IMG/VR virus record: IMGVR_UViG_3300017917_001151
Location: 1-64,000 of that record
DNA length: 64,000 bases
Source of the DNA: a virus
Direction: 5' to 3' (one strand)
Shown: positions 1 through 64,000 of the stretch, piece after piece
How the letters are laid out: the number at the start of each line of letters is the position of its first letter
Numbering within the stretch: position 1 is the first letter of the stretch
Translations under genes and position numbers: made by a program
The notes under the pieces: generated by a model
Databases searched by the model: none
Seen by the model: the letters and a program-made list of their open reading frames with translations, nothing else
What the model was told of the DNA's origin: nothing

Positions 1-1
1 C

Positions 2-358
2 TTTAATGCTAGAGAAATAGAAAATTTTGTAAAAGAGGGGGTGATTGAAACCAGTCCTCTAGCATATATGCGCGGCAGAACTTTTAAAAATGCGGTCATT
101 ATTGCAGATGAAATGCAAAACGCCACACCGTCACAGATGAAAATGCTGTTGACCCGTCTAGGGCAGGGCAGCAAAATGGTTGTTACTGGGGACTTACAAC
201 AGGCCGATCGACCCAGCAACAACGGTTTGTTAGAGTTCTTACAACTCTACAATAATTTTGAAAACCATAGATATGTCGATCTAGTTAAATTCGACGTACA
301 AGATGTAGAGCGCCACGAGGCGGTAAAGGAGATCTTAGCGATTTACGGTGACACTTAA
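2..358 (+). CDS. phoH: PhoH-like P-loop ATPase, C-terminal part (5' end outside window)
   Basis: The frame is open from the left edge, so the true start lies outside the window and the apparent GTG start at 41 is internal. The visible part is the C-terminal half of a PhoH-family P-loop NTPase. It carries a Walker B-type stretch (VIIADEMQN), then TPSQMKMLLTRLG and a VVTGDLQQ motif, all typical of the family. PhoH proteins are very common in T4-like marine phages and are linked to phosphate stress or RNA metabolism in bacteria; the phage role is not settled. Its stop overlaps the 3' end of the convergent gene on the minus strand. Confidence 0.93.
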   Translation, partial: FNAREIENFVKEGVIETSPLAYMRGRTFKNAVIIADEMQNATPSQMKMLLTRLGQGSKMVVTGDLQQADRPSNNGLLEFLQLYNNFENHRYVDLVKFDVQDVERHEAVKEILAIYGDT

Positions 359-597
359 TCCTTAGGGAGATAGGGGGTCAACCGATCCCCTAATACCCTT
401 TTATAAAATTCTAACATGTCGTCGTAGCCTGCTTCTTTATTGAGGCCGTTTACTACACATTTCTTTTCCTTAAAGTCTAAAATGACTTTAGCGGATTGAA
501 TATGTTTCATTCTGATATTATTTTTAAATTCTGTTACCTCGTCCCACATACCGTTAGGCTTCTTAACATAGGTAACAATCATATAACGTTCACTCAT
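355..597 (-). CDS. Conserved small phage protein, unknown function
   Basis: An 80-residue soluble protein with no catalytic motif that I recognise. The overall pattern (N-terminal RYMIVTYVKKPNG, then a VILDFKEKKCVVNG beta-hairpin-like stretch and a helical LEFYKRVLGD tail) resembles small proteins seen beside phoH and dCMP deaminase in marine T4-like phages (from memory). It starts 8 nt inside the end of the upstream deaminase gene, so the two are probably translationally coupled. Confidence 0.75.
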   Translation of the reverse strand: MSERYMIVTYVKKPNGMWDEVTEFKNNIRMKHIQSAKVILDFKEKKCVVNGLNKEAGYDDMLEFYKRVLGDRLTPYLPKD

Positions 598-1108
598 CTA
601 ATTTCTCCACAGTAATTCCAGATTTTTCAAGAAACTTAATACCTTCGTCGCTTCTATAACTATTTCTATAGAACACGCTATTAATTCCAGTTTGGTAAAT
701 TAACTTAGCACAATCTAGGCAAGGGCTGTGCGTAACAAACAACGTAGCACCATTTCCGCTTTCTGTACTCTTTGCTAATTTAGCGATAGCATTTGTTTCG
801 GCATGTAATACTTCTGGTTTAGTTTTTAAACGATATCTGCCTTCTATAACATTTCCGTTGGCATCTTGATAATGTCCAACGTGAGGCCATCCTTCTTCGA
901 TCTCTTCCGGACTTAACCAACCTCCTGCTGAGCACCATTCATAATCTTCACAGTTATTATCCCAACCAGCGGGCATACCGTTATAGCCAATACTAATGAT
1001 ACGATCGTCTTTGACTACGATAGCACCTACATGAAGTCTACGAGCGTGACTAAGTTCCGCAAATGTTTCTGCGGTTTTCATATAAGCGTTTTTAAGTTTT
1101 TGTTTCAT
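590..1108 (-). CDS. cd: Deoxycytidylate (dCMP) deaminase
   Basis: A zinc-dependent dCMP deaminase of the T4 cd type, which converts dCMP to dUMP for dTMP synthesis. The 172 residues carry the deaminase signature: His102-Ala-Glu104 (zinc ligand and proton shuttle) and Cys130-x-x-Cys133 (PCLDC). The insert at about residues 50-95 with extra Cys and His is usual in T4-like dCMP deaminases and may bind a second, structural zinc. ThyX elsewhere in the window uses the dUMP it supplies. The start overlaps the end of the upstream DUF2452-like gene by 17 nt. Confidence 0.95.
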   Translation of the reverse strand: MKQKLKNAYMKTAETFAELSHARRLHVGAIVVKDDRIISIGYNGMPAGWDNNCEDYEWCSAGGWLSPEEIEEGWPHVGHYQDANGNVIEGRYRLKTKPEVLHAETNAIAKLAKSTESGNGATLFVTHSPCLDCAKLIYQTGINSVFYRNSYRSDEGIKFLEKSGITVEKLDE

Positions 1109-1595
1109 CTAAAGGATTTCCTTCTGGATCAACTTCTAACCAAGTATGATCGCCCATATATTTTACTCTAACTTGATATACATAATCTTCTGGAGCTCCG
1201 GTAGTCCAATCATTAGGACCATTATGTACTAATAGTGTCTTTTCTTTTCGCTTATCCCATACTAACCAATAACATTGTCCCATAACAACCTGAAACTGAT
1301 ATTCGGCTGCATGTACAGCATCGGTTACATCTAATCTACGTTTGATAGATTCTGCTTGTTTCTGTAAAACAGAAACTAACTCCATAATTCTATTGTATTC
1401 TTGCTGAGCATACATCCTAGCATGATTGATCATTATGTCTTTCTGTTTTTCAACAGGAATGAGATCAAAACTAGGAGCTCCTACTTCTGTAGGATAAGGC
1501 GTAATGTTTTTATTGAAAAATGCTACGAGACTATCATCTATCTTAGCATCGTAGCTGTCTTTTCCTTTAGCAACATTAGAACGATTATCTGACAT
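1092..1595 (-). CDS. DUF2452-like protein (C1orf50 family pattern), unknown function
   Basis: A 167-residue protein whose layout matches DUF2452, the family of human C1orf50. It has an acidic N-terminus, a central helical segment (MYAQQEYNRIMELVSVLQKQ), then a C-terminal beta-rich part with the successive elements YWLVWDKR, LLVHNGPNDW and HTWLEVDPEG. The family is widespread but functionally uncharacterised. The gene sits between dCMP deaminase and the clamp loader on the minus strand and overlaps the clamp loader start by 11 nt. Assignment is from pattern memory, not from a search. Confidence 0.7.
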   Translation of the reverse strand: MSDNRSNVAKGKDSYDAKIDDSLVAFFNKNITPYPTEVGAPSFDLIPVEKQKDIMINHARMYAQQEYNRIMELVSVLQKQAESIKRRLDVTDAVHAAEYQFQVVMGQCYWLVWDKRKEKTLLVHNGPNDWTTGAPEDYVYQVRVKYMGDHTWLEVDPEGNPLDETKT

Positions 1596-2508
1596 TTAGT
1601 TTAGATAGTTTGACCAATGTTGCTGATAGATTGATCTCTGGATCTACAATCAGTGCATGATCTACTAAACCTTGTTTGATAATTAGGATAGCTTTGTCTT
1701 GATTTTCTTCTGAACCAAAGATTTCTAAGTTATTGTATAACCATACAAACACTTCTTCCATTTCTTCTGCACGTAGTTTACCGCAGAGTAGTTTACGTGC
1801 TTCCGAGATTTTTCCAGCCTTGAAAAGTTCGACCATGTCAAACTTCCAGTCAGCTTCTCCGCTGTCGCCTTTGTTGGGTTGAGCTAGTTTTCCTTCTTGT
1901 ATGTTTTGCTGTACAAGATTGATACATTTACGAAGATCTGGATAAGTTACTTTAACGTAATTGTCTAACGTATCGAGATCAAAGTCTACACCTTCATCAA
2001 CAAGTATAGTGGCTACACGAGCAGTAAACTCTGTAATGTCGGTACGTTCAACGTGAAATCCTTGGCAACGACTGTGGATAGCAGGAATAATTCTATTAGG
2101 ATAGTTACAGGTTAGAATGAATCTAGCAGTGGCGTGATATTCTTCCATAACACCACGAAGTGCTGCCTGTGCGTTTGGTGATAGATAGTCTGCCTCGTCT
2201 AGTAGCACAACCTTAAACGGACCAAAAGGAATCATCTGCACAAAGTTTGTGATCTTATCACGAACATCGTCGACGGAGTTTGTTCGAGATGCGTTAATTT
2301 CTAACACATCATAGTCCTCGATACCTAGTTCGTGAATAAGAATTTTAGCAAGGGTAGTTTTACCGATGCCTGCACTACCACTTAAAAGCAGATGCGGAAT
2401 ACTTTTATCCTTGATCCAGGTCGCGATTTGTTTTCTTTGATGGTCGTCTCTAAACACATATCCATCTACAGACTTAGGACGATATTTTTCTACCCACAAT
2501 TCTTTCAT
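1585..2508 (-). CDS. 44: Sliding-clamp loader large subunit (gp44-like AAA+ ATPase)
   Basis: An AAA+ ATPase of the replication factor C/gp44 family, 307 residues (T4 gp44 is of similar size). Visible motifs are Walker A GSAGIGKT (44-51), Walker B LLDEAD (102-107), sensor 1 ILTCNYPNRI (about 131-140) and the SRC motif (146-148) that supplies the arginine finger. With a gp62-type partner, not seen here, it would load the gp45 clamp for DNA replication and late transcription. Its ATG overlaps the stop of the small membrane protein upstream. Confidence 0.95.
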   Translation of the reverse strand: MKELWVEKYRPKSVDGYVFRDDHQRKQIATWIKDKSIPHLLLSGSAGIGKTTLAKILIHELGIEDYDVLEINASRTNSVDDVRDKITNFVQMIPFGPFKVVLLDEADYLSPNAQAALRGVMEEYHATARFILTCNYPNRIIPAIHSRCQGFHVERTDITEFTARVATILVDEGVDFDLDTLDNYVKVTYPDLRKCINLVQQNIQEGKLAQPNKGDSGEADWKFDMVELFKAGKISEARKLLCGKLRAEEMEEVFVWLYNNLEIFGSEENQDKAILIIKQGLVDHALIVDPEINLSATLVKLSKLNVR

Positions 2509-2672
2509 ACAAGTTCCTCTACGATTCCTAAAATTTCTGCGACGATAAACAATGCTGCGGCCATGAACAAATCTCCAAAGCCTAGCATTAATGCAGCCGC
2601 AATTCTAAGACCGCTTTTAGCAAGACTGACATAAAAATGTCCTTTGCTGGTATCCTTAGGTTGTATTTCCAT
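2505..2672 (-). CDS. Small conserved membrane protein, 55 aa
   Basis: A 55-residue ORF that fills the gap between the clamp loader and the cytidylyltransferase. It begins MEIQPKDTSKGHFYVSLAKS and continues with a hydrophobic stretch of about 30 residues rich in Ala, Leu, Phe and Ile (one or two membrane segments), ending in an acidic tail. The stop overlaps the clamp-loader ATG and the start overlaps the upstream gene by 17 nt, which is the packing seen throughout this region. Function is unknown. A similar small protein next to gene 44 is, to my memory, common in marine T4-like phages. Confidence 0.72.
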   Translation of the reverse strand: MEIQPKDTSKGHFYVSLAKSGLRIAAALMLGFGDLFMAAALFIVAEILGIVEELV

Positions 2673-3102
2673 CTTTTAATCCCTTATTAATTTCAGCTGC
2701 AATAACTCGTTGTCGTAATTCGCTGGTTGAAAAATTGTGTTCTCGTTTATTAAAATAAAATTCAATACCGCGTTCAATACATTCCCAACGACCTGTAAAA
2801 TCTTCGTTTTCGTATTCCTGTCCTAGTATTCTAACATTAATAGGATAAGAAAGCAAGATGTTTACAAGATCCTGCTCCGTTTCGTAGACAAGAATTTCGT
2901 CAACATATCTACAGGCTTTGAGCTGTTCATATCTTTCGAAGATACTTTGAACCGGTTTATTTTTAATGCCCGGACGATCAATTGTGGGATCTGTTTGTAG
3001 TCCAACAATTAAATGATCGCATTGAGTTTTTGCTTCTTTGAGCATCATAATATGCCCAGCATGAAACAGATCAAAGGTAGAACAGGTAAATCCTACTTTC
3101 AT
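2656..3102 (-). CDS. Cytidylyltransferase-like nucleotidyltransferase (TagD/GCT type)
   Basis: A 148-residue protein of the HIGH-motif nucleotidyltransferase superfamily, closest to glycerol-3-phosphate cytidylyltransferase (TagD). It has the N-terminal GFTCSTFDLFHAGH with the HxGH catalytic motif at about residues 14-17, the RYEQL segment, and the C-terminal FSTSELRQRV that replaces ISTT...R. It would activate a sugar- or polyol-phosphate with CTP; the substrate cannot be read from sequence. Together with KdsA and the glycosyltransferase in this window it may point to surface-polymer chemistry. Confidence 0.85.
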   Translation of the reverse strand: MKVGFTCSTFDLFHAGHIMMLKEAKTQCDHLIVGLQTDPTIDRPGIKNKPVQSIFERYEQLKACRYVDEILVYETEQDLVNILLSYPINVRILGQEYENEDFTGRWECIERGIEFYFNKREHNFSTSELRQRVIAAEINKGLKDGNTT

Positions 3103-3470
3103 TTCTTCACCACAAATTCGTTTAGGTTAGGAGGAGTCCAGCCCAACGGCTTCAAGACCTTTCCGTCCTCACGCTTACGCACTTTGCCTGTTTCACTATC
3201 GATCTTGGCAAAGTTAGTACGCATAACTTCTTTCCAGCCGCCCTCGCCGTCAAAGCCTGCTGAATGAATAGCACCTACTGTAACAACGATAAAATCTAAC
3301 AAAGCATCTAATGTTTCTACTTGATCATTATTGTCGATAGCTACTTTTAATTCTTTCCATTCTTCTTCCATTAAATCAAGATACAATTTAAACTGTTCTT
3401 GATTGAAACTGTCAACACTTTGATCACACGCCCGCATGAATTTTTCTTGATCGCGAAAAGGATTCGTCAT
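3099..3470 (-). CDS. MazG/PRA-PH-like nucleotide pyrophosphohydrolase
   Basis: A 123-residue all-alpha NTP-PPase-type protein. The metal-binding signature is visible as an EEEWKEL helix (about residues 36-42) followed by an LDALLDFIVVTVG helix (about 57-69). A short C-terminal tail ends KPLGWTPP, as in phage phosphoribosyl-ATP-pyrophosphohydrolase-like proteins. Phage MazG-like enzymes hydrolyse NTPs or dNTPs, perhaps modified ones or alarmone-related nucleotides; the substrate here is unknown. Its stop overlaps the cytidylyltransferase start by 4 nt. Confidence 0.82.
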   Translation of the reverse strand: MTNPFRDQEKFMRACDQSVDSFNQEQFKLYLDLMEEEWKELKVAIDNNDQVETLDALLDFIVVTVGAIHSAGFDGEGGWKEVMRTNFAKIDSETGKVRKREDGKVLKPLGWTPPNLNEFVVKK

Positions 3471-3472
3471 AA

Positions 3473-3718
3473 TTATTCCTTAGATTTTAATATTCTGATA
3501 ATACGCTTTTGTTCTTGTTCTGTCAACCAGTCTTTTTCCAACTCTCCAAAATCTGGAGCATCGTTTAAGGCACGGTCAACAACTTCTTTGAGTAGATATA
3601 GTTCTTTTTTAAGTTCAAAGGCTGTGAACCCGTCCGTATAAGAACTAGAACAATTTCTGGAGAGGTTGTGTATTTGGGACGTAATTTCACCTACGTCCCA
3701 ATTCTTTTTGAAACCCAT
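3473..3718 (-). CDS. Conserved small phage protein, unknown function
   Basis: An 81-residue helical protein with DGFTAFELKKELYLLKEVVD in the middle and a C-terminal WLTEQEQKRIIRILK helix. I recognise the pattern as a conserved small gene beside the gp31/GroES-like gene of marine T4-like phages but know no function. It starts at the stop of the co-chaperonin gene (1-nt overlap), so it is probably co-translated. Confidence 0.75.
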   Translation of the reverse strand: MGFKKNWDVGEITSQIHNLSRNCSSSYTDGFTAFELKKELYLLKEVVDRALNDAPDFGELEKDWLTEQEQKRIIRILKSKE

Positions 3719-4116
3719 TACATGAAGTCTTCTGGTCTGATGTTTATACTAGAACCATTGGAGAATTCTTCTCCGATGTAAACATCATTTGGTCTTTGAT
3801 CTGTTACTGCTAGTACAGAAGCAACTTCTACCTTCTGCACTTCTTTGATGCTTTCGCCGTCATCGATTTTAATCTTACGAGTCCATCGACCGTGTTCAAT
3901 TAAAATCCATTGACCTACTCTAACATCTAATTCGCATTTGTCTCCAATTTTATAAACTTGAGCCCAGCGTGGTTTAACACCGTGTGCTTTTCCGTCATCA
4001 CTTTGAATAATAATGCCGCTAGATGTTTTTTGCTCGCCCATATCCATATTATAAACTAGGATATCTTTAGGCAGGGGACGAACCTGCATTTGTCGTGCTT
4101 CGAATTGTGTAGCCAT
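3718..4116 (-). CDS. 31: GroES/gp31-like co-chaperonin
   Basis: A 132-residue GroES-fold protein. It shows VRPLPKDILVYNMD at the N-terminus, the flexible mobile-loop region around EQKTSSGIIIQSDDG (about residues 29-43), and the beta-barrel VGQWILIEHG. The mobile loop ends in the hydrophobic GIII tripeptide that docks on GroEL. In T4, gp31 replaces GroES so the host chaperonin can fold the major capsid protein. The C-terminal extension past about residue 100 is longer than in cellular GroES. Confidence 0.9.
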   Translation of the reverse strand: MATQFEARQMQVRPLPKDILVYNMDMGEQKTSSGIIIQSDDGKAHGVKPRWAQVYKIGDKCELDVRVGQWILIEHGRWTRKIKIDDGESIKEVQKVEVASVLAVTDQRPNDVYIGEEFSNGSSINIRPEDFM

Positions 4117-4124
4117 TTAAGTCC

Positions 4125-4355
4125 TCACTTTTTATTGGCTCTTGTTGCTACTTCTTCTTGAAGTGCGTTAGGATTATTAGCATAGTAATCTGCTAATACC
4201 TGTTCTCGAGTGCGTACAATTTTGCCACCCTCGCCAATCTCGTCACCGCGAGCATTTACTTTCATATTTCCTACAGCTGGTGTTTTTTCAAAGCGTAGAC
4301 TCATTTTTTCCATGTCTACTTCTTTGCCACGCATACTTGTATATGTTCTTCCCAT
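4125..4355 (-). CDS. Conserved small phage protein, unknown function
   Basis: A 76-residue, charged, probably largely disordered protein (MGRTYTSMRGKEVDMEKMSL at the N-terminus, ending in a basic ATRANKK tail). No motif is recognised. It lies 8 nt upstream of the GroES-like gene and directly after the DnaE-like fragment, in the same minus-strand operon. Comparable small proteins are conserved in T4-like marine phages (from memory). Confidence 0.72.
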   Translation of the reverse strand: MGRTYTSMRGKEVDMEKMSLRFEKTPAVGNMKVNARGDEIGEGGKIVRTREQVLADYYANNPNALQEEVATRANKK

Positions 4356-4356
4356 T

Positions 4357-4818
4357 TTATATCTCCTTGAAGAATTCTTCTATTGGTAAGTTATATTTAA
4401 CACTATCTATCTTATGCACCCCTAATAAAAAGAGCACATAACTGGCCACGCTAGATCCTCGACCTACACCCCAAACTACGTTGTTAGCTCTAAGAGTATC
4501 TACAACATACTTCATCGCCCGCAGTACAGGAATCATATCATTTTTTCGATATAATTCTAATTCTGTAATCAAACGGTCATAATTTTCTTTAGGACATTGA
4601 TTTACCAAAAATCCCTCGATATCCATATTTTTGTATTCGTTGGGTATAAACCAATTTTCTTTATCTATGGTAGTTGGGGGGATTGGATAGTTGAGATGCT
4701 CTTTGTTTATTTGATCTATGTATTTCGATAGATCATCCGAGCAGAGGCAGTGATCTAGTATATCAGGACCGTGCCTGATGACACCTTCTACGAGTTGGTT
4801 TAGAGTGTTAGTCGACAT
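4357..4818 (-). CDS. DnaE-like fragment (DNA polymerase III alpha palm-type motif), function unknown
   Basis: A 153-residue protein. Its C-terminal half matches the start of the catalytic region of bacterial DNA polymerase III alpha: VVWGVGRGSSVASYVLFLLG, then DSVKYNLPIEEFF. This parallels the GPGRGSaAGSLVaY...DPlkYnLlFERF motif of DnaE. Cellular DnaE is over 1100 residues, so only a small part is present and the palm aspartates that follow in DnaE are absent. It cannot be a polymerase by itself. It may be a decoy, a replisome-binding protein or a stable relic. It overlaps the next gene upstream by 11 nt. Confidence 0.7.
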   Translation of the reverse strand: MSTNTLNQLVEGVIRHGPDILDHCLCSDDLSKYIDQINKEHLNYPIPPTTIDKENWFIPNEYKNMDIEGFLVNQCPKENYDRLITELELYRKNDMIPVLRAMKYVVDTLRANNVVWGVGRGSSVASYVLFLLGVHKIDSVKYNLPIEEFFKEI

Positions 4819-5038
4819 TGATCAATTGACCTAAATCATCATCTGCTTGTTTCAATTTCTGAGCGTGCCTCTTTGCGAGTTCTTCTCTATATATTGTAAT
4901 GACAGTTGACAACTGTGTCAAGAGATCTCTGCTGCCCAAACGTGCAGCAGCGTAATATTTTTTGTTCAATTCGATCAGTTTGTTTTCTACATCCTGATCT
5001 TTTAAATCGGATAAATCGCCGACTAGTGGATGAAACAT
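4808..5038 (-). CDS. Conserved small helical protein, unknown function
   Basis: A 76-residue helical protein with no recognised motif (central KLIELNKKYYAAARLGSRDL, then a long helix to AKRHAQKLKQADDDLGQL). It is encoded between the virion-protein block and the DnaE-like fragment; its start shares one base with the stop of the upstream structural gene. The position suggests a late or assembly-linked role, but nothing in the sequence proves it. Confidence 0.7.
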   Translation of the reverse strand: MFHPLVGDLSDLKDQDVENKLIELNKKYYAAARLGSRDLLTQLSTVITIYREELAKRHAQKLKQADDDLGQLINVD

Positions 5039-5619
5039 TAGCTAAATGTGCCTACGTAATTTAAAAATATAACATCTGCATTATGCTGCCAAACTTCGAT
5101 GATGATAGGATTGGTATCAGACGTTACTGTTAACGTTCCAGGAAATCCGGAAGATTTTTTAATAATTGTGCTACCTGTAGTAGTGAAAGTGATAGTTCTA
5201 GCAGTTCCGTCACCGTATAATTCTAATGTAGCTTTGCCAATTTGCCCCAACCCACTTGCGTCTGCTGCACCTGTTGGAAATTCTATAAAAGATAATGCGC
5301 AACTATTTCCAAACTTAATTATATGATACAATGCTTCTTTGAACGAAACTTCTTGTGTTGTATTTGTTATAGAACCACCGTAGTCTTTCTTTCTAAGATA
5401 AGCATCTTGTAGTGTAAGACTTCCTACAATATTATACAAAAAATCGTTGGATTGATCTGTTCTGGCTACATTATCTTGTAGATCTTCGATTTCAGTTTTG
5501 GCTGCTGAAAAGTTTGTTTTGATAGTATCAAAATTGTCACGGAATGTCTGCGTGTCGTTATCCTGCCCTGCTACAGGGAAGTTTTCATTGATTGCTGCGA
5601 AATTAATATTGCTGGTCAC
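5038..5619 (-). CDS. Putative virion structural protein with fibre-type N-terminal module
   Basis: A 193-residue protein that opens with a version of the module shared by the neighbouring fibre-like proteins (NENFPVAGQDNDTQTFRDNF, then DTIKTNFSAAKTEI). The rest is beta-rich and Gly/Thr-rich (about residues 110-193). No enzyme motif is seen. It overlaps the upstream Ig-like protein by 4 nt, so it belongs to the same late operon. A baseplate or tail-fibre accessory role is inferred from the shared module and the location. Confidence 0.75.
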   Translation of the reverse strand: MTSNINFAAINENFPVAGQDNDTQTFRDNFDTIKTNFSAAKTEIEDLQDNVARTDQSNDFLYNIVGSLTLQDAYLRKKDYGGSITNTTQEVSFKEALYHIIKFGNSCALSFIEFPTGAADASGLGQIGKATLELYGDGTARTITFTTTGSTIIKKSSGFPGTLTVTSDTNPIIIEVWQHNADVIFLNYVGTFS

Positions 5620-8099
5620 GGTAATTTTTCTCCACGTTGCGGAAATGCTAGATATTTATCCTCTATATTTCCTTCTATAATATCTATTATGTATCTGTCA
5701 GCTTCGAAGTCGATAGTTTTAAAATCAAATCCGCTGGCTTTAATTCTTGCCAATACATTAGCAGAATTAGATGGTTTACAGTAACATAATGGTAGTGCTT
5801 TGGTATATCCTGTTTCGTAGGCCGCTGTGTCTTGGATACTACGCATCCAAAGAGGTAAAAACTCTCTATCTCTATCGCCTACATCTTGTATTCTTTTCCT
5901 CATATTCTTGATAGAATTTGGGAATATTCTTTGATGGTCTGAATCACTAACAAATGGTATATCGCTGTCAACTTTGATGGCATCGTAGCTGATTAGGACT
6001 TTGCTATTAATGGTATCCGATAATTCTATAGTACTGCTAATAGATTTACCATTTTTTTCGTAGTCGTCGACAATATCTACATATATCACTTCATATACAG
6101 TTTCTTGTGTAATCGGATCTTTAGCTTCGGCTACTTTTAAATCTCCGAATTTTAATCTTTTGTTGTAATGATTTCTACTCATAGCCTGTACATATTTTAC
6201 AGCTTCAACACTTTCAATACCAGCAAATACTAATACCTTTAAGGATGTTTGAACCCCAAAACTTGGATCACCATATCTATACATATTTTCTGGTCTAAAA
6301 ATTGTAGAATCGGTTATAAAATTGTACCATGTCAATCTTTTGCTTTTTGTCTGGAATGCTTTTAGATATAAATTGGCAAAGGTCTTAGTACTATCGGCTA
6401 TAACTTTAAGATAAAATGTTTTATCTAATACCGAAAAGTTTACACTGTCTCTGGCTCTTATAGTAAAAGTAAAAGTTTTATCGAAAGTGGTTTCCCCGCC
6501 ATCGAACGTTGCATTAAAATTTCTAGAAGTTAATGAACTGTCTTCTGTGGAACTATTCGGTCCGTCGGCATCATATCTTTCGTAGAATCTAGTTAAACCT
6601 GGACCAGCATCATCTGCAAACTGTTTAACCTTTCCTTCTATAAGGCCTGTGGGATAAAATGTCAACCCTGGAGGCAATGATCCGTTGACGAACTCATAAC
6701 CGATCCTTCCGCCATAAAGAAGACTTTCAGCTTCTACATATTTTTGACTTGGTTGATTAGGTTTGATAGTGCCCAGATCACTATCGGAAATCCAATTTAC
6801 AGCACTTTCGATTTCACCAACGACTTCTACACTAAATGTCTTGTCTGCATAAGTCGTGCTTGAATACCAAAAACCTTCATCAGTTGGTACTCGATTTTTA
6901 TGGGCAACAGTACATATATAAACAACATCCTCAAACGTAACAGCATCATTGACGAAATAGTTGTCCGATGCATTCCAAGTTCCTTTATAGTTATATGCTG
7001 TATAGGCTAAAGATGCTGGAAAACTAGTTGCTCTAACAGTGAATGTATAATTTCTAGTAACCCTAGCTTGATAAGGAACCTTTCCTGCAACGTTACCTGT
7101 GATGGTATCTAACTCCATGCCCGGTGGAAGCTCACTAGGTGTTGCATCTGGATTTTGTTCTAGTAGAAAATATGTGATTGTTCCGGTAAGACTAGGCGGA
7201 TCATAGACATCTAAAAATATAGTTACATAGTTGTTGGCTCGGAATCGCCCTAGGTTGCTTTCAGTAATCCAAATAGGAATTCTATAACTAGAAGCATCTG
7301 CTTGGAATATGTTTGTGTCAACTTGAACAATACTGTTGTCTGCCTGTAAAAATTCTTCAGTAACTACATAAATCTTAAACAATCTATTTTCTGTATGTAT
7401 CCCATCAGTTACACCTACTACAAAGTTGTAAACTCTACTTAATCTTCTTGGAGTTCTGCTGGGTTCGTTATAATCATAGGTTACATCGTCGTAGTAAAAG
7501 GTGTCATAACCGTTTGATCTAGCTTCTATATAATCCAACGGAATAATGTCTAAGGGTGCTGTATCATAGCCGCCTGTGGTTTCTCTAGCATACTCTAGGG
7601 CAAAAATAGGATCAGTGAAACCGGAAATAACTCCAGTCTTACTTAGACTTAATCCAGGAGGAAGTAAACCGCCATTTGGTACTAGATAAAATTCTAACTT
7701 ATCACCTGCTATTAAGTCAGTATCATATGCTTCTAATTGAAAATTTACCTGAGCATTATCTAAAACAAAATATGCTTCGCCTTGACCTACATTTAAAAAA
7801 CCTTCTTTGGTTAACCATATAGGTGCATCGGTTCCGTCAACCCCGAGAATAAAAGTTCTATCTTCAATATCTCGTCCGTCATCTGCTCGAATTACAAATT
7901 TATTTTCTGTGTAAACTTTTACTTCTGTAGGAGAACCTTTAATAACACCGCTGGTTAATCTAAGTCCTCTAGGTAAATTTCCTGCTATTAACGAATAGGT
8001 TACTGGACCGACGTCGGAATTAGCCTCTAGGGGGATGTTTACTGTAATTCTTTCAGTAAGTAGACCTAATCTGCCTGCTGGTGTAATCCAGGTAATCAT
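5616..8099 (-). CDS. Large virion protein with putative Ig-like (He_PIG) repeats
   Basis: An 827-residue protein built from repeated Ig-like modules of the 'putative Ig' type. The marker motif recurs at least four times: NLPRGLRLTSGVIKGSP, GLLPPGLSLSKTGVISG, ELPPGMELDTITGNVAG and SLPPGLTFYPTGLIEGK. A C-terminal domain of about 250 residues has no recognised repeats. Such domains decorate tails and fibres and can bind carbohydrate surfaces. It begins 12 nt after the next structural gene and is clearly part of the late block. Whether it sits on the tail, baseplate or fibre cannot be told from sequence. Confidence 0.8.
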   Translation of the reverse strand: MITWITPAGRLGLLTERITVNIPLEANSDVGPVTYSLIAGNLPRGLRLTSGVIKGSPTEVKVYTENKFVIRADDGRDIEDRTFILGVDGTDAPIWLTKEGFLNVGQGEAYFVLDNAQVNFQLEAYDTDLIAGDKLEFYLVPNGGLLPPGLSLSKTGVISGFTDPIFALEYARETTGGYDTAPLDIIPLDYIEARSNGYDTFYYDDVTYDYNEPSRTPRRLSRVYNFVVGVTDGIHTENRLFKIYVVTEEFLQADNSIVQVDTNIFQADASSYRIPIWITESNLGRFRANNYVTIFLDVYDPPSLTGTITYFLLEQNPDATPSELPPGMELDTITGNVAGKVPYQARVTRNYTFTVRATSFPASLAYTAYNYKGTWNASDNYFVNDAVTFEDVVYICTVAHKNRVPTDEGFWYSSTTYADKTFSVEVVGEIESAVNWISDSDLGTIKPNQPSQKYVEAESLLYGGRIGYEFVNGSLPPGLTFYPTGLIEGKVKQFADDAGPGLTRFYERYDADGPNSSTEDSSLTSRNFNATFDGGETTFDKTFTFTIRARDSVNFSVLDKTFYLKVIADSTKTFANLYLKAFQTKSKRLTWYNFITDSTIFRPENMYRYGDPSFGVQTSLKVLVFAGIESVEAVKYVQAMSRNHYNKRLKFGDLKVAEAKDPITQETVYEVIYVDIVDDYEKNGKSISSTIELSDTINSKVLISYDAIKVDSDIPFVSDSDHQRIFPNSIKNMRKRIQDVGDRDREFLPLWMRSIQDTAAYETGYTKALPLCYCKPSNSANVLARIKASGFDFKTIDFEADRYIIDIIEGNIEDKYLAFPQRGEKLP

Positions 8100-8111
8100 C
8101 TGGGTCGCTCC

Positions 8112-8687
8112 TTACACTATGGTACCGCAGTCTAGGTCTAGTCGTCCTGGAAGAGTAATGGTTCCAAAATCTAAATTAGATGCTTGAAATGCTACCTGCA
8201 TAGAGTTATTATATTGGCCTGAAATTCTACCAAAGTCGTATGATGTTAAAATATCTGTTACAGGTATTATAGTTTTAAATGAAAGTGTGGAACCAAAACT
8301 AGTCACTTCAATATCTTTTCTGCTAGTAGTAGAACCCGGAGCTGCCGTTCCTGAGATTGTAATCTGCTGATGCGTACTGGCCAGCATACTTCCTGAATCT
8401 GTGTCGAATCTTATAAACGCATCCGGAGCAGTGTTGTTAATTATAACAGTAGTATCTGTTTCATCAAGCAGCATCTTAGTTCCTGCTAGCAGTTTTTTAA
8501 ATTCTAAATTTGTACCTGTTTTCTGTTTAAAAACTCCCACACCGGTAGCGCCAACATTAGAAGCTGTGATAGTTAGTTGAGAATTTAAATCTGTAAAATT
8601 AGCATTTACTTTTTGAAACGCGGTGCGTAGATCATCACCAAGTCCGTCGTTTACTACATTTCCGATATTAATTGTTTGTATGGCCAT
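8112..8687 (-). CDS. Virion structural protein with shared fibre N-terminal module
   Basis: A 191-residue protein starting with the module NIGNVVNDGLGDDLRTAFQK followed by VNANFTDLN, nearly identical in pattern to the N-termini of the 780- and 2480-residue proteins nearby. The remainder is beta-rich without known motifs. Because the module is shared while the C-termini differ, it probably docks different tips or collars onto one attachment site. A late-type TAAATA motif lies about 19 nt upstream of its ATG, with a purine-rich GAGAG ribosome site. Confidence 0.8.
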   Translation of the reverse strand: MAIQTINIGNVVNDGLGDDLRTAFQKVNANFTDLNSQLTITASNVGATGVGVFKQKTGTNLEFKKLLAGTKMLLDETDTTVIINNTAPDAFIRFDTDSGSMLASTHQQITISGTAAPGSTTSRKDIEVTSFGSTLSFKTIIPVTDILTSYDFGRISGQYNNSMQVAFQASNLDFGTITLPGRLDLDCGTIV

Positions 8688-8705
8688 AATCTGCTCTCTT
8701 TTTAA

Positions 8706-8711
8706 TATTTA
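8706..8711 (-). promoter_or_regulatory. Late promoter motif (TAAATA) for the 191-aa structural gene
   Basis: On the minus strand GGTAAATATTA precedes the ATG at 8687. The motif's final A at 8706 predicts transcription from about 8700, leaving a leader of about 13 nt with a GAGAG-type ribosome site. It overlaps the region just after the stop of the upstream LamG-like gene. Confidence 0.5.
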
Positions 8712-8714
8712 CCG

Positions 8715-9422
8715 TTATAGTCCGTAGGTAGCTTTGTCATTGTTATAGTTCTGTAGAACCTGTGCTGATGTGAGTTCTACATTGTAGCAATATACTTTAC
8801 CAATTCTACCTTTTAAGTTATTTCCTGCAACATAAGCAGCAATGCTAGCAGTACCTGTACCTGGATGAGCTGTTTTTAATACTGTATAAGTTGAATCTTG
8901 CGAACCGTTGATATACAATGTCATACCGTTGGTAGTACTGAATGTCAGTGTTACATTATACCAGGTGTTTAGGTTTATAGTTGCCACTGAAGGATACGCT
9001 GTAAAACTTCCCCAATCACTGTGTCCGCAGTATATTTTTCTGTCTATGCTAGCCTGTGGACCCATATAGATAAAATGTCCGTCACCACTGAATATGTTAT
9101 TGTCCTGATAACCGTTGAGATAGAACCAGGCTGATTTTGTGTAAGCAGTAGTATTGACTATACCTGTGGTAGCAGTATTGGCGTATTGTCCAGTACCACT
9201 AAATGTAAAATAACTAGGAGTACCCGAGGTATATGTTGGGGAACCGTATAAAGTAAGATTTTGTTCAGGTGCTGCTAGGTCAGTCCAAGTTGTGCCGCTG
9301 CCTGGATAGCTGCTGGCATTGTCTGGATCAAGTCTTAAAACTAGATTTGAAGTAACAATACCAGTAGTAGGTATTACTCGCCTACGACCTAACTTGAAGG
9401 AACCTGTGAACGAACTCAGCAT
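8715..9422 (-). CDS. LamG/concanavalin-like domain virion protein
   Basis: A 235-residue protein dominated by one LamG/Laminin_G_3-type jelly-roll. It shows VLRLDPDNASSYPGSGTTW near residue 27, SGTGQYANTATTG, YTKSAWFYLNG, WYNVTLTFSTTNGMTLYING and GRIGKVYCYNVELTSAQVLQ. These are the successive strands of LamG domains that bind carbohydrate or cell-surface ligands. In a phage tail operon this suggests a receptor-binding tip or virion decoration. It follows the 780-residue fibre-like protein with a 1-nt gap. Confidence 0.82.
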   Translation of the reverse strand: MLSSFTGSFKLGRRRVIPTTGIVTSNLVLRLDPDNASSYPGSGTTWTDLAAPEQNLTLYGSPTYTSGTPSYFTFSGTGQYANTATTGIVNTTAYTKSAWFYLNGYQDNNIFSGDGHFIYMGPQASIDRKIYCGHSDWGSFTAYPSVATINLNTWYNVTLTFSTTNGMTLYINGSQDSTYTVLKTAHPGTGTASIAAYVAGNNLKGRIGKVYCYNVELTSAQVLQNYNNDKATYGL

Positions 9423-9423
9423 C

Positions 9424-11766
9424 TTAGAATCCTGTTATCTGTCCAAGAACAACATATGTTCCAGAGTTGTTTAATATACTGAATGTGACAACATCAGTTC
9501 TGTTAGTGCTAGGTGTAGGTGTTGCATTGCCCTGCCAGTTTATAGTTTGACCAACACCACCGATCTGTACAGCGTCGGGATAATATCCTGTGCCGCCTTG
9601 TGCTATGACTATAGAAACACTGGTAGCATAACCTGCGCCAATATTTAAATTAGTAAAATTAGCAGTCCAGTTAGCATCTGGGCTAGTGTGATAGAAAATA
9701 TGTCCATTAATACAATCGTGTTCTACTGTGCCTGTGGCATCTTGTTTAGTTTGAAATTTTTCAAACACGCCTTTACCTAGAATCACATTGCCTAGAGTAT
9801 CTACGTCAGCACCGAACTTACCGCCATTCTGTACAACTAACCATCCTGGATAGGCTGTGGTAACACCTCCATTGTTTGAAGGCATCGAAGTTCCAATGAA
9901 AACACTGCCTTCTACCGCAGCACTCATTATACCGCTGCCATTCATACCGAATGTGAACAGGCCATTGCTGCTAGTCGATGATGCGTGATATACGCCACCT
10001 TTCTTGTCCCCAACTTGTAAAGCACCTGAAGGACCTTGGTAGATAGTACCAGTACCCCCATTGATGGTCAGTCCTGAATCATTGACAGTCAATGTGCCGG
10101 TCCAGGCTGTGGTCTGTACACTAGCGTCTGGGAATGTTATACCGGTTGTAGCAAAGGTATACTTGTCACCGGTTCCTGGATTAGGTTGTAGCTGAACTTT
10201 TAATCTGTTGGGATCAGATACTACCACAGGATAGAATCCTGATGTAGATGATGCTGCTGCTGTTAGAGTAACTTTGATAACATTAGGATATCCGGGCACT
10301 GGATATTGTGTGCTGCTGACTGTGGTATTGCAGTTAGCGCCAACTACAGTCCAACCGGCAGTTATGTTTTGATTGGTAGTATTGTTGGCAACAAAGAAAT
10401 AGTTTGTACTTTCTGAACTGGTAGAGCTGGTAAAATACCCGTCAGTGTTAAATGTGTATTGATAGTCGCTGGTACCTCTGACCGCAGCATCATCGAATGT
10501 TAGATATCCTGTGCCGGTAAAGGCTGTGGTTTGTACAGTAGAATCCGGAAATGTTATGCTACCATCATTGGCAAATGCCCAAGTATGTGGGCTAGGATTA
10601 TAAGTGTTTATAACCACAGAAGTATTACTGGATAGTGCCACACTATTATTGTCAACACCGGCAATCTCACTGCCGCTCAAAAATAATTGTCCGTCTAGAG
10701 TTGCCGGAAATGTTAGCGTTCCAGTTTTAGCAAATGTCCAAGTAGCAGATGTTGTACCGTCACTAGCTACGATATCTATCGTACTGCCGTTTCCTTTGAC
10801 TTTGATCTTAGTGTTCTGTCCTGCTTCTAACCACAGATTACCTTGGTTGGCAGCACTAGCACGAGCTTTAATTTTTAATGTCCAATCGCTGTGCAAGGTC
10901 ACTTTATGATTGTCAGCGGCTCCGCCAAAGAAGTCTACAACCGGAGTACTGTCATCTTCCGCTCCGGGTAATGTTAAACCGCCACCAGTTTCAAAAGTCC
11001 ATTGATGACTATTAGATCTAACAATAACTGGTGGATCAATACCTGCACCAATCATAACGTGACTGTTCTCTCCACCTAGATATAGCTGTGCGGAACTGTT
11101 GTCTTGTGTGCCACCTGCACGGATATGGATATGACTAGGAGCTGTAGGATCGATAATCAAATATTGATTGCCAGCATATAGATCATTGTCCGGGACTAAT
11201 TCTAATGTTGAATAACCGTTACCGTCACCTGATGCTGTTCCAGCACCTATAATTTTAATACCGCTAAATGTAACATCCCCAGTACCACTGCTTAATAGAC
11301 CTGTCGTATCAGTTAAATCACTAATGTCTGTAGGAGCGTTCGGAATATCTGTATAGGTAATGTTTTGACTGATAGGAACATTATTAACTTTTAATGTATT
11401 AGTTCCTGTTTCTAAACTTAGAGGAACGCCGCCTAGATAAACAGTAGAATTGCTAACATACAAGCTCTTCCACGGCATACTGGCACTACCTAGGTCGCCT
11501 CCATTTGCTGTCTGTGGAAGAATATCTCCACCTACAGATAAGTTGCTGCTAACAGTTACAGCACGATCTATAGTAATAGATGAACTATCGTCTGTGCTAA
11601 TCGTGCTACCTACAAAGGTTAAAGAAGTATCTTGACCTGTATCGCTAAGTCCGATGGCTTCGTAGAGTTCAGTGAAGTTAGCATTTACCTTTTGGAACGC
11701 TGCACGTAGGCTATCGCCTTGTTTGTCATTAGCTGTTGCGCCTACGTTGATTATTTGTTTAGTCAT
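9424..11766 (-). CDS. Fibre-like virion protein with repeated 'TFPD..VQTTA' units
   Basis: A 780-residue protein. The N-terminus carries the shared module (NVGATANDKQGDSLRAAFQK, then VNANFTELYEAIG). The body contains recurring beta units such as WAFANDGSITFPDSTVQTTA and YTFATTGITFPDASVQTTAW, with looser copies (WTFETGGGLTLPG, WTFAKTGTLTFPA). Such units form trimeric beta-prism or beta-helix shafts in phage fibres. The C-terminal 150 residues differ and could be the tip. It lies between two other proteins with the same N-terminal module, in one late operon. Confidence 0.82.
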   Translation of the reverse strand: MTKQIINVGATANDKQGDSLRAAFQKVNANFTELYEAIGLSDTGQDTSLTFVGSTISTDDSSSITIDRAVTVSSNLSVGGDILPQTANGGDLGSASMPWKSLYVSNSTVYLGGVPLSLETGTNTLKVNNVPISQNITYTDIPNAPTDISDLTDTTGLLSSGTGDVTFSGIKIIGAGTASGDGNGYSTLELVPDNDLYAGNQYLIIDPTAPSHIHIRAGGTQDNSSAQLYLGGENSHVMIGAGIDPPVIVRSNSHQWTFETGGGLTLPGAEDDSTPVVDFFGGAADNHKVTLHSDWTLKIKARASAANQGNLWLEAGQNTKIKVKGNGSTIDIVASDGTTSATWTFAKTGTLTFPATLDGQLFLSGSEIAGVDNNSVALSSNTSVVINTYNPSPHTWAFANDGSITFPDSTVQTTAFTGTGYLTFDDAAVRGTSDYQYTFNTDGYFTSSTSSESTNYFFVANNTTNQNITAGWTVVGANCNTTVSSTQYPVPGYPNVIKVTLTAAASSTSGFYPVVVSDPNRLKVQLQPNPGTGDKYTFATTGITFPDASVQTTAWTGTLTVNDSGLTINGGTGTIYQGPSGALQVGDKKGGVYHASSTSSNGLFTFGMNGSGIMSAAVEGSVFIGTSMPSNNGGVTTAYPGWLVVQNGGKFGADVDTLGNVILGKGVFEKFQTKQDATGTVEHDCINGHIFYHTSPDANWTANFTNLNIGAGYATSVSIVIAQGGTGYYPDAVQIGGVGQTINWQGNATPTPSTNRTDVVTFSILNNSGTYVVLGQITGF

Positions 11767-11778
11767 TTACTCGCTCCA

Positions 11779-13851
11779 TTATACCAATGATGCTATTCTT
11801 GTCTGGAAGTCACTAAAGCTAGAACTTGCCGCTACTAACGATTTTAATTCGTTTATATTGATAACTCTACTGCCCTGTAATGTTATGTTTTGCAGGACTG
11901 TTAGATCATTTTCAACTCTAAGGTCACTGTTGAAAGTTGTCTGTACGTCTATGGTTAATCCGCTAGAGTCACTGGTAGAAATTGTACTACCTATAAATTC
12001 TAATACGTTGCTTGAAACCAATTCGCTAGTAGCAGTGTCATACATCAACGGTCTACCGTTAGCAGATGATCTAATAGGGTTAACAAAGAATCCAGCAGCC
12101 GCAGCTTCTAATGCTGCACCGCTGGCATTTAAAACTATAGAACTTGCATTTTGATTAGTAAATCCTGCTCGGTATCCAATAGCAATAGAATAAGCTCCTT
12201 GGTTAGTTTGACCTGCACTCCAACCAATAGCAACTGCTGATGAACCTTGAGTGACCTGAGCAGCAGTATAACCTAATGCAACTGCACCGGTTCCCTGTGT
12301 AGTTGTACCTGCCTGATAGCCCATAGCTATCGCATTAGATCCTTGCGAACTTCCCCCTGCTATCGGACCAATTGCTATCGATTGTGAACCTTGTGATATT
12401 TCTCCAGCGAGATGACCTATCGATATTCCATAAGTTCCTTGTGAGGTTTTTCCAGCCTCAAAGCCAATAGCTACTCCCGATTGTCCTTGTGTATTAGTGC
12501 CAGCTTGATATCCGATGGATATCGCTTGATTGCCTTGTGAAGCACCTCCTGAAAGATATCCGATAGATACTGCTGATGATCCCTGAGAAGTTTTACCGGC
12601 CTCTTGACCAATAGCTACTGCATACGTGCTTTGTGAAGTTTTGCCGGCATCACTACCTAATGCAATTTGTGATTCTGCTGTTCTTAGAGTAGTTGCTGAA
12701 ACATTACCGTAAATGTAGTTAGAGACAGCATCTACTAATGTCGAACTATCATCACCAAACACCGATCCTTTTACATCACCGGTTACATTTCCTGTTAAAT
12801 TTCCAAAGAAACCGTTGCTGGCGAAAACTCTATTTGTTAACCCGTCGATAATTATACTGGAATCGTCACCAAAAACAGAACCTCGTAGGTCGAATACAGG
12901 GTTAACTGAAATTGTTAATGTATCAGTGGTTGTATTTTTTGTAAGGGTAATTCCTTCACCGCTATTAATGTTTAATATATCACTAGTAGCGTCTGCTAAA
13001 ATTCTGTCGAAACCATCTCCGTTAACCTGTATTTGTGCAAATGCATTAACAGCTGGAGCAGAGTTTGTAATTGTTACATCGCCTGTGGCAGAATCTAAAG
13101 AAACAGTAATACCAACACCCGACGAAACACTAAGAATACCTGTATTAGTTATTCTAAGATTATCGCCGGTGCTACCCGAAATATTAATACCTGCACCTGT
13201 AGTTCTTCCTGAAGGTAAGCTGGTAGTTGATTGTAAGCTTCTTACACCAGCATTTGTTATTGTTGCATCACCGTTAACAGTAGATACTGACATTCCTGAA
13301 CCTGCAATCACTGATAAAATACCAGTGTTGTCAATTTCAATGGAATCTGCACCCGAACTTACAGTTAAATTAATTCCTGAACCTGATAATAAATTTAAGG
13401 TATCTCCAAATGTAGTTGCTACAACACTTAAATTATTGTCTACTTGGATTTCTTTGAAGAATGTTTTTTCTGGATCGATAATAAGACTAGTTCCAACCCC
13501 AGTTATAGGATCTCCGCCGATAGTTGAATCGGCTGGAAGATTAACAGTTAATCCTACTCCTTTAATTTGAGCACTACCTGCCCATAGGCCGTTTAGAGGA
13601 TCTGCAACGGTGTGTTCCCCTGCATACACACCTCTCCACTTATGGGCGATATCTCCGATATCGTATAGATTGTCTACTGTAGGTTTTAGATGAGTATCTA
13701 ATGATTCAAAATTAATTGGAGTTAAACCAGAACCATTGCCTACGGTCGCTACTAATATATCAAAATTTTCGTTTATTTTTGTAAACGCATCATGAACATC
13801 ACTCCATAGTAGCGGCGGAGCTCCGACGGTAATATTTGTATTGAATGCCAT
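11779..13851 (-). CDS. Fibre-like virion protein with YadA-type head repeats
   Basis: A 690-residue protein. The N-terminus has a diverged docking module (SDVHDAFTKINENFDILVAT). The middle is a beta-rich stalk with repeats of the type SGSGINLTVSSGADSIEIDN, and at about residues 394-569 there are 11 tandem 16-residue repeats of the pattern (A/S)-V-(A/S)-I-G-(Y/x)-x-A-G-x-x-(S/T)-Q-G. These match the left-handed parallel beta-roll of YadA-type trimeric adhesin heads. The protein is therefore likely a trimeric adhesin-like fibre. Its start overlaps the stop of the 2480-residue gene by 1 nt. Confidence 0.83.
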   Translation of the reverse strand: MAFNTNITVGAPPLLWSDVHDAFTKINENFDILVATVGNGSGLTPINFESLDTHLKPTVDNLYDIGDIAHKWRGVYAGEHTVADPLNGLWAGSAQIKGVGLTVNLPADSTIGGDPITGVGTSLIIDPEKTFFKEIQVDNNLSVVATTFGDTLNLLSGSGINLTVSSGADSIEIDNTGILSVIAGSGMSVSTVNGDATITNAGVRSLQSTTSLPSGRTTGAGINISGSTGDNLRITNTGILSVSSGVGITVSLDSATGDVTITNSAPAVNAFAQIQVNGDGFDRILADATSDILNINSGEGITLTKNTTTDTLTISVNPVFDLRGSVFGDDSSIIIDGLTNRVFASNGFFGNLTGNVTGDVKGSVFGDDSSTLVDAVSNYIYGNVSATTLRTAESQIALGSDAGKTSQSTYAVAIGQEAGKTSQGSSAVSIGYLSGGASQGNQAISIGYQAGTNTQGQSGVAIGFEAGKTSQGTYGISIGHLAGEISQGSQSIAIGPIAGGSSQGSNAIAMGYQAGTTTQGTGAVALGYTAAQVTQGSSAVAIGWSAGQTNQGAYSIAIGYRAGFTNQNASSIVLNASGAALEAAAAGFFVNPIRSSANGRPLMYDTATSELVSSNVLEFIGSTISTSDSSGLTIDVQTTFNSDLRVENDLTVLQNITLQGSRVININELKSLVAASSSFSDFQTRIASLV
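12145..12672 (-). repeat. Eleven tandem 48-bp (16-aa) coding repeats, YadA-head type
   Basis: A coding repeat array inside the 690-residue fibre gene. The unit is 16 residues, core AIGxxAGxxSQG, with variable positions at the loop. DNA copies have drifted, so protein conservation exceeds DNA identity, which suggests an old array under selection for fold. The nucleotide period is 48, so unit gain or loss stays in frame and could change fibre length or specificity. Confidence 0.85.
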
Positions 13852-16800
13852 TATGTTCTCCCTACCGCTATTTCTAATAGACCTATATGATCACTATCGT
13901 AATCTTTTAGAGCTTTACCAACTACTGTTCCGACTTTTACATCTCCTACAGCAGCGGTAGCAACTCCTGGAATTCCAGACGTTACCAAGATATCTCCTTT
14001 TTTGATTTTTCCAACAACCTTACATGGAACACGACCTTGCAGAGCGACTAGATTCTTCAATCCCGGACATGCCTCGTACATGGTGTAGGCAGCAGTATTA
14101 GAAACAACACCTGCTACTCTTGTATCTCCTTTGACATTAGAAGTTGTAACTTCTTTGTCTCCGCCAAATACTAGTACGGTTCCGACTTCATAATCCTTAT
14201 CGCCTTCATAGTTTTCTGCTAGGTCGGCGGAGTATGTAGCCTGTAATCTTGATTCGTTTGGACTTGAACCAGTTAATGTCCAACGTCCTGTAATAGTACC
14301 TGCAGTGGTTGTTCCACCAGTAGTAATAGCAGTTACCTGTATACTCGATGCTGTAATTGGAGCGTCTGAAACACCATTCTGTGTTTTGAACTGGTGTAGA
14401 TCGTTCCAATAAGCAGTTTTCTTATCACCAGCTAGTGTGCCGTCTTGGACTAATATACCACCTGTGGTGTTGTAACCGTAGTATCGAATATATCCACCTG
14501 TGGCAATAGTTGCTGTATCAACAGCTATCTGTGTATCGAGTTTGATCTGACTGATGTCAATGATTCTACCACCGAAGTCACCGTTGGCATCACGTACTAT
14601 GATTTCGCCTGCGCCTACAGATGAACTTGATCCTGATGAACCTGCTACAACAGCATAATCAGCATCTGAAGTAAAACTAGCTCCGTTGGTTCTTCTTAAG
14701 AATCCGACTGATGAATACTGATTCTTCTTAATTCCGCCGCCTGTGTCGACCACTGTGCTAAATGGCACCTCAGTTACGTTACCAGAACTTAGAGTAGAAT
14801 TACCGAGTACAGTATTAGAAGCCATCTGCTCGATCCTAGATCGAGTTAGACCGTTGGCTTTAACTGTGACAAAACCATTAGTTACTGTAAACTGTGCTGT
14901 ATCAAAACTTGACAGACCGCTGGCAGCTTGTATTGTAGCAGCAGTACCGCTAGGAGCGGCACTTAATGCTGTAGCAATGGTCATGTTCAACTTGCTTTGT
15001 GCTATGGCAGCATTAGCATTGACTTCTGCGTTATTAACAACACCTGCATTTAATTGAACATCAACGTTGTTTAATGTTGAATCAACACCTGTTCGTAGAT
15101 CAAATGTTAAGTCACCGGTTATACTCGCATTGATTAAGGTATTACCTTCGCCGGTGAAGATCATGAACTGTCCGCCTTGGACATTTGATCCGCCCCAGTT
15201 TTGGAAGTTAGCTAATGTTAGACTTCTAAGGTTAACAGCATCTTGCGGATTAGTTGGGTTAGTAACATTGACAATCTTATTGTTGTCCATGTCAATGATG
15301 CCCTTCATAGGCAATTGACCGCTTAGAGCTAAGAATCCGCCAGTGTATGGAGGAATTAGCTGTGTTGTTTCAACATTAGAACCATCGTGTGATACACCTA
15401 ATCTACGTTCGATATAGATACGTGCTGCGTTTTCTGTAGGAACAGTGTCAGTAGCATTATCTGTAAATCCTGAATCTGTCGAGAATTCAGCGATAGGAAC
15501 ACCACGTTTAAAACCAATACCGTCTAAGTTTGAAAGAGCGATACTTGACGAGAATGTAACCTGTCCAGTACCTTGGTCAACCGCAAAGTAAGGACCAACT
15601 TTAAAGTTACCATATTGGTCTGTAGTTACATAGAAACAACGACCTACGTCTCGTTCTTCTGTTTCTGTATCTGCGTTGAGAGGATTGACAGAAGGCCCGT
15701 AAATTTCTTTTGGATAGTTAGTATCTGCATACGAACCTGTACCGATTTCTAATAAATCGTGTGATGTAACACGAGTTAATGAAATACGAATTGTTAAAGT
15801 TCCTAGTGATCCACTAGATCTAATAGGAACAGCAGCTTTGGCTGTATAACTAGATGACAGTTGGTTGATTGCATTAACCAGTGGTCTGTTTAAGACAACT
15901 CTACCATAAGGAGCATTAGTAATAACTTCCGACTGATAGGTACTGACTATATATTCTTCGCCTAAGAATAAGAATTTAGAACCAGCAACTCTACTAATTT
16001 CAGTTGAGCCAACGGCCACTACTGCGAAAGATGATTCTCCAACGTTACCAGTAACACGCCCTACTCGATGAATACCACTCTGTGATCCAGTTGTATCTAC
16101 CGCAGTTCCTTCAGGAGCGGTACTAATACGGAATGAATTTAAACCTAAACCAGTTGAGAGAACAAAATATCGAGTTAGCGGAGATATACCAGTTGGTAAA
16201 CTTCCAGAAGTTTCAAATTTTATAGCCTGTCCTGCAGTGAATCCATGCGAATTAAGAGTAACTACCGCAGGACTTGCTATAGTGATAGTACAGGTTTGTC
16301 CAGTTGGGTAATCGCTGGTAAATTCACCAGGAGTATAAACTGTAAGATCTACGTAATTATAGTTTTCTCTTAAGTTGGTTAAAGTTAATCCGTCTATGTT
16401 ATACTTGTGAGTTCCTGAACCTACATTGGTAATTGACACAGCAGTACCAGCTTTGTCTAACGATACACTAAATTCAGTGTCGGTTAAATCTGTAGCCAGT
16501 ACATAGTAGGTAAAATCGGCGTTAAGCGGATTTGGTAGAGTACCTGTAGTTTCAAAACCAATAGTATAGTTTTCTAACAGTTTATGTGTTTTAACACCTT
16601 TAATAGTTAGACCAGTTCCGTTTGTAAGAGTAGTGGTTGAGCCACCTGGTGCTGTAGAAACTGTAAATTGATTATATTTAGGTACCGATTTGATATAATA
16701 AGTAGTTCCAGAAGTAAAGCCATTGGCTGTGCTTGTTGGAATGAATTTGTCTCCTACTCTTAGTTTGTGATTACCACTAGTTGTACATACATTAGTGTCA

Positions 16801-19800
16801 ATGGTGGTAACTGTGGTCAATACTTTAAATATCGTAGGAGTTGCTGTGCTGATTAATATTTCGTACGGACCATTTTCGTCTACGGCTGTGGTAAATTGTA
16901 AAACACGATAAACAGAATCATTAGTTTCTCTTAGTTTCAAACCAGTAGATGGTCTAACCGCAACATCTTCTAGTCCACCAGTTAATCTAATAATATTGTT
17001 TAAACGTAGAGTCATCTTAGTACCATCTGGTACTGTGTCAAATAGGCCAGCTCCAGTTCCTCCAGTTCCTGCTGTTAGGTTTAATCTAGCAACACCTGCT
17101 GGAAGATCTGTAGTAGCTACAGATGTTACCGGATATCGATAAATGTCATATCCGTGTTTAATTTCAAGTTCGGCACCGCCTAATGGAGTATAATCGTAGT
17201 TGGTTACATAAATGAATAAACCTTCAACGACGTTTGCATATGCAGGACTTGGAGCATAACAGTCAACTCTCTGTGAAAAGTCTTCGTAGACAGTTGTTGG
17301 TGTCGGCACTTCTAACGGGTCTGCACCTTCGGCAACTAGCGCATAATTACCGTGTGCGCTTGATCCACCGACCGATCTAATTTGACCACCGTTTAGAGAA
17401 TAGTAAGAAATGTGGCAATAGTAAGTGAATATCGAAACAAGTTCTATTAAACCGCCATTGGTAGCAATAGCTCCATATCCAAGGTCGTTGATCTGTGTAA
17501 AGTCGTTGGCCAACATAGATCTGTTACCTGGCATTAATAACTCATATTTGTTTCCGTATTCGTCGACAAAGTCAACGACTTCTTGTTGTACTGCCGTTTT
17601 ATTATTTTGAATAATCGTTCTGGCAGATATGTTGTTTGCAGTGTAACCGCTGGTGCTAGGTGTAGACAATACAACATATGTTTGTGCTGTGGCATAGTTA
17701 TTAGCACTAACCGCATTCTGTACAGAAGTTAACAGTGTACTAATAATTGTAGCTTCTGCCGATGAACCTGCAGAACCTGTAGTTCTTGACAGTGCAGAAT
17801 AACTTACAGCCGGTGCTAGATTCTGAGCAACTCTGCCCATTAGGTAACTTAGATAAGCTATAGCAGCAGAACAACGAGCAGGTTGTCCTGAAGCCAATAG
17901 CATAGCACCGGTAATGTTATTGTAATATTTTAAAGCACTTAATCTTGTTGCAGCATTGCCGCCATAGATTAAATCGTGTATAGTAGATTCAATTAGATAT
18001 AATGTATCTCGTTGAGATTTTGAAATGTTATAGGTATCACCTGTAGCCCAAGGACTAATGTTACCTGCGATCTGTGCATCAATCCAACCTTGCACTTCAG
18101 CTACCATATAATCTCTATTATCCATTAATAGATTATAAGCATTGGTTACGTTTGCAGTTACGCCTGGTGGTAATGTAAATGTTAATGTTGGAGCACCTGA
18201 TGTACCACGATCGATGATGTCAGCAATGGTGGAATTACTTTGGGTAACTGTGGTTTGAATAGTTGGATATGCAGTTAATAAATCATTGACTAAATTATGT
18301 GCTAATGTAATAGCACGTAGAGTAATAGCACGTTGATCGTTGATAACTACCGCAGCTTGGCTCATACGATATGTCAAACCGTTTTGTCTAGTCCAGAAGT
18401 TTGTTCCAAAAACGATATCATAGCCTAGACCATCGAGGATTAAACCTACATCTCGATAACAAGTTGCTGAATCGTAGACAAACACATCATAAGGCCACGG
18501 TGTAGTTTCGTCTAATATAAATGTTGCTGTTGATCCATCTTTGTTATATTCGTAATCTCGAACATAGTTAATTCTATACGCCGTATCAGCTACAATAAAA
18601 GAAGCTGGTAGTTCGGGAAATCTTTCCAACCCAGTTACTAATAGTCTTGTAGGTGTTACTACTGTATCGATAATAAATTCTAAGTTACCTGCAAAACCGT
18701 CAACTAGCATACCTCCAGCAAACACCTGGCGGTCTTTACTTCTAGAGAATGAAGCAACTTCTTGGAAATATGGAGATCTTGAAAGGATCTGTCCTTCGGG
18801 ATCAAGAACGCCCATAAAGCCACCGTGGCCGATCGCTGAGATGGCCTGCCAACGAACAGCATCGTTAGCTAGGAATACGTCCATGTCTTGGTTTTCTTTA
18901 GGATAGTTTACACTTCCTGAACCGTCGATAACATCTTTTAGGGAAGTAATCAGATCTGTTATAACAGCATCAGCACCGACTTCTGACTGATATGCTGGGT
19001 CAATAACCTGAGGATATATGTTATTTTTAGTATTAGTTATGGTTGCATTATTAATAACTTCCTGCATCAGATCTTCAAGATGTGTCAATACAGCTAGATA
19101 TTCTGACAGTTGTGTAGTGATTGCTATTCTTGCACTATTGCTTTCATAATATTTTAAACCTGCAGAAATAGTCCTGTTATATCCTCCGTATTTCAAATCG
19201 AACACAAAAGAATCGACTAATAATCCAACGTCTCTTTTACATAGTGCTTGATTATAGACAAATGTAGGAGTAAACGGTGCTACAGAATTTTGTATATTAT
19301 AATTCATCCATGCAACAATTTCTTCTGACAAGAATGATCGGTTTAGATCTATTAATGCAGCAGCGCCGGTAAACCCTCCTTTATTGTCTATCTTGGGATA
19401 AACCGGCTGACTTGGATTTTGTAAGTAATGATATCCAAATTCTCTAGAAGCATCGGTTACAGGTATTCCGTCTATGACTAAATCTCTGCGGAATTTTTGG
19501 AAGGCCCATGGAGAACTCGATGTTCCTGGTTTTGGTCTAAAAATAACTCTACGGAATTCATCACCAACGATAGACACGTTAGCTGGTACTCTTAGAGGAT
19601 AGTTTTCATAGTACTCGCCACTTTCCACCAAAATAGAAATTTGTATATCTTTAGAAATGTCACCGTATGAAATAGCTTCGCCTAATTCGAAAGTTCCTGA
19701 TTTAATATCAACATCAAAAATTTCGTTACCGTTACTGTCTAATGCTCCTTGGTGTGAAAGGATCTGAGCGAGAGCTCCTGAGTTTTCACCTCTTAGATAT

Positions 19801-21293
19801 AGACCTTCTCGAATATCTCGACCTCTGGCAGCTTCTGCAGTATTAGTTGTTACGTCGCCGGTGAAGTCAGTTCTTTGGCCTGCTGTATAAATTAAGAATC
19901 GAGGAAGGTCAACGTTTAGAGTAGGCAGGGTAGTAAATCCAGTACCTTTGTCAGTAATGGTAATACTAGTAATAACGCCTGCGGTAACAACAGCAGTACC
20001 AAACGCACCAGTTCCGCCACCGCCTGAAATTCTAACAGATACTAAAGAATATCCTGTACCGCCATTGAGAATCGTTACAGAGTTGACTCTATAAGTAACA
20101 TCAAATGTTGCCCCGTCTCCAATCGCTCCAATACCTGCCGGTGCAGCAGATGTTGAGATTACAGTGGCAACAGCAGTCGATCCGGGTAATACTGTGTATG
20201 AACCTGAAGAAATGATCTTGTAAGTTAAGATAGCACCGGGTGTTGTTATGGTAGAAAGAACTTCAATGTAACATCTGCCCCCACCAGTAGGAACAGCACC
20301 GCCCTGTATTTCTAATATATCGCCTGGATAGTAGTTAGTACCAACACTGTTGATATTAACAGTGTCAACGCTCATTCTTAAGAAGCCATCGAATCCAGCA
20401 CCGGAAGTTGGTGATGATTCAATAGCAGATAGGCTACATTCGTTAGCACCATCGCCGTAGGTTAAGACTTTCTTATATGGGCCGATTTGTACTTTAGCAT
20501 CTAAAACTAATTCTTCAGCTTTCTTTAAAGCTGCCTCTAACGTTCTATAAGCATAGGCTAGTGCTCGACCTTGAATAGCTTTTGATACTCCTGGTCTTGA
20601 ATCCTGACCTGATAGCGAAACATATAAGTTTGCCACGCTACCGAAAGCAGAACCGTCAACATATCGTTTGGTAACTGCAATCAATCCGTCGTAAACTTCG
20701 TCGTCACCTGGTTCGGGGTCTCTAGAAAGAATAAGTGGACCGCTCATGCGTCCAAAAGCAGAATCTGCCTGACCTGTTGCAGGATCTATAGCTTCAGTAC
20801 CTGCTCTGGCAATTTTAGAATCTGCATAGGCTTTGTTTACTAATTCGTGTTTGTAAATAGGCTGCAACGGAGTGATAGTAGTACCTGCATCAATAACCCT
20901 CCATTGATTTCCGCCCGAACGTAAGGATAAATCGCCGCCTAGTTGTGGACTAGGATCAGAAGCGATAGAAGCGAAATCTGAATTGATTGTTATTTCGTTA
21001 GGATTTGAAATAAAATCAATGCTAATACCGTTACCTGGTACTAGTCTTTTAAATGTTAATCCGGATTCTGTATTGTTTACAGTTACAACAGGAGTACTAC
21101 CGGTTGCTGGATCGTTTTGGCCAGTATAAGATGCGGGAGCATCGTCAAGTCCTATAAAGGTGAGCTTATCACCTAATCCTAAAGAACTGTATAGTTCGCG
21201 AAAGTTATCATTAACTTTACGGAAGGAATCTCTTATACTATCACCAGTACCATCATTACCTACGGTACCAATATCAATTATTCTACGTGCCAT
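13851..21293 (-). CDS. Giant virion protein (2480 aa) with beta-helix region, fibre or tail
   Basis: The largest gene in the window. The N-terminus has the clearest copy of the shared module (DIGTVGNDGTGDSIRDSFRK, then VNDNFRELYSSLG). Around residues 220-265 and again near 555-600 it shows a pectate-lyase-like/DUF1565 pattern (YVSLSGQDSRPG, ESGEYYENYPLRVPANVSIV), suggesting a right-handed beta-helix. Long helical stretches follow at about 650-1150 and beta-rich repeats to about 2300. The last 140 residues (YSADLAENYEGDKDYEVGTV onward) form a C-terminal domain also found, to my memory, at the ends of marine T4-like fibre proteins. It is the first gene of the structural operon, with a late motif and AGGA ribosome site upstream. 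Confidence 0.82.
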   Translation of the reverse strand: MARRIIDIGTVGNDGTGDSIRDSFRKVNDNFRELYSSLGLGDKLTFIGLDDAPASYTGQNDPATGSTPVVTVNNTESGLTFKRLVPGNGISIDFISNPNEITINSDFASIASDPSPQLGGDLSLRSGGNQWRVIDAGTTITPLQPIYKHELVNKAYADSKIARAGTEAIDPATGQADSAFGRMSGPLILSRDPEPGDDEVYDGLIAVTKRYVDGSAFGSVANLYVSLSGQDSRPGVSKAIQGRALAYAYRTLEAALKKAEELVLDAKVQIGPYKKVLTYGDGANECSLSAIESSPTSGAGFDGFLRMSVDTVNINSVGTNYYPGDILEIQGGAVPTGGGRCYIEVLSTITTPGAILTYKIISSGSYTVLPGSTAVATVISTSAAPAGIGAIGDGATFDVTYRVNSVTILNGGTGYSLVSVRISGGGGTGAFGTAVVTAGVITSITITDKGTGFTTLPTLNVDLPRFLIYTAGQRTDFTGDVTTNTAEAARGRDIREGLYLRGENSGALAQILSHQGALDSNGNEIFDVDIKSGTFELGEAISYGDISKDIQISILVESGEYYENYPLRVPANVSIVGDEFRRVIFRPKPGTSSSPWAFQKFRRDLVIDGIPVTDASREFGYHYLQNPSQPVYPKIDNKGGFTGAAALIDLNRSFLSEEIVAWMNYNIQNSVAPFTPTFVYNQALCKRDVGLLVDSFVFDLKYGGYNRTISAGLKYYESNSARIAITTQLSEYLAVLTHLEDLMQEVINNATITNTKNNIYPQVIDPAYQSEVGADAVITDLITSLKDVIDGSGSVNYPKENQDMDVFLANDAVRWQAISAIGHGGFMGVLDPEGQILSRSPYFQEVASFSRSKDRQVFAGGMLVDGFAGNLEFIIDTVVTPTRLLVTGLERFPELPASFIVADTAYRINYVRDYEYNKDGSTATFILDETTPWPYDVFVYDSATCYRDVGLILDGLGYDIVFGTNFWTRQNGLTYRMSQAAVVINDQRAITLRAITLAHNLVNDLLTAYPTIQTTVTQSNSTIADIIDRGTSGAPTLTFTLPPGVTANVTNAYNLLMDNRDYMVAEVQGWIDAQIAGNISPWATGDTYNISKSQRDTLYLIESTIHDLIYGGNAATRLSALKYYNNITGAMLLASGQPARCSAAIAYLSYLMGRVAQNLAPAVSYSALSRTTGSAGSSAEATIISTLLTSVQNAVSANNYATAQTYVVLSTPSTSGYTANNISARTIIQNNKTAVQQEVVDFVDEYGNKYELLMPGNRSMLANDFTQINDLGYGAIATNGGLIELVSIFTYYCHISYYSLNGGQIRSVGGSSAHGNYALVAEGADPLEVPTPTTVYEDFSQRVDCYAPSPAYANVVEGLFIYVTNYDYTPLGGAELEIKHGYDIYRYPVTSVATTDLPAGVARLNLTAGTGGTGAGLFDTVPDGTKMTLRLNNIIRLTGGLEDVAVRPSTGLKLRETNDSVYRVLQFTTAVDENGPYEILISTATPTIFKVLTTVTTIDTNVCTTSGNHKLRVGDKFIPTSTANGFTSGTTYYIKSVPKYNQFTVSTAPGGSTTTLTNGTGLTIKGVKTHKLLENYTIGFETTGTLPNPLNADFTYYVLATDLTDTEFSVSLDKAGTAVSITNVGSGTHKYNIDGLTLTNLRENYNYVDLTVYTPGEFTSDYPTGQTCTITIASPAVVTLNSHGFTAGQAIKFETSGSLPTGISPLTRYFVLSTGLGLNSFRISTAPEGTAVDTTGSQSGIHRVGRVTGNVGESSFAVVAVGSTEISRVAGSKFLFLGEEYIVSTYQSEVITNAPYGRVVLNRPLVNAINQLSSSYTAKAAVPIRSSGSLGTLTIRISLTRVTSHDLLEIGTGSYADTNYPKEIYGPSVNPLNADTETEERDVGRCFYVTTDQYGNFKVGPYFAVDQGTGQVTFSSSIALSNLDGIGFKRGVPIAEFSTDSGFTDNATDTVPTENAARIYIERRLGVSHDGSNVETTQLIPPYTGGFLALSGQLPMKGIIDMDNNKIVNVTNPTNPQDAVNLRSLTLANFQNWGGSNVQGGQFMIFTGEGNTLINASITGDLTFDLRTGVDSTLNNVDVQLNAGVVNNAEVNANAAIAQSKLNMTIATALSAAPSGTAATIQAASGLSSFDTAQFTVTNGFVTVKANGLTRSRIEQMASNTVLGNSTLSSGNVTEVPFSTVVDTGGGIKKNQYSSVGFLRRTNGASFTSDADYAVVAGSSGSSSSVGAGEIIVRDANGDFGGRIIDISQIKLDTQIAVDTATIATGGYIRYYGYNTTGGILVQDGTLAGDKKTAYWNDLHQFKTQNGVSDAPITASSIQVTAITTGGTTTAGTITGRWTLTGSSPNESRLQATYSADLAENYEGDKDYEVGTVLVFGGDKEVTTSNVKGDTRVAGVVSNTAAYTMYEACPGLKNLVALQGRVPCKVVGKIKKGDILVTSGIPGVATAAVGDVKVGTVVGKALKDYDSDHIGLLEIAVGRT

Positions 21294-21323
21294 ATTTTAT
21301 CCTAGAATGAGCAAGTGCTCTAA

Positions 21324-21359
21324 TATTTAGCCCAAAGTTTTATAAGCCTAATGTAAATA
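21324..21359. promoter_or_regulatory. Divergent late promoter motifs (TAAATA) between giant fibre gene and zinc-finger gene
   Basis: Minus strand: CTAAATATTA with the TAAATA at 21329-21324, about 30 nt before the ATG at 21293 and followed by an AGGA ribosome site. Plus strand: GTAAATA at 21353-21359, then four bases and an ATG at 21364 (and an in-frame ATG at 21370). Spacing for the plus gene puts the predicted T4-type start site at the ATG itself. Confidence 0.5.
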
Positions 21360-21363
21360 ACTT

Positions 21364-21651
21364 ATGTTCATGAAAATAGAAACACAAGAAAATCAATACA
21401 CTAGGCTCAGTAAGTGCGGCCGTGAACATGTATACAAAAGAAAAAAGACCTTAGCGGTCTTTAGATGTGATAGTTGCGATAGTATTTTTACTAGAGATTT
21501 AAAACACGTTCAGAGAAAACGTTTGAGCAACAATTATTTTCACTGCTGTTCTAATTGTGATGCTAAGAGATTTGCTCAAAGAAAGGGAGTTGAGCAAAAG
21601 AAAATTTGGGATTTACCTGCTAGTACAGAACTACCAGTTGGAAAGTTTTAA
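21364..21651 (+). CDS. Small zinc-ribbon-like protein, unknown function
   Basis: A 95-residue basic protein with two CxxC pairs (CDSC near residue 37, CSNC near residue 63) separated by a basic helix rich in Lys and Arg, i.e. a probable zinc ribbon that may bind nucleic acid. ATG codons at 21364 and 21370 are both possible starts; the later one leaves a short leader after the late motif. It is a lone plus-strand gene between minus-strand operons. Its last 4 nt overlap the convergent IscA gene. Confidence 0.75.
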   Translation: MFMKIETQENQYTRLSKCGREHVYKRKKTLAVFRCDSCDSIFTRDLKHVQRKRLSNNYFHCCSNCDAKRFAQRKGVEQKKIWDLPASTELPVGKF

Positions 21652-21974
21652 ACTCTGAAACTTTCTCCGCAGCCGCAGCGATCGCGCTCGTTGGGATTTA
21701 TAAATTCGAACCCTTCATTTAGACCGTTACGAACCCAGTCTACAGTAAGCCCGTGCATATAAACTAGAGATTTTTGATCAACTAAAACCACAAAATCTGG
21801 ATGAGCAAAATTAGTAACTCCTGGTTCTGAAATGTACTCGTCTACATATTCAAGAGTATAGGCCAAACCACTGCACCCAGTGGTTTTTACACCTAGTCTT
21901 ATGCCAACACCTTTACCTCGACGTTCAAGCAGTTGCTTGATCTTCAGTTGAGCTGTTTCGCTTACGGTAATCAT
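21648..21974 (-). CDS. iscA: A-type iron-sulfur carrier (IscA/ErpA-like)
   Basis: A 108-residue A-type carrier of the HesB/IscA/SufA family. The three conserved cysteines are present: Cys34 (TTGCSGLAYTLEY) and Cys100-Gly-Cys102 (CGCGESF near the C-terminus). These proteins bind and deliver [2Fe-2S]/[4Fe-4S] clusters to apo-enzymes. The coding region overlaps the end of iscU by 50 nt in another frame, so the pair is tightly coupled. With 14 radical SAM genes in the same genome, cluster supply is the obvious role (inference). Confidence 0.93.
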   Translation of the reverse strand: MITVSETAQLKIKQLLERRGKGVGIRLGVKTTGCSGLAYTLEYVDEYISEPGVTNFAHPDFVVLVDQKSLVYMHGLTVDWVRNGLNEGFEFINPNERDRCGCGESFRV

Positions 21975-22326
21975 CTATAGCAGCCTTAATGGCGTCCTCT
22001 GCAAGAATACTGCAATGTATCTTCACTGGCGGAAGGGCAAGTTCTTCAGCAATTTCGCTATTTTTAATAGTACTCGCTTCGTCCAGCGTTTTTCCTTTAA
22101 CCCACTCTGTAACGAGTGAACTAGAAGCGATTGCGGAACCACATCCGTATGTCTTGAAACGAGCATCTCTAATAATACCATCTTCAACCTTTATCTGTAA
22201 TTTCATTACATCGCCGCAGGCAGGAGCTCCTACCATACCAGTACCAACACTGGTGTCGTTTTTGTCAAAGCTGCCTACGTTGCGGGGGTTTTCGTAATGA
22301 TCTATAACTTTATCGGAATAAGCCAT
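21925..22326 (-). CDS. iscU: Iron-sulfur cluster scaffold IscU
   Basis: A 133-residue, apparently intact scaffold protein. The three cluster cysteines and partners are all visible: Cys37 and Asp39 (GAPACGDVM), Cys62 (YGCGSAIASSS) and His104-Cys105. The LPPVK sequence (98-102), bound by the HscA chaperone, is kept, which suggests it can enter the host ISC pathway using host IscS/HscA. It follows superoxide dismutase directly (0-nt gap) and overlaps iscA. The C-terminus (about 10 residues after RKRN) is extended compared with cellular IscU. Confidence 0.95.
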   Translation of the reverse strand: MAYSDKVIDHYENPRNVGSFDKNDTSVGTGMVGAPACGDVMKLQIKVEDGIIRDARFKTYGCGSAIASSSLVTEWVKGKTLDEASTIKNSEIAEELALPPVKIHCSILAEDAIKAAIDDYRKRNSSTEDQATA

Positions 22327-22887
22327 TTAACCTCCTTGTAGTCTAATATCAACAACTTCCCAATTAATGATACGCCAAATATTAGCAAGATATTTGGCCT
22401 TGTCCTGCTGATAGTCTAGGGCCCATGCGTGTTCCCAGGCATCTATCAATAGAGCAATTTTCATACCTTTGCGGTATTCGTGATTGTGAATAGTATGTAG
22501 TTTACTATCGTAGTCCATATAGATCCAATTAGAACCCTGTGCTGCCATGAACTCTTTTTCAAAAGCTTCTTTGAATTTGTCAAAGCTGCCGTGTACATCA
22601 TCTATCAAACTTTTACTGAGTCCCTCGGGTTTGTTAGCAGCTCTAGGTGGGGTCAAGTTTGCAAAGAAGATGTTGTGCAACATAGCACCACCGTAGTTAA
22701 AATCTGCATCACCCTCGCCTGCATTATAGCGATCAAAATACTTAGATGCTAGACCGTCGTAGTGATATTTGAGAGTAGCTTCACTCATAACAGGATCTAG
22801 CTCGTCTTTTTTGAATTTAAGACGATCTTGACGAATTTCGCGCTTATCAGCGGATTCAGTTAAACTTTTAATAAAATGTAGGGCCAT
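22327..22887 (-). CDS. Fe/Mn superoxide dismutase
   Basis: A 186-residue Fe/Mn-type superoxide dismutase. The four metal ligands can be aligned: His42, His71, Asp149 and His153 (DAWEHAWALDY), along with the C-terminal WRIINWEVV. The Gly-Gly before the second ligand resembles Mn-type rather than Fe-type enzymes, but the metal cannot be fixed from sequence. It removes superoxide, the agent that destroys exposed Fe-S clusters. A late motif sits with exactly 5 nt between its last base and the ATG, so the mRNA is probably leaderless. Confidence 0.93.
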   Translation of the reverse strand: MALHFIKSLTESADKREIRQDRLKFKKDELDPVMSEATLKYHYDGLASKYFDRYNAGEGDADFNYGGAMLHNIFFANLTPPRAANKPEGLSKSLIDDVHGSFDKFKEAFEKEFMAAQGSNWIYMDYDSKLHTIHNHEYRKGMKIALLIDAWEHAWALDYQQDKAKYLANIWRIINWEVVDIRLQGG

Positions 22888-22892
22888 AACAA

Positions 22893-22908
22893 TATTTACC
22901 GCTAAATA
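22893..22908. promoter_or_regulatory. Back-to-back late promoters for superoxide dismutase (-) and AT-hook-like protein (+)
   Basis: Minus strand: GTAAATATTGTT then ATG; TAAATA at 22898-22893. Plus strand: GCTAAATAAAAG with TAAATA at 22903-22908, followed by a strong AAGGAGG ribosome site before the ATG at 22931. The two motifs are separated by only four bases, so a single small region serves both directions. The minus gene is predicted leaderless; the plus gene has a leader of about 17 nt. Confidence 0.6.
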
Positions 22909-22930
22909 AAAGTCCTAAGGAGGATATTCC

Positions 22931-23176
22931 ATGTTAAAACTATTGGCAAAACTTTTTGGTGTTAAGAAAGAGGAAACACCTCAAGCAGAAGCACCATACA
23001 AGGTAGAAACCCCTGCACCAGCAGCTGAACCAACACCAGTTGCAGTTCAAGCTACCGAAGCAGCGGTTAAATCTGTTGCTGCCAAAGCTCCGGCAAAAAA
23101 GGCTCCTGCCAAGAAGCCTGCTGCTCCTAAGAAAGAAGCAGCCCCGAAGCGTGGTCGTAAGCCAAAGGCGAATTAA
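22931..23176 (+). CDS. Basic Ala/Lys/Pro-rich protein with AT-hook-like tail
   Basis: An 81-residue low-complexity protein. A short amphipathic N-terminus (MLKLLAKLFGVKK) leads to an acidic/Pro linker, then AKKAPAKKPAAPKK repeats and a C-terminal KRGRKPK that resembles an AT-hook. This is the composition of histone H1-like bacterial nucleoid proteins, so DNA binding or genome condensation is plausible (inference). A canonical AAGGAGG ribosome site precedes the ATG. Its 3' 50 nt are antisense to the end of the UvdE gene. The composition alone can arise by drift, so the functional call is tentative. Confidence 0.72.
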   Translation: MLKLLAKLFGVKKEETPQAEAPYKVETPAPAAEPTPVAVQATEAAVKSVAAKAPAKKAPAKKPAAPKKEAAPKRGRKPKAN

Positions 23177-24191
23177 TCTTTTTCGCTTCTTCGTAGAGTG
23201 CAAAACTGGCTAGATTCTTAGCCTTGCTTTCGCACATGATATCGAAGTTATCCCAGAAACTCAGAGCCCATTCGTTGACTGCTGTGTTCCAGTAGAAATC
23301 GGAGTGCGCTCTGAGTTTCGCTTTTTTATGTCCGGATTCTAAGAGGGTCGGAAGAGCGGGACGTAATCCGGTGGAATGGCCTCTGAGTATATCTTCGCGA
23401 GATACACTGTAGTGGCAAACAGGACGAACGCCGCGCCAACTATCAATAACCTTTTTAACACGATCGTCATTAGGGTCAATGTATTCGCCAGAGTTAATCC
23501 AGTGGTGATGGATGTCCATAACGATTGGAACCACATCAGCGAGTTCCAAACAGGTTTCAAGGTTGTGTGTAATTTCTTCATTTTCGATTGTGAGTGTGTT
23601 TCTAGCTTCGGGGGTTAACCGGCCCAATACAGCACGTATGCCATTTGGTCCCCTACGTCCGGCAATGTGGACATTGATCTTAAAATCTTGGAAAGTTTTT
23701 CCGTAACCCATCCAACGAGCCATGTCCGCATGATATTCAAATTCTTCAATTGATCTGTTTACAATATCGTCGCTATCGCTAGCAAGGACAGTAAACTGGC
23801 CGGGATGAAAAGACAGGCGAACGCCACGCGAGCGAGCCACATCTCCGATCTGCTTAAATCCTCTTTCGCAATAGTTTCGTGTATCGGGAAGCCGCCAAAA
23901 CCAGCTCCAAGTTGGCTCAGTGTAGACAGGGAGTATATCACTACTGAGTCGTACCATTCTAAGATTTTCATCGAGTTCTCCTACTCGTTCGACTAGCAAA
24001 CGTGTGCTTTCGATATTTTGTTCCATTAAGGACCAAAGCTTCTCTACAGCCACGTCTCTAGTTTGTCTATTTAACCAGGCTACAGTGGTAGCGCCGGTAT
24101 TATATTTTTTACAGTCGTCCTTGGGTTTGATCCCATCTACTTGGTCGGGACGGTCGATCCATTTGCAGGCGAAGCCGATTCGTTTAGTCAT
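23127..24191 (-). CDS. uvdE: UV damage endonuclease (UvdE/UVDE)
   Basis: A TIM-barrel UV endonuclease that nicks 5' to cyclobutane dimers and 6-4 products; such genes are known in marine T4-like phages. Motifs include RIGFACKW at the N-terminus, LSFHPGQF, FKINVHIAGRRGPNG, TIENEE, IVMDIHHHW and the HSDFYWN metal-ligand region. I choose the ATG at 24191 (MTKRIGF) over the upstream in-frame ATG at 24209, because the latter lies within the promoter -10 and adds unrelated residues. The last 50 nt overlap the convergent basic-protein gene. Confidence 0.93.
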   Translation of the reverse strand: MTKRIGFACKWIDRPDQVDGIKPKDDCKKYNTGATTVAWLNRQTRDVAVEKLWSLMEQNIESTRLLVERVGELDENLRMVRLSSDILPVYTEPTWSWFWRLPDTRNYCERGFKQIGDVARSRGVRLSFHPGQFTVLASDSDDIVNRSIEEFEYHADMARWMGYGKTFQDFKINVHIAGRRGPNGIRAVLGRLTPEARNTLTIENEEITHNLETCLELADVVPIVMDIHHHWINSGEYIDPNDDRVKKVIDSWRGVRPVCHYSVSREDILRGHSTGLRPALPTLLESGHKKAKLRAHSDFYWNTAVNEWALSFWDNFDIMCESKAKNLASFALYEEAKKINSPLAYDHASGLLLS

Positions 24192-24197
24192 AGTATT

Positions 24198-24226
24198 ATT
24201 ATATGACATTTAACGCCAGTTGTCAA
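24198..24226 (-). promoter_or_regulatory. Exact consensus sigma-70 promoter for uvdE
   Basis: Minus strand TTGACA (24226-24221), 17-nt spacer, TATAAT (24203-24198). Six bases after the -10 comes the ATG of uvdE at 24191, so transcription should begin at or next to the start codon; no ribosome site is present. This is an early-type promoter read by the unmodified host polymerase. Confidence 0.85.
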
Positions 24227-25007
24227 GTACGAATTTATCCTGAACATCTAAAGGATTGGGTTCACCGTGAAACACAGCCACAGCACAATTAGTAGGAATT
24301 TGGACATCGTCTCGAATCGTTCTAAATATTCTACGACCATTGTTTACAGTTAATTCGTCTCTAGATCTAAGTTCCCATTTGTAACTCATGATCCAATCCT
24401 TTGGCCAAAATTTTATTCGATCTCTGGCCAACTTCCAAATCCAATCTTGATCACCCTGGAGGCGTTGTGCGTCTGCGGGTTTTTCTTTAAATTTATTCCA
24501 AATATAACTTTCCGATCCGTGATTCCATGCTAGAACCGAACTGTTAAGATATTGCCAAGAGGGATAGAACTTCCTATTAAAATCGTGTATCCCCATAAAA
24601 GAATCTGTTTTGTGATATGCTAGTTTATCTATATTATTACAGATAACAACATCGAGATCAAAATACAATATGCGTCCTGCTAAAGGTAAGTTAGGATCGA
24701 ACATATGTACTTTGTGCCACCAACCTTTTTGATAGTTGGCATTAGACTGGTATACAGTTCTTACACCGTCGATGGGGTGTTGATCGTCTGTAAGACAGGC
24801 AAATTCATAAGGAACAGTCATATGTCTAGCAACCATGTTGCGTAGACGTTCTACATATTCTCTGCCGTATTTGTTACCAAACCTTACACAAAGAACAGTA
24901 ATTTTTTCATCAGTGATGATTGTTGGAATCTGTTCGATTCGAGAAGCTTCTTTGGCTGCACGTTTTTCTTCTTTGAGACGTTTACGTTCTTCTTTTGACA
25001 ATTCCAT
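24210..25007 (-). CDS. Glycosyltransferase, GT-A fold, GT8-like
   Basis: A 265-residue protein. After a charged N-terminal helix ([19 protein letters not shown]) comes a GT-A-type domain: [13 protein letters not shown], the nucleotide-sugar/metal motif YFDLDVVI (DxD) and a C-terminal AVFHGEPNP. This is the pattern of small GT8-like glycosyltransferases in phages and capsule loci. It overlaps the kdsA gene upstream by 26 nt, which suggests the two act in one glycan pathway. The acceptor and sugar donor cannot be named. Confidence 0.8.
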
Positions 25008-25812
25008 CTATAGCCACCAAATCTTCTAGTATTTCTTTTAATCCGTTTAAGGGTATCATGTTAGGGCCGTCGCTAGGTGCATTGTCGGGATCTTCGTGTG
25101 TTTCCATAAACACTCCTGCGACACAGCCAGTGGCTACAGCAGCCCTCGCCAGGTAGGGCACCATTTTGCGATCTCCGCCTGATTTTTCTCCCATGCCTCC
25201 AGGTTGCTGTACAGAATGTGTTGCATCAAAGATAACGGGATAACCAGTGCTTGCCATAATAGGTAGACTGCGCATGTCCACCACAAGATTATTGTATCCA
25301 TGTGTATAACCTCTTTCACATAACATAACACGATTGTTACCTGTAGAAGCAATCTTCTCGGCAACATTTTTCATATCGTGTGGTGCAAGGAATTGTCCTT
25401 TTTTAACATTAACGGCAAGACCTGTTTCTCCTGCGGCTAATAATAGATCAGTTTGTCTGCATAAGAATGCAGGAATTTGAATTACATCTATGCCTGCATC
25501 TGCAACTAAACTGGCTTGATAACTTTCGTGTATGTCGGTGAGTACCGGTATTCCAAATTCGTGTTTAATAGAATTTAAAATTTTTAAACCTTCGTCTATG
25601 CCAACACCTCTTTTGGTTTTGATACTAGATCTATTGGCTTTGTCAAAACTACTTTTATAAACTAAGTCAATGTCTAATTCATCGCAGATTTCTTTTATAG
25701 AACCTGCTACATGCTCGGCATGATCTTGGCTTTCGATCTGACAAGGTCCAGCTATAAGAAAGATTTTATTTTCGTTGCTGGCGACGATTCTGTTAATATT
25801 AAATGTACGCAT
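24982..25812 (-). CDS. kdsA: 2-dehydro-3-deoxyphosphooctonate aldolase (Kdo-8-P synthase)
   Basis: A near-full-length KdsA (276 residues) that condenses arabinose-5-phosphate and PEP to Kdo-8-phosphate, the precursor of LPS Kdo. Signature blocks are all present: [73 protein letters not shown] and [18 protein letters not shown]. The ATG at 25812 fits the family N-terminus; upstream in-frame codons run into the preceding gene. A TAAATA motif ends 5 nt before the ATG, so the transcript is predicted leaderless. Confidence 0.96.
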
Positions 25813-25817
25813 ATTAT

Positions 25818-25823
25818 TATTTA
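25818..25823 (-). promoter_or_regulatory. Late promoter motif for kdsA, overlapping the upstream stop codon
   Basis: Minus-strand GGTAAATAATAATATG. The TAA of the motif is the stop codon of the upstream small membrane-protein gene, and exactly 5 nt separate the motif from the kdsA ATG. Predicted transcription starts at the A of the ATG. Confidence 0.55.
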
Positions 25824-25979
25824 CCAGTGTCTTATAACACCAGCAATAATAAAACAATTTGTGATGATATAAGAAAGTACGATAAGAGTTCGGACTAGTG
25901 CCACCTTATCAGCTTCCTGACGAGTAGCACCAGCCTTTTCTCCTAGGGCCTTAGCCCAGATGCGCCATATCTTACGCAT
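25821..25979 (-). CDS. Small conserved membrane protein
   Basis: A 52-residue protein from the ATG at 25979 ([17 protein letters not shown]), or a few residues longer from in-frame ATGs at 25988 or 26015. A charged N-terminal helix is followed by one membrane segment ([18 protein letters not shown]) and a short RHW tail. The start overlaps the queD stop by 8 nt. I recognise the pattern as a conserved small membrane protein of marine T4-like phages; function unknown. Confidence 0.75.
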
Positions 25980-26502
25980 CGCCCTCATAGACTGCGGAAT
26001 TACCAGCGTGTTCAAATACTTCAGCTGAACGTAGCTTTACGCCTTGGCCAACTGGATAACGTGCTTCAAAAATACGACCATCTGGATGTGTCCATCCGCG
26101 GCTTTCTTGATAGGCTGTTAGTATTTCGTGCATCGTACGATAAGCTAGCTCAGCAAACTTTTCGCAGCCTACTGCTTCTACAAGACGAAGGTCAGCAACA
26201 CCGCCCTGATCTTGTTTGCCTAGTGCAGCCATTTGTTTGAAAAGATCTAGATGAGGATCATCTAGTGCGATACACAGTGTATGATCAAATTGCCATTCTG
26301 ACCATTCTTTGAATGCTTTGAGTCCACCAAAATCCATGACCCAATTGCGATCATCTAGTGTTTCTGATTCAAAGATTAGTTTGATACCGATGGAATAACC
26401 ATGAAGTAATGAGCAATGGCTATGTGTAGAACGCCACTGTCTAAAGCAGCAACTAAGTCCTCTGTCGTTGCCGTATGTTTTTGTTGAAAGATATTTCGCC
26501 AT
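25972..26502 (-). CDS. queD: 6-carboxy-tetrahydropterin synthase-like protein (QueD)
   Basis: A T-fold enzyme of the QueD/PTPS family, 176 residues from the ATG at 26502, which has an AGGAGG ribosome site 6 nt upstream; the longer frame from 26523 would overlap that site. Visible motifs are zinc-ligand THSHCSLLHGYS (catalytic Cys and metal His residues), VMDFGGLK and FDHTLCI, with a conserved C-terminal Glu in SAEVFEH. QueD makes 6-carboxytetrahydropterin for 7-deazaguanine (queuosine or DNA modification). A QueC-like protein is encoded 20 kb away, but no clear QueE or GTP cyclohydrolase is in the window. Confidence 0.9.
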   Translation of the reverse strand: MAKYLSTKTYGNDRGLSCCFRQWRSTHSHCSLLHGYSIGIKLIFESETLDDRNWVMDFGGLKAFKEWSEWQFDHTLCIALDDPHLDLFKQMAALGKQDQGGVADLRLVEAVGCEKFAELAYRTMHEILTAYQESRGWTHPDGRIFEARYPVGQGVKLRSAEVFEHAGNSAVYEGDA

Positions 26503-26539
26503 CTCTTGCCTCCTGTAAATCAAGCGAGTAAGTTTGATG

Positions 26540-26584
26540 ACATGCAGAATTTATAAAGCGGGTTGAATGCCATGTAAGACCGCT
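26540..26584 (-). ncRNA. Possible H-type pseudoknot in the queD leader (riboswitch candidate)
   Basis: The queD leader, about 113 nt, can form stem 1 AGCGG (26584-26580) with CCGCU (26561-26557). Inside that loop ACAUGgCA (26575-26568) can pair with downstream UGCAUGU (26546-26540), giving seven pairs with one bulged G. The crossing pairings make an H-type pseudoknot, the topology shared by the preQ1 riboswitch classes. The core bases of known classes are not recognised, and pairings of this size can occur by chance, so this is only a candidate. Confidence 0.25.
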
Positions 26585-26605
26585 GTGCCTCTGTGTGTAT
26601 ATGTA

Positions 26606-26634
26606 ATTATATTACAATGATATTTATAACGCAA
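26606..26634 (-). promoter_or_regulatory. queD promoter region: overlapping late TATAAATA and sigma-70-like elements
   Basis: The exact late motif TATAAATA lies at 26628-26621 on the minus strand. The same stretch also reads as TTGCGT (26634-26629), 17 nt, TATAAT (26611-26606), a sigma-70-like promoter with a weak -35. Either would give a leader of about 95-115 nt before queD, long compared with the other units here. Confidence 0.55.
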
Positions 26635-27217
26635 GGAAAGACACATTATTTTTTTGCCATTCCTCGGGCATTTCCCAATCTTGTCTATTACGTATTATAA
26701 ATTGAGCTTTGGAATATTTGAATATCTGACCAATTTGATAAATCCAATAACTGGGATCCACCGGTTTTGAATCTGATCTACTATAGTTAGCGGTACCTTT
26801 ATAGACATTGTTTACAGATTGTCCCATAGGATAAAGATCAAAACCAACCAATTCGATTTCTTTAAACTCTAGAACAGCGGCTAATAAAACAGCATACCCT
26901 CCGCTACCCCAATGATCAGGTTGATCTCTTTTCAGTTCTCCAGTATAAGGAAGTTCCGGTAAGTGTCTTATGTTTTTATTTTTTTGTATTTTTCTAAAAT
27001 AGTGAAACCAATGATCTCTAACATAGATTAGTGTATCCTTGGTAAGAGGATTTTCGGTTGCTTCGGCGGCCATACGCCTATCACAGCAGATTAGATGATC
27101 TACGATCATATCCCTGTGGATAGCGTTGCAGCCTATAAGTGTGTGAGTTTGTCTGTATTGTTCTAAATTAGTATCGCGACGACTTTCACCGTTACCAATT
27201 ACCACGGCCTTGGACAT
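26624..27217 (-). CDS. Conserved protein, possible Rossmann-type (DUF115-like) transferase
   Basis: A 197-residue protein beginning SKAVVIGNGESRRDTNLEQY, with DHLICCDRRM and a GYAVLLAAVLEFKEIELVGF-DLY segment. This is the arrangement of DUF115/MAF-like proteins, some of which are linked to glycan transfer or pterin metabolism. The match is by pattern only and the function is not established. It overlaps the upstream virion-like protein by one base. The queD promoter lies just after its stop. Confidence 0.6.
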   Translation of the reverse strand: MSKAVVIGNGESRRDTNLEQYRQTHTLIGCNAIHRDMIVDHLICCDRRMAAEATENPLTKDTLIYVRDHWFHYFRKIQKNKNIRHLPELPYTGELKRDQPDHWGSGGYAVLLAAVLEFKEIELVGFDLYPMGQSVNNVYKGTANYSRSDSKPVDPSYWIYQIGQIFKYSKAQFIIRNRQDWEMPEEWQKNNVSFLAL

Positions 27218-28047
27218 TATTCAATTCTTCCAAATCCGCTCCAAATGCCAGGACTACCTGACTGTGTACATACCCAACCTATAAATTTTCCAGGATGTGG
27301 ATAGTTGTTCCAAACTATGTCGCCTTCGTTAAATGCACCACCGGATGGAGGTTCGTTGCCGCTAAGGTGTAATTTATCGTTAAATTTAAGAGCACCGTTA
27401 ACGTGTAGTTTACTTCTAGGATCTGGATTTTGAACATTGATGCCTAGACTTCCTATAATAGAAACTTTTGAATCACCTGTAGCAGGATTTCCTAGAGTGA
27501 TATTTCCACCTGCTGTAATAGATATTCTAGGCGTGTTATCAGTGGATAGTTCTAAGTCTGTATAATTGTAAGTGCCAATCCTTGCGGTGTTTATGTCAGA
27601 AGCGCCTATAACTAAATCTACATTTTGGTCGATAAGGTTAATGGTCGCTTTAGGTTGATCAGTCCCTATGCCTAGTCTATCAGTATTAGAATCATATATT
27701 AAGTATTGATTTACACTCAATCCACCGTCGACAATAAGACCTTTTAAGTGTCCAACTTCTCTAAGATTACTTTTTGTAACTGTTGGTCCTAGTTCTTGAT
27801 CATCGAGTAATTTGATACCGTTTACAGAAATGCTTTTACCTTTTGCTAGGTCGAGATTTTCTGATAAAAATATTCTATCTGGTTTACTAAAGTAAACTAG
27901 TTGTTTATTATATCCTTGTCCGGCCCAAAGAATTCCTTTCCCTTCGATGTCGCCTTCGATTTTAATATAGGGAACACTTCCTGTAATGGAAGAACTTTCT
28001 TCGTGTAATTCTTTTATTAGTGTTGCTAATTGTTCAATTTTAGACAT
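27217..28047 (-). CDS. Virion-like protein, copy 2 of a tandem duplication
   Basis: A 276-residue protein from the ATG at 28047 (MSKIEQLATLIKEL); the frame continues upstream into the neighbour but without a sensible N-terminus. It matches its upstream neighbour nearly end to end: NKQLVYFSKPDRIFLSENLD, ELGPTVTKSNLREVG, LIVDGGLSVNQY, DRLGIGT and the C-terminal GDIVWNNYPHPGKFIGWVCT. It lacks the first 80 or so residues of the longer copy. Beta-rich and Gly/Asn-rich, it looks like a fibre or decoration protein. Confidence 0.75.
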   Translation of the reverse strand: MSKIEQLATLIKELHEESSSITGSVPYIKIEGDIEGKGILWAGQGYNKQLVYFSKPDRIFLSENLDLAKGKSISVNGIKLLDDQELGPTVTKSNLREVGHLKGLIVDGGLSVNQYLIYDSNTDRLGIGTDQPKATINLIDQNVDLVIGASDINTARIGTYNYTDLELSTDNTPRISITAGGNITLGNPATGDSKVSIIGSLGINVQNPDPRSKLHVNGALKFNDKLHLSGNEPPSGGAFNEGDIVWNNYPHPGKFIGWVCTQSGSPGIWSGFGRIE

Positions 28048-28048
28048 A

Positions 28049-29143
28049 TTATGAGTTTCCAATCTTACCAAACGGTTCCCATAAGCCAGGAGCTCCTGCC
28101 TGTACACAAATCCAACCCACATACTGATTAATTCTCGGATTTGAATTCCACACTATATCGCCTGAATTATATGCTCCACTAGTAGGATATGTTTCTCCTA
28201 CGGTTTGTAGTTTGTTACTGAATCTCACTGGACCGTTTACATGAAGGTCTACTTCGGGATCCGGTGTTGAAACTCTTATAGATAATTTTCCGTGTACAGA
28301 TACCTGCACAGGAGCTATCTTGGGATTACCTAAATTAATATTTCCGCTAGAGCTAATGATAATTCTAGCTGTGTTATCTGTGCCAATTTCTAAATTATGA
28401 CTGGCATAGGTTCCGATAAATCCTTTTACTGTATCTTTAGATCCGAGTATAAGTTCTACATCGCCTTCTACAATACTGAGTGCGGCATTCGGATCTTCTG
28501 TACCTAGCCCTAGTCTGTTTGTATCTGATCTAAATGAAACGTATTGACTTATAGATACATCACCGTCTACGATTAATCCTTGTAGTCTTCCTACCTGTTT
28601 TAGATTACTTTTTGTAATAGTAGGACCTAATTCTTGTTCATCTATGAGTTTAACATTATTGACGGTTATACTTTTGCCTTTGCCTAAATCTAAATTTTCA
28701 GACACAAAAATTCTATCTGGATTACTAAAATAAACTAATTGCTTGGTGTAACCTTTTCCGGACCATAGCAGACCTTTGCCGTCGAGAACATCTCCGCCGA
28801 ACGATATAGGAACATCTTTTTCAAACTTAATGTCGGCTTTGATTTCTTCTACTTCTAATATCTTAGTTTTTAGGGTGCCGTTTACTGTTAGATTATCTAA
28901 GTTTTCTACAAAAAGATTTTTTGCGTGTACGCCAAATTCGTCTAAGGTTAACTGTGTTTTTGATGCTGTATCTTTGATACCGGTACTGGCAAAATTAGTA
29001 ATAGTACCGCCGTTGATATGATCTCCTGTTAGGGATCTAAGAGGTAATTTACGTGCTATTTCTTTAGCATCGGGAGCACCTCGCTGGGCTATTCCTTGGA
29101 TTTCGTCAGCTAATGCGGCTAGGATTTGGTTGATATTGCTCAT
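28049..29143 (-). CDS. Virion-like protein, copy 1 of a tandem duplication
   Basis: A 364-residue protein from the ATG at 29143 (MSNINQILAALADEIQG). The first 80 residues form a helical module plus a GDHINGGTITNFASTGIKD segment typical of phage fibre proteins. The remaining 280 residues are the longer paralogue of the next gene (KQLVYFSNPDRIFVSENLDL, LGPTITKSNLKQVG, NRLGLGTEDP, GDIVWNSNP). The upstream in-frame TTG at 29167 lies against the terminator and is unlikely to be used. Confidence 0.77.
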   Translation of the reverse strand: MSNINQILAALADEIQGIAQRGAPDAKEIARKLPLRSLTGDHINGGTITNFASTGIKDTASKTQLTLDEFGVHAKNLFVENLDNLTVNGTLKTKILEVEEIKADIKFEKDVPISFGGDVLDGKGLLWSGKGYTKQLVYFSNPDRIFVSENLDLGKGKSITVNNVKLIDEQELGPTITKSNLKQVGRLQGLIVDGDVSISQYVSFRSDTNRLGLGTEDPNAALSIVEGDVELILGSKDTVKGFIGTYASHNLEIGTDNTARIIISSSGNINLGNPKIAPVQVSVHGKLSIRVSTPDPEVDLHVNGPVRFSNKLQTVGETYPTSGAYNSGDIVWNSNPRINQYVGWICVQAGAPGLWEPFGKIGNS

Positions 29144-29150
29144 AGTATTG

Positions 29151-29158
29151 TATTTATC
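29151..29158 (-). promoter_or_regulatory. Late promoter motif GATAAATA before the duplicated virion genes
   Basis: Minus-strand GGATAAATACAATACTATG, located directly after the terminator of the upstream gene. Seven bases separate the motif from the ATG at 29143, so the predicted leader is about two nucleotides. Confidence 0.55.
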
Positions 29159-29167
29159 CGCCAACAA

Positions 29168-29191
29168 AAAAGCAGGCCGAAGCCTGCTTTT
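29168..29191 (-). terminator. Rho-independent terminator with UUCG loop
   Basis: A perfect 10-bp stem, AAAAGCAGGC / GCCTGCTTTT, with a TTCG tetraloop when read on the minus strand, 17 nt after the stop of the 390-residue gene. The loop closing and the trailing U-run are those of phage intrinsic terminators. It separates the early-type 390-residue unit from the late virion-like pair. Confidence 0.88.
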
Positions 29192-29208
29192 ACTGAGTAT
29201 TTACTTTG

Positions 29209-30381
29209 TTATTGTACTTTAAGTAGGATAGTATCTTCGTTGATACGTCCGTTGAGCTTAATATCTACTGCTTTAATGTCCTCTAGGAACTTACGCAGAG
29301 CAACTTTACCTGCATCTTTAAATGCTTTGAGTTGTTCTTCTGGCTTACGCAGAGTCTTTTGTACGCTCTTGATCGTGTCGTAGCCAGTGATCGTAGTACC
29401 TTTAACTCCGAGCTCGTTAAACTCACCAGCAACATATTTGCCCAACTTACGAGTTTTGGTATTGTAGATCCAAAGCTCTTTAGCACCAATAATGTCCGTA
29501 GGATTAATAGACACTAGTTTTAGAGTCTGCTCGGTTTTCATGTACTTGAGCTTGCCTACGATCTTCTCAGCAGGTACAGCTTTGCGAGCACGTGGCTTCT
29601 TGTTAACCTTAGCTTCCTGCATGAGCATGTCACAGGCAGTAAGAATATCATTATAGAAAGCTACGATCTTCTTGACCTGTGCTTTGCTCAAATGGCTGTA
29701 ACCTTCTTTGAGCTGATCGCACTTGCCTTCTTGAAGCTCAAGGTATTCATCATACTGACGCTTGTAAACGTCTTTGATAATACGAGCGTGTGCGGCTTTA
29801 GCCTGTTTTCCTTTAAGAAGGTTAAGTACCTTAAATACTTTAGGATCAAAGGATTCTGGATCTGTAGCAAACGATTCGATAGCATCTTCGATTTCTTCAG
29901 TCATCTTATAAGAAGCTTCACGAACACGATCCTGGATGCTAGGCAGTTGGACAGCGGGTTTAACTTCTTGACTGTCTTCGGGCTCTTGCTCGTCATCCTT
30001 GCCTTCTTCAATAATCTTAGCAATTGATTTGCTCAACCATTCTGCGGTACTACGACCTTCGTTAAAGTCTGCACGTTGAGCAGGCATACCTTTAAGGAGA
30101 TTGGCCGCAACTGCACCAACAGTTACAGAACAGCGATTATCTTTGGTATCCTTGAATGCTTTGATAACATCCTTAGGATAATTCTGGCTGCTCATCCAAT
30201 TAATGACTTTGGGCTTGAGTTCTTTACCAGAGCTTTCCAAACGGTACCACTCCATAGAAACTCGGAAGTGTTTATTAAACTGTTCAGCAGTCATCGATTC
30301 GTGATCGTCCCACTTTGGACTTAGATCACGCCCTTTATTCTGACGAATAGCGATAGCTGCTTTTTTGAGTTTAGTTGCCAT
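29209..30381 (-). CDS. Conserved phage protein of 390 aa, unknown function
   Basis: A Lys-rich, mostly helical protein with an acidic central linker (about residues 125-145, EEGKDDEQEPEDSQEVKP) and a C-terminal part with beta content (GAKELWIYNTKTRKLGKYVA). No known motif is seen. It has its own exact sigma-70 promoter, an AGGAG ribosome site and its own terminator, so it forms a single-gene early-type unit, unlike its late neighbours. I recall homologues in marine T4-like phages without a known role. Confidence 0.8.
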   Translation of the reverse strand: MATKLKKAAIAIRQNKGRDLSPKWDDHESMTAEQFNKHFRVSMEWYRLESSGKELKPKVINWMSSQNYPKDVIKAFKDTKDNRCSVTVGAVAANLLKGMPAQRADFNEGRSTAEWLSKSIAKIIEEGKDDEQEPEDSQEVKPAVQLPSIQDRVREASYKMTEEIEDAIESFATDPESFDPKVFKVLNLLKGKQAKAAHARIIKDVYKRQYDEYLELQEGKCDQLKEGYSHLSKAQVKKIVAFYNDILTACDMLMQEAKVNKKPRARKAVPAEKIVGKLKYMKTEQTLKLVSINPTDIIGAKELWIYNTKTRKLGKYVAGEFNELGVKGTTITGYDTIKSVQKTLRKPEEQLKAFKDAGKVALRKFLEDIKAVDIKLNGRINEDTILLKVQ

Positions 30382-30415
30382 TTAGATTCACTCCTAACTG
30401 TTTAACAATACTTAT

Positions 30416-30444
30416 ATTATACGGCCAAAAGATCATTTTGTCAA
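30416..30444 (-). promoter_or_regulatory. Exact consensus sigma-70 promoter for the 390-aa protein
   Basis: Minus-strand TTGACA (30444-30439), 17-nt spacer, TATAAT (30421-30416). The -35 overlaps the TGA stop of the upstream gene. A leader of about 28 nt with AGGAGTG follows before the ATG at 30381. This is the strongest possible match to a host housekeeping promoter. Confidence 0.9.
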
Positions 30445-30635
30445 CCTTGTTCAAACCGATCTATCTCAACCAAATCGCCTTCTTCATTTTCTCTGTATAC
30501 TATAGTTTGAAGATATCCTAGGCCTAAATTGGCTTCGGCAATTTCGTATGCTTCTTTCTTACTGCTGGTTGTTTCTAACAGCTCTTCGTGGAACGATTCG
30601 TCCACGCCCCAGACCTCGTAAAGTTCCCAGGTCAT
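30441..30635 (-). CDS. Small acidic protein, unknown function
   Basis: A 64-residue acidic protein (MTWELYEVWGVDESFHEELL, ending EIDRFEQG) with a predicted beta-alpha-beta layout. An AGGAG ribosome site lies upstream, somewhat farther than usual from the ATG. It belongs to a block of small acidic proteins on the minus strand that may act in host takeover, although nothing in the sequence shows the target. Confidence 0.65.
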   Translation of the reverse strand: MTWELYEVWGVDESFHEELLETTSSKKEAYEIAEANLGLGYLQTIVYRENEEGDLVEIDRFEQG

Positions 30636-30657
30636 GATAAATTATTAATCTCCTAAG

Positions 30658-31194
30658 TTAAACAAATTTTTCCCAATCTCCACCGGGCGCCACTGCCCAG
30701 CCAAGACGTTGGAGATCATTCCGAATCTCGTCGGTGATGCAACCTTCTGGTACTAGATCAACTGCAAGTTCTTCGTCGTAGCTCATACCGCCACGGATGC
30801 CAGAACAGTACCAATCTATATAGTCACCTTCCTGTCGCATGTCTGCGATTATGCCTCCGGCATAGCGCCAAGAGCAACTCCATTCCTCTTGTTTAAGCAC
30901 AGGAATAACTTCCAATCTAATAAATCCGTTATTACACATAGCCGCATATAAGTTTTGGGCATAGATTTCGGACGAACGAACTTTCTCCAAAACCCAATCA
31001 GTGGTTAGGAGATCGTACTCCATATTGTTTATTCTGCTTTCGGGATCATCAAATCTTTGATCGTATTGTTTGAGATGTTTCTCAAACATTTCTAGATAAT
31101 CGGGATTAGGTTCTTCACCTTTTTCTTCGCACCGTTCAACATAACCCTCTTTTTGGAAAGTCATTCTTTCAGGACTCTTGCTGATCTTTTTCAT
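30658..31194 (-). CDS. Conserved phage protein, unknown function
   Basis: A 178-residue protein. The C-terminal half carries a distinctive SCSWRYAGGIIADMRQEGDY then IDWYCSGIRGGM, which I recall from several marine T4-like phage genomes. An internal ATG at 31164 (MTFQKEGYV) would avoid the 26-nt overlap with the gene upstream and is preceded by GAAAG, so it may be the real start. No enzymatic motif is seen. Confidence 0.72.
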   Translation of the reverse strand: MKKISKSPERMTFQKEGYVERCEEKGEEPNPDYLEMFEKHLKQYDQRFDDPESRINNMEYDLLTTDWVLEKVRSSEIYAQNLYAAMCNNGFIRLEVIPVLKQEEWSCSWRYAGGIIADMRQEGDYIDWYCSGIRGGMSYDEELAVDLVPEGCITDEIRNDLQRLGWAVAPGGDWEKFV

Positions 31195-31669
31195 GGTCGT
31201 AAGGTTCTACGTTTTCTTCTATAACAGCAGTATCACCGTAGCCGTTGGCATCGACTAGATCGATCTTAACTGGTCCTAGGATAGCCACGTGATCGTCCTC
31301 AATTTCCCAATTGTGGTCTCCGTCGTAGAGCCACGCAGTGCCCCAACGTCCTTCGTCATCTTCCTTTTCGCCACGTAGTATAGCTTCGATATCTTCTTTT
31401 TCTTCTTCTGTAAATCCATCACCGAAGTTTACATAAACACCGCAGAGATCGTCTAGCTCACAGCCCCAACCTACCTGCGGATTACAATGCACACGATCTG
31501 TTTCAGTTTTCCATACAGGTTCGTCTTCTTCTCGGAAGGCCTGTCCCCATCGCCATATTTCAGTTACATCAAAACCTCGAATAGTTCCGTCGGGCATACG
31601 CTCGAATACGTCAACAAAATATTCAACAGATTTCTTTTCTAACGGAGTGATGCGATAGAGCTTTTCCAT
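31169..31669 (-). CDS. Acidic protein, paralogue-like to the next gene upstream
   Basis: A 166-residue, strongly acidic protein. Its C-terminal element (NWEIEDDHVAILGPVKIDLV then DANGYG) aligns with the same region of the 164-residue neighbour (GWMLDESEAWCWGPIVIEDA then DGN), so the two look like distant duplicates. The charge pattern could mimic nucleic acid (inference only). It abuts the neighbour with a 1-nt overlap, start within stop. Confidence 0.7.
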   Translation of the reverse strand: MEKLYRITPLEKKSVEYFVDVFERMPDGTIRGFDVTEIWRWGQAFREEDEPVWKTETDRVHCNPQVGWGCELDDLCGVYVNFGDGFTEEEKEDIEAILRGEKEDDEGRWGTAWLYDGDHNWEIEDDHVAILGPVKIDLVDANGYGDTAVIEENVEPYDHEKDQQES

Positions 31670-32163
31670 TATTCTTCCTTGAATTCTACACAGTTACCAT
31701 CTTCGTCTGCAACAACAATCTTAACTTGATTGCCATCGGCATCTTCAATAACAATAGGACCCCAGCACCAAGCTTCGCTTTCGTCGAGCATCCAACCTTC
31801 TTGGTCTTCTAGGACTTCGTAGGCACCTTCCTCGGCGATGAGTTCCTCTAGACGTTCAATCTCTTCTTCGTCCATATCCTCGGGCCATTCCCAATCTTCC
31901 CAGCAGCCGTCATTCATGCCTTCTAGCTCTGAGCTCTCGATATTTGGTCCAGACAGGCTGTACATATTAACACTGTCTTTCTTACCATCGCCACCTGGAA
32001 CGAATTCGAATTCAAACTCTGGCGGATTATCATCAGTGGTCTCTACATAAAAACTAGCCCAACGGAAACCAGTCTTGCGACGGATAGTCATGCCATCTTT
32101 GACATAGAGCTCGTGTTCTTCACAGGACTTTTTATAGTAGGTTGATACTTTCCAATTAGCCAT
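31669..32163 (-). CDS. Acidic protein, unknown function
   Basis: A 164-residue protein with a very acidic centre (DWEWPEDMDEEEIERLEELI at about residues 91-110). The C-terminal Trp-rich beta segment is shared with the following gene. Strong negative charge and small size resemble phage anti-host proteins or DNA mimics, but no family is recognised. It overlaps the upstream gene by 8 nt. Confidence 0.7.
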   Translation of the reverse strand: MANWKVSTYYKKSCEEHELYVKDGMTIRRKTGFRWASFYVETTDDNPPEFEFEFVPGGDGKKDSVNMYSLSGPNIESSELEGMNDGCWEDWEWPEDMDEEEIERLEELIAEEGAYEVLEDQEGWMLDESEAWCWGPIVIEDADGNQVKIVVADEDGNCVEFKEE

Positions 32164-32506
32164 TTTTCTTCTCCAGACGTTGTTTACGGAATGCCTTTGA
32201 ATCTTCGATTGCCTTTTTTAAAGTTTCTGCATAGTTAAGAGCTGTCTGCTCGTTCATTGTCAGAACTGTTTCATGCTGTAAGTAACCTTTGGTTAGCAAT
32301 GTCCAAATTTGTTTAAACCGATTTATTGACCACCAAGGGCTTTTTACATCAGCATAAATTGTTACAGTGATGCCTGTGTCCTCTGCTTCTACCCACAGAT
32401 TGTGTGAGTGATCGGGTTGTCCACAATCACATACAACGTGGTAAGACTTGGAATCTCCCCAGTCGTTGCTTTTTAGAATACCTTCTGCAGGTGTTTGCAA
32501 TTTCAT
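32156..32506 (-). CDS. Conserved phage protein with CDCG...DHSHNLW motif, unknown function
   Basis: A 116-residue protein. Its N-terminal half contains VVCDCGQPDHSHNLWVEAED, where the Cys-x-Cys and two His could bind a metal. A C-terminal helix (NYAETLKKAIEDSKAFRKQR) follows. The pattern is familiar from T4-like phages of aquatic hosts, with no known function. Stop and start codons overlap with neighbours by 4-8 nt. Confidence 0.72.
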   Translation of the reverse strand: MKLQTPAEGILKSNDWGDSKSYHVVCDCGQPDHSHNLWVEAEDTGITVTIYADVKSPWWSINRFKQIWTLLTKGYLQHETVLTMNEQTALNYAETLKKAIEDSKAFRKQRLEKKNG

Positions 32507-32766
32507 TGTAGAGTTCTACCTTTTGCGTTTTGTTCTTGTTGATCTAATCGTTCTAACATCTCGATGTCGTCTTCATCGAGATCATCTAGGTCCAGAGGAC
32601 GAGCATTCTTTTGAAACTCGCCGCTTTGAAACATTTCTTTGATCTGTGCAACTAGTTCGTCGAGTTCTTCTTGGGTACCTTCGAAATTGTCAAAGCAACC
32701 GGGAGCGAACTGGATCTTAAGTTCTTTAACTTCGTCTGCTGTAAGGTCTTGTAATTTTTTAGTCAT
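32503..32766 (-). CDS. Small acidic protein, unknown function
   Basis: An 87-residue acidic, helical protein (TADEVKELKIQFAPGCFDNF; LDLDDLDEDDIEMLERLDQQ). No motif is recognised. It starts 4 nt inside the end of the DUF5076-like gene and ends 4 nt inside the next, in a run of overlapping small genes. Confidence 0.65.
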   Translation of the reverse strand: MTKKLQDLTADEVKELKIQFAPGCFDNFEGTQEELDELVAQIKEMFQSGEFQKNARPLDLDDLDEDDIEMLERLDQQEQNAKGRTLQ

Positions 32767-32975
32767 AGTGTTTTTACCTGATCTCGTTTATCGTAGATGC
32801 TTTGGACTATCTTTTGATAATCTTCTTCGTCCATGATTGTTTTATAAAAAGTTAGTCCTTGGATTACTAGGATTGATGCTATTTCTAACGCACTGTGTTC
32901 TTCCAACATAATACGGTTAAAGGCCATATATTTTTCGTATAGGTCTTCTACACCTTTGCCTTCTTCAAACAGCAT
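32763..32975 (-). CDS. DUF5076-like small protein
   Basis: A 70-residue protein from the ATG at 32975 (MLFEEGKGVEDLYEKY). The core MAFNRIMLEEHSALEIASIL, VIQGLTFYKTIMDEEDYQ is the conserved part of a small phage/bacterial family I recall as DUF5076. The frame is open further upstream to 33089, but that stretch is out of character and overlaps another real small gene, so the internal start is preferred; AGGACCAGAG lies before it. Confidence 0.7.
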   Translation of the reverse strand: MLFEEGKGVEDLYEKYMAFNRIMLEEHSALEIASILVIQGLTFYKTIMDEEDYQKIVQSIYDKRDQVKTL

Positions 32976-33132
32976 CTCTGGTCCTTTGATGTTTATACTC
33001 TCTTTTAAGCCACCACTTAAATTTACTAAAATATTCTTCGTAGGTGTACTTAGGAATATTAGTTTGAAAATGTTCTTCACAATTTTCATACCAAAGTTCT
33101 CGAACCCAAGTTCTAAAAGCAGAAGATTTCAT
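32965..33132 (-). CDS. Small conserved phage protein, 55 aa
   Basis: A 55-residue ORF, MKSSAFRTWVRELWYENCEE at the N-terminus, then a YTYEEYFSKFKWWLKREYKH core. The Trp/Tyr-rich pattern with YEEYFxKFKWWLK resembles a widespread small protein of marine T4-like phages. It ends 11 nt inside the DUF5076-like gene and begins 2 nt before the end of the 269-residue gene region, so it fills the apparent gap. No function is known. Confidence 0.72.
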   Translation of the reverse strand: MKSSAFRTWVRELWYENCEEHFQTNIPKYTYEEYFSKFKWWLKREYKHQRTRDAV

Positions 33133-33133
33133 T

Positions 33134-33943
33134 TTATGTCCATAGTGATTGACGAACCTTAATAAGACGAATCATCATTTCTTCGTCCTCTTTATCATAT
33201 TGTGCTTCCAACTCACGGCTCTTGTCAAGAGCTGTGCGGCACATTTCGGCTTCTTCTGAAGTCTTATCTTCCATATCTAGAAGATGATAGCCCTTTTCTC
33301 TGCGCATATTGCAGTAGGCAGTCCACCCGCTGGCATCGTGTACATCGGGACGATTTGGATAAACTTCTTTCCACCAAGTGTAGAGTTCTAGGATTTCTCG
33401 GGCAGCTTTGGCCTGATAGGTAGGTTCAGGAGTTTGACCTTCTTCGATAAAGTCTTTGTTGGTCAAAGTCATCGCCCATTTTAAGTGTTCGATGCCTGCT
33501 TCCGGACAACGCCATTGACGATACCAACGGCGCCACCAAGGGTAATTATACTTTTTACGGGCAGCTTCGTCCCAAAGACAGTGATGCCACGCCTGTTCTA
33601 TTTCAACGAATTCAACAAGTTCGTTAAAAAGGCATGGCAGGAATCGATTCCCAACATCGCACCAAGTGCCACGGTGGATATCGCGAGGGTGAGCAGAAAG
33701 ACAATGAGTGCGAGTAATAAAGCGATTGTTGATATAATATCGAACATTATCGATCCTTTCTGGTATCCAACACCAAACGTTTTGGATATAATCCAATCCT
33801 TCTTCAGCCAGCCACCAACGAATGGGGTACTTGGCTTTAGCAGCCTTTTCCCATTCAGACCACTCCTTGCCTGTACCGCACTGAAGCTTAGTGGTGCCGC
33901 GGATCCAATCCGCAAATTTTGAACAAGTCCAATAATTTCTCAT
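33134..33943 (-). CDS. Conserved phage protein of 269 aa, unknown function
   Basis: A Trp-rich protein beginning MRNYWTCSKFADWIRGT, with WWLAEEGLDYIQNVWCWIPE, CDVGNRFLPCLFNELVEFVE and a C-terminal EEMMIRLIKVRQSLWT. I recall this architecture as a highly conserved protein of unknown role in marine T4-like phages. It has its own exact sigma-70 promoter, so it heads the early-type operon running to about 30.4 kb. Confidence 0.82.
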   Translation of the reverse strand: MRNYWTCSKFADWIRGTTKLQCGTGKEWSEWEKAAKAKYPIRWWLAEEGLDYIQNVWCWIPERIDNVRYYINNRFITRTHCLSAHPRDIHRGTWCDVGNRFLPCLFNELVEFVEIEQAWHHCLWDEAARKKYNYPWWRRWYRQWRCPEAGIEHLKWAMTLTNKDFIEEGQTPEPTYQAKAAREILELYTWWKEVYPNRPDVHDASGWTAYCNMRREKGYHLLDMEDKTSEEAEMCRTALDKSRELEAQYDKEDEEMMIRLIKVRQSLWT

Positions 33944-33970
33944 ATAATTTTCTTTCTGTCGAACACTTTA

Positions 33971-33999
33971 ATTATACTAGAAATTTAAAAACCTGTCAA
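33971..33999 (-). promoter_or_regulatory. Exact consensus sigma-70 promoter for the 269-aa protein operon
   Basis: Minus-strand TTGACA (33999-33994), 17-nt spacer, TATAAT (33976-33971). A leader of about 20-25 nt precedes the ATG at 33943 with purine-rich AGAAAGAAAA. Together with the promoters at 24.2 and 30.4 kb it makes three perfect sigma-70 promoters in 10 kb. Confidence 0.9.
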
Positions 34000-34016
34000 T
34001 ATGATTCAAAAACGAC

Positions 34017-34400
34017 TCAAAATTTTCTTTGGTAGCCTGCTAGATTGAGCATGATTGAATACTGCTCATAGGCTTTTTGGACAGCAGGATTTGTATTACG
34101 ATAGTATGACTCTTCTCGTTCCTTTTCCATTAGGATTTGGAACATATCAACTTCGCCCTGACTGTGCCGTTGCATCCTAAAGAAACGTCGTTCGAGTTCA
34201 ATTAGAGCCCTTAGACGACCTTCAGGGATTTCCATAGTAAACACTCTTTCAGTTTCGTACTCAATAACATCGTTTCTTATGATATCAGCACGTTCTGGAT
34301 CTGTAAAGAACTTAGGAGGATGATACCGTGCCCTACGCTTTTGATCGTTTAGGACACGGACCTCGTAGTTTTCACAAAAATCTTTTAGTTCTTCATTCAT
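34017..34400 (-). CDS. Conserved phage protein of 127 aa, unknown function
   Basis: A charged, helical protein (MNEELKDFCENYEVRVLNDQ; IPEGRLRALIELERRFFRMQ; NPAVQKAYEQYSIMLNLAGY). No known motif is present, but I recognise it as conserved beside thyX in aquatic T4-like phages. It overlaps the end of thyX by 8 nt. Confidence 0.75.
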   Translation of the reverse strand: MNEELKDFCENYEVRVLNDQKRRARYHPPKFFTDPERADIIRNDVIEYETERVFTMEIPEGRLRALIELERRFFRMQRHSQGEVDMFQILMEKEREESYYRNTNPAVQKAYEQYSIMLNLAGYQRKF

Positions 34401-35079
34401 GTGACACTAGACTTTCCGTCATAGGAAATATAGCAGCGATGGCCTTAGCACAGGCTAGAGCAACTAGCTGATGTTCTTTTTGTGTACCGTTACCTGAACG
34501 TAGTTCAATGAAGTGTACCCACGAACGCAGTGTACCGTTCATATACAGTTTGCTTTCGATATTGCCTTCTGGTAGTACTGAGCGAGCCTGTTCTTTTGCT
34601 ATGCCGTTCGTGACAGCCCAAGTGTAGGCTTCACGAGAGGCTCTAATAACAGCCTGTTGTTTTTCTTCCCATAAACGTGCAAGCTCTCTCTGCTCAGGGT
34701 CTGCCAGGTCCAATTCGACAGAATTCTGTCTGTTTTTTGTGTCCTGCAATCGTGCTTCTCTAGTGACGAAGTTAAGATCTTTTGTAGGGTCAGCGTATCG
34801 TTGACTAAATTCCTGGAAGGAAAAACTTCTGTGTCGAAGAATTTGTCTTGCGATATCTCTGGTGGTGGTGATTTCCACACACGCTGATACCATTTCAAGG
34901 GGGCTCCAGTGGGCGTGTTTGACCAGGTATCGAATAAGTTTCTCTGATGTTTCGGAGTTAAATTGATTGCTTGGATTGCTGACACGGGCGCAGTACGCGA
35001 TGAGTTCCTGTGCATCATCGATGCCCAAGTCTGCAAATTCTTTTGTTGGTTGTGAATAGGATACGAGTCGAACATCCAT
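34393..35079 (-). CDS. thyX: FAD-dependent thymidylate synthase ThyX
   Basis: A 228-residue flavin-dependent thymidylate synthase. The ThyX signature RHRxxSxxxxSxRY is complete at residues 82-95 (RHRSFSFQEFSQRY). Other conserved parts include HWSPLEM and the C-terminal RSWVHFIELR, with Ser/Arg for nucleotide binding in EQARSVLP. It makes dTMP from the dUMP that the phage dCMP deaminase helps to provide. Its start and the stop of the next gene upstream share one base. Confidence 0.96.
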   Translation of the reverse strand: MDVRLVSYSQPTKEFADLGIDDAQELIAYCARVSNPSNQFNSETSEKLIRYLVKHAHWSPLEMVSACVEITTTRDIARQILRHRSFSFQEFSQRYADPTKDLNFVTREARLQDTKNRQNSVELDLADPEQRELARLWEEKQQAVIRASREAYTWAVTNGIAKEQARSVLPEGNIESKLYMNGTLRSWVHFIELRSGNGTQKEHQLVALACAKAIAAIFPMTESLVSHE

Positions 35080-35525
35080 TATGATTCCTTTAATATCTTC
35101 ATTAACTTCTCTTTTTCGAGAAGATCTTTTTCTAGCTCTATATATTGTTGCCTAAGTTCTTTAAGTTTTTCCCAACGACCTTCTAGTTCGGGATTGGGTT
35201 TAAGAATGCCTAGACGCTCTTCGATTTTTTCTATAGCTTCGGTTAAACTTTTCCCGCCTATCTTTATATCAGCACCTTCTTTCATAGTCAGTCCGTCAGC
35301 ATCAATATGTACATTAGAAGGTTGATAATATTGACTAGATGTCCAACTAACAGTGCTAGAAGTTCCTGACGATAGTGTATAACCATTAGTAGGTAAGGTC
35401 ACCGAACTAGTCGTCCATGTAGAAGGATCTAAAGTAATAGTATCAACGCCGGCACCACCTATAGAATAACTGGTGCCAGCGCCGTAACCTGAACCAAGAA
35501 CAACTGTGTTGTCTTGATCGGACAT
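35079..35525 (-). CDS. Putative virion-associated protein
   Basis: A 148-residue protein from the ATG at 35525 (MSDQDNTVVLGSGYG). The first 85 residues are Gly/Ser/Thr-rich and beta-like; the C-terminal part is a coiled coil (ELRQQYIELEKDLLEKEKLM) for oligomerisation. A Ser-Pro-Lys-rich upstream extension in the same frame overlaps another gene and is unlikely to be translated. Similar small proteins of T4-like marine phages are usually annotated as structural, without proof. Confidence 0.68.
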   Translation of the reverse strand: MSDQDNTVVLGSGYGAGTSYSIGGAGVDTITLDPSTWTTSSVTLPTNGYTLSSGTSSTVSWTSSQYYQPSNVHIDADGLTMKEGADIKIGGKSLTEAIEKIEERLGILKPNPELEGRWEKLKELRQQYIELEKDLLEKEKLMKILKES

Positions 35526-35526
35526 A

Positions 35527-35724
35527 TTACTTGCCTGCTGCTTTGGCTTCTTTGCGGGCGTTCTTTTCTTCGGTGATTTCATTACGACGAGCCTTTACTA
35601 GTTTGGCTACCTCTTGTAATGCCTTACGAGCACGAGTACCTGCTGCGCCGTTGCCTGATGTAAATTTAGCATCTTCTGCTAGAAACTCTTCAAACTGTGA
35701 TTTTAATTGTTCTACTGTTGACAT
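35527..35724 (-). CDS. Hc1-like (histone H1-like) small basic protein
   Basis: A 65-residue protein. The stretch GNGAAGTRARKALQEVAKLV followed by KARRNEI matches the pattern of Hc1-type histone-like proteins (GNxAAxxRxRxxxxKLxKxxxxxRxE), with a basic C-terminus (EEKNARKEAKAAGK). A DNA-binding role is inferred from the family; phages commonly carry such proteins near this locus. Together with the AT-hook-like protein at 22.9 kb it suggests two phage nucleoid-type proteins. Confidence 0.7.
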   Translation of the reverse strand: MSTVEQLKSQFEEFLAEDAKFTSGNGAAGTRARKALQEVAKLVKARRNEITEEKNARKEAKAAGK

Positions 35725-35745
35725 ATATTATTTCCTTATAATAAT

Positions 35746-35857
35746 TGGTGTGGTCGGTAGGTTTCGAACCTACAAAGGCTGCGTCTAAGACTGCGCCCCA
35801 TCACCAGCTTTTCCTTTCGGAAGAAGCGGCAGGTCTGCCAATTCCACTCACGACCAC
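35746..35857 (-). tRNA. tRNA-like gene, probably Leu (UAG) origin, with an insertion of about 25-39 nt
   Basis: Read on the minus strand it has a perfect 7-bp acceptor stem (GTGGTCG/CGACCAC), encoded CCA, a perfect T arm (GTAGG TTCGAAA CCTAC) and a leucine-type D region (GGAATTGGCAGAC). The likely anticodon loop is CTTAGAC (anticodon UAG) closed by a weak stem. It is 112 nt, about 25 nt longer than a class II tRNA, because an extra hairpin (GCTTcTTCC GAAA GGAAAAGC) lies between the D region and the anticodon arm. Where a leucine tRNA has a long variable arm, only about 4 nt are left. It may be a defective, chimeric or interrupted tRNA. Confidence 0.65.
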
Positions 35858-35863
35858 AAGTGT

Positions 35864-35892
35864 ATTATATAACCTTGTTTGTTGAAACACAA
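35864..35892 (-). promoter_or_regulatory. Sigma-70-like promoter for the tRNA-like gene
   Basis: Minus-strand TTGTGT (35892-35887), 17-nt spacer, TATAAT (35869-35864). The -10 lies 6 nt before the first base of the tRNA, so the transcript would begin at or next to the mature 5' end. Confidence 0.5.
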
Positions 35893-35904
35893 CCCCTTAG
35901 TGAT

Positions 35905-35910
35905 TAAATA
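35905..35910 (+). promoter_or_regulatory. Late promoter motif at the start of the radical SAM island
   Basis: Plus-strand GATTAAATAGTAGC with TAAATA ending 10 nt before the ATG at 35921, giving a leader of about 5 nt. It heads the plus-strand run of overlapping rSAM genes that lasts to 44.3 kb. Confidence 0.45.
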
Positions 35911-35920
35911 GTAGCATATT

Positions 35921-36901
35921 ATGTCTACCAATTTTCAAGAAATTCCATTTCAAAACATAGTTCGATTTGGTCAACGAACAATGTTAACCAAACCCTTGTT
36001 TGCCGTAAGTTGGATCCTAGGTAGGTTCTGCAACTACAAATGTAGTTATTGTTGGCCATATGCAAGGTCAGACAAACCTGATCACGAAAGTTTAGAAACT
36101 TACAAATCTACTATCAACGAAATCAAAAGACAGGCTAGACAAAATGGATTCACAGAATTCCACTGGAGCTTTAGTGGCGGCGAACCAACCGCTTACAAAC
36201 ATTTAAATGATCTCATCAAACACCTCGACGAACAGGAAAGTCCTTACCAAAGTGTTCACATGACTACTAATTTGAGTCCCGGTAGTAGTTGGTGGAAAAC
36301 ATGGTGTAACAATACTAGCTTATTGCAAAGAAGAAGTATTACTGCTAGTTTTCACGAGGAATTTGCCAAAGAGACAGAGTTTGGAGACAAGTGTCTGCAA
36401 CTGTTAAATGAATATGTACACGTGACTATCAATCAGGTTATGGTTCCGGAAAAATTTTACGAAACATATGAACAGTGCCAACGATTTCATAAGAGGGGTA
36501 TTAATGTTACTCTTAAACCACAAAGTGATCCTACAGCCAGTTTTATTGTAGATGGCTACACAGAAGATATGATTAATCTTATGCAAACAGGATTTCCTCA
36601 GGAATCATTTGGAGAAGAAGTTTATCAAATAGCGTTATACGACACAGAAGGTAGAGAATATTTGTTTGACCAGGCAGAACGATTTAATACTTTTGGATTC
36701 AATAAATTTCAGGAATGGTCTTGTAATTCTGGATATCAAAGTGTTATAATAAGAGGCAACGAAGTTAAGCGTTCTTATAGCTGCCACGATCAGCCGTTAG
36801 GAAATATTTTAACAGGATTTAATTTGTTCGCTGAACCTAAAAAATGTATCACACCTAGTTGTGTTAGTTCAGCAGACAGTAAGATACCAAAATGCAAATA
36901 G
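35921..36901 (+). CDS. Radical SAM enzyme with C-terminal cysteine-rich (SPASM-like) region
   Basis: A 326-residue radical SAM protein. The [4Fe-4S] motif is Cys37-x3-Cys41-x2-Cys44 (CNYKCSYC), followed by FSGGEPTAY for SAM binding. The C-terminal WSCNSG, SYSCHD and a cluster KKCITPSC...KCK look like ligands of one or two auxiliary clusters. Its nearest relatives in the window are the 330-, 345- and 301-residue rSAM proteins. The methyltransferase-like gene starts 10 nt before its end. The substrate is unknown. Confidence 0.85.
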   Translation: MSTNFQEIPFQNIVRFGQRTMLTKPLFAVSWILGRFCNYKCSYCWPYARSDKPDHESLETYKSTINEIKRQARQNGFTEFHWSFSGGEPTAYKHLNDLIKHLDEQESPYQSVHMTTNLSPGSSWWKTWCNNTSLLQRRSITASFHEEFAKETEFGDKCLQLLNEYVHVTINQVMVPEKFYETYEQCQRFHKRGINVTLKPQSDPTASFIVDGYTEDMINLMQTGFPQESFGEEVYQIALYDTEGREYLFDQAERFNTFGFNKFQEWSCNSGYQSVIIRGNEVKRSYSCHDQPLGNILTGFNLFAEPKKCITPSCVSSADSKIPKCK

Positions 36902-37482
36902 ATACAGAACATTTACATCACTGGATGCAGGCAATACGCCAAAGTCCGGATCCTATGCGTACTATGGACGCATTCTGGTCGGGGCAACTTAAAAGCAAAG
37001 AGTGGTTGATCACAAATCTACGTAAGCACGTTAACAAGTTTGTTACTGTAGATATTCATGGAGGTTGGGTAGGAGTATTGGCTAGTATGCTGTTCCAGAG
37101 CGATGTTCCTATTCTTAATATTCGTAGCATAGACATAGATCCTAATTGCGAACCAATCGCTATCAATATGAACAAGATAGAAGAGATGGTGGGAAAATTT
37201 CAGGCAGTAACATCTGATATGTGTACCGTTAGCAGTAATGCTGATGTTGTTATCAATACTAGCTGCGAACACATAACACAAGAACAATATGATCTATGGC
37301 TGACTGGTCTTCCTCATGATAGGTTATTGGTACTACAGAGCAACAATTATAACATTCCAGAGCACGTTAGAATAGCCAATGACCTAGAAGAATTTAAACA
37401 ACAATGCCATGTTAGTGTGTTATGGGCAGGTGAACTAGAACTACCATTGTATAAGCGGTTTATGATTATAGGAAAAAAATAA
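36892..37482 (+). CDS. SAM-dependent methyltransferase-like protein (class I fold)
   Basis: A 196-residue protein with a Rossmann-like pattern. VTVDIHGGWVGVLASML (about residues 45-62) stands in place of motif I, IRSIDIDPNCEPIAINM gives an acidic strand-end Asp, and ADVVINTSCEHI is motif-IV-like. The glycine motif is degenerate (HGGWVG), so SAM binding is probable but not certain. It overlaps the preceding rSAM gene, so the pair should be co-expressed and may modify the same molecule. Confidence 0.6.
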   Translation: MQIDTEHLHHWMQAIRQSPDPMRTMDAFWSGQLKSKEWLITNLRKHVNKFVTVDIHGGWVGVLASMLFQSDVPILNIRSIDIDPNCEPIAINMNKIEEMVGKFQAVTSDMCTVSSNADVVINTSCEHITQEQYDLWLTGLPHDRLLVLQSNNYNIPEHVRIANDLEEFKQQCHVSVLWAGELELPLYKRFMIIGKK

Positions 37483-37505
37483 TATGTAATCATATTATTG
37501 ATAAA

Positions 37506-38498
37506 ATGGAATTAATTGAAATAAAACAAGACGGATGGGATCCAGAAACATTGTGGGTCGAACTAACTATCGGAAATATCTGCAATTTTAAATGTTGGTA
37601 TTGTTTTCCGGGGTACAACGACGGCAGTATAAAGTGGCCGGACTACGATCTGTTGATTTCTAATCTTTCTCATTTGTTGGATTATTATCAAACACATACA
37701 GATAAGAAAAAATTTGCTATTCATTTATTAGGTGGCGAAATTATTTTTTGGAAGAGATTCGTCGACCTTTCTAAATTTTTAAAAGAAAATTATAACTGTG
37801 TAATCATATTAACAACAAATGCTTCTAAAAATATAGATTGGTGGGAAGAATCTGTTGGATGGTTAGACATTGTTCATATAAGTGTTCATCATGAATTTTC
37901 AAATCCTAAACATATAATCGATGTAGCAGATTTTTTATACGACAAAAAAGTAGAAGTTGAGGTAAATGTATTCATGGATCCCTTTAAATGGGAAACATGC
38001 GCCGACATAGTTGAAGCGTTGAAAAACAGCAAAAATGTTTGGGATATAAATTACAAAGAAATCCAATTTGATATACATAGAAGATATAACAAAGACCAAG
38101 ATGAGTTACTCAATAAAGTAAACGCAAGGTCGTCAAACAAAGACAAAAAATTTGTCATAGCACCGATGTCTCATAGACATTTTGTAAAAGGTGTTGATGT
38201 TAACGGAAAAGAACAATCCTACGGATTTAATGATTTACTTTCTCAAAGAAACAACGAATTTAAAGGTTGGGACTGTAATGTTGGAGTAGATTGGATTGCC
38301 GTTCATGCAGACGGAACAGTTTCTGGAATTTGTAGAAATGGTTTATACAAAGATGGAAAAACTTATAATATTTTTGATCTAAATTTTAAAGAACAGTTCA
38401 ACCCATCTATTACCAGTTCTATTTGTACAACTGATCGTTGTTGGTGTATATTTGAAGTTAATATGCCTAAAAGAAAAATCATACCAATTTTATCATGA
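37506..38498 (+). CDS. Radical SAM enzyme, SPASM-like C-terminus
   Basis: A 330-residue rSAM protein with Cys26-x3-Cys30-x2-Cys33 (CNFKCWYC). The SAM-binding GGEP is replaced by LLGGEIIFW, an uncommon change of Pro to Ile. The C-terminus has the group's hallmark GWDCNVGVDWIAVHADGTVS, a single Cys, and a final ICTTDRCWC, consistent with an auxiliary cluster. It overlaps the next rSAM gene by 4 nt. Radical chemistry is inferred from the family; the reaction is unknown. Confidence 0.85.
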   Translation: MELIEIKQDGWDPETLWVELTIGNICNFKCWYCFPGYNDGSIKWPDYDLLISNLSHLLDYYQTHTDKKKFAIHLLGGEIIFWKRFVDLSKFLKENYNCVIILTTNASKNIDWWEESVGWLDIVHISVHHEFSNPKHIIDVADFLYDKKVEVEVNVFMDPFKWETCADIVEALKNSKNVWDINYKEIQFDIHRRYNKDQDELLNKVNARSSNKDKKFVIAPMSHRHFVKGVDVNGKEQSYGFNDLLSQRNNEFKGWDCNVGVDWIAVHADGTVSGICRNGLYKDGKTYNIFDLNFKEQFNPSITSSICTTDRCWCIFEVNMPKRKIIPILS

Positions 38499-40045
38499 AG
38501 CATCACGTTTTATTTTTTTCATTATCCGGTAAACGATGGGAACGAGCTCTATGGTCTCATAGAGTCGCTACCTTTTTGCGAATGAACGATTGGGATGCCG
38601 AAGTAATTGATTTTGCTTCTTTTTGGAAACTAATAGAACTTCAAGAACTTGTTAGAAGTCGTGTCTCGAATAAAACTGTGATGTTTTGTTTTGGAACTGC
38701 ATTTTTAAATCCGTGGAGCCCCTATATGAATGAATTTATAGCGTGGCTTAAAACAGAATATCCAACCATTCCTGTGGTAGTGGGTGGAAATAATGCATTG
38801 GTAACTCCTGCTGTTGGTGTAGATTATTGGGTTGACAGTTATGGAGAGAACGCTGTTCTTTCTCTTTGCAGACACCTTATTGGAACATTAGGCGCACCTT
38901 TACTAACTGATCCCGCATTCTTCGGTTCAAAGAAAGTTATTAGAGGACTTTATCATTATCCTAGTGCTCCGTTAGACAGTTATCTAGTAGATTACGAAGA
39001 ACGTGATTTCATGAGTCCCTATGAATGTCCTCAGATAGAAACTGCACGTGGTTGTATGTTTAGTTGTTCTTACTGTAACTTTCCTATTATAGGACAAGCT
39101 AAAGACGTAAGTGTGAGCAAAGAAGAATTTAAACGTCAGATGCAGACAGGCTATGAAAAGTGGGGTATTAAGAATTGGCGGGTAATGGATGAAACATTTA
39201 ATGACCGTCCAGAGAAATTGCAAAAGTATGCAGACGCAGTAGACGAGCTAGGATACAATCCGTGGATATGTGGTTTTGCTCGCGGCGACCTAGTTGTTAA
39301 ACATCGAGAGCATTGGGACACTTATATTAGATTAGGATTCCTTGGCCACAGCATGGGCATTGAAACTTTTAACAAAGAAGCAGGTCGACTTGTACGCAAG
39401 GGCATGGATCCAGATAAACTTAAAGAAGGTCTGCTAGAATTTCAAGCATACACAGACATACATGCACCTAGACGTTATAGGGCAAACATACAAATGATCT
39501 GTGGTATCCCGGGTGAAAGTACCGAATCATGGAACGACTCGTTGCAATGGCTCAACACATATTGGTTAAGACAAAGCGCCAGCGCACATATACTAGAAGT
39601 TCCAGATTATGATGAAACATTAACTAACCAAAGTCGTTTTACTAAAGAATTAGTTAGCAATGGTCTAATTAAATTAGATTCTAGGCAGAATCCCGGATAT
39701 GAAGTTTCTAAAGATAATAACGGAAATGTAATATTTAAATCTACAACCCCACGTGGAGGCGGCGTTGGTTCGACTAGAAACGATGTTGTGATATGGAAAC
39801 ACAACAATATGGATTGGTATCAGGCTCAGCAACTAGTAAGTGATTTTTATTCTGAAAACGGATTTAAGGGTCTTAGAGGCTGTAACCCTTTTCTATCAGA
39901 TAGGTTATTTCCGTATTACCAAACAGATGTCTATGAAGATGTATACGATATTAGATTAAGTGATATTGATACAGCTGATCAAAAATATAATGACATTCTA
40001 CAAAATTATATTAACAAAAAGTTAAGTTGGAGTCCCAGTGTTTAA
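38495..40045 (+). CDS. Radical SAM enzyme with B12-binding-like N-terminal domain (COG1032-like)
   Basis: A 516-residue protein. Residues 1-135 form a Rossmann-like domain of the kind found in B12-binding rSAM proteins (VVVGGNNALV), but the DxHxxG cobalamin motif is not seen. The rSAM core has Cys187-x3-Cys191-x2-Cys194 (RGCMFSCSYCNFP), ICGFARGDL and the strand motif QMICGIPGES. C-terminal residues 360-516 are an extra domain. Two paralogues lie at 56.2-57.8 and 59.5-60.9 kb. B12-dependent methylation or B12-independent chemistry cannot be distinguished. Confidence 0.85.
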   Translation: MKHHVLFFSLSGKRWERALWSHRVATFLRMNDWDAEVIDFASFWKLIELQELVRSRVSNKTVMFCFGTAFLNPWSPYMNEFIAWLKTEYPTIPVVVGGNNALVTPAVGVDYWVDSYGENAVLSLCRHLIGTLGAPLLTDPAFFGSKKVIRGLYHYPSAPLDSYLVDYEERDFMSPYECPQIETARGCMFSCSYCNFPIIGQAKDVSVSKEEFKRQMQTGYEKWGIKNWRVMDETFNDRPEKLQKYADAVDELGYNPWICGFARGDLVVKHREHWDTYIRLGFLGHSMGIETFNKEAGRLVRKGMDPDKLKEGLLEFQAYTDIHAPRRYRANIQMICGIPGESTESWNDSLQWLNTYWLRQSASAHILEVPDYDETLTNQSRFTKELVSNGLIKLDSRQNPGYEVSKDNNGNVIFKSTTPRGGGVGSTRNDVVIWKHNNMDWYQAQQLVSDFYSENGFKGLRGCNPFLSDRLFPYYQTDVYEDVYDIRLSDIDTADQKYNDILQNYINKKLSWSPSV

Positions 40046-41090
40046 GTTTGATCAATTAGAACAAATCCATTTAGAGATTACAAATAATTGTCAGGCGTCT
40101 TGTCCTATGTGTACAAGAAACATTAACAGCGGATTAGAGAATCCATTAATTAAAATACAGAATTGGACACTAGGCGACTTTAAGACCATAATGTCTGAAG
40201 AAGTATTGAAACAAATTAAGAGTTATTATTTCTGCGGAAACTTTGGTGATCCGATCATTAATAATGACCTTATTGAAATGTGTAGGTATACAACAGAAGT
40301 ATCTCCAGATGTTCGAGTCGCTATTCATACAAACGGTGGCGCAAGAAGCAAAGCATGGTGGACACTATTAGCTCACGCACTTCCAAAAAATCATTCAGTG
40401 ATGTTCGCCATAGACGGGTTAGAAGATACTCATCAGCTGTATAGGGTAGGAACGACCTATGACGATGTTGTTGAAAATGCTCGTGCTTTTATTCTAGCAG
40501 GCGGTAATGCCGAATGGGTGTTTATTAAATTTAAACACAACGAACATCAGGTAGACGAAGCAAGACGTAGAGCTAACAAATTAGGGTTTTCTAAATTTAC
40601 ATTAAAAAATAGTAGACGTTTCATTGTAGAACCTTTTGTAAAAGTATTGGATAGAAACGGAAACTTAACACACGTCATTGAACCTTCAACTGAAACTCCT
40701 CTGAAGTTTATCGATAGAAAAATAATAGATTCTTATAAACAGATAGTTGATAGTTCTGTCATAAGTTGCGAAGTCCAAAAAAATAAAGAAGTGTATATAG
40801 ATGCTTACAAAAATTTATATCCGTGTTGTTGGTTAGGCAATGTACCTTATAGTTCTGGAAATTTAGAATTCGAAGTACAGAAAGAAACTAAACAACAGCA
40901 TCTAGAACTTGTAAAAAAATTAGGAAATACTAATACGATAGATAGATCTATAAAAGACATTATCAACAGTAACGAATATCAAACTGTTTGGCATGATTAT
41001 TGGAACATAAACAAACTAATTGTTTGTGCTAGAACCTGTAGTGTCAACACTAGTTTTTCTAAACCAAAGGATCAATTCGTATGCGAATAA
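40038..41090 (+). CDS. Radical SAM/SPASM-type enzyme (CQASCPMC group)
   Basis: A 350-residue rSAM protein starting with GTG at 40038. The cluster motif is Cys18-x3-Cys22-x2-Cys25 (EITNNCQASCPMC), followed by YYFCGNFGDPIINNDL (the GGEP position reads GNFGDP) and IHTNGGARS. The C-terminal part has SCEVQKNKEVYIDAYKNLYP-CC, as in SPASM domains. A paralogue of near-identical layout is encoded at 49.8 kb. It overlaps both neighbours by 8-10 nt. Confidence 0.85.
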   Translation: MFKFDQLEQIHLEITNNCQASCPMCTRNINSGLENPLIKIQNWTLGDFKTIMSEEVLKQIKSYYFCGNFGDPIINNDLIEMCRYTTEVSPDVRVAIHTNGGARSKAWWTLLAHALPKNHSVMFAIDGLEDTHQLYRVGTTYDDVVENARAFILAGGNAEWVFIKFKHNEHQVDEARRRANKLGFSKFTLKNSRRFIVEPFVKVLDRNGNLTHVIEPSTETPLKFIDRKIIDSYKQIVDSSVISCEVQKNKEVYIDAYKNLYPCCWLGNVPYSSGNLEFEVQKETKQQHLELVKKLGNTNTIDRSIKDIINSNEYQTVWHDYWNINKLIVCARTCSVNTSFSKPKDQFVCE

Positions 41091-41926
41091 AAATTGCTCC
41101 TGAATACTCTGCAGACTATTTAGAAATAGAACGACCACAACCATTGTCGGACAATCTTTTAGAAAAGACAATACAAGATGTAATGTCTGGAAAAATTAAT
41201 TCTAAGTTTGATTTAGTCTACGACGAATTTAAAAAAGAAATGCCAGGGTGGTTATTAAAAAGTAGAGTAAATCATTTAACCGGATTAGATACCTTTACAC
41301 GTTTAGACATTATAAATGGTTGCACTCAGTTTATCGACAACCTGTATATGCAGGGACCTGTGCAAGTACTTCGCGGTGATTATAGATACCACCAAAGATT
41401 AGGATTAGCGTATGTTAAGGATGTGGGCTCGCTGATTCCAGATATTCCTTTAATCGTAGCAATGCCGTTTCCTAGCATTGGTGCTCCACATCAAGACATG
41501 GAGGAAATACTATATGAATGCAAACTTAAAAATATTAAAGTGCATATTGATGGTGCTTGGATCAGTTGCTGCAGGGATATTAATTTTGATTTTAGTAATG
41601 AAGTTATTAGATCCGTTGGCATCAGCCTTAGTAAAGGTCTTGGTTTAGGTTGGAACAGAATAGGCTTACGTTGGACTAAAGACACTGAAGCAGATAGTAT
41701 TACAATCATGAATGACTTTAACATGAACCTACGTGCTACTGCTATGATCGGTCTTCACTTTATTCGAAATATAGAAGTAGATTATCTTTGGAATACACAC
41801 AAAGATAGATACTATAAAGTTTGTAAAGATTTTGAGCTAACACCTACTAAGGCTATATATCTAGCATTAAAAGATAATCAACCAGTCGGTGTTAGCCCAT
41901 TAATAAGATATTTAGAAAATGAGTGA
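41081..41926 (+). CDS. PLP-dependent aminotransferase-like enzyme (fold type I)
   Basis: A 281-residue protein resembling the large domain of aspartate-aminotransferase-type enzymes. Asp157 (VHIDGAW) would contact the pyridine nitrogen, and Lys185 in SLSKGLGLGWNRIGLRW is the likely Schiff-base lysine, set in the sequence context usual for this fold. The protein is shorter than most family members (about 380-450 residues), so the small domain may be reduced. It lies between two rSAM genes, overlapping both by 8-10 nt. A transamination or C-S/C-C lyase step on the unknown substrate is inferred. Confidence 0.72.
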   Translation: MRIKIAPEYSADYLEIERPQPLSDNLLEKTIQDVMSGKINSKFDLVYDEFKKEMPGWLLKSRVNHLTGLDTFTRLDIINGCTQFIDNLYMQGPVQVLRGDYRYHQRLGLAYVKDVGSLIPDIPLIVAMPFPSIGAPHQDMEEILYECKLKNIKVHIDGAWISCCRDINFDFSNEVIRSVGISLSKGLGLGWNRIGLRWTKDTEADSITIMNDFNMNLRATAMIGLHFIRNIEVDYLWNTHKDRYYKVCKDFELTPTKAIYLALKDNQPVGVSPLIRYLENE

Positions 41927-43304
41927 AAAGATCAAAAGCTACATTAAGTTAATTGAAGAACGTACAGGTTCTCCTACGTTCTGTGTTTTGCCATGGGTGC
42001 ATATGGCTACCAGACCAAATGGAGATTGCAGATTATGCTGTGTAGCTAATGCCAGCGGTGCTCAAACGGGCGACCATGCAGTTGGCCTCGTTAGAAAAGA
42101 AAATGGACGACCAGCTAACTTCGGAGTAGATACACCCGTTGAAGCATTTAATAATGAGTACATGAAGAATGTAAGATTAACGATGCTAGATGGAAAAGTT
42201 CCTGCAAGTTGTACAAAATGTTTTGAAGAAGAAAGCAACGGCGTTGTTAGTAAACGTTTGTGGGAAATGTACGATTGGAACAATGATGGCTTTGACTTTA
42301 ATAAGGTCATCGATGAAACAGCAGAGGACGGAACAGTTCCTCCTGTAATTAGATACCTGGATCTAAGATTAGGTCATACCTGCAATTTGAAATGCGTTAT
42401 GTGTAGTCCTCATGACAGCAGCCGTTGGGTACAAGATTATGACAAGGTTATGTCATCAGTTAAAAGTCCTATCGTATTAAAACAAATTAATTGGGACGGA
42501 AACGAATTTAACAATTACTGGTATGAAAAGCCAGAATTCTGGGACGATATATTTGCACAGATTCCAAACATAAAGAAACTATACTTTGCAGGCGGCGAGC
42601 CTTTGATGATTAAAGAACATCAAAGATTCTTAGAAGAAATTATTGCTAGAGGATATGCAAAAGAAATAAGTCTAAGATATAACTCTAATGGTATATTGTT
42701 AACAGAAAAAATGATAGAGTTGTGGACTAATTTTAAACACGTAAAGTTTAATGTTAGCATTGATGCCGAGGGTGATCGTAATTACTATATTCGTTATCCT
42801 ACAGAATGGAATGATGTAATCCGTGTGTTGAAACGCTTAGACGAAACACCCGATAATATTTCTTCTAGTATTGAAGTAGCAGTCCAGGCATTGAATGCAG
42901 AGCATTTACCTGACTTTGCTAAATTTGTTTTAGGACAAAATTTTAAAAAAGTCAATAAACATTATCTATCAGAGTATCAAGCAGGTGGCGGAATATTCAG
43001 TATGCACCTGTTATTCATTCCTACATTTTTATCTGCACGTATTCTTCCTAAGGAACATAAAGAACGTATTCGTAAAAAGTTTATGGAATTTAAACAATGG
43101 CTATGGGACAACTATAGACAAGACGATGACTTCTGGGTCAATAATCCTTACGGCTGGGCACGTTGGGAAGCCATATTAAAATTTATCGAAGCAGAAGATC
43201 ACAGTTATATGCTTCCAGACTTTAAAGATTATTTTAACAATTTAGATAATATCAGAAGTTTAAATGCATCAACAACATTTCCGGAGTTAGGAGATATACT
43301 TTGA
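41919..43304 (+). CDS. Radical SAM enzyme with N-terminal cysteine (twitch/SPASM-like) module
   Basis: A 461-residue protein. An N-terminal cluster module precedes the core: Cys22, Cys37, Cys40/41 (CRLCC) and Cys98-x2-Cys101. This order is reversed compared with normal SPASM rSAM proteins, where the auxiliary cluster follows. The rSAM motif is Cys155-x3-Cys159-x2-Cys162 (CNLKCVMC) with YFAGGEPLM. The nearest relative is the 421-residue protein at 45.2 kb. It overlaps both neighbours by 4-8 nt. Confidence 0.85.
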   Translation: MSEKIKSYIKLIEERTGSPTFCVLPWVHMATRPNGDCRLCCVANASGAQTGDHAVGLVRKENGRPANFGVDTPVEAFNNEYMKNVRLTMLDGKVPASCTKCFEEESNGVVSKRLWEMYDWNNDGFDFNKVIDETAEDGTVPPVIRYLDLRLGHTCNLKCVMCSPHDSSRWVQDYDKVMSSVKSPIVLKQINWDGNEFNNYWYEKPEFWDDIFAQIPNIKKLYFAGGEPLMIKEHQRFLEEIIARGYAKEISLRYNSNGILLTEKMIELWTNFKHVKFNVSIDAEGDRNYYIRYPTEWNDVIRVLKRLDETPDNISSSIEVAVQALNAEHLPDFAKFVLGQNFKKVNKHYLSEYQAGGGIFSMHLLFIPTFLSARILPKEHKERIRKKFMEFKQWLWDNYRQDDDFWVNNPYGWARWEAILKFIEAEDHSYMLPDFKDYFNNLDNIRSLNASTTFPELGDIL

Positions 43305-44338
43305 AACCTATTAAGATAGTGTCAACTCAACGAGAAAACTTATTAGATATTCGTTGGACTCCTAACAATGTTTGCAATTTTAAATGCCGATATTGCTTTC
43401 CTAACAGTAATACAGGAGAGTATACTAGTCCAAAAGATCTTGATTTAATCGTTAACAATTTTAATTTTTTATTAAAAGAATACAAAGAAAAGTTAGGTAA
43501 GACCAGAACACATTTAAAAATTGCAGGAGGAGAGCCTACTCTATGGAAAGATTTAGATGTGTTCATCGAACGTATTAAAAAAGAAAACGAAGTATATGTG
43601 TCTTTGATCACTAACGGTTCTAGAACACTTCGTTGGTGGAAAGAACACGGGCACATGTTTGATAATGTACATTTAACACATCATGTTGCACAGGGTAAAT
43701 TAGATCATACGATAGCTGTTGCTGATACCATGTATGACTTTGGTAAGAAGATTACTGTTAAGGTGTTAATGGATTTAGAATGTTGGGACGAATGTGTCGC
43801 CGCAGTTGAATATCTAAAAACAAATAGCAGAAACAGATTCTTAATAATGGTTGGTGAAGTTATCGAACCGGAAGTATCCGACCTAGCAGGCATTAGAGTT
43901 GTCAACGCAGAAGATTTAAAGTATACACAAGATCAAAAGAAGTATCTCAGTAAAGGTCTAAGACGGATTCCGGGACCGTGGTGGTTCTGGAAAAATAGAC
44001 ATTTGATCACCTCTGGTGAAATTAGATTGTATGAAAGCGTGGCTACCTTAGAAGATGGTACTACGATCAAAGCAAAATCAGAAACTTATATTAATAAAAA
44101 TTGGAATAACTTTAAAGGTTGGAGTTGTAATATAGGCATTGAAGGTATCTTCATTGATTGGAAAGGAGATATCAAAGGTTCATGCAACGAACACCTATTT
44201 GGATTAGACTACGATTACAACATATTAGATTCTGACTTTTCAAAAAAATTTAATTTAAATCCTGTTCCTGCAATCTGCACAAAGTATAATTGTCTTTGCA
44301 CACCAGAGACACATATATCAAAGGTTAAACTTAGTTAA
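43301..44338 (+). CDS. Radical SAM enzyme, SPASM-like C-terminus
   Basis: A 345-residue rSAM protein from a TTG start overlapping the upstream stop. Motif Cys25-x3-Cys29-x2-Cys32 (CNFKCRYC), KIAGGEPTLW, LITNGSRTLRW. The C-terminus repeats the group hallmark GWSCNIGIEGIFIDWKGDIK, a single Cys, and ICTKYNCLC. The 301-residue protein facing it across the convergent junction has the same layout and appears to be a paralogue. The two 3' ends overlap by 21 nt in opposite strands. Confidence 0.85.
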   Translation: MKPIKIVSTQRENLLDIRWTPNNVCNFKCRYCFPNSNTGEYTSPKDLDLIVNNFNFLLKEYKEKLGKTRTHLKIAGGEPTLWKDLDVFIERIKKENEVYVSLITNGSRTLRWWKEHGHMFDNVHLTHHVAQGKLDHTIAVADTMYDFGKKITVKVLMDLECWDECVAAVEYLKTNSRNRFLIMVGEVIEPEVSDLAGIRVVNAEDLKYTQDQKKYLSKGLRRIPGPWWFWKNRHLITSGEIRLYESVATLEDGTTIKAKSETYINKNWNNFKGWSCNIGIEGIFIDWKGDIKGSCNEHLFGLDYDYNILDSDFSKKFNLNPVPAICTKYNCLCTPETHISKVKLS

Positions 44339-45223
44339 CGGTATATCAGCGGCACATGTACACCAGTCTCGTGTGCATATAACTGGATCGCTAGGAGCAA
44401 CAAACGTACCTTGGTATATGTTGCCTAGGCTACCACCTACCCTACAGGTAGCACGATGCACTTCCCCATTCCAATTAATCATGAGGCTTTCGAGACCGGC
44501 GTTACATGTCCATCCCTTGAATTGATTTAGATGTTTCTTAATAACATCGTTGGCATGAAAATAAACAGGTTCTTCGTTATGATTATGAATCACAGTATTT
44601 GGTTTTGCGGTTGACTCATGATCTAATATCCATTGTAGATCTTTTCCGTCGTATCTAAGGTCGTCGAATACGTTATGATCTCCCTCGGTCCATCGTATTC
44701 TACGAACAGCATACTTAATACCTATTTCGTTAAATTTGTTAACCACAGTTTTTACCTTAGGCATATAACTGTGATGAGCCATTACATTAACAAAGAAATC
44801 ACGTTCTGTGCTATCATAAAATTTTAATATCGTGTCGACGATTCTTGTGTAATCGTGTTCAAAGTGTAGACTGAAAACGAGATGATTAAAATACATTTCG
44901 TTATCTAAATACCAACGATATCCCCTAGTGCCATTTGTTGTAACATTAACCCAGAACACATTTTTACGTTTTAGGTAATCAAACAAATCTTCGATGTCCG
45001 GATGTACACAGGGCTCACCTCCGGTTAGACTAATGCGTAAAGGTTTACCTATTTCGCACAATCTGTCTACAGCAGATTCTAAAACATTGATGTTTGTATG
45101 AGGACTAAAATTATCATGAATACTGCTAGGACAATAACTGCAATCGTAGTTACAACGTTTACCTAGATTCCATTCTATCTTAATTTGGTCTTGGTGCGGC
45201 CATGAACTTGTAACCTTATACAT
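44318..45223 (-). CDS. Radical SAM enzyme, SPASM-like C-terminus
   Basis: A 301-residue rSAM protein with Cys24-x3-Cys28-x2-Cys31 (CNYDCSYC), ISLTGGEPCV and VNVTTNGTRGYRW. The C-terminus has GWTCNAGLESLMINWNGEVH, ATCRVG and ICTRDWCTC. It is the third gene of a minus-strand operon: PP-loop protein, twitch-type rSAM, this enzyme. Although adjacent to the QueC-like gene it shows a standard CxxxCxxC, not the extended motif of QueE. Confidence 0.85.
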   Translation of the reverse strand: MYKVTSSWPHQDQIKIEWNLGKRCNYDCSYCPSSIHDNFSPHTNINVLESAVDRLCEIGKPLRISLTGGEPCVHPDIEDLFDYLKRKNVFWVNVTTNGTRGYRWYLDNEMYFNHLVFSLHFEHDYTRIVDTILKFYDSTERDFFVNVMAHHSYMPKVKTVVNKFNEIGIKYAVRRIRWTEGDHNVFDDLRYDGKDLQWILDHESTAKPNTVIHNHNEEPVYFHANDVIKKHLNQFKGWTCNAGLESLMINWNGEVHRATCRVGGSLGNIYQGTFVAPSDPVICTRDWCTCAADIPLTKFNL

Positions 45224-46481
45224 AGGGCCTAAACTCCGGTGTCACATCAACAAATGATTGATCTCGAGTCATATCTAACCTGCGATTAAATTCAATACAG
45301 TCATGCCAGCGATGGCTTTCATTTTCTGAGTTTAAGAAATTAATAACTCCTTGTATTTGTCCGTAGGTTAAATTTTCTAACATAGGATGTTCTTTAACTA
45401 GTTTAAAATCTTTAACACGAGATTTAACTTTTTCTAATCTTTCTATGGCCACTAGTTGAAGTTCTCGAGGCATCACTTGTATAGATAAAACATCGGGATA
45501 TCTAACCATATTTGTATAGAATACTATTCCTAGATCATCTAAGAAATATTCTACCATTTTATCTAATATCATGATGTTGCTGACCTGAACAGCAACAGCA
45601 CCTACTATACGACTGATGTTTGGTATAGTTTGTATTTGCTTGATGTTGTTGATAAGTTCGGCCCAACTAGCATTTCCTCGTATGTATTCATAACTAGTAC
45701 CGATACCGTCAATGCTTACATTAACTGCTACTGATTTAAATTTAGGCCAATATTGCCAAACAGTTCGATTATTTTTTCCTAGCATACTCAGGTTAGTAGC
45801 ATACTTAATTTCAATTTGATGACCGTATGGTGCTAACATATCTAATATGCGATAATGTTGCGGATCCATTAAAGGTTCACCGCCTGCAAATTCTACTCGA
45901 CGAAAATGCGGTAAATTATTTTCTAAGCTAGACCACCAATTGGGATTATCTTCAAATTTATCTAATAGAGGCTTACGCTCTAAGTTATGGTCTTCTACTA
46001 GATTATAAATTACTTTACCTGTGTCTTTATAAAAATCTTTTACCTCTGACCAATCGTTCCAGCTCGTACTATCTCCTGGATGGCACATACGACACTTTAA
46101 ATTACACAGGTTATTAAGTTTTAATTCCATTGTAGGAATTTCAAACGGCATTGTGAAATCGCTGCGCATGGATTCTGTTGCTCGTGGATACAACTTAATA
46201 CGTGCTTCTGGTATCTCGCCCTTAACGTGGCGCTGCCGTAGACTTTCTACTCCCTGATCCTCTAAACTAAAACATGGTTCGCACTCTGGCGGACGATATC
46301 CTGTAAGAACCTGCTTACGGATACGTTTCATATTATCTCCGTTCCAGATTTCTTCTAATGTTTCATTTTGTATCCATCCAATGGGATGACTGCGACAGCA
46401 TACCTGAATGGCTCCGTCTTCTCTAGTTGCAAGACCAGTAAACGGATGCATACAGAATGTAGGAGGATTAATGTTGTTCAA
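45216..46481 (-). CDS. Radical SAM enzyme with N-terminal cysteine (twitch/SPASM-like) module
   Basis: A 421-residue relative of the 461-residue protein at 41.9 kb. N-terminal cysteines are Cys10, Cys28/29 (QVCC) and Cys67-x2-Cys70. The core motif is Cys126-x3-Cys130-x2-Cys133 (CNLKCRMC), with VEFAGGEPLM and VNVSIDG. It overlaps the PP-loop gene by 14 nt and the next rSAM gene by 8 nt, so the three are co-transcribed. Confidence 0.85.
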   Translation of the reverse strand: MNNINPPTFCMHPFTGLATREDGAIQVCCRSHPIGWIQNETLEEIWNGDNMKRIRKQVLTGYRPPECEPCFSLEDQGVESLRQRHVKGEIPEARIKLYPRATESMRSDFTMPFEIPTMELKLNNLCNLKCRMCHPGDSTSWNDWSEVKDFYKDTGKVIYNLVEDHNLERKPLLDKFEDNPNWWSSLENNLPHFRRVEFAGGEPLMDPQHYRILDMLAPYGHQIEIKYATNLSMLGKNNRTVWQYWPKFKSVAVNVSIDGIGTSYEYIRGNASWAELINNIKQIQTIPNISRIVGAVAVQVSNIMILDKMVEYFLDDLGIVFYTNMVRYPDVLSIQVMPRELQLVAIERLEKVKSRVKDFKLVKEHPMLENLTYGQIQGVINFLNSENESHRWHDCIEFNRRLDMTRDQSFVDVTPEFRPYV

Positions 46482-47196
46482 TTGCCCACGCCCTCTCTTT
46501 ACACCAAAAACATGTTCCGCAGATTGGAACTTCTTGACCTTTTGTATATGTCATATAATTTATATTATCTATCTCACCTTCGCAGCTTCGAGTAAGGTTG
46601 AATAGATCCATGATGTCAAGCCTTTTATATTGTTTCAATACCCAAGACTTATCGACGAACCTAAAAGGATGACTCGCTACTACTCCCATATGTATCATAT
46701 ATTCTAAATGTCTATTGTTGTTATTAGGTTCTATATCTCTTTCAGACATTCCACCTAGATCAACTAAAGGATTTTTAGTTACAGCATTATAGTATGCATC
46801 TATATTTTGAGATTTACAAATATATTCAGCATAGGCACGTTGCTGTATATTATCTCCACTTACATGTTTTCCGTATTCGTCAACTAGATTTGGCCCCATG
46901 TTAGCATATTCTAATTCCGGAGCAATAAAATTTGTATGCCTTTTAAATTTGGTATGATAGAATCTTTGAAACAGCCAACCGAATACTTTATCGGCATCGT
47001 GTTGTTGCCACGGTTTGGTTTTCCAACATCTAACATGATTCACGATATGAATAGTAGTATCGGTTTCACGAGTTAGATCACACAGTAGATAGGCCAACAA
47101 TGCAGAATCTGCACCACCACTAAGAGCGATGCCTATGTTTTTCCAATTACGATTGTAAGGAATTTGGACGCCTTCTATGTCGTGGAAATAACTCAT
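46468..47196 (-). CDS. QueC-like PP-loop ATPase
   Basis: A 242-residue PP-loop protein: SGGADS (26-31) for ATP pyrophosphate binding and a C-terminal zinc site Cys205, Cys226-x2-Cys229-x2-Cys232 (LTRSCEG, CGTCFWCKER), the arrangement found in QueC. QueC makes preQ0 from CDG; relatives activate carboxylates for amide or nitrile formation. As QueD is also encoded, a 7-deazaguanine pathway is one option; an adenylation step in the rSAM pathway is another. A late motif 4 nt before the ATG implies a leaderless mRNA. Confidence 0.82.
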   Translation of the reverse strand: MSYFHDIEGVQIPYNRNWKNIGIALSGGADSALLAYLLCDLTRETDTTIHIVNHVRCWKTKPWQQHDADKVFGWLFQRFYHTKFKRHTNFIAPELEYANMGPNLVDEYGKHVSGDNIQQRAYAEYICKSQNIDAYYNAVTKNPLVDLGGMSERDIEPNNNNRHLEYMIHMGVVASHPFRFVDKSWVLKQYKRLDIMDLFNLTRSCEGEIDNINYMTYTKGQEVPICGTCFWCKERAWAIEQH

Positions 47197-47200
47197 GAAA

Positions 47201-47230
47201 TATTTAACCTATAAACTACGCATATAAATA
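47201..47230. promoter_or_regulatory. Divergent late promoters for the QueC-like (-) and oxygenase (+) operons
   Basis: Minus strand: GTTAAATATTTC then ATG, 4 nt after the motif (47206-47201). Plus strand: the exact late motif TATAAATA (47223-47230) followed by TTTTT and ATG, exactly 5 nt. Both genes are therefore predicted to have leaderless messages, and neither ATG has a ribosome site in the available space. Confidence 0.65.
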
Positions 47231-47235
47231 TTTTT

Positions 47236-47907
47236 ATGCTTACTAAACTCAATTATACAGTATCTAGAGAATTAATACAAGAAGCACTTAGTAATATACC
47301 ATCTGACGATTTTAGATTATCTATCAACGAGCCCACTGGTAGTTTTTTCTACGACCCGTGGGAAGTTAAGCAGGAATTTAAAGATACTGTTTGGGACAGA
47401 CTATTATCAACGTTACCTTTTGCAGTAGGCGAAGCAAGAATAATCATTTTAAAATACGGAACCTGTTATCAGAGCCACGGTGATATTGACGACAGATATC
47501 ATCTTAATCTTAGCAGCCATTACGCATACCTAATAAATTTAGAAACCGAAACAATGTATCCCTTGTCGGCCGACGGCAATTGGTACGAGATGAATGCAGG
47601 ATCGAGACACAGTGCTGCAAATTTTGGATACACAAATAGAATTCAATTCGTTGTTAGAAAGCTATTGACTAGAAATAATTTGTCTAATCCTGTTAGCATT
47701 AAAATGTCATACGTGGGTTCGGATAAAGATAGTGTGAGGTTTATATTTGATGACACAATAAGTCCTTGGTTAAACAAAGCAAACAAACAACAAATAATAA
47801 CAGATTTTAATTTTGCACATAATGACGTGAGATTTAAAATAGAAAAAGAAAATTTAACAGATATAGAAAAAATACTCCCAACAGACTTTAGGATTGAATT
47901 ATTATGA
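47236..47907 (+). CDS. Aspartyl/asparaginyl beta-hydroxylase-like Fe(II) oxygenase
   Basis: A 223-residue protein with a cupin-fold oxygenase core. The iron facial triad is His81-x-Asp83 (YQSHGDIDD) and His125 (GSRHSAANFG), and Arg135 fits the 2-oxoglutarate carboxylate position 10 residues on. An extra C-terminal domain of about 80 residues follows. Known relatives hydroxylate Asp/Asn or small molecules. It begins the plus-strand oxygenase operon and overlaps the next gene by 4 nt. Confidence 0.75.
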   Translation: MLTKLNYTVSRELIQEALSNIPSDDFRLSINEPTGSFFYDPWEVKQEFKDTVWDRLLSTLPFAVGEARIIILKYGTCYQSHGDIDDRYHLNLSSHYAYLINLETETMYPLSADGNWYEMNAGSRHSAANFGYTNRIQFVVRKLLTRNNLSNPVSIKMSYVGSDKDSVRFIFDDTISPWLNKANKQQIITDFNFAHNDVRFKIEKENLTDIEKILPTDFRIELL

Positions 47908-48578
47908 GTGATTGGTCTTATTGCTACAAAATAAAAGATGGAGAGAAAGAAACTACGAATCTGTTATACACTCCTATGAAAAATAATATAGGCGATACAC
48001 TTTGCATGAAATGGGATCTAAGCGAACCTTATCAGACCAATGAAAGTTTAGATGAAGAATTAATAGATTTCTTTTTTGAAAGAGAAGTAAAATATATCAA
48101 CATTTTTAAAGACAAGCCCTGGACTCCGGAAATTAAAAAAATAGATTTAGAAAGTAAACACGTATTCTTAGAATGGAATAACGAATCTATAAACGCTATC
48201 ATAAATGACCCTACTAGAAATTTAGATAACGAATGCCCGACTTGGAAAGAACAAATTTTTAAAATTTTACAAGACATAGACGATATGGGCTACTACAAAT
48301 TAGCATTGTATCCTCATTGCTTTTTTATTAACAAAAACGGAATCATAAAGACTATTGATTTTTATTCGGTTATAGAAAAATCCAATCCTTTTATAGAAAG
48401 AAAATTAATACAAGGAATGATAGGCAAAGATTCTACCGGCAGATTTGATCAGGCAACTAACATAGGAGTAATTAATTTTAAAACATTTTTTGAAATAACA
48501 ATGTTGAATCATCTCGGTAAAACATGGATAACTGATAATCCATTTCCAGAATTTTACAGGAGATTAAACAATGATTGA
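47904..48578 (+). CDS. Kinase-like protein, probably without catalytic Asp
   Basis: A 224-residue protein. Its C-terminal half resembles the catalytic-loop region of small-molecule or LPS kinases: YKLALYPHCFFINKNGIIKT and IDFYSVI parallel HGDLHPxNILxxxxGxxxxIDF. The HxD pair and the Asn of the catalytic loop are missing (KLAL and Cys instead), while the DF of the metal-binding loop is kept. If the alignment is right, it is a pseudokinase-like protein. It lies between two oxygenase genes and overlaps both. The assignment is tentative. Confidence 0.5.
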   Translation: MSDWSYCYKIKDGEKETTNLLYTPMKNNIGDTLCMKWDLSEPYQTNESLDEELIDFFFEREVKYINIFKDKPWTPEIKKIDLESKHVFLEWNNESINAIINDPTRNLDNECPTWKEQIFKILQDIDDMGYYKLALYPHCFFINKNGIIKTIDFYSVIEKSNPFIERKLIQGMIGKDSTGRFDQATNIGVINFKTFFEITMLNHLGKTWITDNPFPEFYRRLNND

Positions 48579-49062
48579 TTGGAATTCAGTTATCGATAAT
48601 TTAACAGATGGCAGTGTTGTTACTGTAGATCCTGCGAGATGGAAAATGTCTAATCCTGAATATACAGAAATGTTAAATCTTTGGGAATCGAATAACTTTA
48701 ATACAGCCAGCGTGAAGTGGACAAACTATTATAGTTATGGAAATATAGAATCGCAGATAGCAAACGAATTAAGTATTACTCCTTTACGCAGCTGGATCAG
48801 TTGTGTTGAGCCGGGATATATGACCGGATATCATTATGACATCGACGATAACGAACAGGAATATTTAAAAAATGGACCTATTAAACGATATTCTGTATTC
48901 ATAAGCGAACCGGAGGTAGGTCATGTTTTTATACTAGGAAAAGAATATTACTATAATAAACCTCAAGGAACTATTCTTAAATGGGGACATTACAGAGATT
49001 GGCACAACGGAATCAATGGTGGATTTAAAAAGAAATATATGTTCCACATCTTAGGATATTAA
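48571..49062 (+). CDS. Cupin/2OG-oxygenase-like protein, single small domain
   Basis: A 163-residue protein with metal-type residues His88-x-Asp90 (GYHYDIDDNE), a VGHVFILG strand (about 116-123) and His145 (DWHNGING). The layout (HxD, GHxF, then a distal His before a final strand) also appears in four minus-strand proteins 3-5 kb downstream. An obvious 2-oxoglutarate Arg is not seen: the aligned region reads FKKKYMFHI. The reaction is unknown. Confidence 0.65.
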   Translation: MIDWNSVIDNLTDGSVVTVDPARWKMSNPEYTEMLNLWESNNFNTASVKWTNYYSYGNIESQIANELSITPLRSWISCVEPGYMTGYHYDIDDNEQEYLKNGPIKRYSVFISEPEVGHVFILGKEYYYNKPQGTILKWGHYRDWHNGINGGFKKKYMFHILGY

Positions 49063-49063
49063 T

Positions 49064-49747
49064 ATGCTAATTCCGTTGACTAACATAACCTATGATATCC
49101 AAGAAGCGATAGATTATTATGAAACTCTTAAGAGAGATCATAGTGATCTAATGTGGACTAAAGATGAAATGACAGATTATTTGTCTCCCGAGGAGATGGT
49201 CATAACATCGAACAACAACAAAAATTTAGATACCCAATATCAAATGTTTCTAGCGGCAGTTGATTATAAAGAGCCTTTTACTAGTTGGACTAAAGAAAAA
49301 TGTTTAGAAGTAAGCAATAATAGATTTAGGGAAATGACCAAGGGCGTCAAGATGTGGAACATAAAATATTACGACAACGGAGTAGCCCATCCTAAACTAG
49401 ATCGTCAACAGGAGTTGCAATTTGGAATAGCAAAAAAAATTATAGATATATTTCCCGAAGTAGATGTATTTGAGTTATTAGTTAACCCTGTAGGAACGAA
49501 ATATAACAGGCACACAGACGATAGCGATTCTATAAGAATTATTATTCCGATAATATCTGATCAAGGAGCAGTATGGCATTTTGATGATGCAGATAACGTG
49601 ACTCAGTATCCCGGAAATGCTTATCTTCTGTTAAAAGAATTTCCGCATGCCACAGATGTATTTGGTCCTAATAAAAGAGTGTCTATGCATTTTTTAATAG
49701 ATGCTAAACATAGGGACTGGGTACAATCTTTAAAATTGCATATCTAG
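49064..49747 (+). CDS. Aspartyl/asparaginyl beta-hydroxylase-like Fe(II) oxygenase
   Basis: A 227-residue protein. His150-x-Asp152 (YNRHTDDSDS), distal His195 (FPHATDVFG) and Arg205 (NKRVSMHFL), with IRIIIPI and WHFDD strands in between, match the Asp/Asn hydroxylase fold with full 2OG-binding residues. The first 100 residues are a separate N-terminal region shared in outline with the 181- and 193-residue proteins downstream. It sits directly before the second CQASCPMC rSAM gene. Confidence 0.75.
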   Translation: MLIPLTNITYDIQEAIDYYETLKRDHSDLMWTKDEMTDYLSPEEMVITSNNNKNLDTQYQMFLAAVDYKEPFTSWTKEKCLEVSNNRFREMTKGVKMWNIKYYDNGVAHPKLDRQQELQFGIAKKIIDIFPEVDVFELLVNPVGTKYNRHTDDSDSIRIIIPIISDQGAVWHFDDADNVTQYPGNAYLLLKEFPHATDVFGPNKRVSMHFLIDAKHRDWVQSLKLHI

Positions 49748-49755
49748 GATATCGA

Positions 49756-50844
49756 ATGTTTTCATTTAGCGAATTAGAACAAGTACAAATCGAAATTACA
49801 AATAGATGCCAGGCTAGCTGTCCCATGTGTCTAAGAAATATACATGGAGGAATCGAAAATCCTTCATTGATTCCCAATGACTGGACCTTAGATCAATTTA
49901 AGAAAATTTTTAATTCAGAAGTTCTTGATCAAATTAAAAATGTAATTTTTTGTGGAGACTTTGGGGATCCTATTCTAAATAACGATCTAATTGACATGTG
50001 TCAATACGTAAAAGAAAATAGTACCGCAGGCATTCAGATCCATACCAACGGAAGTGCTAGAAATCTATCATGGTGGAAAGAACTTGCCGCTGCAATGCCA
50101 ACTAATCATATAATAGAATTTGCCTTAGACGGGCTCGCCGATACTCATGCTTTGTATAGAATTGGCACAGATTATCATAAAATTATTCAGAATGCTAAAG
50201 CATTTATGGATGCCGGCGGCAAAGCACGTTGGATGTACATTAAATTTAAACACAACGAACATCAGGTCGACGAAGCTCGCAGTGTTGCTAACGAGCTAGG
50301 ATTCGAATCATTCCTTGTTAAGACTAGTAAAAGATTTGGAAAGAAATTTCCTGTCCTTGATAAAACAGGAAACGTAACGCACTACATAGAACAACCTATC
50401 AGTAGTAATATTAAACCTGTTGAATTTGTCGATTTAAAAGATTATAAACAATGGCAAATTGATGTTAGTTGTTTTGCACTAGAATCTAAAGAACTATACA
50501 TAGATGCGAACGGTTACCTAATGCCCTGCTGTATAATAGGTTCTTTCCTTTATGCAAATTATGATACGATGTTATATGAAAAATATAATCTCTTAGACAG
50601 CACAAGCATCACAGGCCTTGCTAGAGAAGTACAATTAGAAGTATTTGATTTAATCGAAGAATTTGGAGGCTTCGGTAAATTAGATGCAAACATTCATGGA
50701 ATCAAACAAATAATGCAGCAACGTATCTGGCAAGAGTTAGTTCAAAAAAAGTGGAAAGAACGATCACTGTCACCCTGTAAAATTTTATGCGGGTCGAGCT
50801 CTCCGTTCATTAAAATACATGAACAGATAAACTATCAATCATAG
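49756..50844 (+). CDS. Radical SAM/SPASM-type enzyme (CQASCPMC group)
   Basis: A 362-residue paralogue of the rSAM protein at 40.0 kb: FSFSELEQVQIEITNRCQAS, Cys18-x3-Cys22-x2-Cys25, then VIFCGDFGDPILNNDL, IQIHTNGSARN and KFKHNEHQVDEAR, which is identical in both. The C-terminus has LYIDANGYLMPCCIIGS for the auxiliary cluster. This suggests two versions of one reaction acting on related substrates. Its 3' end overlaps the convergent TauD-like gene by 6 nt. Confidence 0.86.
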   Translation: MFSFSELEQVQIEITNRCQASCPMCLRNIHGGIENPSLIPNDWTLDQFKKIFNSEVLDQIKNVIFCGDFGDPILNNDLIDMCQYVKENSTAGIQIHTNGSARNLSWWKELAAAMPTNHIIEFALDGLADTHALYRIGTDYHKIIQNAKAFMDAGGKARWMYIKFKHNEHQVDEARSVANELGFESFLVKTSKRFGKKFPVLDKTGNVTHYIEQPISSNIKPVEFVDLKDYKQWQIDVSCFALESKELYIDANGYLMPCCIIGSFLYANYDTMLYEKYNLLDSTSITGLAREVQLEVFDLIEEFGGFGKLDANIHGIKQIMQQRIWQELVQKKWKERSLSPCKILCGSSSPFIKIHEQINYQS

Positions 50845-51672
50845 ATAGTTAAATGTTGCTCGGTGAACTAGTCTAGAAGACATTTTTGAAAATGCTAGCC
50901 TTCTATGGACACCTAGCCATTGATCGCTAATTGATACATCGCCATCTTCCCAATCGTGGCGATAACAATATTTTTCCTGTGTGATAAACTTAAACAAAGG
51001 AATCGCGATTTCTAAACTTTCTTCTCTAGACATTCCTACAAATCGTTCAAACTGATCTATACTCAGATGTATCCCAACTTTTCCGATATGATTTTTATAA
51101 ACTAACGGAACCGGTTTGTCCTCATAAACAGTTCTGTTATCGAAACTTTCTTGAGATCGCATAACACTATGATTTACTCCGCCGTAAAATATACCTTGTA
51201 GATTATTAATTTTTTCTTTTGTAGAAGAATCTAAATCATTATAGGCCAACACAGTATTATTCCATTCAGTTATAGATCCGCTAGTTCCTTGAACAGCATA
51301 CAAATATGCTATGCTAGATTTTCCTCTAACATGAGGTGATTCGTTGTGCCAAAGTCCTTCTTCGTCGTGCCCGGCTACTCCCGGTTCTCCGGTTTCATTT
51401 TTTTCTCCGGTGACTCTTTGTATGTAACCTTCTTGATCTAGATTAAAACGTTTTGATAGAGGATGATTTGGTTCATATAATTTATGTGGATCGGGCCACA
51501 TCTTTATAAATTTTATTTCATCTTCTATACTAAGATTTTGATTCTTTATTTTTACACAGGTATAATTTGCACAAAGGTTAGATAAGAGTTCGATGTCTGC
51601 AGGAGTGGCAGCTTTTACGTCAAAGTCTTCTACAATCACAGTCCATCCGTTGTTGTGTAATTTATATTTCAT
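50839..51672 (-). CDS. TauD/TfdA-like 2-oxoglutarate dioxygenase
   Basis: A 277-residue protein with TauD-type ligands: His109-x-Glu111 (LWHNES; Glu instead of the common Asp), distal His256 and 2OG Arg267 (GVHRRLAF...SRLVHRATF). HHNES/WHxD variants with Glu are known in the family. TauD enzymes hydroxylate small molecules such as taurine or amino-acid derivatives. It ends a minus-strand operon of three smaller cupin-type genes. Confidence 0.82.
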   Translation of the reverse strand: MKYKLHNNGWTVIVEDFDVKAATPADIELLSNLCANYTCVKIKNQNLSIEDEIKFIKMWPDPHKLYEPNHPLSKRFNLDQEGYIQRVTGEKNETGEPGVAGHDEEGLWHNESPHVRGKSSIAYLYAVQGTSGSITEWNNTVLAYNDLDSSTKEKINNLQGIFYGGVNHSVMRSQESFDNRTVYEDKPVPLVYKNHIGKVGIHLSIDQFERFVGMSREESLEIAIPLFKFITQEKYCYRHDWEDGDVSISDQWLGVHRRLAFSKMSSRLVHRATFNYL

Positions 51673-52189
51673 CGTAGTAGGTAATTTGTAATGTATATCG
51701 TATATTGTTTGAAGTATTAATTACTCCGTGAACGCACATAGGGTCTGACCATTCATATACGTCTCCGGCTTTATAACCAGTAAGCATTGTGTTATCGTAG
51801 ACAAATATGTGACCCGGTTCCCAGTCTTGTAAAAATAAAGAATACCTTACAGGATTGTTTACTTCAATTAAATGAGGATCTATGTGCATGGCCTGTTGTT
51901 CACCGGGAAGAAGTTTAACAAACCACCATGCTGTAACTTTTCTAGTTTTGGGAAGTACAGGAAGTGTAACTTCGAATCCCTGCATATCTTTACTCTTAGG
52001 ATTGAACTGATGAAATACCGGACCATTATTTGAATACACAGGTCTTGCACGTTCTTTGTATTCTTCTAATAAAGGATGACCAGTCCAGCGTTCTGGTTGC
52101 CACACAGGAACCTGATCCCCATCATTTAAACTTAAATGATTTAATATTTCAGGAGTAATCCAAGAACGGTAGTTACCTATGTAATCCAT
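51662..52189 (-). CDS. Cupin-type 2OG-oxygenase-like protein (GHIFxY family)
   Basis: A 175-residue protein. His102-x-Asp104-Pro-His106 (MHIDPH), the signature strand LQDWEPGHIFVYDN, YKAGDVYEW, distal His154 (CVHGVINTS) and Arg164. The spacing fits a full Fe(II)/2OG site. It is one of four close relatives in the window, with the 188-, 123- and 171-residue proteins. The stop codon overlaps the TauD-like start. The substrate is unknown. Confidence 0.72.
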   Translation of the reverse strand: MDYIGNYRSWITPEILNHLSLNDGDQVPVWQPERWTGHPLLEEYKERARPVYSNNGPVFHQFNPKSKDMQGFEVTLPVLPKTRKVTAWWFVKLLPGEQQAMHIDPHLIEVNNPVRYSLFLQDWEPGHIFVYDNTMLTGYKAGDVYEWSDPMCVHGVINTSNNIRYTLQITYYDEI

Positions 52190-52755
52190 TAATATCCTGC
52201 TTCCTTATTAGGAACTAAAAATTCACCGTCGATCTTATCTTGCATTGAGATTTGTAATGAATAACGTATCACATGACTAGTATTAATAACAGCATGTTCC
52301 ATCAACGGACTATCCCATTCGAAGAGATCACCTGCCTTATAATCAGAAATAGTTTTGTTATTGTAGATAAAAATATGTCCTGGTTGCCAATCTTGTAGGA
52401 ACATTGTATATCTGACAGGTCTTATAGAAGTATACAGATGTGGATCTTGATGGACTGTTTGATATTGCCCAGGTTTTAATTTAACAATCCACCAGAAAAT
52501 TTCATTTCGAGTTTCTGGAAGCTCTGGTAAATCAATAGGATCATCTCTAAAAGGATCTGAAACTCTAAAGTATTGTTGAAAAGTATTGTCTTTGTGTTTT
52601 TCGTAGACTTTAATTTTTTCAATGTACTGACTTAGTGCAGGATGGCCTTCCCAGCGACCTGCGCTGTGTAATTTTGTAACTCCCGATTCGTCATGCTCCA
52701 TCCTTGATAGTAGGTCAGGAGTAAACCACCAGCTATAATTTCCTTTAAATTTCAT
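52189..52755 (-). CDS. Cupin-type 2OG-oxygenase-like protein (GHIFxY family)
   Basis: A 188-residue close relative of the preceding protein: His102-x-Asp104-Pro-His106 (VHQDPH), LQDWQPGHIFIYNN, YKAGDLFEW, His154 (MEHAVINTS) and Arg164. All putative ligands are at the same residue numbers as in the neighbour, which points to recent tandem duplication. It shares its stop base with the next gene and overlaps the shorter copy upstream by 4 nt. Confidence 0.72.
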   Translation of the reverse strand: MKFKGNYSWWFTPDLLSRMEHDESGVTKLHSAGRWEGHPALSQYIEKIKVYEKHKDNTFQQYFRVSDPFRDDPIDLPELPETRNEIFWWIVKLKPGQYQTVHQDPHLYTSIRPVRYTMFLQDWQPGHIFIYNNKTISDYKAGDLFEWDSPLMEHAVINTSHVIRYSLQISMQDKIDGEFLVPNKEAGY

Positions 52756-53123
52756 AGTTGATCACCGTCGCATAGTCTAATTTCTAACATACTGGAAGTT
52801 GTATATCCTATGTTAGCACAACTGTAAATTACTTCAGGATCTTTATCTAGTTCGTAAAGATCTCCCGCTTTGTAATCAGCAAGCATAGAACTATTATAGG
52901 TAAAGATGTGTCCAATCTCCCAGTCAGTTAAAAACATAATATACTTTACAGGATTTGGCGAGTTGGAAATAAAAGAATCTTTATGTGTAAGTTCGTATCT
53001 GCCTGGCTCAAATGTGCTAATGACCCAAGAAGAACTTTGTCGAGTTTCGGGTAACGGGGGTAATTCTATATCGTTAACATCATCTTTTGGAATTAAATCT
53101 TTATAATTTCCAATATATTTCAT
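52752..53123 (-). CDS. Truncated cupin-type paralogue with changed active-site residues
   Basis: A 123-residue paralogue lacking about 55 N-terminal residues of its neighbours. The first ligands remain as His47-x-Asp49 (THKDSF), as do TDWEIGHIFTYNSS and YKAGDLYEL. When aligned, the distal His is replaced by Tyr100 and the 2OG-binding Arg by Ser110 (EVIYSCANIGYTTSSMLEI). It is therefore probably not a normal 2OG oxygenase and may be a binding partner or regulator. Confidence 0.65.
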   Translation of the reverse strand: MKYIGNYKDLIPKDDVNDIELPPLPETRQSSSWVISTFEPGRYELTHKDSFISNSPNPVKYIMFLTDWEIGHIFTYNSSMLADYKAGDLYELDKDPEVIYSCANIGYTTSSMLEIRLCDGDQL

Positions 53124-53150
53124 GATTAAGGTATCCTATTATCTACTTCA

Positions 53151-53160
53151 TAAATATTTA
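53151..53160. promoter_or_regulatory. Overlapping bidirectional late promoter (CATAAATATTTAACG)
   Basis: The two TAAATA motifs overlap: plus 53151-53156, minus 53160-53155. The minus transcript would have a leader of about 26 nt with AGGATA before the ATG at 53123; the plus transcript a leader of about 36 nt before the ATG at 53198. Confidence 0.55.
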
Positions 53161-53197
53161 ACGTAGATATAATAAGGGATATGGTAAAGTGGAATCG

Positions 53198-53743
53198 ATG
53201 TTTTATAAACTAAACATAGAAATAGATATTCAAAAAGCTCAAGACTATTACCGAATATTAGAAGAACAACATCAAGATAAAAAATGGACCTCCCCACTCG
53301 GCGATAAAACTATCTACGGTTGGTCTCTACATATCATGAACGGAGAGAGTGGACCTTTTGGTTTTTATGATATGGAAACTGAACCCCTCGGAGTTGAAAA
53401 CTATTATAGGTCTGAACTCTGCTTCGGGTGGGCAGAAGAAATATTAAATTTATTTCCTTATGGTTACAGAGCAGGCCTTGGTGTTAGCCCTGCAGGTACC
53501 GTAGTTCCTCCGCATGTTGACTTCAACTGGGCAGATATGATGAGATTACATATTCCTATCCACACCAACGAAAAATATATCTGGCATACTCATGAACCAG
53601 ATTTACATATGGAACTCGGCAGTGTGTATCTAGTTGATACATCTAATGTACACTCGACTACCAACGGCGGCGATACAGCGAGAGTACATTTAGGTATGAA
53701 CATACCTAGAAAAAACTTCGACGATATTAAGAAGTTCTTATAG
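53198..53743 (+). CDS. Aspartyl/asparaginyl beta-hydroxylase-like Fe(II) oxygenase
   Basis: A 181-residue protein from the ATG at 53198; an in-frame GTG at 53189 would add three residues. His106-x-Asp108 (PPHVDFNWAD), RLHIPIH, ELGSVYLVD, His152 (NVHSTTNGG) and Arg162 give the complete Asp/Asn hydroxylase-type site. The N-terminal LNIEIDIQKAQDYYRILEEQ resembles that of the 193-residue protein on the other strand, so the two are paralogues. It ends in a 17-nt convergent overlap. Confidence 0.77.
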   Translation: MFYKLNIEIDIQKAQDYYRILEEQHQDKKWTSPLGDKTIYGWSLHIMNGESGPFGFYDMETEPLGVENYYRSELCFGWAEEILNLFPYGYRAGLGVSPAGTVVPPHVDFNWADMMRLHIPIHTNEKYIWHTHEPDLHMELGSVYLVDTSNVHSTTNGGDTARVHLGMNIPRKNFDDIKKFL

Positions 53744-54242
53744 TATAAGTGGAAAAATGAAAAGTTAGCCTAGTAGTATTTCCGATATTACAGGCACAGT
53801 GAATTGCCTGAGGATCTGGATAACAATAGATATCGCCTTTCTTATAATTTACTAGGGTTTGATCTTCGTACATAAAAATATGTCCTGGCTCCCAATCTTG
53901 TAATGCCATCCAGTAACGTTTAACATCATAAAACTCCGGATCATAAGTATGTGGATCTCTATGAATAGGCATAAAGTTTCCAGGTTTCATTTTAATAAAC
54001 CACCACATATGATCTTTGTCGTTATCAAACGGCAGTTCTAACGATAGAGGAAATGAATCATTATCGTTTGTATAATGATACCAATAGACCTGACTAAGGT
54101 CGTAGCCATGTTCTTTGGCTTTTCTAAATTCTTCTGAATCAGGATTATGACCACCACCCGGTCTAGGTATGCCAGGATTGTTTAATACATATTCAAGATA
54201 CTCGTCTTTGATCCAGTCTGCAAAGTTCCCAACGTACATCAT
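53727..54242 (-). CDS. Cupin-type 2OG-oxygenase-like protein (GHIFxY family)
   Basis: A 171-residue member of the same family as the three genes at 51.7-53.1 kb: His94-x-Asp96-Pro-His98 (IHRDPH), LQDWEPGHIFMYED, YKKGDIYCY, His148 (AIHCACNIG) and Arg158, so the site is complete. The gene lies beyond an opposite-strand oxygenase gene, which shows that the family has been dispersed as well as tandemly copied. It shares one base with the gene upstream. Confidence 0.72.
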   Translation of the reverse strand: MMYVGNFADWIKDEYLEYVLNNPGIPRPGGGHNPDSEEFRKAKEHGYDLSQVYWYHYTNDNDSFPLSLELPFDNDKDHMWWFIKMKPGNFMPIHRDPHTYDPEFYDVKRYWMALQDWEPGHIFMYEDQTLVNYKKGDIYCYPDPQAIHCACNIGNTTRLTFHFSTYTIRTS

Positions 54243-54823
54243 TATTTTATTCTTCCTGTAATCTTTTTTGTAAGTTCAAAATCTGATCTTCTGATATCAA
54301 ACACCATGCCAACACCGTCTTCACTGCCTTCATTTATAAATTCATGTTCTTCGCCGATGTCGATTATATAAACATTTCCGGGCTGTAAGTCTGCTACACC
54401 TTCTTTAGTGATCCATTTGATAGTAGGATTGTTTATGAAAGGTATCCATCCTCTCATAGCATCTCTTTCTTCGTTAGAATCAGCATGAGGAGGTGCATAT
54501 ACTCCGGGCGGTGTGACTCCAACAGCAAATCGATATGCCATAGGAAACAGGTCCATTAACGCTCTTCCGAAACCAAACGCTGCATCTGTATCGTGATAGT
54601 TTTCTTTGCCCATTAATTCAACACTTCTATATAGACCGTATGGCTTTTTAGGATCTTCGCTTTTCGGAATAGATAAAGACCAACCGTAAATGTCTTTGAT
54701 AGTTTCAAAAGCAGGTTGATCCGGCATGTTCCATTTAAGATAGGGACATGTTTTTTCTACTTCTCTGTAATATCTAATTCCGTCCTCTGGATCAAATGTA
54801 ACATCTAACTTAGTAACTATCAT
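54242..54823 (-). CDS. Aspartyl beta-hydroxylase-like oxygenase with altered 2OG site
   Basis: A 193-residue protein: His113-x-Asp115 (PPHADSNEER), distal His160 (GEEHEFINEG), PGNVYIIDIG. The residue 10 after the distal His, which is Arg in the paralogues at 47.2, 49.1, 53.2 and 54.8 kb, is Gly170 here, so 2-oxoglutarate may be bound differently. The N-terminus aligns with the 181-residue paralogue. It overlaps the next gene upstream by 4 nt. Confidence 0.7.
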   Translation of the reverse strand: MIVTKLDVTFDPEDGIRYYREVEKTCPYLKWNMPDQPAFETIKDIYGWSLSIPKSEDPKKPYGLYRSVELMGKENYHDTDAAFGFGRALMDLFPMAYRFAVGVTPPGVYAPPHADSNEERDAMRGWIPFINNPTIKWITKEGVADLQPGNVYIIDIGEEHEFINEGSEDGVGMVFDIRRSDFELTKKITGRIK

Positions 54824-55443
54824 AATAAATCCTTATAGTCAAATAGTTCTTCTGGTGTATCGTAAATTTTCTTTTCTTCTTTTAATCTAACAATAAACAC
54901 CATACGAGTATTTGGTCCGTAGTTCACAGAAGTATGATATATGTCTGATTTAATAAAAGTTATTTTATCAATTGTTGTAGAACCTATAGGTTCTAAATTT
55001 AATTCTGGATTGGCAAATGAAACCCAAAAATTATAAGGCGGCTCTGGACGAATTCTATTAACAATTATTTCGTTATCGTCAGATACATCTTCATTTCTAA
55101 ACCAATAATTAGTTGTTTCTTGAGTATTAGCTATAGGAATAACTATTACCCATTGGTTAGCAATCATCCTATCTTCCGGTACCTTACCGTTATCTTTTTT
55201 AAGACCGTCGATGTGAGTCATTAGACTTTTATTTCCGGGCAAAAAACATGAACTTGTTTCTACTACTTCAGTAAGGCATCTCGAAAAAACAAAATCATGC
55301 AAGGTTGGAAAATTAGAATAGTCCATTTGCACGAAATATTCTTCTTCTGCATCCGGCCTAAGGATAGAATTTTTATCAATATATTCTAATACTTCTCGTT
55401 GTATTTGTTCGAGCTGAGGAACGTTTATTTTTTGATAAAGCAT
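54820..55443 (-). CDS. Fe(II)/2OG oxygenase-like protein
   Basis: A 207-residue protein: His77-x-Asp79 (LMTHIDG), QWVIVIPI, distal His170 (DIYHTSVNYG) and Arg180, which is the canonical 10-residue spacing. The fold resembles the beta-hydroxylase-type proteins nearby, though sequence outside the motif differs. It is part of a five-gene minus-strand operon reaching from the rSAM gene at 57.8 kb. Start and stop codons overlap those of its neighbours. Confidence 0.72.
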   Translation of the reverse strand: MLYQKINVPQLEQIQREVLEYIDKNSILRPDAEEEYFVQMDYSNFPTLHDFVFSRCLTEVVETSSCFLPGNKSLMTHIDGLKKDNGKVPEDRMIANQWVIVIPIANTQETTNYWFRNEDVSDDNEIIVNRIRPEPPYNFWVSFANPELNLEPIGSTTIDKITFIKSDIYHTSVNYGPNTRMVFIVRLKEEKKIYDTPEELFDYKDLL

Positions 55444-56246
55444 TAGTATGTGTCCAAGTGATCTATGCCTAACTTTTTACGGAAATCTTCTGTAAATTTT
55501 CCATCAATGCGTAGACTGTAACTTTGTTCCATGATACGTTCTCCACCATGCCAGTCTACATCATTCCACCATGCAGCTCGTGTATTGAGATATGTTTTGT
55601 TTTTTGTTTCGGGATCCCACAGATAGAATGCTTTCTTAGTGTTAGGACGTATGTGTATAAATTCGTTGCGATGAGGCGTAACAACATTAACACCATTCTT
55701 GGCATCTAAGTCTCGGTGTTCGAAAGGAATACCGTCTGCCTCGCAATGAAAGAATATAACACGGCCGATGTCTACAAAGATAGTACCTACTAGACTTTCA
55801 ACCCACTTAACGACATTAGGAAAGTACTCCGCTTCGGGTGTAAGTTTACGTGGTGCAGTTCGATCATCCCACGAACCTTCTTCCCATAGGTAATAATAAA
55901 TGTATGGATCATAAGACCCCATAGCCATCTTTAGATAGCGTGTAAAGACATTGCGTTCTTGAAAGTTCTTAAAGTCTTTAGGCATAAGTTTCATGCCTGC
56001 TTCCTTTATAGGATCGCTGTCGGGCAGTGCCATGAACTCCTGCATGGCTTCGTAGATGGGCTTCCAGTGTACACGATAACTCATATCGTCGAAGGTAAAT
56101 CCAGGAGCCATCCAAGTGCCTTCTTTGGCATGCTGTCTAGCTAATGCAAAACCTGTAAGGATTTCCGGCTGCATTTTTTCAAAGGCAGACATGTCAATAT
56201 ACGGTTCCATGTCTATATATGTGTTGCCGTTAATTCCCTTAATCAT
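55443..56246 (-). CDS. Fe(II)/2OG oxygenase-like protein (divergent)
   Basis: A 267-residue protein. The probable metal site is His177-x-Asp179 (PFEHRDLD) with distal His233 (VDWHGGER) and Arg246 (YSLRIDGKF). Its N-terminal 150 residues are unlike the other oxygenases here. The motif order is right but spacing is wider (13 residues from His to Arg), so the family assignment is probable, not certain. It overlaps the downstream and upstream genes by 1-8 nt. Confidence 0.65.
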   Translation of the reverse strand: MIKGINGNTYIDMEPYIDMSAFEKMQPEILTGFALARQHAKEGTWMAPGFTFDDMSYRVHWKPIYEAMQEFMALPDSDPIKEAGMKLMPKDFKNFQERNVFTRYLKMAMGSYDPYIYYYLWEEGSWDDRTAPRKLTPEAEYFPNVVKWVESLVGTIFVDIGRVIFFHCEADGIPFEHRDLDAKNGVNVVTPHRNEFIHIRPNTKKAFYLWDPETKNKTYLNTRAAWWNDVDWHGGERIMEQSYSLRIDGKFTEDFRKKLGIDHLDTY

Positions 56247-57795
56247 TATTTTTCCTATCTTCTAACATTTTTATAAGTCTTGGGTAATAATCTAATTCAA
56301 CAATTTCATAAACTACTTGCTCAGGTATGTATGATTCTAGATTAAATTTAGTTCTCAATCTTGAAACCTGGAATCCCATAACTTTCATAAAATGTCCTAG
56401 GTATTGAGGTCCAAATATTTTCTTTTGTATTTCTACAATTTTTTCGTGATACTCAACTGCTAGCCTTTCTGCTTGATTCCTATCACGGATATCTCCAGTA
56501 TCTTTTTCAGTTTTCTCCCATAGGCCACCGTGAAAATCGATATGCTCGTCTGATAGCTCCTCGCTGGAAAATTTATATCCAAAATCGCTAATTCTATTAT
56601 CCATATCTGATACGAATATTCTATATGGATCGTGTTTTCTATTTTCTAATGACAAAAATAAAGGATTGATATTTGCGAAGTCTATGTAGTTGTGTCCTTC
56701 TTCTTCGTACCAAGAAATAAAGTTCTCAAAAGATTCAGTTGTATCGTTAGGTAGACCTACAATTAAATTTGCCACTACCATAACATCTTTGCCCCAACAT
56801 TCTTTAGCGATTTTCAAAGCCTGAATCTTTCGATCTCTCGACCCGCCTTTTTTAATAATTTTAGCTGTTTCTGGGTTCCATGTTTCTAATCCGTACATCA
56901 CATACTTAACACCAATCTTTTTCAATAGAGGCGCCATTTCAGGGTGGGCACCTATTAGATCGATTCTTGTATACGCAGCGAAATCGGGTTGGAAAGGAAG
57001 TTTCTCTATAACTTCGCTGAGTAGTTGAAGTTTATATACACTGTCATTAAAGGTATCGTCAACAATGAAGTAGGTAGTTACTCCCCATTTTTCATAATTA
57101 GACAACAGTTCATTATAAACAACTTCTTGATATTTTAGATAATCTATTGTTTTAGATCCTATCATAGGAAATGAACAAAATGCGCACTTAAAAATACAGC
57201 CTCTAGCGAATTCAACTGACAGTAATTCCTCAGCGTGTATTAAATCGTATTCAGTATATTCAATAGAAGAAGCATTAAAGTTAAAGTCCTTGGCCTTAAC
57301 ATCATGACTAATGATTCTAGGCAGGTTAAAGAAAGGTATAGACATACTGTCTAAGTAAGTTTCAATTTGACCTTCACTATAGCCAATAAAAATGTTGTCA
57401 ATTGATTCCTGATCTATATACTTGTGCGCAGTAAATCCACCTAAGATTATTTTTACATTAGGATTTATTGATTTAATATAATCTGCGAAGGGTTTTACGT
57501 TTTTATTTTTAAAATTAATGCTGACTGATTTTTCTTTCCAGTCGTCCGTATCAGGAAATATATCTACCTGAGAATCAAACCAGTTGGCACTAAAACCAAC
57601 AATTAAGGTTTCTTGGTCTACAGACAAATCGATAATGTTTTTAAACTTTTCCCAGTTCAGTGCAAACGAATAATTTACAACTAGTGTTTCATAGCCTTTA
57701 TTTCTGATGGCCGAAGCAATACTGTATGTTCCGGCAGATCGTGTAAAGCCGAACCTTACTTCCGAGTCGCTGAATAAAATAACTTTAAATGTCAT
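56239..57795 (-). CDS. Radical SAM enzyme with B12-binding-like N-terminal domain (COG1032-like)
   Basis: A 518-residue relative of the 516- and 491-residue proteins. The N-terminal Rossmann-like domain (ILFSDSEVRFGFTRSAGTYS, IILGGFTAH) lacks a DxHxxG motif. The core has Cys200-x3-Cys204-x2-Cys207 (RGCIFKCAFCSFPMIG), VDDTFND and NLIVGLPNDT. All three share the CxFPxxG that follows the third Cys. It overlaps the zinc-ribbon rSAM gene upstream by 11 nt. Confidence 0.85.
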   Translation of the reverse strand: MTFKVILFSDSEVRFGFTRSAGTYSIASAIRNKGYETLVVNYSFALNWEKFKNIIDLSVDQETLIVGFSANWFDSQVDIFPDTDDWKEKSVSINFKNKNVKPFADYIKSINPNVKIILGGFTAHKYIDQESIDNIFIGYSEGQIETYLDSMSIPFFNLPRIISHDVKAKDFNFNASSIEYTEYDLIHAEELLSVEFARGCIFKCAFCSFPMIGSKTIDYLKYQEVVYNELLSNYEKWGVTTYFIVDDTFNDSVYKLQLLSEVIEKLPFQPDFAAYTRIDLIGAHPEMAPLLKKIGVKYVMYGLETWNPETAKIIKKGGSRDRKIQALKIAKECWGKDVMVVANLIVGLPNDTTESFENFISWYEEEGHNYIDFANINPLFLSLENRKHDPYRIFVSDMDNRISDFGYKFSSEELSDEHIDFHGGLWEKTEKDTGDIRDRNQAERLAVEYHEKIVEIQKKIFGPQYLGHFMKVMGFQVSRLRTKFNLESYIPEQVVYEIVELDYYPRLIKMLEDRKNND

Positions 57796-58855
57796 CTTTT
57801 CTGTGTCCGTAGTTGTCTATATATTCTTGAGGAATAGTATCCCATAAATTTAAACCTTTATTCACTGCACAATCTCGAAGTATAACTTGGTGTACTAACG
57901 GAGATCTTGGTTTTCCTGGTAGTATATCAGCCATGGCTTCGGTCTGAACTTCTAGTAAGTCCAATGTTTTAGCATCAGGCCACTGAATTATTTTAACAAG
58001 GATTCCGTTAATTGTCATTGGATAGTGTGCCCTATTGCCGGTGTAGGGATCAAATCCCACCTGCCATTTATTTTTTTCAGCAATACGGTTAGCTTCCTTC
58101 ACTAGATCAGATAAAAAGATTTTCGGACCTCCTGGATAACGACCAATGTCTGCTCCGCATCTTACTCTATATTGTTCACATATACCTGTACCGAATTGTT
58201 GTATTTCTTCTAAGCAATATTCCATCTGATCTAATGTTTCTAATGTATAACTAACATTCTTAATACGAAGACCAACGTCTTGCATATTCTTAATGCCTTC
58301 CATCTGCTTCATACGAACAGTGCGTCCTTGGTAATCGGGGTGGTTAAGGCCGATAGTCCACATGACATTTTTTAAGTCTTTAAACTGTTCTACATATTCT
58401 CTTTCGGATAATCTAACTCCGTTGGTTAGAATCATGATGCCACGAGGCTTACCGGGCAATGCTTGTATTGCTTTAATAAACTCAGGAAGGTCTTTTCTTA
58501 CAGTCGGCTCTGCTCCACACAGGGCTACAGGAAAACCGTCATCTGGCCAACTTTTAATAATGTTTAAAAAATAATCTATAGGCTTATCTTTGCTCATATT
58601 GTCCGGTTCTTGATAGCAGTTTGGACAATTTAAATTGCAACGATTGGTGATATCAATGAGATAACTTTGTAGTGCTTCTCTCGGATAGTTATAATTTAAA
58701 TAAAAGTCTGCATCTGGTTCAACTAGATGTTCACTGTATCCGTGATGTTTGCAGGTTTTACCTAACCAAATTTGACCGTCGCGGTGAAACCTTGTAGCAG
58801 GTACATGCCTGTAACAATTCTCACATACTGATAATGTGTCTTCTAGTTTAATCAT
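57785..58855 (-). CDS. Radical SAM enzyme with N-terminal zinc-ribbon-like domain
   Basis: A 356-residue protein. Cys11-x2-Cys14 and Cys35-x2-His-His (CENC...TCKHHG) form a probable zinc or rubredoxin-like site, as in the MJ0619/tetraether-synthase type of rSAM protein. The core has Cys73-x3-Cys77-x2-Cys80 (CNLNCPNC); GGEP is changed to LCGAEPTV. The C-terminus ends ILPGKPRSPLVHQVILRDCA, also found in two paralogues. The family link to lipid or other C-C bond chemistry is only by analogy. Confidence 0.83.
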   Translation of the reverse strand: MIKLEDTLSVCENCYRHVPATRFHRDGQIWLGKTCKHHGYSEHLVEPDADFYLNYNYPREALQSYLIDITNRCNLNCPNCYQEPDNMSKDKPIDYFLNIIKSWPDDGFPVALCGAEPTVRKDLPEFIKAIQALPGKPRGIMILTNGVRLSEREYVEQFKDLKNVMWTIGLNHPDYQGRTVRMKQMEGIKNMQDVGLRIKNVSYTLETLDQMEYCLEEIQQFGTGICEQYRVRCGADIGRYPGGPKIFLSDLVKEANRIAEKNKWQVGFDPYTGNRAHYPMTINGILVKIIQWPDAKTLDLLEVQTEAMADILPGKPRSPLVHQVILRDCAVNKGLNLWDTIPQEYIDNYGHRKDDI

Positions 58856-58871
58856 GTGGGTTCAAAAAATT

Positions 58872-58885
58872 CATAAATATTTATG
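58872..58885. promoter_or_regulatory. Perfectly palindromic bidirectional late promoter
   Basis: CATAAATATTTATG is a 14-bp perfect palindrome, so both strands read CATAAATA from the same bases (plus TAAATA 58874-58879, minus 58883-58878). The plus gene has an AAGGAG site and a leader of about 27 nt; the minus gene has a leader of about 17 nt without a ribosome site. Confidence 0.6.
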
Positions 58886-58911
58886 GTATAAAATATACTA
58901 AAGGAGCCTTT

Positions 58912-59475
58912 ATGAAAGTTGCTATAACAGGACATACCAGTGGTATTGGTTTGTCATTAGCTGAAAAGTTTTTAGAAAATAAATGTGAAGTTGTTGGATT
59001 TAGCCGATCTAACGGATTTGATATTGGAAACGAGGCTCACAGAATGGAAATTCTTAACAAGATAGATGACTGTGATGCATTTATCAATAATGCCTTCCAC
59101 GATGACGGACAATTAAAACTGTTAGAAGGTGTTATGAAAAGATGGGAAGGAGCCAATAAACACGTTGTTAACATCTCGAGCGTTATTGTTTTGATGCCCG
59201 AAAACAATTTTGTGCAATGGCCAAAGGTTCACAGTTATAGATCTGCGAAGTTAAATCTAAATAATTTTGCAAGAAATTATAAGGGTAGTGTTAGATTACT
59301 CAATGTTCTTCCCGGAATTGTAAAAACAAATTTTTATTTAATAGATGAGAATCCAGAAGCAATGGTTAATGCTATGGATGTGTCTTTTGTTACAGATAAA
59401 ATTATAAACGTTTTTTTCAATGAGGGTTATGCAACAAAACAGATCGTGATTTCAAAAGCAACTCAAGGATTATGA
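58912..59475 (+). CDS. Short-chain dehydrogenase/reductase
   Basis: A 187-residue SDR. The N-terminal cofactor motif TGHTSGIG (6-13), NNA-like INNAFHD (about 58-64) and catalytic Ser90, Tyr109-x3-Lys113 (SYRSAK) are present. It is shorter than the classical 250 residues, with a reduced C-terminal substrate loop. NAD(P)-dependent oxidation or reduction of a pathway intermediate is inferred. A good ribosome site (AAGGAG) precedes the ATG. It overlaps the following rSAM gene by 4 nt. Confidence 0.88.
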   Translation: MKVAITGHTSGIGLSLAEKFLENKCEVVGFSRSNGFDIGNEAHRMEILNKIDDCDAFINNAFHDDGQLKLLEGVMKRWEGANKHVVNISSVIVLMPENNFVQWPKVHSYRSAKLNLNNFARNYKGSVRLLNVLPGIVKTNFYLIDENPEAMVNAMDVSFVTDKIINVFFNEGYATKQIVISKATQGL

Positions 59476-60947
59476 TTAAAAATTTTCATTCTATAATTTT
59501 TAATATGGGGGCTTTGGGCGAATACATTAAAGGTAGAACGTCTGGAGCTTATCGTATTGCCACAGAACTACGAACACAAGGTTGGGACGTGGAAGTTGTA
59601 GATTTCTTTTATTTTTGGAAATTAGAAGAATTAAAAGAATTATCCAGAAATAGAATCAATAAGAACACGAAGTTTATAGGCTTTAGTCATATTTTCAGTG
59701 ACTGGCCAGAACTAGCTGAAGATTATACTACATGGGTAAAAGAAAATTATCCCGATATTAAGATTATCTTTGGCTGCAATGCTTATAAAAATTTTAATAC
59801 AAAAAACATAGATTATTATGTTGCCGGTTATGGAGAGTTGGCTTTACTTACATTATTAGAATATCTGTTTAGCAACGGAACTAGACCTATAATAACTCCC
59901 ATCGACGGCAACAGAGTCATTGAAGCACAAAAATATTATACTGCAACTCCTTGGAGAGAACCAAGCATCTTCTATGAAGATAGAGATTTTATCAAAGATC
60001 ACGAATGGCTTGGTATTGAGTTTAGTAGAGGATGTAAATTTAAATGTGCCTATTGTAATTTCCCTGTACTAGGTGTGAGAGGAGATTACGGTAGAAACCT
60101 TGACGGTGCGAAACTTCAATTACAAGATGCATACGATAGATTCGGTACAACGAAGTATCTAATCAGCGACGAAACATTTAACGATAGAACAGAAAAAATT
60201 ACTAAGATTGCCGACATGATCGAAACCTTAGAGTTTCAACCGTTCTTTGCATCGCATATTAGAGCAGATTTATTAATATCTAGGCCGCACGAAAAAGAAG
60301 AACTTCTGAGAATGAATACTTTATTCCATTTTTATGGAATAGAATCTTTTAACTACGAGTCTGCCAGAGTATGTGGCAAAGGTATGAAGTCTGAAAGACT
60401 AAGAGAAGGTGTTATTAACATTAAAAATTTCTTTAAAAATAACGGCACAGGTTATTATAGAGGCACCATCGGCCTTATTGCAGGTCTTCCATACGAAACA
60501 GAAGAGTCAGTTATAGATACGATTAAGTTTTTGAACGAGCATTGGAAAGGCGAAAATGTGATGTTAAATCCTCTAGACATTTATAAGTCGTCTTTGGCCA
60601 ACGTTTCTATATTTGAAGAGAAGTTTGACGAGTTTGGTTATCGAGTGATGACTGAAGTTCCGGAAGAATATAGAAACGGATCTAGAGAGTTAGCGACCGG
60701 ACCTCGATTTACTCCTAATTCTGTTATATGGGAAAATGATCACACCAACTATTATAGGATTAGAGAAATCGTTTCTAAGTTAAGAGATACATTTGACGAT
60801 GTATATAGACTTGCCTGCTTTGAATTGTCCAATGACTTTTCTGATAAAGGACTGGAACATACACTAACTATACCATATAGTACATTTGGTGGCGAGTATC
60901 AAACAGCGTTTGTGGAAAATTATAAGAAACAAAAATTAGGATTATAA
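59472..60947 (+). CDS. Radical SAM enzyme with B12-binding-like N-terminal domain (COG1032-like)
   Basis: A 491-residue member of the same group as the 516- and 518-residue proteins: GKRWER-like start replaced by IKGRTSGAYRIATELRTQGW, VDFFYFWKLEELKELSRNRI (also close to the 516-residue copy), IIFGCNAY, then Cys188-x3-Cys192-x2-Cys195 (RGCKFKCAYCNFP) and GLIAGLPYET. No DxHxxG is found. The SDR before it suggests a shared substrate. The 3' end overlaps the convergent gene by 6 nt. Confidence 0.85.
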   Translation: MIKNFHSIIFNMGALGEYIKGRTSGAYRIATELRTQGWDVEVVDFFYFWKLEELKELSRNRINKNTKFIGFSHIFSDWPELAEDYTTWVKENYPDIKIIFGCNAYKNFNTKNIDYYVAGYGELALLTLLEYLFSNGTRPIITPIDGNRVIEAQKYYTATPWREPSIFYEDRDFIKDHEWLGIEFSRGCKFKCAYCNFPVLGVRGDYGRNLDGAKLQLQDAYDRFGTTKYLISDETFNDRTEKITKIADMIETLEFQPFFASHIRADLLISRPHEKEELLRMNTLFHFYGIESFNYESARVCGKGMKSERLREGVINIKNFFKNNGTGYYRGTIGLIAGLPYETEESVIDTIKFLNEHWKGENVMLNPLDIYKSSLANVSIFEEKFDEFGYRVMTEVPEEYRNGSRELATGPRFTPNSVIWENDHTNYYRIREIVSKLRDTFDDVYRLACFELSNDFSDKGLEHTLTIPYSTFGGEYQTAFVENYKKQKLGL

Positions 60948-62069
60948 AAGTCTTTTAGGTTTCTTTGCAGGACTTTCAAACTTGTATTCTAACTCGCTAA
61001 TTTCTATAGGTCCGGACCAATTCTTTTTCCAATAGTTGCTTTCAAACTTTTCTTTTAGCACGTAGTGGTCCGGGACTATATCAAGACGTTTCATTTTATT
61101 ATTTGTAAACGCATCTCTTAATATAACCTGATGAATGTAATTAGTAATCGGACCTTCGTTAAACGCTGCCCAAGGTCCGTTGTTTAATTCTTCCATATCT
61201 GCACTTCTAACATCGGGCCATTGGATTACACGAATATTCATACCCTTCCAGTTGTACATATTATGATATAAATTTTCTTCTAGGGGTGTATGAACAAGCT
61301 CGTCGCCTAACAGTTTCTTCAATGCTTTAACTGTAGTGCTTAGATAATTCCTTCCGCCGGTGCTACGACCAATGCTGGCACCCATTCTAATTCTAACTAG
61401 ATTAACTTTGTCTCTACCTATCTTATCTAATTCTTCTAATATCTCAGGTAGGTGATCTAGATCCTCGAGGGTATAACCTATACCATCTAGTCGGCCGTGT
61501 TCTTTAATGTTCTCTATACCGCGAAGTTGTTTTTCGTGTACTTTTTTACCTTGATATGTCCAATGATTTAAACCTACAGCCGGTAATATAGTACGTCCGG
61601 TGAGTAGTTCTTTTGCCCAGTCGTTGTCGGCAAATCTAAGACCGTTGGTTAACATTCTAACTTTTCCAAAGTCATCTGCTAATTTGTGACTCAATGGAAT
61701 AATTTCTGAATATAGAGATGCTTCTGCTCCGGCAAGAATAGGAATAAACCCTTCTGGAAACATTTCAGGTATTCTAATTAAACTACTCATAGGACTGTCT
61801 ATGTATTTGTTATCCGGAAGTTGATAACAATGAGGACAGTTTAACTGACACTTGTTTGTTACTTCAAACATAATCGAAACAAATTCACTTTCGTCGGTTT
61901 TAGAAAGACCGTAATAGTATTCCAAATCAATTTCAACTACTTCTTCCATGATGCCGTGCTCTGGACATTTTTTAGATAACCAAATTTTATCATCTCTTTC
62001 AAAGACAACACCTGGAATGTGTCGATAACATTCATTGCAAAGACCGACTGTATTGTGTATAAATTTCAT
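60942..62069 (-). CDS. Radical SAM enzyme with N-terminal zinc-ribbon-like domain
   Basis: A 375-residue paralogue of the 356-residue protein: Cys11-x2-Cys14, Cys35-x2-His (CNEC...KCPEHG), then Cys74-x3-Cys78-x2-Cys81 (CQLNCPHC) and LAGAEASLYS at the GGEP site. GLNHWTYQGKKVHEKQLRGI parallels GLNHPDYQGRTVRMKQMEGI of the other copy. A late motif lies exactly 5 nt before the ATG, so the message should be leaderless. Confidence 0.84.
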   Translation of the reverse strand: MKFIHNTVGLCNECYRHIPGVVFERDDKIWLSKKCPEHGIMEEVVEIDLEYYYGLSKTDESEFVSIMFEVTNKCQLNCPHCYQLPDNKYIDSPMSSLIRIPEMFPEGFIPILAGAEASLYSEIIPLSHKLADDFGKVRMLTNGLRFADNDWAKELLTGRTILPAVGLNHWTYQGKKVHEKQLRGIENIKEHGRLDGIGYTLEDLDHLPEILEELDKIGRDKVNLVRIRMGASIGRSTGGRNYLSTTVKALKKLLGDELVHTPLEENLYHNMYNWKGMNIRVIQWPDVRSADMEELNNGPWAAFNEGPITNYIHQVILRDAFTNNKMKRLDIVPDHYVLKEKFESNYWKKNWSGPIEISELEYKFESPAKKPKRLL

Positions 62070-62074
62070 AGCAT

Positions 62075-62093
62075 TATTTATGGCCTATAAATA
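62075..62093. promoter_or_regulatory. Divergent late promoters for the zinc-ribbon rSAM (-) and oxygenase (+) genes
   Basis: Minus strand: CCATAAATAATGCT then ATG, TAAATA at 62080-62075 with exactly 5 nt to the ATG. Plus strand: exact TATAAATA (62086-62093), GTTG, then ATG at 62098. Both genes start at the predicted +1 and neither has space for a ribosome site. The whole intergenic region is only 28 nt. Confidence 0.65.
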
Positions 62094-62097
62094 GTTG

Positions 62098-62844
62098 ATG
62101 TTTAAAATATTTGATAACTTTTTCACCGAAGAAGAGTGTAATACCGCTGCTGAATATGTAAAACAAAAAGAATCTTCATGGTATAAATGCCCGTGGACCG
62201 GTATGTATATTCTTGGAAATAGTTTGTTTCGTAAAATTACATTTACAGAATCTGGAATAGACTACGGAAATTATTTTGAGATTGGATCTATAGATTCGCC
62301 TGCCTCACAAATTCTTAAAAATAAGTTAACAAATAATTTTAATAAAGTTGAATTTGTGAATGGCCTTAGTAAGCCCGGATTTCAAATTATTAAATTAAAC
62401 GAAAGCAAAGATCCTAGCGTCTGGCATTACGATGATATGATTACTTGTTTTCCTTTTGAAAAATATTTCAAAGACTACACAGGAAATTTTAATGAATATT
62501 TTGATCAAAAATTAATTTTTACAGTGCTGTTAAGCGATGGACACTATACTTTCGACTACTATCCCGAAACGTTATCAGAGTTTGGAAAAGATTATAAAGA
62601 AGCACGTAACACAAGTCCTATATGTCCCCAGCATCGAAATCTAATAGGAGACGACTGTGCAAATCCGGATTGTACATTAAAGGAATTTAAAACACTTTAT
62701 TATAAAAAGGGTATGATGTTATTGCAAGACGAAAGATATTTGCATCGAGTCGGACTAGTAGATTTAAATGGTACTAGTGATCTTAGAATAACTTTGCAGG
62801 GATACGGTCTTGTTAAGGACGATATTCTTTATTTGATATGGTGA
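62098..62844 (+). CDS. Fe(II)/2OG oxygenase-like protein (P4H-like)
   Basis: A 248-residue protein from the ATG at 62098; an in-frame TTG three bases upstream is the only alternative. FKIFDNFFTEEECNTAAEYV is a typical prolyl-4-hydroxylase-type N-terminus. Metal ligands His110-x-Asp112 (VWHYDDM) and a distal His in YLHRVG, with Arg in LRITLQG, complete the site. An insert of about 50 residues with HxNLIGDDCANPDC may bind zinc. It overlaps the convergent methyltransferase gene by 16 nt. Confidence 0.75.
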   Translation: MFKIFDNFFTEEECNTAAEYVKQKESSWYKCPWTGMYILGNSLFRKITFTESGIDYGNYFEIGSIDSPASQILKNKLTNNFNKVEFVNGLSKPGFQIIKLNESKDPSVWHYDDMITCFPFEKYFKDYTGNFNEYFDQKLIFTVLLSDGHYTFDYYPETLSEFGKDYKEARNTSPICPQHRNLIGDDCANPDCTLKEFKTLYYKKGMMLLQDERYLHRVGLVDLNGTSDLRITLQGYGLVKDDILYLIW

Positions 62845-63488
62845 ACAATCAATTTGTTGTATCGGATGTTTTCATCAGGTCCGCAGCTCAAAGAAATAAC
62901 ATTATAATTATAATCTTTAGTTTGTTCTAAGACTTCATCTTTAGTATAAGATGCCATAAATGATCGTTTTGTATCTGTAATATACTTTTCATCGAACATT
63001 GGCATCATTAGATTAAACAGATTATCTAAAGAAGAAATTTCATCGGGTCTTTCTAAGTCTACTACAAATACATTATCGCTGAGATTCTTAACAGTTTTCC
63101 AAAGGTTTTCGGTGTCGTTAATATGATGTAAAACTCTATTAATTAAAACACCGTCGTAGTTCCCTGTTGCAGATAACAGATCACCTTTTATAATTTTTAT
63201 TCTATCCGACAGGTTGTTATTTTTAATATTCTCCTCGGCTAGAGAAATCATAATATCTGACATTTCATAGCAATCAAATGTAAGGTCGGGAAATTCTAAA
63301 CACAATGCGATTACAAAATTACATGGGCCGGAGCCAAGGTCTGCAATTTTACCAGCTGTCACATTAAAATAATTTTTATATAAGGTTATGTAGTCGACTA
63401 GATCGTATGAATTTATAAGAGATTGATTATAAAAGTTGCAACCTTCAATGTCGGTCATTAAATCATAATCTTCTGGAATGCGTTTCAT
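62829..63488 (-). CDS. SAM-dependent methyltransferase (class I)
   Basis: A 219-residue Rossmann methyltransferase. Motif I is IADLGSGPCNF (about residues 48-58), then CYEMSDIMI with the acidic end of strand 2, IKGDLL, and DGVLINRVLHHIND (motif IV-like). The layout is that of UbiE/TylM-type small-molecule methyltransferases. Its ATG overlaps the stop (ATGA) of the rSAM gene upstream, so they are translationally coupled. Confidence 0.86.
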   Translation of the reverse strand: MKRIPEDYDLMTDIEGCNFYNQSLINSYDLVDYITLYKNYFNVTAGKIADLGSGPCNFVIALCLEFPDLTFDCYEMSDIMISLAEENIKNNNLSDRIKIIKGDLLSATGNYDGVLINRVLHHINDTENLWKTVKNLSDNVFVVDLERPDEISSLDNLFNLMMPMFDEKYITDTKRSFMASYTKDEVLEQTKDYNYNVISLSCGPDENIRYNKLIVHHIK

Positions 63489-64000
63489 CTATATTTCTCC
63501 GGTAATGTATCGAATAAAAATTGCTGTTCATTAAACGATCTATCTCTTAATATAACCTGATGTAGTAAAGGACTCATTGGCTTTCCTGGAATCATATCAG
63601 CATAGGATTCAGAAAATGTTTCGTTAAAATCTATGGTCTTAACGTCGACCCATTTGATTAGTCTATGAACTAAGCCGTTGATCCTTACTAAGAAGTGTGT
63701 TCGATTACCCTCTATAGGATCAACGTCCCACGTCCATCCTTTTATTTTACAGAGTTTCTCTGCTTCTTTTACTAGATCTGATAGGTATAACTCCGGACCG
63801 TGGTCTTCGGGAGTCCTTCCTATATCTACTCCGACCTGTATCCTTGCATTGTCACATATACCTTTTCGATTCCATTCTTGTATTTCTTCTAAAACAAAAT
63901 CAAGTTGTTTAAGATCTCCGAGGGTGTATGTAAAATTTTTTATTTGCAGACCTAATTCAACACAATTTTTAATACCTTGTTCTTGTTTGCTTCGAATAAC
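63485..64000 (-). CDS. Radical SAM enzyme, C-terminal part (third zinc-ribbon type, cut by window edge)
   Basis: 171 residues are visible before the right edge; the N-terminus and cluster cysteines lie outside. The visible part aligns with the C-terminal half of the 356-residue protein: KQEQGIKNCVELGLQIKNFT / YTLGDLKQ, DIGRTPEDHGPELYLSDLVK, DPIEGNRTHF, and MIPGKPMSPLLHQVILRDRS. This makes a third paralogue of the group. Its stop overlaps the start of the methyltransferase gene. Confidence 0.82.
   Translation of the reverse strand, partial: VIRSKQEQGIKNCVELGLQIKNFTYTLGDLKQLDFVLEEIQEWNRKGICDNARIQVGVDIGRTPEDHGPELYLSDLVKEAEKLCKIKGWTWDVDPIEGNRTHFLVRINGLVHRLIKWVDVKTIDFNETFSESYADMIPGKPMSPLLHQVILRDRSFNEQQFLFDTLPEKYR

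Follow-up and report, generated by a model that had tools for sequence, protein, structure and literature searches.

A 37-kb block spanning 35.9-73.2 kb of an 82,851-bp virus record encodes 15 radical-SAM (rSAM) enzymes together with tailoring genes, and is a real multi-rSAM island, neither a chance assemblage nor host DNA. We tentatively read it as a set of tailoring genes expressed late, among them many oxygenases, whose products would decorate the virion, probably on its fibres, by way of a glycan or of side chains. The features of the 64,000-nucleotide stretch that was analysed (the window, the first 64 kb of the record) and of the remainder of the island are collected in Table 1. A search of the whole record for rSAM proteins gave 15 matches, all above cut-off and none with internal stops, and all 15 proteins have a PF04055 domain with CxxxCxxC, which on sequence would place them in the radical SAM superfamily. 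All 14 of the rSAM genes in the original prediction, which had been made from the DNA alone, are real: PF04055 matches 13 proteins in the window, of which 12 exceed the curated cut-off and the other, from the 60.9-kb gene, falls slightly short of it at 28.8 against 29.5 bits and carries a PF23545 zinc ribbon as well. The 14th is recovered through its complete gene in the record. The open reading frames and gene overlaps are also as first described, and the block itself holds, its right end lying at ~73.2 kb and not at 64.0 kb, which adds a fifteenth rSAM gene. Of the two conditions raised at the outset that would undo the finding, the first fails because the CxxxCxxC motifs are neither absent nor frameshifted. 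The second, host contamination or misassembly, is ruled out as the island is present again in 49 further viral contigs that were checked, and phage genes flank both of its ends here.

Table 1. Features of the rSAM island and of the Fe-S genes of the same record (positions as in the window; n/22, presence in related contigs)
Feature	Position	Strand	Evidence
IscA-type Fe-S carrier	21648-21974	-	PF01521 1.1e-16
IscU scaffold	21925-22326	-	PF01592 2.5e-54
Fe/Mn superoxide dismutase (SOD)	22327..22887	-	PF02777 4.1e-21
SP rSAM, left-operon head	35921..36901	+	PF04055 E 4.6e-11; SP family 22/22
MT10, small class-I-methyltransferase-like	36892..37482	+	Fold inferred by eye from motifs; no Pfam match
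SP rSAM	37506..38498	+	PF04055 E 6.1e-8
B12-type class B rSAM, PhpK/ladderane-like	38495..40045	+	PF04055 1.2e-13; TIGR04479 57.8 bits, under cut-off of 600
CQ rSAM	40038..41090	+	PF04055 2.1e-7; CQ 22/22
PLP18, probable fold-type-I PLP enzyme	41081..41926	+	Motifs only: invariant D157, K185 in SLSKGLGLGWN
TW rSAM	41919..43304	+	NF033640 388.6 bits, cut-off 170
SP rSAM	43301..44338	+	PF04055 5.8e-13
SP rSAM	44318..45223	-	PF04055 1.8e-12; middle of recurrent convergent layout TW+ SP+ SP- TW-
TW rSAM	45216..46481	-	NF033640 336.2 bits; N-terminal SPASM PF13186 2.2e-8
QueC/TilS-like PP-loop ATPase, C-terminal zinc-ligand-like cysteines	46468..47196	-	PF01171 7e-4, TIGR02432, phrog_1550, all weak
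Exact T4-type late-promoter motif TATAAATA	47223..47230	+	og9 operon head
og9, probable 2OG-Fe(II)-oxygenase-like	47236..47907	+	H/D...H...R pattern by eye; no Pfam match; 21/22
kin, protein-kinase-like fold, pseudokinase-like	47904..48578	+	AF2 pLDDT 91.7; Foldseek kinases E ~1e-6 to 1e-5
og6, probable 2OG-oxygenase-like	48571..49062	+	Motif only; 20/22
og14, AspH-like 2OG oxygenase family	49064..49747	+	Same family as PF05118-bearing 53189 protein
CQ rSAM	49756..50844	+	PF04055 5.3e-8
TauD/TfdA-type 2OG dioxygenase	50839..51672	-	PF02668 1.8e-26
Three tandem og3 genes	51662-52189, 52189-52755, 52752-53123	-	2OG-oxygenase-like by motif; no Pfam match
CATAAATA late-promoter-like motif	53149..53156	+	Divergent head
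og14, Asp/Asn beta-hydroxylase-like oxygenase	53189..53743	+	PF05118 3.5e-9
og3, og14 and F89, oxygenase/cupin-like	53727-54242, 54242-54823, 54820-55443	-	Families; PF07883 weak on 54242-54823
og8, 2OG-oxygenase-like by motif	55443..56246	-	FEHRD...WHGG...R
B12-type class B rSAM	56239..57795	-	PF04055 1.8e-20; PF02310 weak
ZN rSAM, HMPTM/Tes/TrsS-like	57785..58855	-	PF04055 8.2e-14, PF23545 1.2e-13
CATAAATA late-promoter-like motif	58872..58879	+	Divergent head, beside its own mirror on - strand
SDR16, short-chain dehydrogenase-like	58912..59475	+	PF00106 6.2e-8
B12-type class B rSAM	59472..60947	+	PF04055 3e-10; PF02310 weak
ZN rSAM	60942..62069	-	PF23545 8.9e-15; PF04055 1.6e-6, slightly under cut-off
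Exact T4-type late-promoter motif TATAAATA	62086..62093	+	At 62095 gene
F130, prolyl-hydroxylase-like by motif	62095..62844	+	No Pfam match; also in contigs G003 and G017
MT33, class I SAM methyltransferase	62829..63488	-	PF08242 1.6e-9
ZN rSAM	63485..64000 (window end); complete 63485-64534 of record	-	PF04055 7.5e-12, PF23545 3.3e-12 (full gene)
15th rSAM gene	71399-72562 of record		Whole-record PF04055 search

The division of the rSAM proteins into five paralogous groups is real, with four SPASM-like (SP), two CQASCPMC (CQ), two twitch (TW), three B12-like and four zinc-ribbon (ZN) copies in the record. The TW pair belongs to N_Twi_rSAM (NF033640), both members scoring well above the curated cut-off, and the HMPTM zinc ribbon PF23545 is present in all four ZN proteins, the first of which (57785-58855) falls outside the Tes and TrsS equivalogs at 74.9 and 78.9 bits against cut-offs of 450 and 490. 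The B12-like group is likewise real, its label resting on weak matches to PF02310 (18.7 and 19.1 bits against a cut-off of 32.1, and none for the 38.5-kb gene), and with TIGR04479 at most 76.4 bits against 600 its members score below both thresholds for PhpK-like B12-dependent class B enzymes and may still work like them. Of 209 homologues across the five groups 208 retain the CxxxCxxC motif, and median dN/dS per family is 0.05-0.17, indicating purifying selection, in keeping with the proposal that these genes are maintained as working units. Paralogues within the record are separated by 1.1-4.7 substitutions per site and for only 9 of the 209 homologues does the nearest relative lie within the same contig, which rules out recent tandem duplication; as judged from these comparisons the paralogues are ancient lineages, each closest to a copy in another phage. 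Because the copies are so old, so divergent and nearest to those of other phages, distinct reactions are equally likely, and the suggestion that each group offers parallel versions of the same chemistry for related substrates is unsupported.

Around the rSAM genes there is a conserved core of oxygenase-like proteins, a kinase-fold protein, gnat12, a methyltransferase and a protein that combines GT-A-like and methyltransferase domains. The most conserved non-rSAM gene of the island is og8, with 75% mean column identity and 155 viral stretches containing it; neither og8 nor MT10, which is 49-87% identical to 13 relatives and present in 20/22 related contigs, has a match among 50,697 cultured-phage records. 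The kinase-fold gene kin was found in 61/61 long og8 loci, and residue counts show that it is without the usual catalytic Asp and Lys, which disfavours an active kinase. Family F13, present in 45/61 of these loci, is modelled (pLDDT 84.6) with a putative GT-A-like N-terminal and an NNMT-like C-terminal domain, the GT-A match being at fold level only with a whole-chain TM of ~0.2. The QueC-like protein, found in 16/22 contigs, conserves an SGGADS loop and CGxCxWC. Searches of PDB profiles with the PP-loop, PLP-like and F13 families gave no matches, nor did PLP18 match a Pfam profile.

The island is common to hundreds of uncultured aquatic phages, and its present carrier is a large aquatic phage. 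With the CQ rSAM at 40.0 kb as query 359 related viral-contig stretches were found, the 49 other contigs checked have 4-15 rSAM domains each, and when a non-rSAM gene was used as seed there was an rSAM gene within 10 kb in 80/80 loci; presence in the 22 related contigs was counted by six-frame HMM searches. A megablast search with the 36-60 kb region found no match among cultured phages. As to its putative T4-type affinity, the record encodes a gp9/10 N-domain and a clamp loader 55% identical to that of PA5oct-like phages, and gp23 is found in contigs G035 and G049 and is absent from this fragment and from the other large contigs tested.

The island is apparently switched on by phage late promoters, to judge from motifs at its operon heads. 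TATAAATA is the T4 late promoter (PMC1524935) and NATAAATA that of cyanophages (PMC2984593). ATAAATA is found in 33/43 divergent island junctions, whereas for composition-matched permutations the median is 6 and the next-best count 12, and NATAAATA stands at 41/139 island operon heads against 9.2 expected and in 2/302 internal genes. The enrichment of TATAAATA is confined to operon heads and does not extend across the whole window. Furthermore an Mtd_N tail-fibre gene beside the island carries the same late-promoter motif and is placed within 1-2 genes of the island in 9/9 contigs where it was called, so that several rSAM genes sit in a hypervariable block beside tail-fibre genes, as in an rSAM-rich host-recognition module of T4-type phages. 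The conserved core, the late-promoter motifs at operon heads, the adjoining tail-fibre gene and the presence of IscU, IscA and SOD in the same genome are new here. The original prediction had overlooked the promoter motifs, the three Fe-S-related genes and most of the non-rSAM core.

That only single rSAM genes are known in phages, as had been supposed, does not hold. The T4-related Campylobacter phages CP220 and CPt10 have 11 and 12, with an exchangeable module of five (Timms 2010, PMC2853527). Three of the CP220 rSAM proteins have their best match in the CQ family and a fourth has it in the SP family, at only ~25% identity; its rSAM module has two proteins annotated with nucleotide-diphospho-sugar transferase domains, and its amidinotransferase (gp086) is homologous to island family F17, which is absent from this record and present in 8/22 relatives. 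In the 41-kb stretch of CP220 that was searched there is neither an N_Twi pair nor an og8/kin/gnat12 core, and nothing matches the oxygenase families. The T4-like marine genome TARA_ERS488813_N000010 combines an A-type Fe-S carrier with 12 rSAM genes, discussed in the relevant section of that report as serving Fe-S supply or recycling, with no island layout, promoters or partner genes described there (Nishimura 2017, PMC5332604), and by that description resembles this record in combining many rSAMs with Fe-S assembly genes. In pelagimyophages rSAM cassettes occur in a host-recognition cluster with fibres and glycosyltransferases (Zaragoza-Solas 2020, PMC7029224), a hypervariable region adjoining fibre genes as here. 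The Pelagibacter phage Mosig EXVC030M shares the CQ, SP, MT10, PLP18, fatty acid desaturase, epimerase, TauD and AspH families, with two rSAMs matching island families against 15 here; in the stretch searched it has no N_Twi, ZN or B12 group member and no match to og8 or kin. In Bdellovibrionota and related bacteria relatives of CQ, TW, SP, MT10, the QueC-like protein and PLP18 are clustered together, the better CQ matches being ~29-40% identical, and og8 was not found in the bacterial loci examined. These clusters are flanked by GT2 genes, which account for 7/81 proteins beside the bacterial relatives, whereas seven such genomes contain 118 in 25 Mb.

In the reading that we tentatively favour the island would be a phage tailoring pathway expressed late, alongside the virion genes. 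Its rSAM enzymes would perform C-methylations and demanding changes at C-H and C-C bonds, and the oxygenases, methyltransferases, acetyltransferase-like and GT-A-plus-methyltransferase proteins may attach and cap other groups. The surface of the phage itself would be the likeliest target, above all the adjoining tail fibre, which might receive an unusual glycan or be modified directly on its side chains. As the accessory tailoring genes differ around a constant core, the decoration may vary between phages, as host-range regions do. The analysis shows the gene content, the core and its conservation, purifying selection, the age of the paralogues, the motifs that resemble promoters and the adjoining fibre gene; the late timing, which comes from sequence only, the enzyme activities and above all the substrate are inferred. 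Decoration of the virion is supported by the late-promoter motifs, the adjoining fibre gene, purifying selection and the Fe-S supply genes, by a putative glycosyltransferase link through F13, the CP220 sugar-transferase proteins and the GT2-flanked bacterial relatives, and by the pelagimyophage cassettes in their host-recognition cluster. It counts against this reading that in T4-type phages some late genes are not virion genes, that genes for Trp halogenase, amidinotransferase and AMP-binding proteins would also be compatible with small molecules derived from amino acids, and that a core protein with a kinase fold and no catalytic residues has no obvious role in the pathway. More speculative is the stronger claim that this radical-SAM and oxygenase pathway rebuilds the virus's own adhesive fibres, on side chain or glycan, and that host range or evasion of defence depends on it.

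The range of roles first put forward, surface glycan, nucleotide or virion fibre, still stands. It would seem somewhat unlikely that the island instead alters a glycan of the host surface (LPS O-chain or capsule), perhaps to block adsorption of other phages, or of its own progeny to the dying cell. In T4 exclusion genes are usually early, whereas the island operon heads carry late-type promoter motifs, and the island has no clear sugar-nucleotide pathway and a single GT-like gene. On the other side, a KdsA-like DAHP_synth_1 protein and a weak GT8-like protein are encoded at 24-26 kb of the record, relatives encode UDP-glucose dehydrogenase-like (F43) and epimerase-like (F59) genes, the bacterial relatives adjoin GLF and DegT as well as GT2 genes, and the authors of the pelagimyophage study propose the same role for glycosyltransferases in a similar region (PMC7029224).

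Slightly less probable is that the island makes a small molecule able to diffuse, or a modified amino acid, as a natural product or cofactor formed by peptide-like tailoring without a ribosomal precursor in the island. Many tailoring classes are present, with PLP-like and AMP-binding proteins in the record, and relatives add Trp halogenase, class III aminotransferase, APS kinase-like, fatty acid desaturase and amidinotransferase genes; however, no enzyme that would build a scaffold (NRPS, PKS, terpene) was recognised, the AMP-binding protein amounts to a partial domain of 220 aa, and a secreted product would leave the ties to late promoters and the fibre gene unexplained. Proteusin clusters have a similar set of SPASM/twitch and B12-type rSAMs, methyltransferases and 2OG oxygenases, yet a RiPP-like pathway acting on a dedicated small precursor peptide is very improbable: island coding density is 0.89-1.0, no precursor was found, as the original prediction had noted, the island gaps of the contigs examined holding no conserved small-ORF family and only recurrent matches that are antisense or pieces of known genes, and NCBIfam RiPP-maturase models score far below cut-off. 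That the island modifies bases of the phage DNA, such as to derivatives of 7-deazaguanine, is the least credible of all. A QueC-like gene lies in the island, a QueD-like gene at 26 kb and a QueE-like rSAM in a related contig, and of the FolE-QueD-QueE-QueC set only QueC-like and QueD-like members are recognised in this fragment. Against this role, the QueD-like and QueE-like genes are outside the island, the QueC-like gene is absent from 6/22 contigs and most of the enzymes in the island play no part in the deazaguanine pathways that are known.

If decoration of the virion is right, a conserved radical-enzyme pathway acting late is shared by hundreds of aquatic phages, which make complex covalent decorations and offer plentiful new rSAM and 2OG enzymes; were the fibre the target, host range or defence evasion would depend on virus-encoded post-translational radical chemistry. 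The island is one of the largest phage rSAM sets, its tailoring genes varying around a defined core, and since a smaller homologous island exists in the cultured Mosig EXVC030M the question is testable.

Finally, the IscU and IscA of this phage likely help to supply Fe-S clusters to the rSAM enzymes, and the SOD possibly protects them. IscU was found in 8/32 records scanned, many of them fragments, and is absent from a 186-kb record with 12 rSAM genes, which rules out the Fe-S genes as an obligate partner of the island; since IscU is missing from most of these records, phage-made Fe-S supply would appear to be optional.

The original prediction was of 14 radical-SAM (rSAM) genes, and ORF calling with Pfam finds 13 of these complete in the window, which covers bases 1-64,000 of an IMG/VR virus record of 82,851 bp; the 14th crosses the window end and is present as a whole copy in the record, which holds a 15th beyond the window. 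The few-base overlaps between neighbouring island genes are borne out by ORF calling, island coding density is 0.98 and GC is ~0.36, against ~0.41-0.42 immediately to the left. The further view that phages are known with single rSAM genes only does not stand, as phages with 11-12 have been in print since 2010 (PMC2853527). What is new in comparison with these is the larger set, a defined core, late-promoter motifs and a wide distribution.

As had been proposed, the same island was sought in other viral genomes, and a query from the CQASCPMC-type (CQ) rSAM family found 359 related viral-contig stretches; all 24 contigs tested, themselves picked via CQ, have 4-13 rSAM domains each. Because this first set was selected through CQ, the non-rSAM, 2OG-oxygenase-like family og8 was used as a second seed and found 155 stretches. 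Among the best 80 of these, every og8 locus has an rSAM gene within 10 kb (80/80) and 76 have three or more; 61 long og8 loci include the kinase-fold protein kin in 61, the acetyltransferase-like gnat12 in 58 and gt13, a GT-A-plus-methyltransferase protein, in 45. Twenty-five of the larger og8 contigs carry 6-15 rSAM genes apiece, one contig besides the present record also reaches 15, and contigs of 169, 186 and 191 kb have 8, 12 and 10 respectively. L166 and L184, filed under Rickettsiales and Chloroflexi MAGs, were judged by eye to be phage-like DNA with rSAM islands.

Six-frame HMM counts over 22 contigs define the core, with SPASM-like, twitch and CQ rSAM genes in all 22, og9 (2OG-oxygenase-like) in 21, methyltransferase-like MT10 and og6 (2OG-oxygenase-like) in 20 each, kin and og8 in 19 each, zinc-ribbon rSAM and QueC-like genes in 16 each, gnat12 in 15, B12-type rSAM and gt13 in 14 each and PLP-enzyme-like PLP18 in 11. 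A convergent block of twitch (+), SPASM-like (+), SPASM-like (-) and twitch (-) genes, followed by og9, kin and og6, is seen again in many contigs. Several of the 2OG-oxygenase, PLP, acetyltransferase (gnat12) and methyltransferase labels are putative, coming from motifs spotted by eye. Accessory genes differ among islands and include a Trp halogenase, FA desaturase, class III aminotransferase, UDP-glucose dehydrogenase-like and APS kinase-like genes, and an amidinotransferase with a homologue in the rSAM module of phage CP220 (25% identity, E 2e-25). In L005 a 220-aa AMP-binding protein aligns to PF00501 positions 169-330 only and could be an adenylating enzyme that is split or incomplete.

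CxxxCxxC is retained by 208 of 209 rSAM homologues, and per-family median dN/dS is 0.05-0.17. Between rSAM paralogues of the record the distance is 1.1-4.7 substitutions/site, and most of them cluster with copies from other contigs. The gt13 protein (F13) is modelled (pLDDT 84.6) with a GT-A-like N-terminal and an NNMT-like C-terminal domain; whole-chain TM-scores are low, so this predicted likeness holds at fold level. The kin model (pLDDT 91.7) has a predicted protein-kinase-like fold, and the catalytic Asp and Lys of kinases are not conserved in the family.

N[AT]TAAATA stands at 10 of the 12 divergent island heads (operon starts) of the record, and across contigs ATAAATA is found in 33 of 43 divergent island junctions, against a maximum of 12 and a median of 6 for the 20 alternative permutations of its letters. 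NATAAATA occurs in 41 of 139 island heads (expected 9.2, maximum 18 over 200 resamplings), at 15 of 105 non-island heads and at 2 of 302 internal island genes. Judged by sequence, the island motif is the late promoter of T4, TATAAATA (PMC1524935), and of cyanophages, NATAAATA (PMC2984593), and we infer that the island would be expressed late. Where NATAAATA stands at an island head, it ends in about half of the cases only 4-5 nt ahead of the called start codon; either the mRNAs would be leaderless or the start codon was called too early.

These late-promoter motifs, the neighbouring Mtd_N tail-fibre gene, the GT-A-like protein and a likeness to host-recognition-type DNA lead us to suggest, tentatively, that the island product decorates the virion. 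Action on a host glycan, or the making of a small molecule, is a less likely alternative. It had been noted that no obvious RiPP precursor lies among the rSAM genes, and no precursor peptide was found in the gaps between genes of the islands examined.

In cultured phages CQ has matches in CP220, F379 and Mosig (~25% each), the twitch query gives weak partial matches only, and og8 and MT10 have no match; the Pelagibacter phage Mosig (EXVC030M) has a homologous but smaller island, which shares at least eight families with the present one. Bacterial clusters of related genes occur in Bdellovibrionota and others, and GT2 makes up 7 of 81 proteins flanking them, against 118 GT2 genes in ~25 Mb (seven such genomes), a clear excess, though the two locus sets are not identical.

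Elsewhere in the window Fe-S supply genes are carried by the phage itself; IscU was found in only 8 of 32 records scanned, many of which are fragments, and Nishimura 2017 (PMC5332604) describes the same Fe-S gene/rSAM association in other viruses. The phage is not a near relative of classical T4, given that its clamp loader most resembles that of the giant PA5oct-type phages of Pseudomonas (55%).

Coordinates of individual features in the record, its window and L005
Feature	Sequence	Position
Clamp loader	window	1585-2508
Adjacent genes for IscA, IscU and Fe/Mn superoxide dismutase	window	21648-22887
UvdE-type UV endonuclease gene	window	23127-24209
KdsA-like DAHP_synth_1, weak GT8-like and QueD-like proteins, grouped	window	24210-26523
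Island head, motif-to-start spacing	window	47223-47236
15th rSAM gene	record	71399-72562
AMP-binding protein	L005	9543-10205
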